Assembly: GCF_040183065.1 (NCBI RefSeq)
Contig: NC_091119.1
Coordinates: 65,644,392 to 65,708,391, forward strand
Origin: Periplaneta americana
Lineage: Eukaryota > Arthropoda > Insecta > Blattodea > Blattidae
Direction: 5' to 3'
Length of the DNA stretch: 64,000 bases
The notes beneath the pieces are model-generated. The model saw only the letters and a list, made by a program, of their open reading frames with translations. It had not been told where the DNA came from and ran no database searches. Shown here piece after piece: positions 1 through 64,000 of the stretch (position 1 is its first letter; every line of letters begins with the position of its first letter). The position numbers and the translations under genes are program-made.

Positions 1-993
1 TTATTCTCTTTGTATCTCCCGTGTTCTCCTCGTATCCCCCGTATTCTCTCGTATTTACCATATTCTCTCGAATTCGCCCTATGCTTCCTGTTATCTCCTT
101 CTTCGCCTCGTAATCCTTTTGTTCTCTTCAAATTCCCCATGCTCTCCTTCTATTTCCTATGTCCTCCTTTTACTTTCCTTGTTCCACTTCTATTCCCCTG
201 GTTCTACTTGCTCTCCCCTTGTTGTCCTTGTATTTCTCTTCTTCTTGTATTACCCTGGTTCTACTTGCATTGCCCATGTTGTTCTTTTATTTCCCTTGTT
301 CTCCTTGTAATTCCCGTATTATCCTTGTAGTTCCCTTGTTCTCCTTTGATCTCATTCTAATCCCCTTATTCTTCACGTATTCCGTTTTTCTCATTTTATT
401 TGCCTTCTTCCATCCCATTTTTTCTCTTTGAATGTCGGATGCCTTCTTTGAATTCCCCTTGCTCTCTTTGTATAGCCCGTTTTCTCAATATATTGCCCTT
501 TTTCAGCATTCCTTCTTGCATTCTCATTGTTTCCATTTCATTCCCGTTGTCTACCTTGCATTTTCCTTGTTTTCACTGAATTTCTCTTGTTCTTGTCCCA
601 TTCTCTTTGTTTTAATTGCATACTCCTTGTTCTCCTTGCATTACCCTTATTTTCCTTATACTCCCTCTGTTTTACCTTTATTAAAATTATTGCCCTTGTA
701 TTCCAATTCTTCTCCATGTATTCCTTTTGTTCTCCTTGCATTTTCCCTTATATTTGTTTTGTTTGGTTTTGCATTTCCTTTGTTATCCAGATATTTCGAC
801 TGTTCTCCAGGTATTCGCGATCTTTTCCAGGTAATACTCCTTGTTCTCCAGGTGTTGCCCTTATTTTCCAGGATATTACCCTTGTTCTTCTGGTATTACA
901 CTTGTCCAGCAGCTATTACCTTGTTCTTTAGTTATTCCCCTTGTTCTCCTTGTATTATATCCCTGTTCTCTACGTATCCCTTTTTTCTCCTAG

Positions 994-994
<1 letters not shown>
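1..994. repeat. C/T-rich minisatellite array, left block
   Basis: Degenerate tandem repeat on the pyrimidine-rich strand, built from a unit of about 20 bases close to TTGTTCTCCTTGTATTCCCC. The long reading frames on both strands are by-products of low-complexity DNA and are not genes. The array is cut at about 995 by a LINE insertion and resumes near 4970. Confidence 0.9.
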
Positions 995-1045
<51 letters not shown>

Positions 1046-1046
1046 T
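995..1046. repeat. (ATA)n microsatellite, probable 3' tail of the RTE LINE
   Basis: About 17 uninterrupted ATA units sit exactly between the minisatellite and the LINE 3' end. On the - strand this is a (TTA)n tail. RTE-clade LINEs usually end in short tandem repeats rather than poly(A). Confidence 0.8.
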
Positions 1047-4000
1047 TAAAAGCCATAAATCCTCAGTGGGGCAAGGCTTCCTGCTTGGGCAGGGGTGGCT
1101 CGAGTCTTGACCATCAGAAGAGCCGACCTGATGGTGTGTATAACTAGTTCTTTGTCCACAATTTCACTAGCACTGGTTGTTGCTCCCGCTCGAAGTTGGT
1201 TGACTGCGTCCTTCCTCCGTGTTCTTTGGCGTCCTATTCTGGTACACAGTCATCTTAGCTGCAACTTGAACTCGTCCCCCCATCTGGTTCTCGGTCGTCC
1301 ACGGTTTCTACAGCCAATCTTGGATCCCACAGTGTCACCGTGTGTGCCCATCTGGTAGGATGCATTCGTACCACGTGTCCTCCCCAGCGCCATTTCATCC
1401 TATTAGCGAGTGTGACCACGTCCTCTACGCCGCTTCGTCGCCGTACTTCTTCGTTTCTGATTCTGTCCTTCAGGCTTATTCCGAGTATTTTCCTTTCCAT
1501 TCTTCTTTGGCATCTTCCAAATTTTAATGCCTGTTTCTTTGTGAGGGACCAGGATTGCGCCCCATACAGAAGTACAGCTGCAATGCAGCTATTGAAGATC
1601 TGCCTCTTGTTCTGCAATTTCTGGCTCTTGTCCATTAGGATGAAGGACAGACTCCAAAACTTTCTCCATGCCGATGTTATTCGTCTATCAATTTTTTTTA
1701 TCCATGCTGTTCTGAAATTATATGGTCTGGCCAAGGTAAATGTATTGCGTAACAAATTCGATGTTCGCATTGTTGACGATCATCTGCCCTTCTGCGTCAT
1801 TTGTCAGTACTTTGGTTTTGCTGGTGTTGATTTTTAGGCCTACCGCCATGCTTTCTTCGCACAATTCGTTCAGCATCTCTTCCAATCATTTCCTGGATGT
1901 GGCAAACAGAACCACATCATCAGCGAAGCGTAGATTGGTCAGTTTTCTTCCGTCGATAGATATGCCGTGCTTACGACCTCAAGGTAACTTGCGAAAGACT
2001 TCCTCCAATACACAATTGAAGATCTTCGGTGACAAGGGACCTCCTTGTCTTACCCCTCCCTGGATGTTGAATGGTGTTCCTTCTGTATCCAGTTTCACTT
2101 TTGTTGTGTTTCCTTGGTATAGCACGCCAAGCAGTCTAATATATTTGATTGGAACACCCTGATTCTTGAGTGCTTTTAAAACACTAATATGTTCTATCGA
2201 ATCGAAAGCTTTTGCATAATCCACAAAGGCTATATATACAATTTTAAATTGTGTTCCTCGACTTTTTCCATTATCTGCGTCAATTTCTGAATGTGGTCCG
2301 CCGTTGAAAATCCAGAACGAAATCCAGCTTGCTCGTGAGGTTGATTTTCTTCCAGCGTTCTAGTGATCCTGCGCAATATTATTTTCGAAAACACTTTATA
2401 CATGTTGGACATGAGACTGATGGGCCTGTAGTTACCTATATTGTCTCTTTTGCCTTTCTTATGTAAAATAATTATTGTATTCTTAGTCCATTCTTCAGGT
2501 ATAACTTCACTCTGCAGAATCTTGTTAAATATCTCTATCATTGGTGGCATGAGTTCGTCGGCGCCGAGTTTCAACAATTCATTAAGGATGCCATCCTTTC
2601 CTGGGCTCTTGCCTGACTTTAACTCTGTTATAGATGTTCTCACTTCGCTGGCGAGGATCGAAGGTACTTCTTCATCTTTGGGAAGCGCCTGTATGAACTT
2701 TTCTGTTGAGTCCGCTGTAACAATTCTTGTACTCGTGTACAGTTGTCTATAGAAGAAAATTGCAGATTCAACAATCTTATCTCTTTGTGTGATTTTCTCT
2801 GCATTTTGACTTTTTAAACTAAGGATCCAGTGTTTCCCTTCACTCGGCTCCCTCTTGACTCTTCTTACAGATTTGGAAGACTGCACGATTTCCTCCACCA
2901 GTCTGTTTTTAAAAGTTTGTAAGTTTTTTCTTGTTTCTTTCTTCGTCACTTTATTAAATTCTGCATACTCGATCTTCTTTATGTCGGAGATGTCTCTTTC
3001 TTGTTTTAATTTGTCTCTTTGATCTAAGAGTTTTATTTTATTTTCGCTTAGTCTGCTTCTTTTCTTGCCGATTTTGTTCTTGGGCGTTGAGACCTCTCCC
3101 GCTCTCTTTATGCAATTCTCCAACTTTGAGTAGATTTCTTGGACTTCTGTATGTTCGTTATCTCTCCATTCTAGCACTTTCCTCTGTAGTTCTGATTTGT
3201 ATACTGGATATTTTATGTTCTGAGCTTGCATGTTTCGTCCCAGATATGCTTTTTGCCCCTCTTCCTGATGTTAATTATTCCTCTGACCATTTTGTGATCT
3301 GAATCGAATTTGAGATTGTTATTAGCTCGTACGTCTTTTACACAACTTCCCTTGTCGGTGAGAATAAAATCTATTTCGTTTCTTGTTTTTCCATCCGGAG
3401 ATCTCCATGTTTACTATCCTTCGTCTTTTTGAAGAACGTGTTCATTATTTTCAATCTCTGTCCTGCGGCAAAGCTGATTAATCTATTCCCTCTCGAATTT
3501 CTAATTCCATAGCCGTTTGGACCGATTGGGTCTTCTAACTTGTGTTGTTTCGTTCCCACCTTGCTGTTAAAATCTCCTATGACAAAGTTTATGTCTCCTC
3601 TAAAATTGTTGAGCGTATCATCTAGGTCGGTGTAAAAATTTTCTACTTCTTCTGTGCTTGAGTCTGTTGGAGCATATGCTTGAATTACATTAATTTTTAT
3701 CTTCCTTAACACCAGAGACAGCACTGTCACTCTTTCAGAGATACCTACTACCTCCCTAATATTGGATTTTAGTTTCTTGTTGATGATGAATCCAACTCCT
3801 CTATGACCTTTCGTCTCGCCAATATATGAAAATATATCACTATTTGGTTTGTCGATAATTTCTTCTCCCATTCGTCTTACCTCGCTTAAGCCTAGCACAT
3901 CCACCTGGCATTTCTGTAATGCTGTTTCAGTTCCTGTTGCTGTTCTTCTGTTCTAAGAGATCGTACGTTGTATGTTGCTATGGCTAATGCGAATTGATCT

Positions 4001-4965
4001 TCTTTCCGTGCATTTTCTGTTATTGGTGTCCGGTTTTTTGGCTCGCGATCACCTGTGAACTCCGCGTAACGTTTTTTGGGGGGCTGGTTTCCCAATTCTC
4101 CCAATTCCCATTCAGCATGATCTTCTGGAAGCCTATCTTGACTTCTCTACCTGCCTCCCTTTCTTCTCTTGCCTTAATTCTTATTGCGGCTTGTATTTCC
4201 CTCTCTTTCTTTGACATATCGTCCTCTATGTAACATTCTTCGTCTCCCAGTTTACGTTTATTCCTCATGATTTTCATTTTGTCTTCCAGTTTATTCAGGC
4301 ATACCAATGCCAGACCTCTCTTCTTCCAGTCTCCGCCTATATAGTGCATATGTTCGTAGCTAACATCCGCTTCGAGTTTTTTGAAGATTTCCTTCACTTC
4401 GTCCTCTAGATTCTCCTTCTTTTCTGCTATGGTTCTGCTTTTGATTATGATATTATTCCTACGTTCTCTTCTTTACCTCATTTCTTCACTTTTGCAATTT
4501 CTCTGAGCCTGTTGTCGAACTTTGTTATTTTTTCTTCTAGGCAGCTCTCCACCTTATCCAATTTGTTTTTTATATTTTCTCTGTTGTTTTTCCAAGTTTC
4601 GTCTCTCTTCTGTATTTCCGTTTTCAGATCTGCTATTTCTTTCTTTGTTTCTTCTTTGAAGTGTTCGTTTTGCTCCTTTAGTGCGTTTATCGCAGAGAGA
4701 ATTTCTTATAACATCGCCTTAGTTGTCAACTCAGGGGGATTCGTCAGTACGCCCGCCGTTTCATGCGGATTCTCTTTACATTGCTGCTCTCCTTTCGTGG
4801 AATTTCTCTTGCTGTTCTTCCTGTTCATTTTCTTTGTGTGTATTATGAATAGCACTATTTGCAATTTTGCTTATATTTCCTAATTCACTTGGTTTGTATG
4901 TTTCAGTTTTCCTACTCGCACTTCCAATCTTGCTATTATTGCTTACCTCCCAATCCCACACCTGT
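998..4965 (-). mobile_element. RTE-clade LINE, nearly full length, decayed
   Basis: A non-LTR retrotransposon of about 4 kb, read on the - strand. In 5'-3' order it has an ORF1-like coiled-coil region (4961-4020, rich in E/K), an AP endonuclease domain (about 4000-3371, with ATYNVRSL, a GHRGVGFIIN block and FVIGDFNSKVG), a linker, a reverse transcriptase (about 2650-1890, with NYRPISLMSN, GFRSGFSTADHI, KAFDSIEH, GVRQGGPLSPKIFN and the catalytic FADD box near 1920) and a C-terminal region with KWRWGGHVVRM. The endonuclease and RT order matches RTE/BovB-type elements. Coding is broken by several stops and frame changes, so the copy is dead. It lies inside the pyrimidine-rich minisatellite, which resumes right after its 5' end. 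I could not define a target-site duplication because the flanks are themselves repetitive. Confidence 0.9.
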
Positions 4966-4969
4966 CTTC

Positions 4970-7900
4970 CTCGAATTCTCCTTCCTCTTCTCGACTTCCC
5001 CTGTTCTCTAAGTGTCCCCCATGTTTTCTCCTCCTAGGCCTATCTCCAATCTTCTATTCGTTACTCTCTGAACTACTCGATCCCCCTGTTCTCCTTATAA
5101 ACCCTCTAACCTCCTCGTATCGTCCTGTTCACCTCTTATCCGAAATGTTCTCGTCGTATCCCGCTATTCTCCTCGTCTCTTCCTGTTCTCGCATTCCCCT
5201 GTTCTCCTCGTATATCTTGTGTTCTCTTCATGTCCCCCCTGTTTTCCTGTTATTACCCTGTTGTCCTCCTAGTCTCTTTCTCATGATATTCCTTTATCCT
5301 TCTTGTATCTCGCCTTTTCTCCTTGTTCTCCCGCTTGTTCTCCTTCCATACCTCTAGTTATCTTTATACGCCGATTGTACTCATTGTATTCTACTTGTTC
5401 TCCCTGTATTCTGCTTGGTATGCACGTATTCTCCATGTGTGCTCTATTTTATATCCATTCTTTTTGTATTCCACTTTTCTGCTTGTATTCTCCTTTCTCT
5501 CCTTCTACTCCCATCGTTCTTCTTATATTCAACGCGTTCTGCTTTTATTCATCTTCTCCTGTTCTATTCCACTTTCTCTCCTTGTACTCCCATAGTTCTC
5601 CCTGTATTCCAAGTGTTCTCTTTGTACTTCTGTCCCTCTGCCCCTTCCCTGCTCTCTTTTCACCCCCTATTCTCGCTGTCATTTTCCTTTTATTCACATT
5701 ATTTTTCTTATATCTTCTTGTTCTCATTGTAGACTATGCACTTTTTCTCCTTCAGTTCTTCTTTTCATCCACTTCTCCTTTTCTCGTCCCATTCCCCTCG
5801 CTCTGCTTGTATTAACCTTTTCTTCCAGTATTCCTTCCCTTCCATTTGTTTTTCTTGCAGTTCCCTTATTGTCCTTATATTCGTCTTGGCCGCTTTGTAT
5901 TTCTGTTCCTGTATCAGTCTCTTTTCTAGTTATCCTGCCCCTTCCATTCATTTCCTTTCACTTGTCTTGTTCTCCATGTATTCCCTTCGTTCCTCTTATT
6001 GTATTCCTCTTATTCTCTACGTATACAATTTTCTCGTATTTGCCTTGTTATCCGTCATCTACGCTTCTTATATTTTCCTTCTACTCGGCTTTCCCTTGTT
6101 CTCTTTGAGTTCTCCTTGTTATCGCTGTCATCCCTTGTACTCCTAGTATTCCTTTTGCTGCCCTTTGAATGAATTCTTATCCTTTTATTCTGCTTTGTTT
6201 TATTGTATTCCTCTTGTCATTTTTCTATTTGTCTTCTTCACCTTATTTTCCATATCCCCATGTTCTCCCAGTACTCCTACAATTCGCCTGTTATTCCCGC
6301 AATTGTTATTGTATACCAATTTCTATTTTATTTATCCCTGACCGTATGTGTATTCCCATTATTTTCCTTCCATTTCCATTTCTATCACTGTATGCTCTAT
6401 GTTCTTATACTGCTCGTTTTCTCCATGTTTTTCATTTTTTCGCATGCAATCACCTTCTTCTCCTTGTGTTTCCTTCTTCGCTTACATTTCAAGTATTCTC
6501 CTTGTATTCCACTTAATCTCCTTGAATTGCCCGTATTCTCTTTTATTCACCCCGTTCGACCTGTATTCCCATAGTTATCTTTGAATCCGCTTCGTTTCCT
6601 TGCACTCCCCTTGTTCTTTTTGCAGCTTCCATGTTATCTATTTACCTAGGTTGCGCTCCTAGCATTCCGATTGTTTTTTTGTTTTCCCCTTATTATTCTT
6701 GTATGACCCTTGTTCTCCCTGTATTCTCCTGGTATTTACCTCGTTCTCCTTGCTTGTTCTCCTTGTATACACCTTCTATACTATTTGGATTCTCCTATTT
6801 CTCGTATTGCTCTTATTCTCCTTGTTCTCTTTGGACGCTCATATTTCTCGTGTCGATCTTTTCTCCTTGTATTCCCCTTGTTCTCTTTAGACTCTACTAT
6901 TTCTCGTGTTGCTCTTATTCTCCTTGTTCTCTTTGAACGCTCGTATTTCTCGTGTTGCTCTTTTCCTCCTTTTATACCCCTTGTATACTCTTTGGACTCT
7001 ATTTCTCATAATGCTCTTATTCTCCTTGTTCTCTTTGGACGCTCATATTTCTCGTGTTGCTCTTTTTCTCCTTGTATTCCCCTTGTTCTCTTTGGATTCT
7101 CCTATTTCTCGTGTTGCTCTTATTTTCCTTGTTCTCTTTGGACTCTCCTATTTCTCGTGTTGGTCTTTTTTCTCCTTGTATTACCGTTGTTCTCTTTGGA
7201 CTCTCCTATTTCTCACGTTGCTCTTATTCTCCTTGTTCTCTTTCAACGCTCATATTTCTCGTGTTGCTCTTTTTCTCCTAGTATTCCCCTCGTTCTCTTT
7301 GGACTCTCCTATTTCTCATGTAGCTCTTATTCTCCTTGTTCTCTTTGAACGCTCATATTTCTCGTGTTGCTCTTTTCCTCCTTTTATACCCCTTGTATAC
7401 TCTTTGGACTCTATTTCTCATAATGCTCTTATTCTCCTTGTTCTCTTTGGACGCTCATATTTCTCGTGTTGCTCTTTTTCTCCTTGTATTCCCCTTGTTC
7501 TCTTTGGATTCTCCTATTTCTCGTGTTGCTCTTATTCTCCTTGTTCTCTTGGGACGCTCATATTTCTCGTGTTGGTCTTTTTCTCCTTGTATACCCCTTA
7601 TATACTCTTTGGACTCTCTTATTTTTCGTGTTGCTCTTATTCTCCTTGTATTCCCTTGGTTCTACTTGTATTCATTGCCTTCGTTCTCTTTCTAATCCTC
7701 TTCTTCACCTTCTATTCTCCTTTCTCCTCTATTCCCTTTTCTCTCCCCCTATTCCCATCTTTCTTCTTTTATTAATCTTATTCGCCTTGCATCTCCAAGT
7801 TGTCATTGCATGTCTTTTTCCTCATTGTTGGCCTATTATAATTTTCTCCATATCTTCTCCATGATGTCTTCGTCTTCCTCTCCTTCTGCTTGTATAACTC

Positions 7901-8925
7901 TTCTCATTCTTGTATTGTTCCTGTTTTGCTTCTTTTCATTTGTTCTTCTTGCATTCCCCTTGCTGTCATCATAATCGCCTTGTTCGCCTGATTTTTCTCA
8001 TATCCTCCGGTTCTCCTAGTATCCCGCTTTATTTCTCGTATCCCCCCTGTTCTTCCTGTATTCTCCTTGTTCTCATTACATCGTCCCTATTCTCCTTGTA
8101 TCTCCCACTTTCTCCTCGTATCCAAGTACTCTCCTCGTATTTCCCTTGTTCTCCTGGTATCCCCGTATCCTCCTCGTGTTTTCTCTGTACTCTTCGTATA
8201 CCCCGCATTCTCCTTGTATTTCCTCTGTTCTCATTGTATACTCTCGTGTTCTCCTTCCATTTCCCCCCGCAACGTCCTTCTCCTAATTCCTTTGTTGACC
8301 TCGAATTCCCCAAATTCTTCTTGTATTTCCTCTTTCTTCTTGCATCGTCCTATTCTTCTTATATCTCCCTGTTCTCCTCGTATTTTCCCTATTCTCCTCG
8401 CATTCCCCTTATTCTTCCCGTAACCACCTACTTCTCTTAAAATTTCCCATGTTCTCTTCGAATTCTCCATGTTATCCTAGTATTTCCCTTGATCTCCTTG
8501 TATCTCCCGTGTCTCCTCGCATCCCCCGTATTCTCTGGTATTTTGCCCATTCTCCTCGCATTTGCCCTATTCTTCCAGTAATCTCCTTCTTCGGCTCGTA
8601 ATCCTCTTGTTCTCTTCGAATTCTCCATGCTCTCCTTGTATTTCCTATGTTCTCCTTTTATTTTCGTTGTTCCTCTTCCATTCCCTAGTTCTACTTGCTT
8701 TCCACATATTGTTCTTGTAATTCCCTAGTTCTCCTTGTATTCCCCATCTTCTCCTTGTATTTCCCTTGTTTCTTGTATTTCTCTTCTTCTTCCTATATTT
8801 CCCTTCTTCCCCTTGTATTCCCCTGGTTCTACTTACATTCCCCTTGCTGTTCTTGTATTTCCCTTTTCTTCTTTTATTCCTCATGTTATCCCTGTATTTC
8901 CCTTGTTTTCCTTGTAATCAGTTTT
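4970..8925. repeat. C/T-rich minisatellite array, right block
   Basis: Continuation of the same pyrimidine-rich tandem repeat. Between about 6780 and 7650 it becomes more regular, with blocks such as TTTGGACGCTCATATTTCTC recurring and a larger copy repeated after about 412 bases (compare 6961 and 7373). The end at 8490-8910 resembles positions 1-320 block by block. Long frames in the array (for example 6906-7775) are repeat artefacts. Confidence 0.9.
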
Positions 8926-8975
8926 ATCGATTTAAAAATAAATTGTGGTCTTAATTCAAAATTACAAGTCGATCT

Positions 8976-9332
8976 TTAAGGGGATACTCAACTATATTTT
9001 GGAACTTTTTTTCCTATTTGACGAATCTTTTTCAAATTTGGAGAAAAAGTTTAATATACACATGGAAAGTAACATGCAAAATTTCAGCTCATTAGATCCA
9101 ATACTTTTCAAAATAAAAAATATTTCAATTTTTAATCAAACATTAATTGAAATATCACTTTTAATTGTCATTTTTTATTTTTTGGCTTTGTGCATTTGAC
9201 TGTGCCTTCTCAATGAATAGGGGGAAGAATTCTGCGTATTGACTTAGTTCTGTCACGTAAATTAGTGTAGAAATTTAATTTTTCATTTCTATGACACTTT
9301 TTCTCCAATTTTTAAGTTGAGTGTCCGCTTAA
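8976..9332. mobile_element. TTAA-flanked MITE (piggyBac- or Kolobok-like)
   Basis: The left end reads TTAAGGGGATACTCAAC. The reverse complement of the right end reads TTAAGCGGACACTCAAC, matching at 15 of 17 positions. TTAA is the target duplication used by piggyBac and Kolobok transposons. The 350-bp interior is AT-rich with no credible coding. It sits directly beyond the end of the minisatellite array. Confidence 0.7.
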
Positions 9333-9539
9333 TCAATATTCTTTATTCCACTATATATTTTCTATATTAACATAGTAATCATTTCAAGTTGTGGCAGCAA
9401 AGGTACTGGGTTGCATCTGTTCTAAGTTCTTTCATTTCAACTTGATTTTACCACAGCGGTCACTGAGTGGACATACATGGAGACAGCTTTTGCTGGCCGT
9501 GCAACTGTGATAATCAGATAATGCCAAATCATATTAATA

Positions 9540-9830
9540 CTACGCCATGATGATACTTCAGAGACATGGAGGAAGATCATACCGTCCTAATCGCGACACT
9601 AGAACGAGGTGGTATGGTCGACACCACACTCCGATTGCCTTTTGGACCAGGCATTCATCTAGAATGATTAGCCCTGCAAAACCTGGAACAGTTACTGAAA
9701 AGATGAAAAGGAAGCTAAAGTGTGTTCGAGACAAAAATACCAGTTCTCTATCACAAGTGGTGTGCGTGATGTGTCAGTGAAACAAGGAAATTACACTATG
9801 ACAGAAGAAATGCAGCAAAATTATCATTGA
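9540..9830 (+). pseudogene. possible piggyBac transposase C-terminal remnant
   Basis: A 77-codon frame with a basic stretch (EKMKRKLKCVRDKN) followed by CVMC loosely recalls the Cys-rich end of piggyBac transposases, where a basic linker precedes paired CxxC motifs. Neighbouring frames have further similar bits, as expected for a decayed copy. The similarity is weak and the call could be wrong. The nearby TTAA MITE does not prove a link. Confidence 0.25.
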
Positions 9831-9832
9831 TA

Positions 9833-10154
9833 TTATTATGTTTTTATCACTTTTCGCGACATCGAAAGGAGTTTTTTTACAGTAAATTATTGTTTAATTG
9901 ACCACTTCACTTCAATTTCGGCTATTTTCATATGATAAACGCAGGCGCCTTCATAAATAGAAGACCATGTATATTATTCATTATTGCCTTAATATATTAA
10001 ATTTAAATAAAAGAAGTTATGAATGAATTGAAGACAATAGGAAATCGAACTTATAGCAGAAAAGAATAAGGAAAAGCGAGACACGGGAAGGTAAGAAATA
10101 AAGAGCATAATATGGGTAATACTGCAGTCTAATATATATAGTCATGAAGCTCAA
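9833..10154. other. no recognisable feature
   Basis: AT-rich sequence with no convincing frame, repeat end or RNA motif. It ends at the target duplication of the next insertion. Confidence 0.6.
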
Positions 10155-10169
10155 TATGTAGTAAATATG

Positions 10170-10890
10170 TTGTTGTTGTATTCTAATGCCAGGCGTTTGA
10201 CAATAAAGTCAGTTGACCTCTTGCACTCCAATATTTTTCAAAGATAATATCATGGCCAGCCACTGAAGCACAGATTTTGAGGTGTTCCGAATCCATTTCT
10301 TGTATAAATGGCAAGTTGTAGCCGATTTAAGTGAACACCATATTTTAATGTTTTGGTGGCTACTTCATTCACACACAACCCCCAGAATGTCTGGAGGACC
10401 ACACCTGCTGTTGGTCGACGGGTCCATTGGACCTAGCTGGGAGATCTTGTTGATCACCAGCTTTCCCTTCTTAAGCCACAGGAGGACGATTTTAGTGCCA
10501 TAGCAGGTCAGCACTAGGAACAGAAAAGTAGAAAGAGGAGGAAGGAAAGGGAAATGAACTCCTGGGCCTTGAATGCTCTAATGCCGTCGCGGTCGAAGAA
10601 AGTACGAGTTCAGTCAGAGGACTGGATAGGAAAGGGTAAAGAGGGAATTAGGTATTGAATAGAGGAAAATTATACCAAATTCAGTTATTAACTCATCAAG
10701 CTGACCAGTGCTAATTGATGAGTAGCCCCTCCCTTTAGTTCAGTTCGTAAAATTATGCTTACTAACAGCTGCACCACGGGAAGGTAGGGATGGGACATTG
10801 GGTATTTGTCCAGGTTGGTTCCTTAAAGCCTTCAATTGGGAAGGATTAATGGCTCTCCCCCCTGTATCCGACAGATACCCTTTTGCAGCC
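10170..10890 (-). mobile_element. chimeric retro-insertion: LINE 3' end joined to unrelated RNA
   Basis: Flanked by a perfect 15-bp direct repeat, TATGTAGTAAATATG (10155-10169 and 10891-10905). On the - strand the last 130 bases, ending in (CAA)n, match the 3' end of the RNase H LINE seen at 37512-37889 and 21658-24150. This includes the coding end for its last residues and the same tail. Upstream of about 10304 the similarity stops, and 585 bases of unrelated sequence fill the rest up to the duplication. One duplication around both parts means they were integrated in one event. Either this is a SINE family with a LINE-derived tail, or the reverse transcriptase jumped templates. Confidence 0.75.
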
Positions 10891-10905
10891 TATGTAGTAA
10901 ATATG

Positions 10906-11553
10906 CATCCATAGATAGTTGCTAACCACTAAGATTGCTAATATCGCCGCATTACAGACAATGCAAAATAGTACCGGCACAGTCTATTGTACCTAGCACC
11001 CTCTCAACTCAAGTTTCTTGACTATATATACTAGACTGTGATAATACTATGAATGCCACAATAAGTTCTTACCTTTGTAATAGAATAATGCAATAATTAC
11101 GACTGATCTGGAAAAAGTTAATAATTTAATTAAATTTTCATGGGCCAATTTATTTTTTGTTATGGTAAGATACTACCAACGAAATAATGGGAAGAGAAAC
11201 TGAACAAAAAAATGAAGGAAATAAGGAGAGTAAGAATAATCACACAAAGAGATATTGAAAAAAAAATAAATGCAGAAAAATATTAAAAGATATACAGAAT
11301 TACTAAACGACAGAAATTCAATACCCTACGATACAAAAGAAATGTACAAAAAAAAGAGGAATATTTTATATCGATGGCTAAGAGATGATACGTCGTATCT
11401 ACAAAAATGGCTACTTAGTTGATCTGCATTACATTATTTAGAATAACTACTTTATCATTATATTTAGAAAACTGGACAGTTAACTAATATTTTGTCCTCG
11501 AGTACAACACCTTGCAAAGCAGAAGCATATGTAAAATATTTGAGAGAAACTAA
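10906..11553. other. no recognisable feature
   Basis: AT-rich sequence without a supported gene or repeat end. Confidence 0.6.
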
Positions 11554-12771
11554 TTCAAGACCTCGGGGGTAAATAATGATATATATACATACATACAAAT
11601 GGCTTTTAAGGAACCCGAAGGTTCATTGCCATCGGTCCCTATCCTGTGCAAGATTAATCCAGTGTCTATCATCATATCCCACCTCCCTCAAATCCATTTT
11701 AATATTATCCTCCCATCTACGTCTCGGCCTCCCCAAAGGTCTTTTTCCCTCCGGTCTCCCAACTAACACACTCTATATGCATTTCTGGATTCGCCCATAC
11801 GTGTTACATGCCCTGCCCATCTCAAACGTCTGGATTTAATGTTCCTAATTATGTCATGTGAAGAATACAATGCGTGCAGTTCTGCGTTGTGTAACTTTCT
11901 CCATTCTCCTGTAACTTCGTCCCTCTTAGCCCCAAATATTTTCCTAATCACCTTATTCTCAAACACCCTCAACCTATGTTCCTCTCTCAGAGTGAGAGTC
12001 CAAGTTTCACAACCGTACAGAACAACCGATAATATAACTGTTTTATAAATTCTAACTTTCAGATTTTTGACAGCAGACTAGATATAAAAGTTTCTCAACC
12101 GAATAATAACACGCATTTCCCATATTTATTCTGGGTTTAATTTCCTCCCGAGTGTCATTTATATTTGTTACTGTTGCTCCAAGATATTTGAATTTTTCCA
12201 CCCCTTCGAAGGATAAATCTCCAATTTTTATATTTCCATTTCGTACAATATTCTGGACACGAGACATAATCATATACTTTGTCTTTTCGGGATTTACTTC
12301 CAAACCGATCGCTTTACTTGCTTCAAGTAAAATTTCCGTGTTTTCCTTAATCGTTTGTGGATTTTCTCCTAACATATTCACGTCATCCGCATAGACAAGA
12401 AGCTGATGTAACCCGTTCAATTCCGAACCCTGCCTGTTATCCTGAACTTTCCTAATGGCATATTCTAAAGCGAAGTTAAAAAGTGAAGGTGATAGTGCAT
12501 CTCCCTGCTATAGCCCGCAGTGAATTGAAAAAGCATCAGATAGAAACTGACCTATACGGGCTCTGCTGTATGTTTCACTGAGACACATTTTAAGTAATCG
12601 AACTAGTTTCTTGAGAATACCAAATTCAATAAGAATATCATATAATACTTCCCTCTTAACCGAGTCATATGACTTTTTGAAATCTATGAATAACTGATGT
12701 ACTATGCAAATCTAGTCTTTCAGGTGAAGCTCCCTGTAAAGCAGATTTGAATCATTTCAAGGGAAAAATTG

Positions 12772-12843
12772 TTCCGGGGCCTGGTATCGATCCCGGGACC
12801 TCTGGTTGAACGTACCAGCGCTCTACCACTGAGCTACCCAGGA
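12772..12843 (-). pseudogene. tRNA-like SINE head, left arm
   Basis: Folds like a tRNA: acceptor TCCTGGG/CCCCGGA with one mismatch, D arm GCTC/GAGC around AGTGGTA, anticodon stem CTGGT/ACCAG and a TATCGAT-type T loop. The anticodon loop ACGTTCA lacks the usual U33 (it has C), so a working tRNA is unlikely. The A box (TAGCTCAGTGGTAGAGC) and B box resemble tRNA-Ala. Confidence 0.7.
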
Positions 12844-13274
12844 ACTCCACCCGACACCGTCTCAACTTTTCCCTTTATATCCACACAACTCGCGTGGGCT
12901 GACGAAACGCCAGAGACCCACAACGAGTGCACACAATCTCTGTGTGACTTGGAATTGTGGTTTTCTGTTAACGTACACAGTAACGTATATATTATGCAAA
13001 TCTAGTTTTTCAGGTGAAGCTCCCTGTAAAGCAGATTTGAATACCCGGCCCCGGAACAATTTTTCCCTTGAAATTATTCAAATCTGCTTTACAGGGAGCT
13101 TCACCTGAAAGACTAGATTTGCATAATATATACGTTACTGTTTACGTTAACAGAAAACCACAATTCCAAGTCACACAGAGATTGTGTGCACTCGTTGTGG
13201 GTCTCTGGCGTTTCGTCAGCCCACGCGAGTTGTGTGGATATAAAGGGAAAAGTTGAGACGGTGTCGGGTGGAGT

Positions 13275-13346
13275 TCCCGGGTAGCTCAGTGGTAGAGCGC
13301 TGGTACGTTCAACCAGAGGTCCCGGGATCGATACCCGGCCCCGGAA
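13275..13346 (+). pseudogene. tRNA-like SINE head, right arm
   Basis: Mirror copy of the left head: acceptor TCCCGGG/CCCCGGA, D arm GCTC/GAGC, anticodon loop ACGTTCA with C at position 33, and T arm CCGGG-ATCGATA-CCCGG. It is better paired than the left copy. The A and B boxes look intact, so Pol III transcription is possible. Decoding as a real tRNA is doubtful because U33 is absent. Confidence 0.7.
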
Positions 13347-13771
13347 CAATTTTTCCCTTGAAATTATTCAACTGATGTACTGTACCCTTATACTCTCATT
13401 GTTTCTCCATTATCTGTCGAATACAAAAAAACTGATCAATAGTCGATCTATTACGCCTAAAACCACACTGATGATCCCCAATAATTTCATCTACGTACGG
13501 AATTAATCTTCTCAAAAGAATATTGGACAAAATTTTGTACGACGTCAACAATAATAATGATAACCCTCAAAATTGTGGTAGACATTTTTCTGGTTATTAG
13601 CACGCTCTAAGTCACTTAATATTTGGTTTGGTTAAATAATTACGTAAATATGTTAAATTATTGGAATATGCTGCTTTAAAAGTATCAAAATCCTCTTTTA
13701 TTTGCAGTAAAAATTAAAATGTATGCAATGTGTTTATGTGAGTTATCATTATTTACCCCCGAAGTCTTCAA

Positions 13772-14980
13772 TTTTTAAAACAATTTTCTGATTCACCTGC
13801 AAATTCACAAATACGAGGCATTACTTCTTAGCCATCGATGTTATGTCAACTGAATGTTAAGACACTACCTAATTCTTACTAATGACAATTGGTCTTTGGA
13901 AGCAAAGAAGAAATGATATAGAAACAAAAAATGTAACTAAGAATGTGATGTATTTGATTAGTGTAATATTATTAATTTGTATGTAATGTACTAGAAGAAG
14001 ATCATGGATCCTTTCAAAGCCTCACATAAAGAGTTCTAAAATGGAACGTTAATGCGAATACAAGACTGACATTGTTTCACTTGAAACATTCTGAAGGCAT
14101 TTGTTTGAACATTATACGTGAGTAAATAACAATGAAGAGCCCTTGTCCAAAGGTAGGGAGGTTGGGATGGGCAGGGCGGAACTCGACATGCAGCCACCTC
14201 CTCGTGGTGAGTTCTGGGTTGTTTCAGTCCATAGTGAAGGAAACAAGCTAAGAGCTGCATTTTTACTAGAAATATGTACTTGCCGTCGTGTGCAGTATTT
14301 AATACCAGAACTAAATAAGTTTTTTAATGTTGCGTGTTAACACTGTGAATCGCAAGATCATTCAACAATTCTAGCAAGTGGTGTGTGTAAATACTTTTTG
14401 CCTACAGTGTTAAAACGTGTGGCATTTGTTCAAACGGAGACATTTGAAAGAGCAAAATATTTAAACTCAAAACCTCGGAGACAGCGAGGAGGAACAGTCG
14501 GTGATCAGCGCCACAGCGAAGAAAAAAGAAACTACGTACTACAACATACAGAGGTATGTATTGCCAAGGCTGGAAATACGCAGTCCTCGATCCGTCTCAA
14601 AGAGTGAAGAAATTATTCACTCTCTAACGCAACTCTACAATATTCTTCAGAACTCAACCCTAGCTACAGACCGATTATTTAGTCCTGACAGCGCAGCGAC
14701 GCGAAAGAGGAGAAGTAATAGGAGTAGTGGGGAGAGCTTCGGAGTAGAGATAAGGGCGAGCGGTCGGTAAAGGAATGTAGTACAGCCTAACTGTACTAGA
14801 AACATAGCGCTCTACCGCACGCACGACATGCTATCGCTCCGAAGGCAAGCGGTGACTAATCGAAATACCTCTAGGCGTAACTAAATGGACTCGCCTGACA
14901 TAGGCGCACATCTCCGGCGACTGTCAGGACTAGATAATCGTACTGTAATTAGTTTTTCGTTTTCAATATTCGTCCTTATA
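13772..14980. other. no recognisable feature
   Basis: Several short open frames (14143-14340, 14383-14607) show no family signature that I know. The 14480-14950 part is richer in G+C and purines than its surroundings and may be an old repeat. Confidence 0.5.
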
Positions 14981-14984
14981 TCAC

Positions 14985-15510
14985 GAAATAGATACTCGCT
15001 CACAACACCACATCATGCTCTCGATTCCTAAACACAGAACAATCTCCTACTCTTCATCTCTGCAGCTCATGTCTGGAACTCTCTGCTCCATCATGCCATA
15101 GACTGTCGGACATTATCTTGTTTCAAAAATAAGTCAAAATTGTACTTTTTTCAATTCAGATTCCCTTCAGTTATAAGCCCTTTTATCTGCAATATTTTTC
15201 TGAAACAAAGATTTCTTTTTCTCCCTTGTTTTTTTTTTTTTGGTCTCATGACCAGTAGATTCATTATCATAGTCTTTATTGCATTCCATTTGTTGTATTC
15301 TTCTTTACGTTTTCCTGTTAACTATTTGTAGTAACTGAGTTTTCTTTATTATATTCCAATCTTTAGATATATATTTTACTTTTTTTTCTACTATTGCAAT
15401 ATTTTCACTTTCTTTATTGTCGATTTTGTTATGGTATTATTTTTTGTAATATGTTAGTATTCTGTTCTTTAACTTTTCGTTAAATTTTACTGCTTGTTAT
15501 TATTATAACA
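14985..15510 (+). mobile_element. LINE 3'-end remnant (Jockey/CR1-like)
   Basis: One frame reads SAAHVWNSLLHHAIDCRTLS followed by CFKNKSKL (about 15060-15145). This is the usual C-terminal pattern 'A..WNSLP..I....SL..FK..L' of Jockey/CR1-type LINE polyproteins. An AT-rich 3' UTR follows. Only the very end of the element is present. Confidence 0.6.
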
Positions 15511-16480
15511 AACAAGCGTCACTTTAAATCGAAACATACATTCTCACCGAAAGTTTCAATGCTTTACAAAAATGCATAGGCCTATTATTTGTCACATTTC
15601 TAATGAAAATGATGTTACCATTTATACTTTATGTTTTGCACTAGTATTCGAGAGATATATGTAAATACATAATAATTTTATTAAGTATCCAAATCGCAGA
15701 ATGAAAGTTCATATTCTGAATTACTGATAATCACAAAATTAATAATTTATTATGAATAATGCATAGCACGTTTTCAGTAGGTAGATGTAAATAAATTAAC
15801 ATGCAGTTGTATCTTATAGGTACAAGGTTATGACTGGTCTCAAGTATTTGTTTTACGTTGTTTCTGCATTTTATTCTTCAGTGTATTGAGTGTATGCATA
15901 GTGTGATTGAATAATTAGGGTATTTGTATGTCTATTTAGCTGTGTTTAGCCTATACCGCTAATTTTGTTGTTTCAAAAAATGACCTCTAACAGAATGATA
16001 AGCCTGTGTGTGAACATCTATGTAAATGTGTGTATATATGCGATAACAAAATTACATTATTGTAATTTTACAAGATGACCTCGAAAATATACGATATGTT
16101 ATGTAATAAGTTAGACAAGTGTCACTGTGCATGAACAGGGTTTGTTCATACCTAAAAAGTATGTAATGTGAATAGTTTAACTTATAACTGTCCGAAAATT
16201 CTGTTCTGTTTATTATTGCACGGTTAAATAGCATAAGAAACTGTTGATTTAGAAGTGTATGATTTTTATTTGACACAATAGTGGTCGGTTTCGCAATAAA
16301 TTTATAATGATTGACAATGTAGCAGAGGAAAAATGTTCTTAACATCAGTATAAAACTGAAAAAAGACACTTTTTTCACATAAAAACCCTATTTTACATGA
16401 GTATATTAGTGTTAAAATTTTCAATCAACTTGATATAATATAATATAAATACATTTTTAACATTTTTTTTCTGTCGATGT
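15511..16480. other. no recognisable feature
   Basis: AT-rich sequence; the frame at 16052-16378 (-) is low complexity and has no known motif. Confidence 0.6.
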
Positions 16481-17545
16481 AAAGGCTGGTTCACAATAAA
16501 CCGGAAAAGAGAATCGGAACGAAAACGAAAACGGTAAATTTGTTAAAATGTGTACATTTAAATGTGAGCATTCACGATTAACGAAAAGCTTGCCTGAGCC
16601 CAGGATCGGGAACGGAGGGTTGGCCAAGTTTCAACTTTGGCGATCACGTTTCCGATCACAGCCCACTAGATTCATTCTATTGCCATCTAAAAGCTATTTT
16701 GTCGTCGTATATTTTGTAGCAAGAAGACCGTGACATAACCTATGCATTATTTTGTTCTGTGCTGTGCATCATGGAGCAAGTTTTATTTGATGAGATTCTA
16801 ATATTGAGTGTTGAGGAAAATCCTCACGTTTACGATAAGCGGCGCGCCTCGTATAAAGATGAGAAAATGAAGGAGAATACGTGGCTTTCAATAGCTGCAT
16901 CTTTGAACACCGATCGTAAGTGAATCATATTTCTCTCTTACTTCAAAATTCCAACCTTGTGCACACAAAATAAATTATTGGCACTGAAAAGTGCCTTTTC
17001 GTAAATATAATGCTGCGCATTAGACAAACGCAGACAAATTTGCTCTTTTTAGTATTTTATGACATAATTTGGTAGGTGCAATCCGTGTTCTAAAATTTTC
17101 CCTTTTATTACTGTATTGGTTGTATTACACACTACATATTCATGCTTCAATTCAATAACTACTGTTGTGTTCATTTTTGTTCTATTACAAATGTTTCTTC
17201 TCTCATTATTTTACGTTATGGTAGACTTAAAATAGGTTGTGATAATAAAGAGGCATGGGCATATTTATAGTACCGTACCTAATGAAATGTTTCAGTTGAA
17301 ATTTCGAAGTTGGTTAACCTGTGTTTATGTTGGCTGCCTTGTACTCATGAGAGAACGCCATTGGTCAATTATACACAACATCAGAATGCGTAATATCGAC
17401 TTTACATATCGTTATTGACATGCATATCGATATGCATATCGTCTACGTTCTCGGTTTATTGTAAATAAAAAATTTTCATATTCACGTCATCTGCTTCTCG
17501 TTTTCATTCTGGTTCTCGTTCCCGGTTTATTGTGAACCAGCCTTT
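16481..17545. mobile_element. non-autonomous PIF/Harbinger-like TIR element with a MADF exon
   Basis: The ends are inverted repeats: GGCTGGTTCACAATAAACCG starts near 16484 and its complement ends near 17542. A second echo of the terminal motif lies at 17451-17464. TA flanks both sides (16480-16481 and 17545-17546 by one alignment), although a TWA duplication cannot be excluded. The interior holds a MADF coding exon. PIF/Harbinger transposons typically carry a Myb/SANT/MADF-like second gene. No DDE transposase is visible, so this copy cannot move by itself. Confidence 0.65.
16771..16923 (+). CDS. MADF-domain (Myb/SANT-like) first exon, partial
   Basis: A 50-codon frame starting MEQVLFDEILILSVEENPHV and continuing with YDKRRASYKD and ENTWLSIAASL. 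It matches the MADF pattern: a hydrophobic helix, then P.LYD....Y+D, then W..IA..L. MADF domains bind DNA. In PIF/Harbinger elements such a protein helps the transposase to act. A strong splice donor GTAAGT lies at 16916-16921, just before the in-frame stop, so the original exon probably ended at codon 49 and continued in exons that this copy has lost. The start is the first ATG in the frame. Confidence 0.6.
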   Translation: MEQVLFDEILILSVEENPHVYDKRRASYKDEKMKENTWLSIAASLNTDRK

Positions 17546-17915
17546 ATGAATAAGAGAAATGTAAACTTACTTTTACGACAGTTACAACTAGTAACACAAA
17601 TACATGAGAAGTCTACATCAATCATAAAAGCAAGCGCTTAATGATACAAAATACATAAAAAAATAATATCTATAAATACAAAACATAATTGAATAACAAT
17701 AACATAGAATTTGACATGAAATAATACATATAGCGTCCATAAGTCAACAAATATTATTATACATACTAGAGCAATGTGGAATATACAGATATAATCATAC
17801 AAACAAATATTTCATACCCAAGTAAATTTGTAATTTACACACACCCTTTTATAGCATAGCATAGATGGACAATTCTTATTAGTTTAGGGTTAAAATTTTT
17901 AAATAATACACACAA
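17546..17915. other. no recognisable feature
   Basis: AT-rich sequence; may include the 3' UTR of the adjacent LINE fragment. Confidence 0.5.
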
Positions 17916-17919
17916 TACA

Positions 17920-18670
17920 AGAACAATATTGACACTTACAATTTTCCATTGATGTTGTTAATAAAATTAATGAATATTTTGCGACAACAATTTCTACTGA
18001 AAATGTACAATGGCTTATTGTAGCTCATATTACAATTATTTAGGTGCATTTCAATGCTGTATCGTTTATATCCATAAAGTGGGCAATCAAATAACAAATG
18101 TTCTACTGTTTGTTCACTTCCACAAACGTATTCATTTCCGTTCTCTACATTAATATGAAAGCTCCTGAAATATGAAAGAAATTTACCATGGCCGGATACA
18201 AACTGTGTGAGTATGAAATCAGGTATAAATAATGTGCACTTTAAGCGGCTATGTACATAGAATAAATAAGAAGAATAAATCTCTTGTGGTTGAGCCATTA
18301 TTACTATTCTTCCACTGTGAATTCCACCTATTTACTCGTATTATTTGTTTTTTATACTCAGCCTTTGCACGAGATAAAGGACACTTTTTGTATGCAAAAT
18401 CACCTCCGCTGGATGCTGCTAATTTCGTCAGTTCATCAGCTCTTTCATTTCCAGTGTGAGCATCATGTCCCTTTATCCAAGAGAGACAAGCATGGTTATT
18501 ATATCTTGAGAGTTTGGTTCTTATTTCTGCGGCTATCGGGTTTAAATTGAATTTATCTTTAATAGAGAGCAATGCTGCTTGAGAATCTGAATGTATATGT
18601 GAATCAGTTCTGTAGTCTATGCATCATATAACTGCTTGTTAATGTCCAATATATTTTTATTCACAAAATT
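17920..18670 (-). mobile_element. LINE fragment: RNase H domain and C-terminus
   Basis: Read on the - strand. IHIHSDSQAAL (about 18605), LSWIKGHDAHTGNERADELT (about 18470) and KLAASSGG are RNase H motifs of I/LOA/R1-like LINEs. They are followed by a Cys/His segment, QFVSGHGKFLSYF...CGSEQTVEHLLFDCP, that commonly closes such ORFs. One frame change separates the two halves (near 18270). The element is 5'-truncated and dead. Confidence 0.8.
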
Positions 18671-18959
18671 GATAATTTCAAGTGATGTAAATGTTAGCCT
18701 TCCTCGGTGATGTAGCTGTTACCAAGATTCGGGGCCGAGGCGGTAGGTATTAAAAGATGACAAAATCGTAATGACTTCTTCCAGAAGGATAGCAAACACG
18801 AAGGATGTATAATAGTAGCTCGTAAACGAACCCTGTCCCTATGAAGAGAGCTACAGGAAAAATAAGTGGGCCATTTTCCACTCACACAGAAATTTGAAAG
18901 CTGCATAATGACCGATACCAGAAGCCTCAGTTCACATGAGCTTCCCCCACTCTTCACCT

Positions 18960-20105
18960 CTCAATGTATCCATTTATAACATACCTAAATTCCTTGGGTG
19001 GTTGCCTCAGCCTTAACATCATTGTGTTTATGTCAAAAGTTTCCCGTCCCGTAATAATGAAATTATATTTACTAAGGTTCGTGACTATCTGGCTTGTCTT
19101 GGTTGGAGTTCATGTACATCCTTGATGTCAGTCATCAGATTGGTGGACACGTAACAGTGGGAATATGATACTGCCATTTATTTGTTTTATGGATGTAAGT
19201 GCTGAGAGAGGAATACGCTATTATGCCCTTTATTGAGAGCCTAATATTAGTATAAATAAAGATTAGTAGCAGCCTGAGACAAGTTTTATTTCGAAATGTA
19301 ACAAATGAAAAAAGATATTCAAGCTAGCTATTCTTGTGAGGGTTATTGTGTGTTATAGACTGTCTTCATTCCGTATGTTATTAAAGATTCCAATTTGAAT
19401 TTTATATTACTTGAGCTCAGTTGACAAATTTTACGTAAATAAATCCAAAATTTTTTTGTAAATGATATTCTAAACTTCTTTTTAACAAAGCTTAAGTGAT
19501 TTCAAAAGTATCATGACTTTTGAATAAAACCCATGTACTGGGACTGTATATTAAATTACATTTTATCTCTGTAAACGTTTATTGGGTGTAACTATGAATG
19601 CAATAGAGAATTTCCCAACATTCTGAGAAGTTTAGAACTGTAAATGGTCTGAGGTGTGGACCTGGCAGTATTAATGGTTAAAATTTTAAATTAGTATCAA
19701 TTAATTTTCACATAAATAAGCCCCATTATTTTTTAAAATGAAATGGTGCTTTTATTTTATGTAAAACGTATTTTTAACAAAGCTTAGTGACATAAAAAGT
19801 GCCCTGAATAACACCCATGTATGTCCAATTGAATTGCATTTCTGAACTTGAGTACATTCAAGGTGGGATTCATTACGCCTACTACTAGTGATAACAGATA
19901 GTGCTGTACTGACCGGCATGTAATGGGTGTTTTTATGTTAAGTAAAAAAAAAAAAATTATTTACCATTTAAAACATATTTTGTGAAACAGCTTAATTTAA
20001 ATAAGATCCCATCAAGTTTTCACAATAGCAGCACATTTGTCTTATGAATCTTGAAGTGTGTGTATCTGCAAGACTTTAGTGTTTTTCAATCATTCTTTTG
20101 TATAC
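18960..20105. other. AT-rich, faint tandem similarity
   Basis: No gene seen. Blocks near 19480-19545 and 19770-19825 share TTTTTAACAAAGCTTA followed by ATAA(A/C)ACCCATGTA at similar spacing. This suggests an old tandem duplication with a unit of about 290 bases. Confidence 0.4.
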
Positions 20106-21060
20106 AGAGTGATTCACGAAGTTTTACCACCACTTTGGGAGAGCCTTCTTGAGGTAAAGTGGAGCAAAAAATGTAAATAAAAAAATAGGGTCCGACTTAT
20201 AGTTAAGTCGCTACAGTTTATTGAAAATTTAAAATTAGAGGCAGAATTTAATATCACTACAAAAAACACGAAAAATGAATACAGTTCCCAGTTTTGTAAC
20301 TGCTTACTTGTTAGAAACTTCATTCTGCTCTTCAACTCTTAGTTTTACAAGAGATTTTCAAACATGTCTCCTTCTACCTCCACACACTTGGTCGCACAAT
20401 TGAAGGGTACACAGGAAAGACGATCAAGGTCCATCAAAAATCGAAATTGAGTTAATAATGCTATCTTATAGCGGAAAGAAAGTACTATCATGTGGTCTAT
20501 CTAGTAATAAGAAATCATCGTTCTTGACATTCCACTATGTCAATTTCTATTAAATACACACATAACAAAGTATTAAGTGCTTAAACTTTAAAATTCGTTT
20601 TTTTTTCGAAACTTCCTAAAATGGACCTTGATCGTTACTCCCGTGTACCCTTCAATTATGAATCACTCGCATCACATTCCTTAACTTATCAGGACTGTTC
20701 CTGATGATTGCGGCGGCATCCATAATGCACACAATTTATTTTTCGCGTGTGTTTACCTTAATCTGGTACACAAGATCATCCACCCCCATAAGCAAAATTA
20801 AGGGGTGTCAAATTTGGGGACCTGGCTGGCCAGGGATAAGGACTTCCGCAACTAATCCAACAGTGTGGGAAATACTGGTTTAGATAGTATCTCACAGCAA
20901 GGGTGAAATGAGCAGGCTCTACATTAAGTGGAAGTGTATATGAAGTCTCGTTGCAAGACGAACATCATCTAGTAATTGTGGAAATTCATTTTGTAGAAAG
21001 TGTAGGTACATGTTACCAGTTATGTTATCGAGTAAAATTAATGGTTCTATCAGCTGATCA
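20106..21060 (-). mobile_element. decayed Tc1/mariner-superfamily DDE transposon (DUF4817/DDE_3 type)
   Basis: On the - strand, pieces of the C-terminal half of a transposase common in insects can be read: DNITGNMYLHFLQNEFPQLL (about 21030), then VDDLVYQIKVNTREK (about 20775), IRNSPDKLRN and, after skipping a MITE, VIHNCATKCVEVEGDMFENL (about 20375) before a stop. The catalytic HDGAPAH-like block is lost. A terminal-looking motif GTGATTCACGAAG lies at 20110. The 5' half is missing. It ends about 60 bases before a WDTC1 exon. Confidence 0.75.
20402..20653. mobile_element. 252-bp MITE with AATT duplication, inside the DDE transposon
   Basis: Inverted ends GAAGGGTACAC and a further CGATCAAGGTCCAT block on both sides (about 37 bases, few mismatches), flanked by AATT (20398-20401 and 20654-20657). 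Ignoring the MITE and one AATT restores the host transposase frame across the site, which fixes the boundaries. Confidence 0.85.
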
Positions 21061-21119
21061 TTCAAAATGCCTGCTGATCAATTCAGACTATTAGAAAAGT
21101 AACCCAAATTGTGTTCCAG

Positions 21120-21274
21120 ACTGGCGAGATGTTTGTATGAGCTGCAATGGGTACAAGAGGCTTCAGATTGTATGCAGGCCTTCAAGAACAAATTCCCTGA
21201 TCATGTCCATAGCCATGCTTGCAAAGCTCTTGTCAAAGACATTGAAACAGCTAGTGCCTCAAAACCAGATTTTG
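21120..21274 (+). CDS. WDTC1: WDTC1 exon (TPR end)
   Basis: Acceptor TTCCAG ends at 21119 and donor GTAAGT starts at 21275. Encodes LARCLYELQWVQEASDCMQA through ASKPDFG. It starts after the last base of a split codon and ends one base into the next codon (phase 1), completed by the exon at 25364. Confidence 0.93.
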
Positions 21275-24200
21275 GTAAGTATACATCAATGCTTGTTACA
21301 TGAAAGCTATAAAGTTATGTAGAAAGAGAGAGGGGCAGAGGAAGAGAGAGATGGGAAGCTCTCTCGAAGACTGTGAAGAAGTTTGGGGAGTGAGTTACAT
21401 TGCAGGTGATATTATATTCAAAGTTGTAAAGATAATGCTTTTGCTTACATTAATTTAAAGTAAGGTTAAATTTTAAAATAAGCTTACATCATGTTTAATT
21501 CACAACAGTGTTTTCTTGGAAGTGAGAGCAGACCAGTGCTTATGATTTCTTAGCCACTTATCTCATGCTAATTTTGCTTCTCTTTTTTTATTAATTCTTG
21601 TGATACAATCATCCCATTAATTTTCTTCCTCTTATCTATCCATTCATATATTACTTGAAAGATATAGCAAACACATTTAATAAACACTACTCAAACTCTC
21701 ACAGATTACATCCCAATATCAAAAAAACTGACAAAAAATCAAAAGAGAATTACATAAAAATAATAAAAACAATATTACTAGTACAAAACCTGAAATATTT
21801 CATCAAAATATTACTTCCAAAGAATTAACTCTAGCTATACAAAATTTAAAAACCAAGAAATCTCCTGGCCCTGACAATATTCATTCCGAATTTTTGAAAC
21901 ATCTGGAGGAAAAAGCCAAGTCTTTACTTTTATCCATTTTCAATTTATCATGGAACACCTCAATTCCTGCAGCTTGGAAAAAAGCAATCATTGTACCAAT
22001 TCACAAAAAAGGGAAACCTGCTCATGATGTTAATAGTTATTGACCAATAGCACTATTAAGCATGATAGCAAAAACCATGGAGTCCATGATCTCCAACAGA
22101 TTAACTTGGTATTTAGAATCCCATAATCTTTTATCACCAAGACAAGCCGGTTTTCGACAACTACACTCTACCAATGAACAAATCATATGCCTCGGCCAAG
22201 AAATAAAAGACAGTTTTAACAAGAAAGAAGATACCTTGGCAATATTTATTGACTTTCAGTTAGCATATGGCTCTGTTTGGAGAAATAAATTGTTACTAAA
22301 ACTCCAGAAATTAGGTATCTTCAGCAATATGTTCAGATGGATATCAGAATTCCTTAGTCAAAGATTCATTGTCACTAAATTCAATAACTCACTTTCTAGT
22401 TACAGACAAACATATCGAGATCTACCTCAGGGCACTGTCCTCAGCACAACTTTATTCAATATTTATATAAATGACTTACCCTCCCTATTAGAGGAATCAA
22501 ACATGAAAACAGCACTATTTGCAGATGATATAGTTTTGTGGACTTCCGGATCTTACAGACATAGAGACAAAATTAAAAATTCTGCTCTTAAAGCTCTAAA
22601 TCAACTACCTGAATGGAATGCATCAAATTTGATGACACTTAATTTAAGCAAAAGTAACTACCAAATATTTTCACTCGGTAAAAAAGAAAGAGAATTCAAT
22701 ATCCAATACAATGGCCAACACCTTCCTAGGACTTATGAATCCAAATATCTTGGAGTTATTTTCGGTAGTAAGTTAACATGGAGCAACCATTTGAAATACA
22801 TTTCTGAAAAAGCTCGTAAAAGATTCTCCCTTCTAAAAAGACTAGCAGGAAAGAAATGGGGATGCTCTAGGAATACTTTGAACACTACATACAAAATGTT
22901 TATACAGCCAGTGCTGACATACTGCGGAGAAATTTTAATTACTTCACCTTTCATAAACGACATAGAATATGTTCAAAACCAAGCTCTCAGACTCATTACT
23001 GGTGGAATCAAAACAACTCCAATAGATTCTATGAGATTCCTCACTAATATTAACAGCATCAAAATGACAATAGAAGAAAAAGCACTGATTCAATATGAAA
23101 AACTTATCAGATTACCAGGAAACAATTGGCATTCATAAAGTCCTCTCTGTAGATTGAAAAGTCAAAAAAGTTTCATATCCATTGTTCAAGAATTAAAACA
23201 GAAAATAAATATCCCGAATTTAAAAGAAAACTTACAAATTAAAGCAAATCCATTAACTCTATTAAATATAGAATATAATCTAAATTTAACAGAAGAAATG
23301 CTGAAATCAGAAATAAACACTGAAATACTGAAACAATTGTCTTTAGAGACAATTAATATTAGGTACCCTCCACAAAACTGGCTTCATTTATACACCGACG
23401 GAACCTTGATCTCCAGAGAACAAGATGCCGGTGCAGGTGTTACGTGCTGTCTCTTCTCACTTTATAGATCTCTTGGATATGGAACAACAAGTTTTGACGG
23501 TGAAATCATTGCAATAAGTGAATGTCTCAGGAACCTTCTATGCCACATCAGTAAATTTAAAAATGCAGTTATATTGTCAGACTCCAAAGTAGCTATTCTA
23601 TCAATCGTCTCTAAACACACACCTTCATCTCAAACAGCAGAAATAACTAAAATGCTCTCTCAATTAATATCACTCAATAAAAAAATTGTATTCCAATGGA
23701 TACCATCCCATTGTGGAATCCTGGGAAACGAGAATGCGGATGCTTTAGCAAAGAAGGGCAGCACTGCTACTTACAGACCTGTTACTAAATCTGCGTATTA
23801 CTCTGTGAAGAGATTTATTAAATCTACGTACTTAGACTTCAACAAATAAAATTTGATAACTCAGTCCCAAGGGAAAAAATGGAACTCTCTGCATCAAAAT
23901 CCACAGTTAATTCCCGATTTACCACGAAAATCGTCTGTAGCTGCATTTAGATTGGCACAGGCCATGATTGTTTGGCCAAACACCTACATAGAATTGGAAT
24001 ATATCAGTCCCCTAACTGCCCATTGTGCAACTCAAACCAAGGAAATCTGTGCTTCAGTGGCTGGTCATGATAATATCTTTGAAAAATATTGGAGTGCAAG
24101 AGGTCAAATGACTTTATTGTCAAACGCCTGGCATTAGAAAACAACAACAACATATAGTACTTGGATTTTACATCAGTCTCATACTTTGATTTCTTGAATT

Positions 24201-27200
24201 CACATATATATATATATATATGTGTGTGTGTCAGTAGTATAAAGTGAACAAATCGAGTATAATTGGTATATGATAGTTACTTATGTAACAATTATGCAAT
24301 GCAAGGCTTTAGTGAACGAATCTAGATGTTTACAGATGAGGTACAGCTGAGTCCGTAATATTAGATGAGTCTCCTAACTTCTTTATGTGTTGCATACAAA
24401 ATTTCGTAGTAAAAGCTACATTAATCACAAGAAAAGTGTGTATTATAATTAATAATTTCTGTATTCTTAAGAATTGCAATTCCAAAGAGAAGTGGAATAG
24501 AGAGAGGGATGCCCATAATCACTTATCCTGTTCAACATCTACTTGCAAGAGTCAGTGAAGAACTATTTTCAGAATATAGGAGGGGTGATAGTAGGAGGAA
24601 GAAGAATAAAGTGCATAAGATTTGCTGCTGATATGGCGTTGTTATCAGAAGAGGAAATGATACTGAGGGATATGCTAGTGGAGCTAAATCACACCTGTGA
24701 ACAGTATGAGATGAATTATTATACAAGATACAGTAATGGAGGAAAATATATTGAATATTTCCAAAATTTTACTGCTGTAAGCTGTACCTAACCCTTAATG
24801 ATGCTGTATGCACTACGAGGTTATCTAACATCAGTGGACTTGGTGACAAGAAGACGGTATTTTGGCGAGATGAAACAGAGGATTCACCATGGATTCCTGA
24901 CATTTGCCTTCTTGTTCAGGAAAAGATCTTGAAAAACCCAACCAGGTAATCAGTTAAAGCAGGATTCGAACTCTCACTCGAATGCAGTCTCGATCAGGAG
25001 ACCAATTCCTTACCCTGAGATATGACAGTAACTACTGACTTCGTTTGCTAAGGTTGCATGGCACATACAAGATTGAAGGTTGGTTTGGAAAAATGTGGTA
25101 CTGTATGTCTAAAATGAGAAATAACTGCATATCTCTCGCATTCGAAGCCAATGTTAATATGATTTTTTTTAATTACATAGGAAATAACCTCTGTAAATGT
25201 TGATATATCTTCGACAGTTGCTCGGTATAAAGAAAAAAAATTCTAGAAAGACATTCCAGACTTGTACAAAAAAATTGCAGTTGATTAATTTGTGTTTGCA
25301 TGATTAATGCTAGGTTATATCAGTATGATGTGTCTAAAACATTGTGATGACTGATTTGAACAGATGTAGAGTCTGAAGACATGGAGCCAGGTGCCGAACC
25401 ATCTGATCAGTACAAGAGTCACACTGCAAATCGCTGCACTATGTCGCAACAGGAACGTGCATGGAGGGAACTGGCCTACGACTATGAGATACGGTTTTGT
25501 GGCCACTGTAACACAACTACAGACATCAAGGAAGCAAATTTCTTTGGGAGGTAATGGAAAATTAAACATTTATTCCAAAATGTAAGTCATTTAGGGCAGT
25601 AATCTTCTTTTTAGTTTCTTTAAATAATACTGTCTTTGAAATTACGTGATTTTTGTTTTCATCCTTATGCTATTCTTATTCTCAAAGTGGCAGTCTGGGA
25701 AAATTCAGCCCATTTACTTCTTATGATTTGCATTATGGAAAAAGATGCATAATAGCTGTCAAGCTAGTGAGGAGAAGTGTGAGACATGATTTGCGATGGG
25801 AAATAGGTAGATGTTGTCACATTTAATTTACTTAGTGTTGCCAACCTGTTTTTGCGTATCACCTTTTCACTTCCATTTTTCTGATGTGTCTAACTTTTTT
25901 TTTGTGTGGTTCTGGAACTTCGTCATTAGTAATTACTTAATCTATACTCATTACGAATGTATAATTGATTTGTTAATTGTAACACAAACATAATACAGTA
26001 AAACTTCATTTATTGGGGTCTGACGAAAAACGTGTAAGTCAGAAAAATGTATAGCTGAAATTACATTTATTTTAATGACATCTGAAATAGTCTTTGAAGA
26101 CTTTATGAGAAGCACAAGCTAAGTTGATTTATTAAACATTTTGCAAGAAAAATTTTGAATTTCATAGTTAAGCCATTTTTGAGTCTATAATACAATACTA
26201 AACTTTACAACGCATATTCTTGAAGAATTATAAGATTATTTGTGGAAAATCTTACAAGCAAACATTCTGATGGAGGCAGATAAAAAAAAAAGTTAATTTT
26301 CTTTCTTTCACCATGGTAATAATGTCAAAAGAAGTGCTTATACAAATTTTGGCCACTCGACCACAATTATGAGGACTGTAAAAAAATAAGTTCGTCAGAA
26401 GCCATTAACAGAAAGAAAACACAATTTCATTGGAAAAATTTATTGGAATAGACACAGCAATTGCTGAGCTATTTTTCATTATATTCCCACCGGAATTGAG
26501 ACGTTTGGCATCAAAAGAGAGGTGCAGACGGCTGTCAAATGCTGGTTCTGATCCCAGGCGGCTGACTTCTACGACACATATATTGATCCCATGGTATGAC
26601 AAATGTCTCAATTCCAGTGGGGGATATGTTGACAAATAGCGCAACAATTGCTGTATCTGTTTCAATAAATCTTTCCATGTGTTTTTTTTTCTGTAAACGG
26701 CCCCAGAGAAAATCACTTTCTTGATGGCCTCGTAATTGCGGTCGAGTGGCCAAAATTTGTGTAAGCACTTGTTTTGACTTTATTAACATAGTGGAAGAAA
26801 AAAAATTTAACTTTTTTATCTGCCCCCATCAGAATGTTTGCTTGTTAGCTGTTTAGAGGCAAAGCTGGCTGATATATTACATTTCAAACTCCAGTCCAGA
26901 AAATTTTACGGAAGTGACCTTGTTCTTATCATGTGATCTTCGTATATTAACATGTGTTTATTTTTACAAAAAGTCAGTTATTTTGGACTACTTGATCCTA
27001 AAGAATAAATCATGCTTTCAAATTGTGATAACTGTTCCATAATCTGTTGAGTTACATATGTAATGTTTCTAAAGTAGTAACAACATCATTAGTCCACACC
27101 TGTGGAGTAATGGTCAGCGCATCTGGCCGCAAAACCAGGTGGCCCAGGTTCAAATCCCGGTCGGGGAAAGTTACCTGGTTGAGGTTTTTTCTGGGGTTTT

Positions 27201-30200
27201 CCCTCAACCCAATACGAGCAAATGCTGGGTAACTATTGGTGATGGCCCCGGACTCATTTCACCGATGTTATGTCCTTCATATCATTCAGACGCTAAATAA
27301 CCTGGTGTTGATACAACATCGTAAAATAACCCAATAAAATAAATTAAAACAATGTCATTAAAGGACACAAAATTGTTGGAGACAAGCATGGACAGTTTTG
27401 ATTTCCACGAATTTTAAAGTGTATCTCATCTTAACAATAAACAAGTACTGTATTTCCACTTTTTTACATTTTCATGGCAAACCTAATTTTGATTAAAATG
27501 TATTTGGAATGTGTAAATAATGAATAAACCTAAAGTATATATCCGAAATAAATTAACATAGGAAGGATAGAAATTTTGCCGAGAGTTCTAAAAAAACATT
27601 TAAGTGTGAAAAATGCTGAAGTGCAAAATGTATAAAAGTTTTACTGTCTTATGAAAACAAACTCTGGATGCTCATAATTCCATACCAACTAAATTATTTC
27701 AGATAAATGATCGAAAGCTGAAATGATACTTTGATTTACAGTCAAGGCCAGTATATTGTTGCTGGATCTGATGATGGATCCTTTTTCATTTGGGATCGTC
27801 AAACCACCAACATTATGCGTGTTCTCCGTGGTGATGATTCCATTGTGAACTGTTTGCAACCTCATCCGTCGTATTGTCTGCTGGCCACAAGTGGTATTGA
27901 TCCAGTTGTCAGACTTTGGAGTCCTAGACCTGAGGTATTTTGTCTCTAAAATTTTCACACATATGTTTGAACATAAATTATAAGAAAATAGCATGAGGTA
28001 GAATTATAGCAGTCAACCTTTTTCAATATCATCTTTGGGTATAACCTACTGCTAAATTCCATTTGGACTTGTTGAATTTGTGTTATTCATTGAGTCAATA
28101 ATTTGATTTTAAGAGTAGTAATATTTATTTTTGAAGCAATTAGTAATTTCCGCTTTTAAAAAATTATGTAGCTTTATTAACTTTATTTTGTATTATTTAC
28201 GAATAATTTTTGAGCTTATTTCTTTTTCATTTTGTTTTGATTTGTTGCGATAAGCAAGTTATATTACAATATTAAATTTCAAATGGGCCGTCTGTGCTTA
28301 TCTAATTTTATGAAGTACTAATTATAACATGAACGTTTTTGGCACTAGTATGCCATTTTCAAATGTATAGAAGATGCTGCCTAGTTACATTGTCAAATAG
28401 ATGAAATGCAAAACCCTTACATATAGTTAATTAAAACACATACTTAAAAATAGTAAATTGAAATATTGTTTTGCTATTATAATGTCCATTGTTGTGTGAT
28501 GAACGTTGTGGTTAACTTGACGTTGTCAAATGGAGTGATTCAGTTTCATATTGAAAACGTTGTTTAGTTGCACTATGATGTAAAATATTAAAATGTTAAT
28601 TAAACTGTGGAAGTCATAAAATCGTTTCTTATTGATCAAGGTCCACTTGTCTTTTGTTGATCACTTTCACATATTGAAGCACTTTGCAATATTGAAACAT
28701 GGTGTGTGACACGTAAGTTGCGGTGATTGATTATAATACCTGGTATATGTTTTCTTCAGATTGCTGATGTTAAGATGTTACAAATTCTGGGTTGTCACCG
28801 TCCGAATATCAGCCTAGCCTTGTGTACTGCGAACATAAAAGTTATGCTGTTACATATGCTAATGTACTGATGGTCCGATAGAATGAGTAGGCAAGTAACT
28901 TACGTGCAATAACTGGTTGTACTGTGTGTTCGGCGTTGGCTTGGCACAGACTGAGAGTCGGTCGGTGTTCACATTGGATTTTAGCCTAATGAACATCTAG
29001 CGGAACCGGAAGTGGCGTGGGGATGGGGGGACCTGAGGAAGGGGAGAATGATCTTGTTTGATTTCGTGAAATTAATTTAAATAGGTTGAATAAAGGGTTA
29101 TTGGTATCGGCTATTTGCTCATTTAAAAGCGGGTTTCCTTCATTATGGCTCCTGGCAATGTAATATTGCTCTGCTGTGTCAATTAAGGGGCTGCTAGTAA
29201 CCTTAATAACTTTTAATGCGTCTTTTTATTGTGTTTTCACACACATAATGATCATGGTTACGTGTATCTATTTGACAATGTAACTAGGCAGCATCTTCTA
29301 TACATTTGAAAATGGCACACTAGTGCCGAAAACGTTCATGTTATAATTAGTACTTCATAAAATTAGATAAGCACAGACGGCCCATTTGAAATTTAATATT
29401 GCTTATTTCTTTGCTTTTCCAAAGTTGTTAATAATTCAGATACATATATACAGTGCCAAATAAATACATAGCAGGCTATTAGGAAAGACATGATAGAAAA
29501 TGAGAATGAAAGAAATAGAAAATTACGTCTTTTTCAGCACCCTCTTGTAGTTAATTGTTGTCCATAAAAATTAAATTATATTAATTTTCACACAGTTATC
29601 CTATACAGTACATAGTCCTGTGCTGTGGTGTTGTGGTCTAAGACATCCTGCCTAGGACTCGTGTTACGGAATGCACTCTGGTTTCAGACACCTTGGAGGA
29701 AAATATTTTCTCCTGAAATTTCGGTCAGCGTATGGGATAGGTGCTCTCCCAACATCGTAATGCATTTGGGGAGCTACTTTAAGTAGTGAAATCTGGTTAC
29801 AACCACCAGCTATAATGGCTGGGGGGACATCACACTAACCACACAATACCTCTGTTCTGGTTGGATGACCGTTAACCTTTGCGGAAGCATGTGGATGTGA
29901 GCCCAGCAGTCTGCTGATCGGCCCTGGCTCTTAATGGGCTGTTGTGCCGCAGATTTGTTTATTTTTTATCCTATATATACATTTTAAAATCGACTTACTA
30001 GTATGTTGTTTAGTCAACTGTCCGAAGACAGGTCTGAACCTCACAAGCGATACCAAGAAGGCCCCACTTATGAGGCAACCAGGCCAAGAGATAATGGGGT
30101 AGGGTGGCCAGTTCCTTTCCCCTTCCATTGCATACATCGCCGACTAGCTACATATTACACTAGTCAGACTTCAGATGCATACAAACAGTTGTGAAGCTCT

Positions 30201-30797
30201 GACACATATCGTAAAGTGAGATGTACTGCCTGATAATAGATGTACATATTAGCCAGAACCTCAATCAGAGGATTTACTAGTATAGTAGATTTAAATTGAT
30301 GAGAAAACTTGAGCAGTACTTATGTCATGTTTTGTTAAAATCAGCTCAAATGAAAGTTATTACACCTATATGCGTACAATTTTTCTTCATTCTTTGCTTC
30401 TCTCTACACATTCACCAATCCACTCTTTTCTATTTGTTTCCTTTTTTTATGTGGTTTCCCTCCCTATCTTTCATCCTCTCAACCTTTCGCTTGCCTCCTT
30501 ACACACTCAGAATGTTACTTTTAAATCTATACTCCCTCACGCTGTTACATTCCCAGAGTACTGTAATGTGTGCTGAATGTTTTGTTTTTTTCTGTTAAGG
30601 ATGGTTCCAAGAATGACAGGGAAGTTATTGATTTGGACGATGCTGCGTCTGCTAACCAGAAACGAATGAATGCCGATCCATTTGAAGTGATGCTGATGAA
30701 TATGGGATATCGCATCACATCTGTACAGGGAGAAGAAGGAGAAGGTGGGGATGAAGGGGCTCGGGAAGCCCCTGCCATCAATTGCAGACCCAGTTAG
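21120..30797 (+). CDS. WDTC1: WDTC1 / adipose (WD40 and TPR protein), last four coding exons
   Basis: Spliced coding sequence join(21120-21274, 25364-25550, 27742-27934, 30600-30797), 733 bases and 243 residues, ending in the family's C-terminal CRPS. It encodes the end of the TPR region (RLARCLYELQW type), the highly conserved CGHCNTTTDIKEANFFG linker, two WD40 blades (SDDGSFFIWD and ATSGIDPVVRLW) and the tail NADPFEVMLMNMGYRIT. The order and residues match vertebrate WDTC1 and Drosophila adipose as I remember them. The protein is a substrate receptor for DDB1-CUL4 ubiquitin ligases and limits fat storage. All three introns are GT-AG and all phases agree. The N-terminal WD40 blades and most of the TPR are not in the window, so the intron before 21120 is either at least 21 kb or holds exons that I missed. 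The introns contain many transposons. Confidence 0.93.
21658..24150 (+). mobile_element. LINE with RNase H (I/Nimb-like), 5'-truncated, in a WDTC1 intron
   Basis: Flanked by a 13-bp repeat with one mismatch: CATATATTACTTG (21645-21657) and CATATAGTACTTG (24151-24163). It encodes the RT from KSPGPDNIHSEFLKH (about 21850), through QAGFRQLHSTNEQI and LPQGTVLSTTLFNIYINDLP, to the FADD box (about 22520). The RNase H domain (about 23385-23780) keeps all four acidic catalytic positions (YTDGT, GEIIAIS, LSDSK, NADAL). The tail is (CAA)n at 24138-24150. Three in-frame stops (near 22041, 23136 and 23847) and a later frame change near 23960 make it inactive. Copies of its 3' end occur at 37512-37889 and 10170-10303. 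Confidence 0.9.
24480..24790 (+). mobile_element. LINE reverse-transcriptase fragment in a WDTC1 intron
   Basis: Short piece of RT coding: remnants of a 'PLSPTLFNIYL' block near 24520, then NIGGVIVGGRRIKCIRF, then AADMALLSEEEM, where the catalytic FADD has become FAAD. It is the third LINE family in the window. No element ends are visible. Confidence 0.75.
24795..25040 (-). mobile_element. tRNA-derived SINE in a WDTC1 intron
   Basis: On the - strand it starts with a tRNA-like head holding the B box GAGTTCGAATCC (24962-24973) and a TATCTCAGGGTAAGG A-box region. A body with ATTACCTGGTTGGGTTTTTC follows, a core also seen in the SINEs at 27092 and 58676. Confidence 0.75.
25364..25550 (+). CDS. 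WDTC1: WDTC1 exon (CGHCNTTTDIKEANFFG)
   Basis: Acceptor CAG ends at 25363 and donor GTAATG starts at 25551. Encodes VESEDMEPGAEPSDQYK, MSQQERAWRELAYDYEIRF and the very conserved CGHCNTTTDIKEANFFG. It completes the codon opened in the previous exon (phase 1) and ends in phase 2. Confidence 0.95.
25600..26253 (+). other. WDTC1 intron, nothing recognised
   Basis: AT-rich intron sequence without a supported element. Confidence 0.6.
26254..26845. mobile_element. 592-bp foldback (palindromic) element in a WDTC1 intron
   Basis: The whole segment is an imperfect palindrome centred near 26550. The ends read ACAAGCAAACATTCTGATGG and its complement. Inner blocks such as TTTTGGCCACTCGACC (left, about 26347) and its complement (right, about 26738), and GGAATTGAGAC with its complement near 26493 and 26608, also mirror each other. 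The frames at 26405-26716 and 26430-26639 are mirror products of the arms. No transposase is visible. Confidence 0.8.
27092..27350 (+). mobile_element. tRNA-derived SINE (CTGGGGTTTTCC core) in a WDTC1 intron
   Basis: tRNA-like head with GTGGAGTAATGGTCAGCGC (A-box region) and the B box GGTTCAAATCC (27148-27158). It is followed by the core GGTTGAGG...CTGGGGTTTTCCCTCAACC and a tail ending ATAACCCAATAAAATAAAT. Imperfect repeats ACATCATTA and ATGTCATTA flank it. A second, diverged copy is at 39850-40078 on the - strand. Confidence 0.85.
27742..27934 (+). CDS. WDTC1: WDTC1 exon (two WD40 blades)
   Basis: Acceptor ACAG ends at 27741 and donor GTATTT starts at 27935. Encodes QGQYIVAGSDDGSFFIWD, then RQTTNIMRVLRGDDSIVNCL and QPHPSYCLLATSGIDPVVRL, ending in phase 0. 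The WD dipeptide and following repeat match WDTC1 closely. Confidence 0.96.
28267..29401. mobile_element. 1.1-kb element with 130-bp terminal inverted repeats in a WDTC1 intron
   Basis: The first 130 or so bases (CAATATTAAATTTCAAATGG onward to GTTACATTGTCAAATAG) are repeated inverted at the end with only about three differences, so the insertion looks recent. No transposase is encoded. The exact target duplication is unclear because the ends are AT-rich (TTAA and AATATT are both possible). Confidence 0.85.
29622..29955 (+). mobile_element. tRNA-derived SINE in a WDTC1 intron
   Basis: tRNA-like head: GTGGTGTTGTGGTCTAAGAC (A-box region) and a decayed B box GGTTTCAGACACC. The long conserved-looking body includes GGGGAGCTACTTTAAGTAG and ends with ATGGGCTGTTGTGCCGCAG. 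I recall a similar SINE as widespread in insects. Confidence 0.65.
30005..30273 (-). mobile_element. SINE-like repeat with (AAC)n tail, copy 1
   Basis: Perfect 10-bp target duplication TTACTAGTAT (29995-30004 and 30274-30283). Read on the - strand the unit begins CCTCTGATTGAGGTTCTGGC and ends GGACAGTTGACTAAACAAC. Two more copies are at 55088-55350 (-) and 63488-63764 (+). No clear Pol III boxes are visible. Confidence 0.85.
30600..30797 (+). CDS. WDTC1: WDTC1 terminal coding exon
   Basis: Acceptor TTAAG ends at 30599. Encodes DGSKNDREVIDLDDAAS, NQKRMNADPFEVMLMNMGYR, an acidic glycine/glutamate stretch and the end CRPS before TAG (30795-30797). NADP.EVMLMNMGYRIT and CRPS are hallmarks of the family C-terminus. 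Confidence 0.96.
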   Translation, partial: DGSKNDREVIDLDDAASANQKRMNADPFEVMLMNMGYRITSVQGEEGEGGDEGAREAPAINCRPS

Positions 30798-31620
30798 CTG
30801 CCATCGAGTTGTGGAGGACACCCATGTTTTGTTATAAGTTATTGTTTTGTATTTGTTTGCTGACCGTTGAAACCTCCATAGAAAGAGAGAAAACAAGAGC
30901 TGTACCTTAAGGCTAAAATTGAAAAATAATGGAAACCTATATTTATCCAGTGCTGGCTCCTTAAATTTGTCTCTTGCTTTCTCTCATTTCTTCTGTGATT
31001 TTGGTTTTGTTATTTACAGTGTTTCTTATCTTCCTGCATAATTTTAATAACTGTTTTAAGTTTTTATTTATTTATGGACACATTATAGTTAAACTAAATG
31101 AACTTTATATTCGACATTGATTTGCAAATTGCACTTTAACACCGTAGCTTCACATTGAACTTGTTTTTGTATGAAAATTTTGTTGTGATGCTTGTTCTCG
31201 TAAGCAAACAATATTCTTTTATGGTTTCGTATTTCTTTCAAATTAGTTTTGTATATTATACCTTTTTAGTCAAGAGGTCGAAAAATTTTTATTTTCCATG
31301 TACACAGACTCAAAATGGCATAAAATATTTACAAAGTAATATACCTCATTTAGCTATATTTTCCAGATGAGAGATTTTATTTGAGAAGCAAGCGGTTATG
31401 CTGAAATGTGAATTCTACACTGATAAGGTTGTAGGAATAGTACAATGAAGCTTGTTTGTGCTCTTTCTCTTGTTACAGGCTTCGAAATTGTCTAGAAAAA
31501 GTGATTTTTAACATCTCCCCTGCGTAATTAACAACTCATAGCACATTATGGACAGCTGTAAATATTGTATTGTTTCCACTATTAGCAAATATTAAATAAA
31601 AGTATGTTTACAGAATACAG
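30798..31620 (+). other. WDTC1: WDTC1 3' UTR
   Basis: AT-rich non-coding sequence following the stop codon, ending just past the AATAAA at 31595. The extent is inferred from the poly(A) signal. Confidence 0.7.
31595..31600 (+). terminator. WDTC1 poly(A) signal AATAAA
   Basis: Canonical AATAAA in an AT-rich context about 800 bases past the stop codon. Cleavage would be near 31615-31625. Confidence 0.65.
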
Positions 31621-31649
31621 AACTTGAATGAATATGAGATGGTTGTTTC

Positions 31650-32685
31650 TGGTTGAAATTAAAATATCTTCAGTTAATTCACTTTTATTACATATGTACA
31701 AAAATACATTCAAACTATATATGCATAACATTGTACTTACTTTTTGAATATGTCTGTCACATATTCAGAAGCAGTACTGTTTGCTGTCTTACACAGTTTG
31801 CTAAGTTACACATTGAAATTAAGTTACATACATTTATTTTGTGTACAGATATTAATGAAGATTTTGGGTTTTTGCAACCTTGAGTTGAGATTTCCTTTCA
31901 GAAGTATTCACATATTTCATCGTAAGAGTGGTTTCAGTCAGAAGAGTCGCCTATTTTGTTTTGTCCATCACAAACAACTAGACATAAAGAAATCTCGCTA
32001 AAGTGCTACTTGTATAGGTGTAGCTAACCTAAAAAGACAGAACAGCTCTCAAAGCCAAAGGCCAATTCAGAGCGCACAAAGAATTTCACATTATTTGAAT
32101 ACTCTTTTACTAGCTGTAGATCAAAAACCAGAAAGACAGAATTATGTGAACCGAAGATATTAAACGGACTATGGTACTGGTACACAGAAATTAAAATATC
32201 ACCACCTGAACTTTCTGAAACTCCAGTTCGTAAACTTCTTCTTCAACCTTAGCTTCCGTAATTATTCATTGTTACTCAGGTACAAATGACATCCTCTCGA
32301 ATGAAACACTCTATGCTTATTTCATATTGTGAAACATATTTCTTCATGTTGCAATTCAAGTCTCAGAATCAGATACATTAAGAAGCAATTTTGTGCTTTC
32401 AGTCAACTACTAAAATGGCACTTCAGCTACATCACATTAAACTCCTATCTGCTATTGAGGTACAGATCATATTCATCACATCTGAATAGTGAACGAAATT
32501 AATACATAGTCAGTTGGTTGTCATGTTTGTCATTAAAACACAATAAGAGGTTGAAAGCAAGCTAGAGCATTAGATTAAAGACAGTAAAAAGTCCTTACTA
32601 AGATTTTTTTTAATGAAAGCAAATTGAGGAAAAGATTCCATTTAATAGATTTACAACACGTGAAATGATCTTTTCCCTGAGTGGA
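31650..32685. other. intergenic, nothing recognised
   Basis: Sequence between the two convergent genes; short frames (31653-32001) have no known motif. Confidence 0.55.
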
Positions 32686-32688
32686 AGG

Positions 32689-32852
32689 ACCCCAAACAGA
32701 ATCATTCAGTGTTCCATCACTCCAAACAGAATCATTCAGTGTTCCATCACTCCAAACAGAATCATTCACTGTTCCATCACTCCACCAAACAGAATCATTC
32801 ACTGTTCCATCACTCCACCAAACAGAATCATTCAGTGTTCCATCATATCAAA
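32689..32852. repeat. 30-33 bp tandem repeat, five copies
   Basis: Units of CCAAACAGAATCATTCAGTG plus TTCCATCACT, nearly identical. The later ones are longer by CCA. The period is a multiple of three, which is why all frames stay open. Confidence 0.9.
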
Positions 32853-32953
32853 ATGGGACACTTCTACTACTCGTCATTCTGACCTATCATTTTGTATCAT
32901 CAACAGTAATGCATTCTGTCTTGCTGGTTTTCAAAATAGAAATGAAACTCTTA

Positions 32954-33764
32954 GGCTGTGTGCATACAGAATAAGATGCAGCGTGAGGCGACATTTTGTC
33001 TCGTGGTACTTGTCTCCCATTTATTTATTATGATATGGTGCACACAGAATTAGATGCAGTGCGACGGTCGCGAGCAGACACAAGGAGACACGGAGAGACA
33101 ACATTGAATGACTGCTTGAAGTTCGTCATGAGGAGACTGATAGCTGCAGTGTACTGCGCATGCGTTAGTAGTGGCTATGATTGCACGCTTTCACTATCTA
33201 CAATACTATTGTTGTGTAGTGCACATTATCCATAATGGAGCTCAATGCAGATAAATTAGTTGTTTGGTACAGAAAATATACGTTCTGTAAAATCTTTGAA
33301 ACAATATCATGACAATAATGTGGTTTCTAAAAATATGTGAGAAATTGCAACTGATATGAAAGCACCAGGTGAATAATAATATTGATAATAATAATTTGTA
33401 GTAGATCTACTTCCCTGCCCTATACTATCACTCATTATTGATTTAATATATTATTTTTCTTTATAGTGAGTCGTGAAGTAGTCGTAAACATACAAAATGA
33501 CATTTGTGTACTACATTAGTAGTATTTAATTTTAAGAGGTTTTCAATTATATAGATTTTTAGGCATATTAGGCGTCCTTAGGGAATAATAACCAAATACA
33601 ATAGAATTTCTCATATAGACGCCATTTTCTAGCCTAGGCCAGTTTTCCAAATCCACACAGCCAGCAAATCGCGAGCAGACCATGTTAAGTTGCCGCGAGG
33701 TGTTGTAAAGTAAAACGTCACATCTCATTTTGCTGCATCACATTCATTCTGTGTGCACCCGGCC
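32954..33764. mobile_element. PIF/Harbinger-like non-autonomous element (TTA duplication)
   Basis: Ends GGCTGTGTGCATACAGAA and, inverted, GGCCGGGTGCACACAGAA, flanked by TTA (32951-32953 and 33765-33767). A 3-bp TWA duplication is typical of PIF/Harbinger. The interior contains a CGCGAGCAGAC motif near both ends and no transposase. Confidence 0.7.
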
Positions 33765-33769
33765 TTAAC

Positions 33770-34292
33770 ATTGCCAGATTAGAAGAGTCTGGGGAGATAG
33801 GTTGGTTTCTGATGTCGATTATTTGACCACAAAGTCATTTGTTCTTCTTGACTGGTCTAGTCTTAACTAATATCCATTTTCAATTTGTGCATTTCATACG
33901 TGTACAGTAGCAGGTACCACACCAAAGGGTGTGAATCAGTGATATTTTTTAACATGTTTCCTATGTAAGAACACTGAACACCTAAACTAATGAACATTTA
34001 ACTGAAGAATGAGGTTGCCGTCCTAACTTTGAATAGCTTGTAGTAGGAAGATAAACTCTTATTGTAATAAATTTATGAAATTATCAAAATTCGGAAGTTA
34101 TTACTTAAATTACAGTATGTAAAACATCAAGATGTTAAATTTGCTTCGTAATCTTCATCACTATCTTGAAAGTAAGGTTGCTTTCAAACAGTGAGAGAAG
34201 TTAAAAAGGACAGAATAAGTTCTGAAGAATGGAGATAGACGTGAATATAAAAAAAACAATGCGAGTTTCTGTCTCTCGAATCATTGTGTATT
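33770..34292 (-). other. probable 3' UTR/intergenic for the nuclease-helicase gene
   Basis: Sequence downstream of the helicase stop codon on the - strand. I see no canonical AATAAA on that strand, so the transcript end is unknown. Confidence 0.4.
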
Positions 34293-35423
34293 TTATGTGA
34301 GTTTCAGTGAGAATGGGTAATTTTTAATGACATTGTGTTTGTCAATACTTCGCTTGACAGTCTCTGGACTGATCAATATCAGCAGACAAGTACATCGAGA
34401 TGCCATTATATAAACTCTTCTCCTATCTTCTGCATCTGCAAAGTCAAAATCTTCATCATCAATAACCATTACAACAACTTTGAATTCAAGTCCCTTTACT
34501 CGAAGTACCCATGGAATTAGAAAATGGTTTGGTTTGCTTGTCAAGATAAAACTCTCCACGTTTGCCAAGCCCTGTGGCATGAATCCTCTGTCTACAAAGT
34601 GTGTCTGTATTTCGTCATTTATAGCATCTGCTTTGTAGCTGCTGTGTACCAGAAATGGCAGAACGCACAGATCATTTGGTTTAATACCTTTGGTGGAACA
34701 TAGATCCACAATGACTGACACCAAAACTTGTAGACAAGATGGTTGACTGTTGCTGTCCACCCAGTAAATCGGAGGTCCATTAATGCTGTGTCCTATGGAG
34801 ATGTCTTGAAGCTTTTGGTAGGCCTCTAATTTCAGTGCAGCAGGCATTCTTGGGATTGGTTCTTGATAAAACTGTTTGAATACCTTATAAATAGTACCAG
34901 TTGATCTGATCACTTTAGTCAGTATTATATCGGGACTTTTCAGAATGTTTGGAGAGTGTTTTGGAAGGAACAGTGAGGCCTGGTTAATGTCTACCAGAAA
35001 CCAGAATACGCCTTGTTCATTGTCACGAACATTGGTGTTTCCCATTTGATAGCGTTTAAATAGTTCTTCTAATGTCTGAGTGATAATTTTTTCTTCAAAC
35101 GACAAACAGAGAGCTTCACATTCATCCATGAATATGTGTTTGTAGCCTTCTTTATTGTGCTTTAAGAATCCTTCAGTGCTGATGAAAAAACGCTGAGTGT
35201 CAACAAATTCAGATAATCCGAGAGCTTCTAGTTTCTTAACAACATCACATCGAATCCCAGGCCAGTAACAGATGTAGAGAGCTCGAGCATCTTTATGTAA
35301 CTGGCCTTCTTCATACAGCTTTTGTAGCTTCCTTATCACAAGTAATGTCTTACCGGTTCCTGCTGCTCCGTGAATTATCAGAGGATTCCCAGTTGACCTC
35401 CGATTTAACAGATCTACCTGTTC
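34293..35423 (-). CDS. helicase exon (last exon)
   Basis: Acceptor TTGCAG precedes 35423 on the - strand. Encodes EQVDLLNRRSTGNPLIIH, GAAGTGKT, IFMDECEALCLSFEEKI, FWFLVDINQASLFLPK (motif III position), VKGLEFKVVVM and RRRVYIMASR, ending YPFSLKLT and a stop. 376 residues in one uninterrupted exon, which implies selection. The frame also runs open upstream into the intron because of a (TTA)n repeat; that part is not coding. Confidence 0.93.
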   Translation of the reverse strand, partial: EQVDLLNRRSTGNPLIIHGAAGTGKTLLVIRKLQKLYEEGQLHKDARALYICYWPGIRCDVVKKLEALGLSEFVDTQRFFISTEGFLKHNKEGYKHIFMDECEALCLSFEEKIITQTLEELFKRYQMGNTNVRDNEQGVFWFLVDINQASLFLPKHSPNILKSPDIILTKVIRSTGTIYKVFKQFYQEPIPRMPAALKLEAYQKLQDISIGHSINGPPIYWVDSNSQPSCLQVLVSVIVDLCSTKGIKPNDLCVLPFLVHSSYKADAINDEIQTHFVDRGFMPQGLANVESFILTSKPNHFLIPWVLRVKGLEFKVVVMVIDDEDFDFADAEDRRRVYIMASRCTCLLILISPETVKRSIDKHNVIKNYPFSLKLT

Positions 35424-35524
35424 CTGCAAATAATTATGACAAACCATACAACTTATTACAATTTCCAAACTTATTAGGCCTATTTGAAAGAATGTATTAC
35501 ATAAAAGCGGTGTATTATAATAAT

Positions 35525-35578
<54 letters not shown>

Positions 35579-38500
35579 CAAAAGAAATGAACATGAGAAA
35601 GCTTTTAAAATTCAATGAGAAAAGGTTACGAGAGACTCGAATATTGAAAGAAGGGGTACAACATTTTACAAGTTGGTTCAAATTTTAAAATATGCCAACA
35701 ACTTAGATGAAGCATTCAGAAACCAAATTCACTATCTCCACTTTCGGTGTAATTACGTGATTAGAAAATATCCTAAGAATAAAATTGATCAGTTGGAAAG
35801 TGATTAACTTCAGCTACATGTAGTTATGCAGATCATAGCATCTGTTATATTTACCGATTACTGTATCGAAACTTCAGAAGTTTTCAACTGTAGCTCCTGT
35901 TTTCTCAGATCAATCTTAGTACGAGGGTCGGTCAGAAAGTAATGCCTCCTATTTTTTTCTCCTTAAATAAGTTGGAAATGTGAAAAATTCGAATTTGGTG
36001 CGATTCCTCGAACCTTCTTCTACAGTCTACTGCAGTAACAGCTTCCTAAGTCAACAGATGGCAGTACTGCATCAGTTTAGAAAATAGCTGATATTGACGT
36101 ACGTATAAGACAGCATGCTGTGATAGAATTCCTGAATGCAGAAGGTGAAATGCTCATTTGCATTCATGAAAGGCCGAAGAAGGTTTATGGAGATGCAACA
36201 GTGGATGTCAGCACTGTTAGACGATGGGTTCGTTGCTGTACAGGGAAAGACTTTTGACTAATGAAACGTGAAGCGGCTGACGACTGCAGTGATTTCATGC
36301 AACATCCAGTGAGTCAACGACATCATTTCTGATGACCGCCGGGTAACAACAGATGAATGAATTGTGTCAGTAAAGGCAGTGTGATGGCTATTATTAATAA
36401 ACTGCGCTACTCTAAAGTTTGTGTATGCTGGTTACCAAAAATGTTGACTGACCAGAATAAAGAAGCAAGGAAAACAATAGCTTTCGATCTGTTGCAGTGC
36501 TTTGTGGAAGGAGTGGAGTTCTTGGCGAAAATTGTGACTGGAGATGAGACTTGGATTCATTTTTTTGAACCTGAGTTCAAGAGGGACAAAAACTTGGCAT
36601 CACACAATGTTGCCAAAAAAGAAAAAAATTCAAAACTGCGATCTACAGGGGAAGTTATGCCGACAGCCTTTTGGGATTTGAAGGGTGTGCTTCTGGTTGA
36701 TGTTTTGGAGCAGAGTGCACAATAAATTCTGTACAATACGTCGAAACCCTCAAGGAGTTAAAGCATGTCTTCAGCAAGTTCGCCTATCAAAACCTATGAC
36801 TGATAATCTTCTTTTGCATGACAATGCAAAACCAAACACCAGTCAATACACCACTGGCGAGATTTTGAAAATTGGTTGGAAAGTCTTGCCTCACCCACCA
36901 TACAGCCCTGACCTAGCACCATCAGATTTCCATCTGTTAGGTCCAGTAAAGGAAGCTCATCATGGGCATCACTTTGAAGATGAGGAGACCTTGAAAAATA
37001 CTATGTGTCAATGATTGAGGAAGAAGGACCGTGATTTTTATTGCACTGCAATATATGCTCTTGTTTCAAGGTGGAAAAAAACTGTGGAAAAAGATGGAGA
37101 TTATATTGAAAAGTGAGAAATTAATTGTGAATGTTGTGGCTGTTGTATTATGTAAATTTAATTTAATTTTCTTGTAAATTAAAAGAGAGAAAAAAATAGG
37201 AGGCATTACATTCTGACTGCTCCTTGTAGAATTAAACAGTTTGGCTTTTGAGTGTGTCATAAAACTGGATGATCAATTCACAAAACTAGACCGCGAAGTA
37301 CAGATGTTGGGACTCAGAATCAGTTAAGGTAAAACAATATATCGTTGTTGTTCCTGCAATAATTGCCATGTTATCGATTTTCAGAATTTTGCTCTATTAA
37401 ATAACTTAAATAGTGATATAGTAAATAATCTCCTATATGTAATTATATTTCTTTCTTTCGAAAATTTAACAATTTATAGTCTCCTATGTACTACTATCAT
37501 AGAATGAATAAATGTTGTTGTTTTCTAATGCCAGGCATTTGACAATAAAGTCATTTGATCTCTTGCACTCCAATATTTTTCAAAGATATTATCATGGCCA
37601 GCCACTGAAGCACAGATTTTGAGGTGTTCCAAATCCATTTCTTGGTTTGAGTTGCACAATGGGCAGTTAGGGGACTGATATATTCCAATTCTATGCAGGT
37701 GTTTGGCCAAACAATCATGGCCTGTTGCCAATCTAAATGCAGCTACAGACGATTTTCGTAGTAAATCGGGAATTATCTGTGGATTTTGATGCAGAGAGTT
37801 CCATTTTTTCCCTTGAGATTGTGTTATCAAATCTTGTTTGTTAAAGTCTAAGTATGTAGATTTCATAAATCTTTTCACAGAGTAAAACGTATGTGAATTA
37901 ATGTGTTTTTCTTTCTACTGAACAATGTTATATTTTGCACATAGGAATTATTGCAGAAACAACGACGATATATATGCAAATAACTGAAAATTCATCAAGA
38001 TTGGAATATCTAGAAGCTAGTTAATAAGTTTGAGAGGATAATCGAATTTAAATACTTGGGAATTTTATTTACAAGTAACAAGCAGAGTGTAAAATTCAGA
38101 TTAGTAATAACCAACAGATGTTAATATGGGTTACAAAAGCATCTAAAGTTACATTGTATAAATATTAATACAAACTATAAATTACTAAAAATATTAATAA
38201 AACACTACAGGGAACAACCCATGCCATGTTGGCGCACTAGAGTATCAGCTAGTATAGGACAGTAGAAGAGATTGTCCACTGCATATTTGTTTGTCTCTCG
38301 AGACGAATTCGTAAGCATTTGAATGCTAAAATAAGTAATGCTCGTTCCTCTTAACCACTTCCGAAAGTAAACATGTGTTTTCTCTGATACATTATTGTTA
38401 CTTTTGTCCATCTCTTACAAAAAAATTTGACGTTATTGTGGGAGTGTAACTCACTGCAAGTGCTGTGCTGCATGCTAGCTGTGGAGCTGGAGAACTAGTA

Positions 38501-39429
38501 CAATACTGCTCCTGTAATATTACAGTCTGCTCTTTAGAGCAATGTTTGCGGTGTATGTGACGTGCATCAGTTACTTCTATCCTTTGAAATCAGTAGGCTA
38601 TATAGTCCCGAAATTTGGCAACATTATCAACACATGGTTGAAAAAATAGGGTTCGAATTTTCTAAAGTTTCATCTCTATAAGATGTCAGTGGTTTATGTG
38701 TTAAATCCGGGTAATCCAATAGCACGCACACGGTTTTTTTTTCTCACTGATGAAGTTCGATTTCCCCTGAGTGACAATGTAAATGCTCAGAATAGTCGGT
38801 ATTAGGATGCCGAAAATCCCAATTTTTCTCATGAAGCCCCACTACATATTATAAATGTTAAATGTTATGTTTTATTTAATGATGCTCGCAACTGCCAAGG
38901 TTATATCAGTGTTGCTACATAATATATCTGGTGTGCAGTTAGAGCATGAAAAATAGTTGGCCCATTTTTTTTTTTTACGAAACAATTATTTCGGAACATT
39001 ATGCGAATGTTTCTGTTTTTATCGACAACAGAATCTGTTTCTTGCCACTTATTAAATTATGCAGTCTCTGGAAAACATCGCTGGAACTTGCATAAACTCA
39101 ACTCATATGACTTCTTCTTTAGTAGTTACGTTTCAACAGGGAAAATGCTTTGCTGTACTATGTATTTAATCATAGTTGAAATCAGGAGTGTATTTGAGGC
39201 GGGCCCTGGTAGCGCCAGAGTACTATTTTTCGTGGCACCAGAGGACTTTTATGATTTTCATATTATTGTGAAATTTTTCATTTCTAAAAAGTAATCATTT
39301 TTTTCATATTTAAACAATTTCATAATGAAGTCTACTCCACAGACCTAACAACCTCTATATCTAGAGTTGAACCCATATATTTTCGTCTGACATTCCAATA
39401 ACTATTCCTGTGGAAATGGTGGTGCTGAA

Positions 39430-39466
<37 letters not shown>

Positions 39467-42400
39467 GTGACGACAATTATGAAGACAACTACTACCAGTA
39501 GTACTGAAATTCCAGAGCCAGGGAACTTTTTTGTTTAGAAATAAACCACTGGTTAAAATACATATTTCTTAATACAGTTCAGATAACTGACTAACTGGAA
39601 ATGAAACATAAAGTTTGAGTAGAATTATACACCAACTCGGGCCAACTGATAAGGAAAAACCCAACTTACTGCCTACCGAAAAGTAACCTCGTGGACTGGT
39701 AAGAATGCTGGTAATTTAGAGTTGACTCATATATATATTTGACAGAGGAGTGATCCACAGGCTTGCACTGCAGCTTGATTCTTATTGTGCTTACCACTTC
39801 TTTTCTGTGAGTGATTTTGTCTCCAAATGGCTGCGCTCTTGTATGTATAATGCATGCTAGACCATGAACGTAACCGGGCTATGGTAATGATGACAATGAC
39901 GCTTGAATTAATGATGGGGAAACGAGTCCGAGGTCCAATGCTGAAAGTTACCCAGCAATTCTGCTTCAGGTGGTTGAGGGAAACCTCAGAAAAACCCCCA
40001 ACCACGTAATTTATCCCAACCAGAATTTGAACTCAGGCCCACTTTTTTCTGCTAACCATTACTCCACAGTAGTGGACTGTATACAGTGTCGTCATGTGGA
40101 CTGTATGCCTTTAGAATGTGACCTGCATAGCAGGTAGAAGTAACGGTCATGGTTTTGATTTTCCCGTGAAACTCAGTTTGAGTAGCCTACTTGCTTCGAT
40201 ATGAGTGCACGTGTTGCGTGTTGAAGTAGGATTTATGAGTATTTTCACTGCAGTATAGTTTGCTAAAGTAATAAGTGATAGAATGATGAAGTGTTGTTAG
40301 TGGCATTATTATGCCACAGTATAAACATACTTAAGAAGAAAGAAATTTTATGTATGATTCTTATGTGAAAACAGATTTGTGCAGAAGTGTGAGGAAGCGA
40401 TTTTTAAGTAAATTTCCTGGTATTCCTGCTCCACACAGAAATAGTGTGCATAATCGTGTTAATAAATTTAGGGCAATGAGATTTGTTATTGATGAGAAGT
40501 CACAAGTAAATCACAGTTTGCTTAGGAGAATCTTGATGAAACTGGAGAAAGATTATAGAGGATTCCAGGTTAAAAAAAAAGCATTGGTTTTATGTATCTT
40601 TCCTAGCATACTGTTCAAGCTCTGTGGTACGGAAGTGTTTTTATGGCAACTGGTCATTTGATGGAATAGCCCTGTATGCTGAATACTTTTTTCTTAACCT
40701 GGAATCCTCTATAGAGTACTTGATGATGAACCTGGAGATAGATTAGAAAAAAGTCCAAAGAAATCTCTGTGATGGCTTGCACAGGAAATAGAAATTTTGC
40801 AAACCTCGGTTTTGAAAGCTACTAAACTTTTAAAATCAATATCACATAAGATGACCATTGTCCAGCAGTTGTAGCTATGTGATAATGTAAATGGCGTAAT
40901 GTCAGTGACGACACAATAAATAATTGAAGGGTTCAGAACCATAGTGGACCAAGCACCATTTACTGAAACCGTAGAGAACAAGGGTTAAAATGAAGTTATT
41001 ACCATAATTCAATGGAAACATATAGCAAGTAATATAAAGTGTACACGTTAAAACTAAACAATATATCAATCTTCATTAAACTATGGTATTCACTTAACTT
41101 TAACCCTTGCTTTCTCCATTTTTAATAAATGGCGCTTGGCCTACTATGGCTCTGAACTCTAAATTTTTTATGGACTAAGCATGGTTCCATTTACATGGCC
41201 ATGTAGTGACATAGAACAACAGGTAAGTACTTATTCGAATGCAGAGAAACCCGATCAGCTGATCTTTTACATGAAACATTACATGAGAAAATCGGGGTAT
41301 GGTACACTATAAATGCATACAGACGGAATAATAAGGCCCATATTTTATGAAAATATCAATGCGCAGAGATACAGGGATAATTTACTCACACCTCTCTTCG
41401 AATAATTATCCGACATTGAATGTCAGTCTGCTGTTTTTCAACAGGACTCTGCTACAGCACATACAGCTGATGACTCATTAACTTTAATTGAGGAAAATTT
41501 GAAGATAGGGTCATTAGTAAATGATTATGGCCAGAACGATTCCCAAATCTTGGTGTATGTACTGTATACAAATAACTCACACACATTGGAAGAACTGAAA
41601 GAGAATATAAGGAGACACATTTCAGAAAATAAACTAATGCACATATGAATGCAAACTTTCCAAAAAAAAAAAGCCAAAAATAATATGGGCAGCAAGAACA
41701 TCATCTCCAACATCGTCTTCGACAAAGATAGGTGATTACTTCATTGTAATTGTGAAATATTTGAATTAAAATAAAGCTATGCTCTTGAGTTGAGAATTAC
41801 ATAGACAGCAGCAGTGTGCTTCCAGCTGCTATTTGGGCCGTGTTCTAATGGCACATAACCCAATCAGGGGCACTGCATATGTATTACAAATTATAAAGAC
41901 AAGGTTTATTGGGAATGTGAACACAGAAACAGACCTCTGAGAATTTACTTTGGGAATGTCAAAGCAAAAACTAAAAACATTGGGTGAATGCGCAGAAAGG
42001 CTTTGGACAGTAGCAGCTCAATATGAGACCTACAAATTTGATAACAGACTGTTATATTATAGCCTCAGGATGATAGATAACAGCATACATTAAGCCATGT
42101 TTCTGAATAAAGAATACCTATTTTATTTTCATGTAAAGATAAGCATGTTTTTAGAAAATAAATGTCGGAAAAATATTTCAGGAATTTTGTATTCTGAAAT
42201 CAGTATGTTATGAAAACTGTCATTAGGACAATTTAGCATAAGGAACATTTTTTCTGGAAGAAAATTCTGTGTTGTATCAAGGATACACCGACACGTAGAA
42301 TATGTCACTAAATTTCGGGAATGAAACTACAGTTGTGTTTCGGTTTATAAATAGAGAGCATGGGTCCATGATAAGAAGTACAGTAATTAATATGTCGTTG

Positions 42401-45400
42401 GCTTACTTATAAAACCTCGTAACCGCATTTGAAGAAATTGTACAAGAGAGCAATATAACTTCTTAATCTTTTATATCCCAACTAATAACTGCTATGCGTT
42501 TGTTATTTATAAAATATAGAAACATTTGCATACTTATAAGGTGTTATTAGCAGACGTATTTTGAAAATATACACAGATTTCGACATTCGTGAAAAATTGG
42601 ATTTACGGGGTTTTAGAAATAAGCTGACGATATTTTCTGTTCATATGCATGAAGCAACATTCCGAAATTAGTCCCAGCTCAACACATTTTTCACCAGGGG
42701 CAGGACGTCCTTAGGGGTCCATCAATATTTCGTTCCCCAGCAATTTTCTTTTCGCATTTAAAATGCGTAAATTTTGTTCAGGACAGTGTACTGGATTCAT
42801 AATTGTTTCAGTAAATTTCATAACATGGCGCAATGTGTGTCAGTAAAATGTCAAAGATTGTATGACACTAAATTTAATATTGTGAGCTTGGGCCGCGTTA
42901 AAGGGCCCCACAACTTGAATCACCTTAGCACTCAACTGCCATGGTGCCAGGTATGCAATGTTCGCCATCGACGGAGATTTACGAAGTTACCGTCACGAAT
43001 ATAATGCTTCTCATCGGTGCCCGACGAACCTGGCCCGCCTGCCGGACGGAAGCGACAGTCGCAGGTATCTGTTATACTGTGAGTCGCAGTGTCACTGAAC
43101 AGTGGGTTAATTCTAGAAGTGTCCATGTGAACTTTGAATAGTGCACGCGAGCGAAGTGTGAAAACATAAATGAAATGGATTACCTATTAAAACATCGTTT
43201 TCTTCGTTAAAATTAGAAGATAAACTTGAAGTTAAACGACTAGGCACACATCAACCGAATTACTTCAGTTTTACACAGGCGGATGGTATGAAAAGGAGAA
43301 CTTTCTGCATCTCGTGGTTTACAAAGAAGTCCTGGCTAACTGTAAGTGACGAAAAACAAAGTTTATTTTATTTCTATTGTCTGTTGTCTGGTGGCAAGGG
43401 ACTGTGGATGTCGACATGTTGCAAAGATCTAAAACATTTAAGGGAGCACATAAAAAAAAGACAAGAAGAAAGGCAATACATTTAGAAAATACTTGTAAGT
43501 TAAACTATTTGGGGCAGTATAAATATCGCAGCATCAATTGATTCCGCGGTCAAATTTTCAATCCAGAAACATAACGAACAGGTCACAAAAGACAGACATA
43601 ATACTAGCAAGAGTAATTGATTCTTTAGTATTTTGCGGAACTCACGAATTATAACTAAGGGTTCAGAATGAAATTCCGGGGAAATTTGTTAGACTTGTTA
43701 TCTTTATTTGTCAGTCTTGATAATGTATTGGATGAACATTTAAACAGTACTTCTGTTTTTAAATATACTTTACACATTATACAAAATGAATTACTAGACA
43801 GTAAGCTTATGTATGATGTACGGTATACATCGAAGATCTGAAACAGAACATTACCGGTACCGATAATTCTACAGATTTTGTTGTTGTGCAGGCTGACGAA
43901 ACAACAGACATAACCTGGAAAAACCAATTTATTATTTTGAGATACATAAAAGGTTGTAAACCTGTGGAAAGGTTTTTTTTTTTTTTTTTTTTTTTTCAAA
44001 GAGCAAAGAGGTAAACAATCGCATGGCTAACAGTCTGAGCGAGGTTCTAAAACAAACTACAACTTTTCAATTTAGAAAATAAACTCATAGCTCGAGCATA
44101 TGATGGTGCTTGCAGTAATGAGTGGTAGTTTTAGTTGTATTGTGCTGAACTAATTTTTAAGCAGAAACATTTAACTAAAATGAAACAAAAAATCTTGGTG
44201 CATTATTTAATGTATACTGCAAAATTTGTGAAATATCTGGCACCACCAACAAAAATGATCACGAGCTGCCACTGTTTTTCATTATGATTCACTCAAAGTG
44301 TACCTAGTCTACGTGTTAATTATGACTTTAATGTTAGAGAATTCGTGTCTGTAGCCGCTCTTGATGTCGAGATATTATTGAGAGAGGTCACGCATCATGA
44401 CTATTTTTTTTACACAATTTCGGCACCCTCATGCCCATAGCAAGTGAAGGTGGTCATTGAGCATGGTCACACAAGTTGCATTGGTTCATGGCCTGACTAC
44501 TAGGCCTAATAGTATTATCATTCAGCTGTGGCTTATAGTCTTGTTAGAATAAGTTGAAATTCTGGCCGTTTTGTTTTACCTTGGATCCTGGAATGAATGG
44601 CCATACTCGGTGCGGGGAAGAATATATTCTACATCAAAACGTTTTAGAAGAAATACCAGTAACCAGGAATGGTTATTTAGAAGTGATGGATTGTGATGGA
44701 GGAAACGATAAATAGCGTTTGGATTTGAGCTGGGAAAGCAAACTCTCCTTTATGCCACTAAATAATAAAATAAAATGATGAATTTTACTTAATAGTATGT
44801 TATAAACAACTTAGTACTGGTATAATTGAAATAGCAATTACAGAAAAATCACTCTATAACGTTTTATTCAAGCACAAATTTCATTATTAATTAATTACCT
44901 GAGAAAGGAGAGCCAGCATTCCATTATGAATTTCATCAACAATAACACCGCAGCTCAAGATGACGAACCTAAGTAAAAAAACAAGTGAACACCAATTTGT
45001 AAAGAATACTTCATTTAAGGTAAATATGAATAATGATATTAGTACTATATCTTATACATGAAGTAACACTGAATAATAACCAGACTAATGAAAGATCTGC
45101 TATAAAAGACACTAGCAGGCTGCTAAACTATGTACAGACACCACACAACATGACAATATGGGATCCACTTAAGGGACGGATTCAGGACCTATATCAGTTT
45201 ACATGAATTATGTTCGAAATAGTTAATTCCAAGTTAAACATTTTCTTAGTAAAGGTAACTTATGTTTATTTCAAAAGGAAATTATCAAAATCCTGTTAAA
45301 AATTCCAGGTACCTGTCAAATTTGTTGAAAGTTTTGTTCAGTAGGCCTACAACAAGTTGGAACATTGCAACATTCTGTTAGTATTGAATACAAAAGATAT

Positions 45401-46377
45401 CTAGTACCTATAGTGTAAGTTGGCCATAAAAGTACAAGCATTGCAACATTCTCAGTTAGTGCTGGGCATATAAACTATCCAAGTTGCCACCCATTTTTTT
45501 ATACTAATATTGCATATTTTATTAGTCATTCACCCATAAAAAGCCAATTGTGTAGATCAATTTACCAACAGAGTCGTTGCCCAGAGGAAGCTGATCTACT
45601 CTACACCCATGATAAGATGAGATGATGATGATGATGATGGTTGTTGAGATGACACAGAGGAACCGGAACTCCTGGATCATGGACTTACCCAACAGAAAGT
45701 ACCGTACAAGTACAACAAGCATTTCAACATTTCCAGTTGTATTAGAATTATTTTATTTAACAATGATTTCAACTGCAGAGGTTATTCAGTGTTGAAATTC
45801 GATGCTGACGAGCTGTGGGTCACTGAGGAAAATCAATTAGTGTATAAGAGATTTAAATTGGTTCCACAAATGCAAGCCAAGTGAATTTAGGTCCAGAATT
45901 AATGGATAATCAGTACTCATTGGGTCGTGGAGGACCCATTTTCTGAGCTGTGCACTTCCTGGGCCAGAATGTATCTGAATTTTCCTAGTCTAACAATTTA
46001 TTTATTCAATACCAATTGAAAACGTTTAATTTCTTCAGTGTGTAGAACTAAGTTGCCAACAAATTCGTTAAGACAGCCGGAATATTTTAACAAATTAGAA
46101 GTTCTGTTAGAGACCTAGTAGGCCTATTGAGACACGATGTGGCTCTTTGGAGAAATTCATGCAGAGATAAACATATTGTTATTGGAACCCGAAAACAACT
46201 TTAATTTAGAATCAAAGATATTTTAGTCATAAGTTTATATGAATTTTTCTTCTTCTTTTTAGATCCTGAATCCGTCTTCGAAGTATATTCCATATGTTAT
46301 GAAAAACATAAATGCACACTCTCCCTCTACTTCCCTTCCCCTCTCCACATATCTCTGCCCGCTCTCGATGTACATGC

Positions 46378-46436
<59 letters not shown>

Positions 46437-49400
46437 GTAATAATAATACTTAGATAATTTAATTATTTAACCTGTAATGTGCATATAATTTGGTTAATAG
46501 AGTAAAATTGTATACCTCGGAAGTTTGAATTGTATATGGGTATAATGAATAGAATTGCGTTTATGCTTAGGGAAATTTTTGGTTTGTTTATTATTTTTAT
46601 TTTATTAGTTATTTTTGTTATAGTTGGAGTTGCTTTTTTGACTTTATTAGAGCGTAACCATTAAAAATTGGGAAAATTAAAACAAATACTATTGTTAACG
46701 AGAATTATTTGAAAAATGCTTCCTTAATCTATTCTTAAATTCGTTTGATGTCTGACAGTCTCTGACATTACTCGGTAGGAAATTCCAAAGTCAAAGAACA
46801 GCCACAGTGAAAGAAGATGAGTATGAGGATGTTTGATGGGAAGGAATGAATAATATTGAGGAGTGCTATGATTGTGTGTCTAGATCATGATGGGTGGCTG
46901 AATTTTGAAAATGGGACGTGAGATAGAAGTGGAGAAATGCAATATATGAAAGAGGAGGGAAAGACAATGGATTTTTCTACGATCTAGCCGGAATCAGAAC
47001 AACATTTCGAGAGACTGTGTTATGTGATCGACCCGGCGAATATTTCAGACGAAATGTATGCACATATATGTACACTTTGCAGTCTCTGCACCAGAGTAAC
47101 GTTTAGATCAGTAAATAGAATATCACAATCATCGAAGTCGGGCATGACGAGTGTTTGCACTAAAATATTTTTTAGGGAAAAGCAGAGTGCGAATTAAGAT
47201 TTCTGATGGGGTGGGGGGGGATAGAATCCTAGAGAGAGAATATCATACATAAAATAATTATTATCCTCATTCGTTACAGCTCAACGCTTGGTCGCACTGA
47301 GTTGCTTGTCTTGCATCTTGATCATAATAATAATTATATCCACGAGCAGGCTTAAGATAAGATGTGTAATTCCTAAGTTATTGAGTGTTGCCAGCTTGCC
47401 GGTGATGATAATACATCAATATTATTGTTTTCTTTGCTTACTTTATACTTTATAAAGTACATATAGTCGTATTAAAACAATTATATTTTGTGAGGTGGAT
47501 AGAAGTTATCCCTGGCAGGGATGTTAATATGAATTTATGAGATGGGGAAAACTCCCCCCAACCCCCCTCCCCGTTAATTCGCATCCTGGGGAAAGGGTAG
47601 AAAGTTCTTTAATTGCCTAAAAGAGTGGATTAGTGAAAATACTTTTTTGCAAGTTTCTGCAACTTGAATGTTTCAATTTAAACTTTTATCCTAGGTTCTT
47701 TACTGATTCACTGAACGGAATTTCGGTGCCTTTATTACATGAGCAAGTAGCAATAAGAAAGCCTAGAGTTGGTGCCGACACCTGAATTAAGCTTTCTTAA
47801 GGAGCTTCCTGGCGAGTCGGTGCTGCAGTAGGACAGGAGCAGCGCAACCGACGTTGTACTGCACTGAACTCCCTCACTTCTCCCCACGTCTGCGTTTTTC
47901 GCAAGACATGTTCATCATAATTTTTGACGTGAATACGTCAAGTTAGGTCCAGTACTAGGGTGCCATCTTAGAAAGTCGATCAACATATTTTAAGGTCAGT
48001 TTCGTCGCACGTATAATTTCTAAACTACACGTCATATTCCAATGAAGTTAAAGATTGACAGACGAAGGAACAATGTATCCAACGTGACCTTGAATTGGAG
48101 CGGGTGACGTTATTAGCGATACACGGGTGGGAGGTGAGGCATGAATTGAGAGGAGCGCCGCGCCGTAGCGCGGTAGCCGTGGCTCAAATACGGTGGTTTT
48201 AATGGCTTTTTATTCGGTTAATACGAATTTCTGCTTATACGAACTTCGAAAAAAAAATTTTCTGTTTCTTAACTGCAATTCTATCAGCGATGCAACGCAT
48301 TCACGCACTTGGGGTCTGTGTCTCCGATACAGCCTATTCCGATTTTTCCTCACCGTTTTCTAGCGATGACGAAGATATTGCGAACCTCAACAACATAATA
48401 CGACACTTCAAAACTTTAATTTACAAGAAGACATTATTCAACTAAATTCAATATCATATGCAGCCACCATACGTAATTACTTCATAACTTTTTTTTACCA
48501 GAGTTTCAGAGATATTTATATTTCTATGCAATAGCGCAGGATGAGAAAAAAATAGTTTGACGCATATAGAGTGACCAGACGTCCTCTTTTGTCCGGACAT
48601 GTCCTACTTTTTAGGCCTTTGAGGTCCGGGCGGTTTTTTTTTTTTTAATCAAGAATGTTTTCCTTTTCGTAACTTGTATGCCTGATATTTTGAAGTTTTC
48701 TGATTTGACGCCTTTTTAAAGTAATTTGCCTGTAAGCAGCATTGGCGGAATTTATACTTTTTCTGTCCTCTTTAATAATTATACTGGGTGTTCATTTCAA
48801 AGTGTGTCATGACGTCACTGTTGTTGGGTCACCGATTTGAAGCGAGTTTCAGCTTATATGTTAGAGAAGTTGCCTATTATTTAAGGCGTTCTTCAATCTG
48901 AACTTGAGAACGTGTACGGTATAACTTGAACGTCGTAGCAACAGATGGCGGTCTGTGTGCTACCATAACCTCTTTCGAACTGTGTTTTGCGCCGGCAAGT
49001 CGTACGCAGGGTATTTGTTATCATCGGTTGCGTACGGTAACATTCCACAACACAAATCAAATGCTCCGTGTCCATGTTAACCGTCGAAGTTAATGTCAAC
49101 AAATACGTCAGTAATCGTCTTAACCCTCTCCCCATATCCCGACAGTACGTATTTCCAAACAGTTCACATTCCTGCCACTATCGGCGTTACCGTACGTATC
49201 GGTACGTACTCTTCAGAATGAACGCCGTACTTGCTAGGCAACTTCTCTGCCTCATAAGTTATACACCTTTGCGGAAGTGTAGGAAGATTGAATTCTCTAG
49301 GCTCATCGGCTAGCCACATGACGGCATACAGCGAGCCATGACACATTTTGAACTGAACACCCAGTAGTTCTCTTGATTTTCATATGTAGCTAACTGTAAA

Positions 49401-50013
49401 ATCATTATTATTAATTGAAAAATGAGTTCTATTCAGTCAATACTTAACATAAAACACAATAAAACATGTTATAATAACATTTACACAGATTTAAAAACAA
49501 ACGTTTTCGCCAATTTTGATTGGCATCTTCAGGTCGTGTAGGTCGAATGGAACATGTTATAAAAAAAGTGAACACTTGGTATATGACGTTAAAAACCAAA
49601 GTTACAACTGTAATATCACTTAAAAACAGAGAAAAGAATATAGCAAAAAGCCTCCACGATGTGTGAAGAATCACTGTGTTGAAAGAGGCGTGTGTGAACC
49701 AAGGAAACAGCAAAACTCTTCTGTCATTGCAGATACAGTTTTCAAGATAGATTTGAAGATGCTACGAACAGGTCGGTCGTGTGTCCGTTATGGGGAGCAG
49801 GAAAAATCCTGTAAATTGTAAGGATAGAATGAAAGAATATTTAGAAGCATTTAAGTATTATTTAAATCTTCTAAAACAATACTTACAAAAAATGGAAGAA
49901 CGTCTTGAAATCCATGAGGCCGGCGACACGACTGATCTTTACATTAAGTGGTAGCGTATGACGAAAACTGTATATGTTGCACGACTATTGGATGAGTGAC
50001 CGTTACTTGCGTG

Positions 50014-50077
<64 letters not shown>

Positions 50078-53000
50078 TACTCAACATTTTAAATACCGAT
50101 AATGTAAATTGTAAACAATTATTTTAATAATAACCCCCCCTCCCTATTTTGACAAAATTCTGCGTACGCTTCCGGTTTACTGTCACAATTTAATGAGTTG
50201 AAAATATTAGCACTGCGTCTCTTGAAGATATAGAATAATTCTCATAATAATGGTCAAGTCATGTTAGAATCAAAACCTGTGCTATTGTAAACAACAAATT
50301 TCACATATTGCTTTACTGCGTCATATGCATTGTTGTCTAAGTTATCTGAAATCGACTTTTCCCTCTTACTGTCTACATACAAAAAATGTAAGAGTAGTCT
50401 ATAAGAGTGAAGTATAAAATTGGAATAATACTCGTACAAAAAGTTCTAATTGTTCCACAATACTAGAATTAAGGCTAAAAAATTCCTTTGTTCCATGACT
50501 AAAAGTTTTAGATAAAGAATTGGGAGAGGATTAGGTCTTCATGCCTTAGCCCCCATAGACATTCGCTCTGTATGTTACAATACCTTACTTTAGATTCGGT
50601 TGTAATTTACTCCTGAGTACGACATACGCTCTTACCTCTTGAATAACAAATTCCAATGCTTTCCATCAATAGGTGTTCCATTTTGAAGAATCTCGCTTTT
50701 GAACCATTCCTTAAAGTTTGCTGGAGAATTCAATATGTTGGAAAACACATGCATGCCGCCATCTTCCTTCCATCTTGAAATAATTTTATTTTGTGGATCT
50801 TTGGTTGTGGGAGATAAATATGGCCAGAAGATGTAGCAGTTCAGATTATCGTAGGAGTCACTCTCTAAAAAATAAACAAAATTATATACACTCGGTACAA
50901 TATAGTTTGAAATTCTAACAAACTTAGTTTTCTATTAGGGGACGGTACGGTACCATGTAGAGGCAGTAAGGAATACATAAAAAGAATATACAAATACTAC
51001 AATAGGCCTATACAATAATACAATACTGCAGAAAATATCGCATAAACATAGGGAAAATAAGGTTTGCATCATAAGACAAAATTAATACGATTTTCTCTTA
51101 CATCCTCCCATTCTATTTTCTCTCTCTCCCACTCTTCCACACTCCCACCCACCATAGTTCCACTTTTTTCTTTTTCCGTACCTCTGTATTCTCATTATTA
51201 ATCATATTTCTACACTATATTCTACATAGCTATCTACTTAATCATTAATAGACAATTTTACTAACCATGCCGATAACAAGACTCGAACCACCGACCTTTA
51301 CTTCTGTACTTTATTGCCTTTATAGCCCTTTATAGCCTTAACCATTAGACTATACGAATAAATACGAACTCGTCGATTACACATATGAATATTAACCTTT
51401 TCATGAAACCTTCTAAAATCATGATAAGCCGAACACTTAACGTTGTCATATCCTGGCAGGAAATACAAACGCCACTCCGAAATTTGTCGCAACATCGCCA
51501 CATACCTTCTTCAATAACAACTTATCACTACTTTACTATTCTTTTCTCGTAAAAACAGTGTTGCTAAGATTCATATTTCGTTACATCACGTCATAAAGCA
51601 TATTTAGGCCTACATCATTCATAACCACATCGAACTATGTACAGTACCAGGAAAAAGTAACGGGCAGCCAAATTTTACTATTCCAGATACAACACATTGC
51701 GTACCGGTATGTATAGTAAACAAGAGTGCCTGTATATGCTGTACCGGTATGTTACTTGTTAACAGTCGTGCAAAAGAAATAAACAGTTGGATTTGTATTG
51801 CTTGTTGTATGAGCAGGTAGTACACCAGACATCCCTGGTGTAAAGGTAAACTGAGAGATGAAAAATTCGCTACAAATATTAATTCAAATAATACTCGTAC
51901 TTTCGGAGTTTACTAATTCGGTCCCATCGTCAAAAATATATACTAGTTCGGTCCAGAGCCAAGAAGTAAACAATACTAGTTCAGTCCCGGGTCATTAGGC
52001 TAAGTTAACAGTACTAATTCGGTCCCGGATCGAAAATAGATCAGTACTGGTTGGAAATCAACATTTTCCTTGCCATTCTATGCAGGCTTAGGACTGTCAT
52101 AAGGTAGGGACGGGTAAATTTGTGACTCGAGACAGCTAGTTCATAATATATACTGTACCAACATCAAAACATTCAGTATCGATATCATACCAACACGAAA
52201 ACATGTCGGATTCAATACGACAGCTAGTTCATAATTAGGGCTATGAAAAGGGAGCAGTTAAAGCTAGTGATGGTACCGTCTGTATCGCTGCTTACGTCAA
52301 GTTGTAGGGGAAACACTCTGTATATAAGCTTACTGTACCAACATCAAAACACGTCATTATCGATATCATACCAACATGAAAACATTTCGGATTCGATACG
52401 ACAGCTAGTTCATAATATTATACTGTATCAACATCAAAACACGTCAATATCGTTATCATACCAACATGAAAACATTTCCGATTCGATACGACAGCTAGTT
52501 CATAATATTATACTGTATCAACATCAAAACACGTCAATATCGATATCATACCAACATGAAAACATTTCGGATTCGATACGACAGCTAGTTCATAATAATA
52601 TACTGTATCAACATCAAAACACGTCAATATCGGTATCATACTAACATGAAAATATTTCGGATTCGATACGACAGCTAGTTCATAATATTATACTGTATCA
52701 ACATCAAAACACGTCAATATCGGTATCATACTAACATGAAAACATTTCGGATTCGATACGACAGCTAGTTCATAATATTATACTGTATCAACATCAAAAC
52801 ACGTCAATATCGGTATCATACTAACATGAAAATATTTCGGATTCGATACGACAGCTAGTTCATAATATTATACTGTATCAACATCAAAACACGTCAATAT
52901 CGATATCATATCAACATGAAAACATGCCGGATTCGATACGAAAGCTAGTACAGTCTCTTTGATATATGAGGGGCTCACAACCAGAGTGGACCAAGTCCAC

Positions 53001-56000
53001 CAGTGATCAATTTGTGGATTAATACAATCTCGGATGAAGAAAACTTAGATTTATTCATTGCCATAACAAACAAAGTCCATAATCCATTTGTTACTCCACA
53101 GAGCGCAGCATTTCCTATGGAAGGTCAGAGTCCGTGGATATACAGAGTAGCGCAATCACCGAGTCGGCCGCCATTGTTAGTCCTTTTCAACACGCTAGGG
53201 ATAGGAATATTTGAAGTAAAACTCAGATATTTTTAATTTGAAGGGCAAAAACGTCTAAAGGATCTTCTCACATTATAGAACATTATTATCAGTCAACATA
53301 CTAATGCATAAAAACTTCATTTAATAATTATTACAGCATAAATACGCATTTAAGTGTTCAATATACTCCTTCATAAACATCACAGTTATAGGTATTACAG
53401 CAGCATGAACTTAATAAATTACAAGTAACAAATGAAAACAACAATTTTGCAAATAAAATAACAATAAATCTAAACATTTCCAACTGCATTCCTCGTGCAA
53501 ACTCTCCGGCTTCCGCATATAAGGGCACACACTATACTGAAATTTCTCGAAGTTTATTAGTTTTAAGAGTTCACAACAGTGAAACCAATAACTACCATAC
53601 TTACGAAGCTAGATTCACCAAATTTTGATCACTGGTACTTATATCTGCTTAATAGTGACAAGTGTACAAAATTGCATCCGCCTATGATACGTGGTTCGCA
53701 GTTTATTAATTACTGTATTAAAATATTGAACCGCTTTATATAAAAAGTCGCACTACAATTGACATTATTCTTAAGTGATTTTCACTTACATGGCTCCTTA
53801 CATACATGGAATCAAAGCTTACTATAAGATTTTGCTGTAAAATTAATAAGTAAATTGCTAGAATTTTTTAATAAATAAAAAAATTAATAGTCATAAAAAT
53901 TCCTAGTAATTTACCCATTCGCTGTACAGAAAATTCCAATAGTAATGTTTGTTCCAATGTATATAAAGAATCTTATAAGTGAATATAAATGGAAAATAAT
54001 GTAAATTGTGACGCAAGGGACTTTTTGCATTAAGCAATACACTATATAATTAAGTTATTAATAAAGTGCAAACCACTTATCATAGAGAGAGACGAAAGTT
54101 TGTACATGTGTTATTATTAACCAGATATACTAGTGATAAACATTTTGTGAGTTTAGCTTTAAAAGTATGGAAGTTAGTAATTTCATTATAATGTCCCCAA
54201 GGATACACTGATGTGAGATTTTGTCATTTTTGGTAAACAAATCGTTTCTTTGTTTTTATCTTTAAAAATTCATTTATGATCTAAAGATGCCCTCTGCCAA
54301 TTTTCATGACCATACGACCGGTCTATCAGCTGTTTAGGGTCACGTTTTAAACGGCTGCGGGCTCTGACTGTTAATTTAAATTCTCCGTCCACGATCTCCA
54401 CTCTGAATTCTGCTACCATTTTGGAAATTCCGCTATATTTCATACATTATTTATTATATTAGATTTCCGATTGAGCCAGAGTAGCTTCTCGACTTCTCGA
54501 AATATTTCTTCATAGAATACAAAGGTGTTAGACCTACTTCAAAGGCTGCTTTCCTTTAAAAGATATTCAGTTACACAGGAGAGCACAACTCTTATCTAAA
54601 GGAAAATTCCACGTGTTGCTAGTAGCCATAACAACGTGTTTTCCATGCTTGGTTTTTGTTTGTGATACAAGAAATATTTGCAAGTTTCTAACAGTTTTAT
54701 TGTTAATGTTATAATAGTGTCTATAGTCCATAGTGATTTGTAAATAATATTTATCTATTATAGTGTTTTCTAAGATTACATAATTTTTTAGTCATCTCTA
54801 TTTACTAATGTAGATTAGGTGTGCACAGCGTGGTAGTGTATATAAGGATAAGTTCTGTATATAATATGATAGTTCTATATGTTTCAAAATGCCTAGAAAA
54901 TAAAAACAGAGACCTGGTTAATTATTATTATCCCGAACTTTTGAAGTCAATTTTCTCCACTTTAATTTTCTGTAAATTTTGCATTGCTAAAAATGCTACT
55001 CTTTCTACAGATTCTGTACTACATGCATGATTTTTTGTAGAGGTTTTTGAATATGTTCTTACAAAACTAACACTCATTTTTTTGTTGTTCTTGTTGTTTA
55101 GTCAATTGTCCGAAGACAGATTTGAACCTCATAAGTACCACCAATAAGGCATCACTCATGAGAAAACTAGGCCAGGAGATAATGGGGTAGGGTGGCAATT
55201 TTCTTTCCCCCTCCAATGCATACTTCGCCGATTAGCTACATATTCCACTAGTCACACTTCAGATACTTACAAACAATTTTCTTCCTCTGACACATATCGT
55301 CAAGTGAGATGTACTGCCTGTTTATATATTCTGTGCATATCAGCCAGAAGAGGTGTTTTTTAATATTAAGTTTTTTACGCTCGAGTTGAATTTTTCTGTT
55401 TTTACACTTTTAATGCATTAAATATGTTTAATTATTTTTTAGTAAAATAAAGAGAAAATTGTATAGTAAGTTTCGTTTCTGAAGGTCTGACACGTATGTA
55501 GACAAAAATTCTGGCCAAAATAGTAGCAATTTTTGAAAACCTAAATTTGCATAATTTAAAATTACAAATTAAATGTACAAAATTTCATAGATCTACTTAG
55601 AATAGTTTAGAAAATTGAAATTTCACATCAGTCTAACCTTAATAGGGTTTCTAGTTTCTACGTTCTTTGTATTTTCTAATCGAGCCAAACAATACAATCT
55701 TGTCTCAAGAATAAATTCAGAACTTCACAAATATATTATGTCATTCTTGCAAATAGCAAATAGGATTAAATTCAGAAATGCTTGATTTGAAAGGGAGAAG
55801 ATGGTAAAAATTTGACACTGATACTAATTGATACGCGACTTTCATTTGTTTTATGTAGAAATATCATTGCTGAATCAACTTAAATTCTAGAAAATTCTAT
55901 AAAAATATTTTGGGGCCCAAATTTTGAAAAAATAAATATCAAAATACAGTCATTCATTAATCTCACAATGTATGCTCGCTTAGGTAGCGGATCGTTCCTT

Positions 56001-57087
56001 TTTATATTTATAGTCACTTCTTTCCTTTTTCCTTATTTCTTTCACCTTGTCACAGAGAAAACAAATGTGCGCTTGTTTCAATTCTCTGTGAACAGTTCTG
56101 AACACAGTAGCATTGCATTTTTTTCGCATTTAAATTACATTCTTTCCCTATGCAACTGTATACTGCATAGCGCGCGCTGGACTAACAATGGCGGATTTGT
56201 CGGCATTTGCCGGCTCAAACGAATGCGGTACTCTGGATATCCACGGACTCTGTGGAAGGTGAAGGTTGCTAAGCGTGAGCCAGGAACTTTAAGAACTATC
56301 CAGATGGACTTGGTCCACTCTGGTTGTGAACCCCTCATATATAACTAGTTCGGACCGAATTAGTACTGTACCTTTCTGAACCCCGGATCGAATTAGTACT
56401 GTACCTTTCTGAACCCCGGATCGAATTAGTACTGTACCTTTCTGAACCCCGGATCGAATTAGCACTGTACCTTTCTGAACCCCGGATCGAATTAGTACTG
56501 TATATTTCAGGTGTGTATCTGATGGGACCGAACTGAGTTCGGTCCCCTGACTCCGTACTTTCACGTTTGGAGTGGATGGTATATTAATAGACACAAAAGG
56601 CATTCTTGCTAGTGGTTTCCCTTTTCACACTCAAGCATCTTTCTCTCAATTCAGACAATCGTAAGGGAAGTCACTGGACAATATGGAAGCTTAAGTACAG
56701 CATGATTTTATTCCAAATAGTTTTTGGATTTCCTGACCCTCACTGCGTTACGTCATGGATCATGGGAATAACTATAATGTGTTTGTCGATTTTTGGAATG
56801 AGCTATGCTATTAACATGACACAAGATAGCTGGTTGACATAATTCGGGTTAAATACAAGAGGAAGAGGCAAAGTCGTAATTTTTCACATCAACATTTCTG
56901 TGCGCTTACCTAATTCCATATTTGACTGCAGCATTTCTACATGGTCCCGCAGTTGGTGCTGTGCAGAGCGTTTACTATTCTTTATCATTTTGGCGTCACT
57001 CATCTTCAGTCCATTCAAACATGAATCAGACGTAGACTTCACTTCCACTAGAGTTACATGTTTCTTACCTGAAATGTAGTTTGCTTA

Positions 57088-57174
<87 letters not shown>

Positions 57175-60100
57175 GATATTTGTGTTTTTAAATGTATTGT
57201 ATGTTTTTCAATGTATCTGTGACAAAGTCTACTGTATTTCTAATGGCCTAATAAATTAAGTTGTCATAAATTATTACAAACACCCACAATAGTTACGATA
57301 TTATTATGACGTGAGGCGAGAAAACGGTGAGCAACTCGTGGCCCACTGCTAGCGGGATTTCCGGCGAGCGCGTAACCATTTCTCCGGCACTTCTACAATA
57401 CATAGCAGTACTAATAATACAAATTCAATAATTTGGAATTACCATGCTCACAGTCTTGCTGAAAATGGCCCCCATTTGCCGTCAGACACAATTGACATCT
57501 TCTGATAAACGAATGAACAACACTCTGAAGTCCACATCATTGATAGCTTGGATTTCTTCTCGTATATAGTATTTTAGTTCATCTATAGAATGAGGATTCT
57601 TTCTATAAACCTTACCTTTTAGTGTTCTCCATAAATAAAACTCACAGGTTGTTAGATCTTGACTTCGTGGAGCCCACACATTATTACTTATTAGTCTCGT
57701 ACCAAAAACACGCCATAATTCCCTCATTGAGAATTATAATTTGTTGGTAGGCATTGCCTAAATACACAGTGATCACTAAACTTTATACACTAACTTTGTA
57801 CACTTGAAGAATCAAGACTTTTGTAACATGACTTGTGACTACAGCGAATGCCATATGGCGACTGAGGATCTACTACGCTGCACCTCTAACAGCCCGCGCA
57901 TCGCAGACCGCGCAGGAAGCGGTTCGTAGTAACCCGCCGTCTTCTCGCCTCACGTCACAAAAATGTCTCTGTATAAGACTACTATGCCGTCTTTATAAAT
58001 TCTTGGGCCCATTTCTCTATAGTAATTGCGCACCACCATTAGCCGTTAAAATTTTACGGACATCCGTTTCATGTGCAGGCAGCGCATTTTCGTTCCCAAA
58101 CGTACGGCGGATCGAGTAGTTTCTTCTGGTAGCTATATCTATTACGTCACGTGAATTGCAAGCAGATACGCATGGGGTCATTAAATAACAATGATGTAAT
58201 ATATTATAAATATGCTCCTGTAACGTCATGTGAAGTAGAAACAACATTCTCTTAATTTAAACAAATTTTATGTGATGTTCGTAAATGATATGCATTTCAA
58301 ACCTCAGAATATATGTTTTCGTTTACTGCAACGGAATAGGTTTTGATAAATTAATTATTTGTATATATTGTATAAAATATAAATATTGATAATTTGTATA
58401 TTGATTTTTGTTATTCTTATTTTGGCCCTGTAACGTCATGTGACGTAGGAAGAACATTTTCTTAGCTTAAACAAATTTTTACTGGCAGTTATAGTAGAAG
58501 ATATGAATTTCATAATCTCAGAATATATACATGTTTTTGTTCACCATAACGGAGTTGATTTCGTTAAATGAATTAATTGAATATATTATATATAGAGTAT
58601 TTACAGTTAATATGTATCATGTTTACTATTATGTTCTAAATATAGTAGGCCCATACTTATATACTCGGGTGTTGTTTCGATTTCAGCTTGGGCTGATTAC
58701 CTGGCTTGGATTTTTTCCGAGGTTTTCCCAATCGCTAGGCGAATGTCAAATAATATATGGCGAATCTTAGGCCTCATCTTACCAAATACCATCTCACAAT
58801 CACAAATACCATCTACGCTAAATAAGCGTTGTTAAATAACCAACAAATAAAAAAACACTGTAATGTTTACAAACATTATTGTGGCAACATGAATACTTAT
58901 ATTAAAGAAGACAAAATGATTTGCCATGGACCCTAAATCGCTTTAGAATGAATAGCTATGGTTTACCAATACGACAAAGAGAGCAATCTGACTACACACA
59001 TTAAGGTTTGTATCGGCCAGAGAAAACGTTTTCGGGCGTTGCTTTCTGTATGAAAATTTTTCATATTAATCACTTCTGTCAAACCTAAAAGTTTGTAATA
59101 AAGTGAATGAAACACTTTGTATAAGCTGCAAAATATATCCAGAATGTAGCTCAGAATATGCAAATGATCATTATTTTCTTGTTTATTGTTATTGTGTTAA
59201 AATAATACTAGCCTTTGTATACTGTGAACAAGACGTAGTCATGTTCTCTTATCATTAGCTTTCCATTTCTTTCATTGCGAAATGATTTTCCTCCATAACT
59301 TCTTCCTTGAAAGAAGACCATCCACATTCCAGGGATGTTGAGTTCACTCAGGTATTGGAAAACATGTTCTTCTGCTTGACTTGCCTGAAACGTAAGATAA
59401 TTTGGTGTTTATACGAAACACGGATCATATGCGAAGACTAAGAGGAAGGCAGAAAATAAGAAAAATTGGAAAATGGTGAGTTTGCAGTGACAGGTGGGCC
59501 ATCCTGCCTCAAGCCCCTGATAGAGCCAGGTCCCGTTTCGCGGAAGAATAGCCTGATAAACCTCAGGGGCTCAAAAATAACCAACAAAATAAAAATAATA
59601 AATAAACCAAAAAAGCTCTTCTTGATCAGTCGACGCTGACAGGTGGGCCAGGGCCACCCTGCCTCAGTCTCTGATAAGCTAGGTCCCGTCCGTATGATCC
59701 CAGGGACTCGGAGCCTCCAAGCCCTTCCTATATCAGCATCGGAAACTCGTACTACTTCCAAGACTTTACCCAGCCCATTTTTACTATTACTGATGATATA
59801 TGAAATGAGGGGGGAGGTGAGTACCTCGAGAAAAACATTCTGCAAGTCTGCTTTGTCTACTAGAAATTCCATCACGATCTGGCCAGGGATTGAACCCTCA
59901 CCACCTGGATGGAAGACCAGCGCTCTAGTAGCTACTACCTACATTTTAGACATATTTTATATCATGTATGCAGGATTAACTAGTAAGTATGACATTTTTG
60001 GAAAGGGAAGTAAGGCAAAAAGTTCCGGTCTACATATACGTATTTTAGGGACGTAAACGAATTGTATCAGTGTCTGAATGAAAGTGCCCCAGGCAACATT

Positions 60101-62886
60101 GTCGGCGGTCATTTCTGTGCTATCAGTGTTACGAGTCCAGTATCGTATAAAAGTGGAATTGACTGACGTGTGTACACTCATGGAAAGCAAAAATGGCTAC
60201 CTTAGAAACGTTTTCATAACGGGCATGCAGTGCAGCTGTACCAAAAATTTGCATCATAGGCTACTATATTGATAGTTCCACATGTTGTTTTCCCTCCCAC
60301 GCCTTTAGAACGAACTTCACTCTGTTTTGCCGTCATCTATTTCTAATTTCTAATGCTATGACTCACGATACTTCCAAACACACGAATTTAACAACGAATA
60401 AAATTGCAGATGCACCCTATTTGTTCACCGCGAATACATATGGAAAGGACATTAGCAAAGAATTGTTACCGTAGTGTGTCGTAGCTCAGTGGTATGTTTG
60501 ACTTACCTACTAAACAGAAATCACGGTGTTTGATTCCCTTTGATTCCCATTTATTGTTTGATATTTTTTAAGATTTTTTTTTACGTGATATTAATCTTAT
60601 TCCACTATCGCTGCCGTAACGTTTTCCTAGATTATGTCTTTTAGTAGTCTATGCCATTTAAGTAACCGAAACAAAAAACACACATGATGTACTATAAAAA
60701 ATCTCATATATGTCTGACTTTGCATCGGTGTGCTTCTGAGCGACCCGCTTTTTATGGTGCATTTCTTGTTGTTAGCAATCAGTAGTTCCTTTTCCTCTTG
60801 AGTTGACGAGATTTTAACTTTGATAAAAATAGAACAATAATGTATACTTAAGTGACAATATGATCAAATAAAGATGATAACTTACTCTGAATTGATAATG
60901 CCAATTTTACTTTAATAGCTTTCCTTATCGAATGATTTTGTCTGTACTTCCTGGTGTATTACGTAAGATATGAGATTTAAAGATTCTTCCTCCATTTTCC
61001 ATGTTCAAACTCCATAAGGATAAAAAATGTTAATGAGTTATGTCCTGTCTTTCGTTCATAGTTATAAAAATTATTATAGAAATTCAGTTATTAAATGTAT
61101 GTAGCCTAATCTTTTTATAGTCTACTCATTATATTTTAATTTATTTAATTTCTTATTCCGTCGTTAATCTTTTCATAATATTATCGTTATGCAATAATTC
61201 TACATGAAAAAATTCGAAATAGACTTTGAGTTTAATTGAAAGAAAAACAAATTTTAGTTAGACTCTGTAAATTATTATTAGATAGTCAGTCAGGCAGTCA
61301 GTCAATTAGTCACACAGTCAACAATTAATTCAGTCAGACAGCCAATCAGTCAATTAGTCAGTCAACAATTAATTCAGTCTGATAGTCAGTCAGGCAGTCT
61401 GTCAATTAGTCACACAGTCAACAATTAATTCAGTCAGGCAGTCAGTCAATTAGTCAGTCAGCCAACAATTAATTCAGTCTGATAGTCAGGCAGTCTGTCA
61501 ATTAGTCACACAGTCAACAATTAATTCAGTCAGGCAGTCAGTCAATTAGTCAGTCAGCCAACAATTAATTCAGTCTGATAGTCAGGCAGTCTGTCAATTA
61601 GTCACACAGTGAGCAATTAATTCGGTCAGACAGTCAATCAATTAGTCACACAGTCAACAATTAATTCAGTCAGACAGTCAGTCAATTAGTCACACAGTCA
61701 ACAATTAATTCAGTCAGAAGTCAATCAGGCAGTCAGTGAATTAGTCAGCCAACAATTAATTCGATCAGATAGTCAGTCAATTACACTGTCAGCCAACAAT
61801 TAATTCTGCGTCATAGCCAGTCAGGCAGTCAGTAAATTAGTCAGTCAGCCAACAATTAATTCATTCTGATAGTCAGTCAGGCACTCAGTAAATTAGTCAA
61901 CCAGCCAACAATTAATTCAGTCAGACAGCCGGTCAGCCAACTAAGTCAGGCAGTCAGTCAGTCAATCAGTAAGTCAGCCAACAGGTAAGTCAGTCAGGCA
62001 GGCGTTAGTCAATTAGTCAGCCAGCCAACAATTAATTCAGTCAGACAGTCAGTTAGCTAAGAAATATGTCAGTCAGGCAGTCAGTCAGTATTACCTTCGT
62101 ATATGTTACTGGATTATTGGTGTTATCGTTGTTGTTATGAATAGTTCAATTTGATTAAATAATTTTTTCTGTATTTGACATTAGTATGAACACAACAAAC
62201 ATTAGATATGGGACTACAGTTGTTTTACCGCCAAGTGCCGACTCATTCATATTCTCAGTATATGTTGTGTAAGAAGACAGTGTTATCTGAGAAGCATCCT
62301 GTGCTTCAGATAAGCAGATTGAGTTATTTCACAATTTACAGTATTATCACGTTTTAATACCTAACATATTAAGATACTCAGAGGAATACCATTGAGATCC
62401 TTATTCATCGGCCCTAGCCTGTATATTTCTAAATTTGCGAATAGATAACCGAATAATTCTCTTAATTTAAAATAGACAGGCGTCACTCATTTCTATTACT
62501 TCAGAAACAAGACATAAATTTCACGATCTCTCTCATGTACTGTTTTTAAAAGTGCCTTGTCAATTTTGAACATAAAATTTGTTGTATTAAAATTTAAAGA
62601 AGAAACTCGTTTTGTCTTAAGAGAGATCCAATAATGTTTTCTCCAAAATGGACAAACTATTTTTCAAAGTTTGGGTGCGTTCGTAGTTAGCATAAAGCAA
62701 GACAAATAGACAGGGACGATTAGATTGCAGGCTGTTCTCTCAGAATTTAACTACAGACGTAACCTAGTGACTTTTATGTTAGCCATGATTCTTACCTGTA
62801 GTTCTGATCTTTGAATAGGTTGTTTTGGCACACTATATATGGTACATGTCTGTCCTTCCAAGCGTGGAAACTCCTGTCCAATATAT
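34293..62886 (-). CDS. NERD-like nuclease / UvrD-like SF1 helicase protein, six 3' exons
   Basis: Spliced on the - strand: 62886-62796, 59384-59213, 57068-56910, 50864-50636, 44968-44899, 35423-34293 (1852 bases, 616 residues plus stop). All junction phases agree. Numbered from the first full codon, residues 34-45 (QAEEHVFQYLSE) form a helix with conserved acids; D79 and E96-V-K98 (VTLVEVKST) form a PD-(D/E)XK core of NERD type. A linker with EIHNGMLALLSQEQVDLL leads into Walker A GAAGTGKT (259-266), Walker B HIFMDECEA (336-344), motif V VKGLEFKVVVM (549-559) and motif VI RRRVYIMASR (574-583). This is a UvrD-type SF1 helicase pattern. Nuclease-helicase fusions act on nucleic acids; the role here is unknown. 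The N-terminus lies beyond the window. I do not recognise a named gene; Schlafen-like proteins are an alternative reading for the helicase half. Confidence 0.85.
35515..35578. repeat. (TAA)n microsatellite in intron
   Basis: About 20 TAA units, roughly 90 bases upstream (in gene direction) of the helicase exon acceptor. Confidence 0.95.
35922..37226 (+). mobile_element. mariner transposon, near full length, dead
   Basis: 1.3 kb with inverted ends containing GTAATGCCTCCTATTTTTTT, flanked by TA (35920-35921 and 37227-37228). The transposase shows the helix-turn-helix part (HAVIEFLNAEGE...DVSTVRRWVR), then GDETWIHFFEPE, HDNAKPNTS and HPPYSPDLAPSDFHL, the mariner DD34D triad. Several in-frame stops in the first third and frame changes make it inactive. 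Located in the intron before the last helicase exon. Confidence 0.9.
37512..37889 (-). mobile_element. RNase H LINE, 3' end copy
   Basis: Same family as 21658-24150, read on the - strand. It keeps the C-terminal Cys/His region (SPNCPLCNSNQEMDLEHLKI) that is frame-shifted in the longer copy, then SVAGHDNIFEKYW and the (CAA)n tail at 37512-37520. Heavily 5'-truncated. Confidence 0.9.
37890..39425. other. intron sequence, nothing recognised
   Basis: AT-rich; short frames (38205-38411 and 39001-39294) carry no motif that I know. Confidence 0.5.
39426..39475. repeat. (GAT)n microsatellite
   Basis: GATGAT run with minor interruptions. Confidence 0.9.
39850..40078 (-). mobile_element. tRNA-derived SINE, second copy of the 27092 family
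   Basis: On the - strand: CTGTGGAGTAATGGTTAGC, then B-box-like GAGTTCAAATTC, then ACGTGGTTGGGGGTTTTTCTG and GCTGGGTAACTTTCAGC. Each block has a counterpart in the + copy at 27092-27350. Confidence 0.8.
40556..40711. mobile_element. 156-bp MITE inside the DUF4817 transposon
   Basis: Inverted ends TAGAGGATTCCAGGTTAA at both sides with TA flanks. It interrupts the transposase-like frame between the DUF4817 part and the RLEKSPKKSL part. Confidence 0.75.
40929..41158. mobile_element. 230-bp MITE inside the DUF4817 transposon
   Basis: Left end GGTTCAGAACCATAGTGGAC and the complement of the right end, GAGTTCAGAGCCATAGTAGG, align. An inner AAGGGTTAAA block is also inverted. The terminal motif resembles the ends of the 3.4-kb element at 52966-56343. 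Confidence 0.7.
41741..42770. other. intron sequence, nothing firmly recognised
   Basis: AT-rich with scattered short frames. A possible retroelement-like stretch near 41880-42050 is too weak to call. Confidence 0.4.
42930..43140. other. CpG-containing segment of unknown origin
   Basis: Richer in G+C and CpG than its neighbours (for example GCCCGCCTGCCGGACGGAAG). Frames on both strands are open but match nothing that I know. Confidence 0.3.
43180..44600 (+). mobile_element. decayed hAT-superfamily transposon (ZMYM1-like)
   Basis: Pieces of a hAT transposase with the TTF-type zinc-finger front end: CISWFTKKSWLTVSDEKQSL, FYFYCLLSGGKGLW, DLKHLREHIKK (43288-43470), then ADETTDITWKNQFIILRYIK (about 43890-43950), LIARAYDGA (about 44090) and VNYDFNVREF (about 44315). 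The order fits ZMYM1-like hAT transposases. Many stops and frame changes are present, and a 26-base poly(T) run (43971-43996) interrupts it. Ends not identified. Confidence 0.75.
44601..44898. other. intron sequence
   Basis: Nothing recognised between the hAT remnant and the next exon. Confidence 0.5.
44899..44968 (-). CDS. nuclease-helicase exon (linker, 23 codons)
   Basis: On the - strand, acceptor TTACTTAG precedes 44968 and donor GTAATTAA follows 44899. Encodes FVILSCGVIVDEIHNGMLAL then LSQ. It completes an Arg codon from the previous exon and ends in phase 0, joining to EQVDLLN of the helicase exon. Too short for ordinary ORF listing. Confidence 0.85.
44970..46378 (-). other. intron sequence
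   Basis: AT-rich; a GAT/ATG microsatellite lies at 45613-45640. No element ends recognised. Confidence 0.5.
46379..46450. repeat. (TAA)n microsatellite
   Basis: About 23 TAA units with one AGT interruption, directly beside the mitochondrial fragment. Confidence 0.95.
46480..46658 (+). pseudogene. nuclear mitochondrial insert (NUMT), ND1 start
   Basis: From 46542 the frame, read with the insect mitochondrial code, gives an initiator-like ATA ATG and then IFGLFIIFILLVIF and GVAFLTLLER (ending 46655), the almost invariant start of NADH dehydrogenase subunit 1. Mitochondrial-like T-rich codon use (TTT, TTA, ATT) supports organelle origin. The match stops abruptly after ...GAGCGT. The preceding bases may come from the neighbouring mitochondrial tRNA region. 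It lies in an intron of the nuclease-helicase gene. Confidence 0.85.
47186..47588. repeat. possible 0.4-kb inverted-repeat element
   Basis: TGCGAATTAA near 47188 and its complement near 47574 point inward with G-run/C-run neighbours (GGGGTGGGGGGG and CCCCCCTCCCC). The inverted ends are short and no duplication is clear. Confidence 0.4.
47600..48783. other. intron sequence, nothing firmly recognised
   Basis: Somewhat CpG-rich around 48100-48190. A GTGACCAGACGTCC motif at 48571 recalls ends of dispersed repeats, but I found no partner end. Confidence 0.35.
48784..49364. mobile_element. 581-bp MITE with TA duplication
   Basis: Inverted ends CTGGGTGTTCA followed by a similar TTCAAAGTGTGTCATG block, flanked by TA (48782-48783 and 49365-49366). 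The interior is richer in CpG than its surroundings. TA points to the Tc1/mariner superfamily. The frame at 48893-49135 is not supported. Confidence 0.8.
49370..50635 (-). other. intron sequence with microsatellite
   Basis: Contains GTTTTCGCC...TTTGATTGGCATCTTCAGG (49503), reminiscent of transposon ends, and a (TAA)n run at 50017-50073. Nothing else recognised. Confidence 0.45.
50636..50864 (-). CDS. nuclease-helicase exon (76-codon linker)
   Basis: On the - strand, acceptor TTTTTTAG precedes 50864 and donor GTAAGAG follows 50636. Encodes ESDSYDNLNCYIFWPYLSPT, KIISRWKEDGGMHVFSNILN, SPANFKEWFKSEILQNGTPI and HWNLLFK, starting and ending in split codons that fit both neighbours. It probably forms the C-terminal part of the nuclease fold or a linker. 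Confidence 0.88.
50866..51890 (-). other. intron sequence, nothing recognised
   Basis: AT-rich sequence with short frames lacking motifs. Confidence 0.5.
51897..52060. repeat. cluster of ACTARTTCGGTCC motifs, left side
   Basis: Four copies of ACTA(A/G)TTC(G/A)GTCC at about 30-35 base spacing. Inverted relatives occur at 56342-56560, so the two clusters bracket the satellite and the long-TIR element. Confidence 0.7.
52130..52955. repeat. 90-bp satellite, about eight to nine units
   Basis: Regular from about 52330 to 52955 (for example CATAATATTA at 52411, 52501, 52681, 52771, 52861) with few differences between units. A diverged first unit at 52140-52240 is separated by about 90 other bases. 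The period is divisible by three, so the repeated frame at 52243-52644 is an artefact. Confidence 0.93.
54270..54419 (-). CDS. small ORF of unknown function inside the long-TIR element
   Basis: 49 codons starting MVAEFRVEIVDGEFKLTVRA, rich in charged residues (RSRLKRDPKQLIDRSYG follows), with richer G+C and CpG than the very AT-rich surroundings. I do not recognise it. It could be a captured host exon, a remnant of the element's own gene, or chance. Confidence 0.25.
   Translation of the reverse strand: MVAEFRVEIVDGEFKLTVRARSRLKRDPKQLIDRSYGHENWQRASLDHK
55088..55350 (-). mobile_element. SINE-like repeat with (AAC)n tail, copy 2
   Basis: Diverged copy of the 30005-30273 unit, same orientation, nested in the long-TIR element. 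Shared blocks include TGTCCGAAGACAG and GAGATAATGGGGTAGGGTGG. Confidence 0.85.
56345..56560. repeat. 33-bp tandem repeat with inverted TTCGGTCC motifs
   Basis: Four units of GGATCGAATTAGTACTGTAC plus CTTTCTGAACCCC, followed by GGGACCGAACTGAGTTCGGTCCC, itself palindromic. It mirrors the cluster at 51897-52060. Confidence 0.85.
56561..56909 (-). other. intron sequence
   Basis: No feature recognised before the next exon boundary. Confidence 0.5.
56910..57068 (-). CDS. nuclease-helicase exon with the EVK catalytic motif
   Basis: On the - strand, acceptor TTTCAG precedes 57068 and donor GTAAGCG follows 56910. Encodes KKHVTLVEVKSTSDSCLNGL then KMSDAKMIKNSKRSAQHQLR and DHVEMLQSNMEL. EVK, with the upstream HD in the previous exon, makes the D...ExK signature of PD-(D/E)XK nucleases. 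The following A...QL..H helix is typical of NERD-type folds. Confidence 0.85.
57086..57172. repeat. (AAAT)n and (AT)n microsatellite
   Basis: About twelve AAAT units followed by an AT run, just inside the intron next to the acceptor at 57069. Confidence 0.95.
57307..57956 (-). mobile_element. deletion derivative of a DDE_3 transposon
   Basis: Inverted ends TGACGTGAGGCGAGAA on both sides. Between them, on the - strand (57727-57482), the last 80 codons of a transposase remain: FGTRLISNNVWAPRSQDLTT, CEFYLWRTLKGKVYRKNPHS and IDELKYYIREEI, the SPDL..C.FYLWG..K..VY pattern of the DUF4817/DDE_3 family. The rest of the gene is missing, as in internally deleted copies. Confidence 0.75.
57960..58670 (-). 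other. intron sequence, nothing recognised
   Basis: Two similar segments (58215-58260 and 58430-58480) share CCTGTAACGTCATGTGA and ACAAATTTTA, suggesting a local duplication of about 220 bases. Confidence 0.45.
58676..58855 (+). mobile_element. truncated tRNA-derived SINE
   Basis: A decayed B box (GTTTCGATTTC) is followed by the core ATTACCTGGC..GGATTTTTTCCGAGG TTTTCCC shared with other SINEs here. The tail is AAATAACCAACAAATAAAA. Confidence 0.65.
59213..59384 (-). CDS. nuclease-helicase exon (nuclease start), GC donor
   Basis: On the - strand, acceptor GTTTCAG precedes 59384. Encodes ASQAEEHVFQYLSELNIPGM, WMVFFQGRSYGGKSFRNERN and GKLMIREHDYVLFTVYK. The donor is GC (AAAG|GCTAGT), not GT. 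The 172-base length and split Gly codon fit both neighbours only with this site. The next GT choice would create a stop. HD here supplies the first catalytic Asp of the PD-(D/E)XK core. Confidence 0.8.
59440..59630 (-). mobile_element. SINE fragment
   Basis: Contains GACAGGTGGGCCATCCTGCC, matching the 3' part of the neighbouring SINE, followed by sequence ending AAATAACCAACAAAATAAAA like other SINE tails here. Confidence 0.55.
59631..59945 (-). mobile_element. tRNA-derived SINE
   Basis: On the - strand a tRNA-like head with TAGCTACTAGAGCGCTGG (A-box region) and a perfect B box GGTTCAATCCC (near 59890), a body, and an end GGCCCACCTGTCAGCGTCG. It lies about 250 bases upstream (in gene direction) of a nuclease-helicase exon. 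Confidence 0.75.
60478..60548 (+). pseudogene. tRNA-like remnant
   Basis: TCGTAGCTCAGTGGTATG (A-box region), then GTGTTTGATTCCC (B-box-like) at tRNA-like spacing. The stems pair poorly. Probably a SINE head or tRNA pseudogene. Confidence 0.45.
60550..61280 (-). other. intron sequence, nothing recognised
   Basis: AT-rich. Confidence 0.55.
61283..62092. repeat. AGTC-rich minisatellite
   Basis: About 0.8 kb built from (CAGT/AGTC)n with AACAATTAATTCAGT recurring every 40-60 bases (for example near 61320, 61364, 61420, 61468). The unit is irregular, suggesting repeated slippage and unequal exchange. Confidence 0.9.
62100..62795 (-). other. intron sequence, nothing recognised
   Basis: AT-rich, no motif. 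Confidence 0.55.
62796..62886 (-). CDS. nuclease-helicase exon (first one in the window)
   Basis: On the - strand, acceptor CATTGCAG precedes 62886 and donor GTAAGAA follows 62796. Encodes YIGQEFPRLEGQTCTIYSVP then KQPIQRSELQ, ending in phase 0 and leading directly to ASQAEEHVF. It begins inside a codon, so at least one more exon lies beyond the window on the right. Confidence 0.8.
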
Positions 62887-62892
62887 CTGCAA

Positions 62893-62894
62893 TG

Positions 62895-62927
<33 letters not shown>

Positions 62928-62936
62928 GTAATAATA

Positions 62937-63002
<66 letters not shown>
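62893..63002. repeat. (TAA)n microsatellite touching a splice acceptor
   Basis: About 36 TAA units with two AGT interruptions. In the gene direction the (TTA)n ends only seven bases before the CAG acceptor at 62887-62889, so it occupies the polypyrimidine-tract region. The poly-Ile, poly-Asn and poly-Tyr frames are artefacts. Confidence 0.95.
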
Positions 63003-63003
<1 letters not shown>

Positions 63004-63004
63004 C

Positions 63005-63480
63005 TGTAGAAATTCATCTTAATAGATTGTTCCATCTGCAACATAAATGGCCAAAATGGTTAAATCTAACGCTCAATTAGGTTTTATTTACTTAGTGCTG
63101 CCATTTTTATAGTAAAATTGTGTTTTATTTACGTGAATGAAGAAAATATTTAATTTGGTTCTGACTTCCTGCTTTCTAAAATAATGAGTCCTTTCATATT
63201 CTATTCCTCTAATGAACCGTAGGCCTACTTCTACAAATTTTATTTTATTTCGTCGTTTTGTTAAGACTTCACATTCCGAACCTGAATCGGCTATCTTAGC
63301 TATCAGCAGTCTGATAAATGCACTCATTATCAGTCACGGTGACACGAAAATTTATCGTCGCTGCACCTCCAAAATCCGCTATGTGTTTTTAATAAGATTT
63401 TGCAGGAGAAAGAAAAATGCGTTGTCACTCTTAAGTACCTTGATTTTAAAATCTATTTTCAGTATAATTTCAATCATTAC
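63005..63480 (-). other. intron sequence, nothing recognised
   Basis: Two opposing short frames (63088-63327 and 63212-63484) have no known motif. Confidence 0.5.
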
Positions 63481-63487
63481 TTAATAA

Positions 63488-63764
63488 ATTTGTCCTCTGA
63501 TTGAGATTTTGGCTGATATGTACGTCTATTATCAGGCAGTACATCTTACTTGACGATATGTGTCAGAGGAAGAACATTTGTTTGTATACATCTGAAGTCT
63601 GACTAGTGTAATATATAGTTAGTCAGCGATGTATGCAATGAAGGTGGAATGGAACTGGTCACCCTACCCCATTATCTTCTGGCCTCGTTGCCTCATAGTT
63701 GGTGCGTACTTGGTATCACTTGTGAGGTTCAGACCTGTCTTCGGACAGTTGACTAAACAACAAC
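63488..63764 (+). mobile_element. SINE-like repeat with (AAC)n tail, copy 3
   Basis: Opposite orientation to copies 1 and 2. Starts CCTCTGATTGAGATTTTGGC, ends ACAGTTGACTAAACAACAAC. A 9-bp direct repeat ACTTAATAA flanks it (63479-63487 and about 63764-63772). Confidence 0.85.
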
Positions 63765-64000
63765 TTAATAACTATTATGAAAATAGCTTTGAATATCAAG
63801 GGAATTAAATGTGACAATGTTTTTTTTTCTCCTGCAAAATCTTTTTAAAACACATAACGGATTTCGGAAGCACAGCGACGCTAATTAGATGAGCAGATAC
63901 AACTTACTATAAGTACGACTTGTCTACCAGTGACAGTCGGGTGTCAGGACTACTGACATTCTGTTATGTACTGGAAGATCTAAGGCCATATGCCAGAAGT

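Follow-up and report, generated by a model that had tools for sequence, protein, structure and literature searches.

A Periplaneta americana gene that probably joins a NERD-like nuclease to a Schlafen-type SF1 helicase

Introduction

In bacterial NERD-helicases, among them RTasNERD-Hel (from DRT loci), Nhi and STM2767, a single polypeptide carries NERD and, after it, an SF1 helicase; Sphingomonas naphthae WP_273691980.1 is an example. In Gabija, GajB acts with a separate nuclease, GajA. NERD is listed for the Mokosh type I and Nhi-like systems (PMC10952713). Schlafens are described as antiviral nuclease-helicases in a review that assigns Schlafen-like genes to mammals, to poxviruses and to a small number of other vertebrates (PMC8875196), and Schlafen-family RNases are known in bacteria, according to a further paper (PMC12839542). 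Among the matches listed from the open-licence literature, no title or abstract described an animal NERD-helicase.

Here, we describe a locus in 64,000 nucleotides of the genome of the cockroach Periplaneta americana (NC_091119.1, positions 65,644,392 to 65,708,391), referred to as the window. Our preferred reading, to which we assign a probability of roughly 0.7, is that of a host gene with two copies in the assembly, encoding one protein with a NERD-like PD-(D/E)XK nuclease at its N-terminus and a Schlafen group III-type SF1 helicase at its C-terminus.

Results and Discussion

Gene structure

Splicing of the window sequence in silico joined six minus-strand exons in phase, giving 616 amino acids and a stop, which bears out the six exons with consistent phases proposed in the initial annotation. 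Exon 1 (62886-62796, residues 1-30) is entered in phase 1, has the donor GTAAGA and adjoins an ATT microsatellite. E35 and D79 lie in exon 2 (59384-59213, residues 31-88), which covers the first half of the NERD-like nuclease; exon 3 (57068-56910, residues 88-141) covers the second half of the nuclease core, with E96-V-K98. Exon 4 (50864-50636, residues 141-217) contributes FWP at 153-155 and then a linker; exon 5 (44968-44899, residues 217-240) the segment preceding the helicase, which aligned to the equivalent segment of Schlafen 5; and exon 6 (35423-34293, residues 241-616 and the stop) the SF1 helicase. GT-AG borders occur in four of the five introns, and the intron after exon 2 requires a GC donor (AAAG/GCTAGT). 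The motifs named earlier lie in the spliced protein where they had been placed, with D79, E96 and K98 in the nuclease part and GAAGTGKT (259), DECEA (340), VKGLEF (549) and RRRVYIMASR (574) in the helicase part.

The six-exon join appears to be more than chance, since the Schlafen 5 match (residues 209-436) spans the exon 4/5 and exon 5/6 junctions, a weak NERD match spans the exon 2/3 junction, and a second copy of the gene keeps all exons. A simple splice-site scan with thresholds, run over the 50.7 kb that precede exon 1, found neither a start codon nor a convincing 5' exon; it returned 20 candidate 5' exons, none convincing and none adopted. In a two-sequence alignment, the bacterial NERD-helicase P0002 has just 12 residues ahead of the position matching residue 31, and so probably only a short 5' piece is missing from the model.

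Repeats were also noted in the window. By eye, the introns of the gene contain microsatellites and transposon-like frames, and mariner-like transposase fragments lie within them at 36357-37014 (plus strand) and 57482-57733 (minus strand). Pieces of LINE-like frames for reverse transcriptase, endonuclease and RNase H were likewise seen by eye at 2230-3952, 12052-12507 and 22044-23849. The presence of introns, the transposon-like frames and the size of the assembly are in keeping with an animal genome. A long pyrimidine-rich minisatellite occupies positions 1-8900, with units of about 20, 46, 205 and 412 bases and spurious long open frames; the GC and AT skews at 4001-8000 are -0.42 and -0.58.

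A second copy within a segmental duplication

A protein search of the assembly (3.23 Gb, 91 contigs), considering the best candidates only, placed exon 6 at just two sites, the window and a site about 735 kb away. Exons 2 to 5 were likewise duplicated (8 matches in four pairs), and the exon 1 pair was compared separately. The second copy is carried by the partner (C3:64927543-65004283) of a segmental duplication that covers 19103..64000 of the window and extends to about 90954 in window coordinates. The main aligned pieces of this duplication are 98.0-99.3% identical with gaps included, the largest (33 kb) has 168 mismatches, about 0.5%, and the stretches compared contain no N. The second gene copy may be an assembly duplicate. 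We abandoned an earlier idea, that it forms part of a tandem repeat of 736 kb, as seven sampled comparisons gave no match longer than 400 bases and the block has edges. The second copy also has about 5.5 kb (C3:64960619-64966085) that is absent from the window copy (window 52148-52952), beside an array of repeats at 52.2-52.9 kb of the window.

In the second copy none of the six exons is missing, and those exon borders that were compared are conserved. The 1851 coding bases run free of internal stop or frameshift in both copies and the catalytic residues are kept, with the D, E and K aligned with those of bacterial NERD, so that the initial claim of unbroken exons and intact catalytic acids held. 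Five differences separate the copies over these bases (3 silent, 2 amino-acid), too few to measure selection between them. A decaying or non-functional locus, whose exons look intact while the gene is unexpressed or incomplete, would agree with the 5' exon and start not found in the 50.7 kb scan, with the GC donor at exon 2 and with the transposon-like frames and microsatellites seen by eye within the introns; in view of two uninterrupted copies with their catalytic residues in place, we regard it as very unlikely. The gene is probably a working one, combining, as judged from its sequence, a NERD-like nuclease with a Schlafen-type SF1 motor.

The NERD-like nuclease part

The N-terminal nuclease expected from the initial annotation did find a Pfam NERD match (PF08378, residues 33-140, E 0.08) when the N-terminal part was searched alone, but at 13.9 bits it fell below the cut-off of 22.1; NERD was not listed by Pfam when the whole 616-residue protein was searched. 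NCBIfam, PADLOC and PHROGs gave no match for the nuclease part. Comparisons with bacteria drew on 80 of 92 loci; after filtering by length and Walker A, these supplied 51 N-terminal parts and 52 parts of the helicase. Against a profile of the 51 bacterial NERD parts, the real sequence ranked above its own reverse and 2000 shuffles (9.9 versus at most 5.8 bits), and hhalign aligned residues 27-135 to bacterial NERD with a score of 33.1 and a probability of 56%, the best of 150 shuffles reaching at most 24.6.

When the 51 bacterial rows were aligned, D79 fell on D in 50, E96 on E and K98 on K in 48 each, and E35 on E in 46, whereas Q124 had no match. Farther along, P155 of exon 4 fell on P in 45 of the 51 rows, and the linker of exons 4 and 5 scored 10.8 against the bacterial linker (46 of the 51 rows), under the 17.85 of the best of 100 shuffles. 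In a two-sequence MAFFT alignment with P0002, D79, E96 and K98 were out of register, and BLASTP with P0002 lacked a nuclease match. A match to SduA_C (0.047) is weakly consistent with a PD-(D/E)XK nuclease; one to RAE1_2_domI_C (E 0.0076) was taken as chance. Together, these comparisons suggest that the N-terminal part is a NERD-like PD-(D/E)XK nuclease, with its catalytic residues in register by profile.

The sole match of the NERD model reported in the assembly (35.8 bits) was an intronless frame of 123 amino acids on contig C85 (L001, C85:981610-981798), which resembles a YraN/UPF0102-type protein. This bacterial-looking contig is likely a symbiont or contaminant.

The SF1 helicase part

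Exon 6 encodes Walker A (K265), Walker B (D340-E341) and motifs III (D385/Q388), IV (R413), V (KGLEF, 550-554) and VI (R583) of an SF1 helicase. The description of the protein as a NERD-like nuclease joined to a UvrD-like SF1 helicase stands for the spliced order of the two parts, the first of PD-(D/E)XK NERD-like type, and for the fold, which is predicted to be nearest UvrD; the only solved relatives by sequence within an E of 1, however, are Schlafens and not UvrD. In a sequence search of PDB, only Schlafens were returned at E up to 1 (SLFN5 2.3e-7, SLFN11 0.002) and UvrD-type chains were absent at that threshold; with a profile, PcrA appeared at 0.043 and AddA at 0.37. The Pfam Schlafen helicase model PF09848 gave 13-14 bits at Walker A, under its cut-off of 24, and the best family model for the protein was RTasNERD-Hel. 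The UvrD-type helicase model of GajB matches at 5e-8, but in the gene described here a nuclease-like part is fused to the helicase.

The predicted helicase structure lay closer to UvrD than to Schlafen and also matched AddAB and FBH1 well (VIA-align on the Foldseek top 1000). The alignment behind this model (A4) comprised 38 of the 52 bacterial helicase parts, and by construction the window sequence is counted within its 9 invariant columns. In this alignment the Walker B of the window does not line up with that of the bacteria, as is also the case in a smaller alignment (A5), and the model is poor in that region, with pLDDT under 50 at 80-100 and 109-116. Unlike UvrD, Rep and PcrA, which are SF1A helicases, the gene has an exon of 376 amino acids that would leave little room for 1B and 2B insertions; according to PMC9482658, SLFN11 is missing the elements 1B and 2B that SF1A helicases possess.

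The helicase alone had no close relative in a scan of genome contigs or in a scan of viral contigs, and no orthologue outside the P. americana genome was seen in these scans. Searches with tblastn returned no phage match at E up to 0.01 and four weak plasmid matches at E up to 1.

Schlafen or bacterial affinity

Among solved structures, group III Schlafens (SLFN5, SLFN11 and SLFN14) are the only relatives by sequence within an E of 1. Homology begins about 30 residues ahead of the helicase, and both have an N-terminal nuclease module, which is NERD-like here and of the AlbA type in Schlafens. The AlbA-type core (PF04326) was absent among the 14 Pfam families listed for the 616 residues, a model without its 5' end, and a regular expression for the SWADL linker motif, as given in PMC8875196, found no match in them. 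We therefore do not file the gene as a Schlafen.

A tree of the N-lobe (56 rows) grouped the gene with three Schlafens at a support of 94/92, which is under the mark of the tool, and its own terminal branch was very long (3.42); support for the Schlafen grouping was 89.5 in a tree without SLFN14 and two long rows, L092 and L095. Three placements with bacterial sets were not rejected (p-AU 0.264, 0.172 and 0.395). The tree thus favours the Schlafens, with the bacterial placements still tenable. Walker A and Walker B are 73 residues apart here, compared with 63 in SLFN5 and 61 in SLFN11 (SLFN14 gave no value) and 79-124 in bacteria (52 of 52 rows). The spacing is intermediate, shorter than in every bacterial row and nearer the bacterial minimum of 79 than the 63 of SLFN5. 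By BLAST, a Chloroflexi protein (L042) scored 65.1 bits over 383 amino acids and a second bacterial protein (L041) 56.6, and SLFN5 scored 55.5 over the 221-amino-acid fragment available. N-lobe identity was 27.6% to SLFN5 versus 24.0% to L042, the latter over its whole match; depending on the alignment, identity to SLFN5 was 28-32%. None of the seven N-lobe DNA contacts of SLFN11, as positioned in PMC9482658, is kept in the gene, which, with the two bacterial proteins scoring above the SLFN5 fragment, counts against the Schlafen reading.

These results bear on whether a bacterial NERD-helicase of the Nhi-, STM2767- or DRT-associated type was instead gained horizontally by an animal ancestor, acquiring introns later, its likeness to Schlafens being a general SF1 likeness. 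The two share domain order, catalytic D, E and K that coincide in profile alignments, and a global profile alignment that spans the full protein (forced end to end, 18% identity); RTasNERD-Hel as the best family model, the BLAST scores of L042 and L041 and the outcome of the AU test fit such a transfer as well. Bacterial NERD-helicases differ, however, from the gene here, which is spliced and has a shorter Walker A-B segment, under all 52 rows, and both trees, the higher N-lobe identity to SLFN5 and the lack of a close relative in the genome-contig and viral-contig scans with the helicase alone speak for another origin. We consider horizontal gain unlikely and prefer a host gene with a Schlafen group III-type helicase.

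Putative function

That a single chain holds two catalytic modules, both with their residues intact, suggests an ATP-driven motor that would feed or load nucleic acid to a nuclease. The helicase part may bind single-stranded nucleic acid; its intact Walker A and Walker B would allow ATP hydrolysis and movement along, or remodelling of, the bound strand; and the helicase would position the metal-dependent nuclease, by which bound DNA or RNA would be cut. The protein may, we infer, act in the manner of a Schlafen, but with another cutting module.

The likely use of such a protein would be surveillance for nucleic acid that is foreign or damaged, for instance of a virus, a transposon or a stalled fork, since bacterial NERD-helicases are filed among defence proteins and vertebrate Schlafens couple a nuclease to the same type of helicase. 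By this analogy, an immune or anti-transposon role is a tentative suggestion, to which we give slightly less than even odds. A housekeeping helicase-nuclease of DNA repair or recombination, broadly of the same kind as Dna2 or AddAB, would account for the good match of the predicted fold to UvrD, AddAB and FBH1 and for the presence of just two near-identical copies and no large family in the search of best candidates. The sequence matches to such proteins are nevertheless weak (PcrA and AddA with the profile, and no match within an E of 1 when the protein alone was searched), and the nearest families are defence or Schlafen proteins; a housekeeping role is, in our judgment, doubtful, and a nuclease-helicase of nucleic-acid surveillance is the reading that we retain.

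Evolution of the Schlafen helicase

The assembly contained one match to the AlbA-type Schlafen domain (PF04326), an open frame of 80 amino acids that is probably one exon (L107 1453-1695; C8:87894738-87894938), with 29.5 bits against a cut-off of 25.3. No helicase exceeded the cut-off of PF09848 in the assembly, a weak negative since this model misses the window gene too. The two modules of group III Schlafens thus appear apart in this genome, the helicase on C3 and the AlbA-type exon on C8. Separate modules permit, and do not show, an origin of Schlafens by a swap of NERD for AlbA. That the gene preserves the ancestral architecture of the vertebrate Schlafen helicase, an animal NERD-helicase whose nuclease was later exchanged for an AlbA-type core, is on present evidence a rather speculative scenario and unlikely to be correct.

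The pairing of a NERD-like nuclease with a Schlafen-type motor could nonetheless bear on the origin of that motor. A non-vertebrate protein with the Schlafen type of helicase and a bacterial-style nuclease would give a concrete source for the Schlafen helicase, and the gene would be tractable for testing how nuclease and helicase are coupled and whether it has antiviral or anti-transposon roles.
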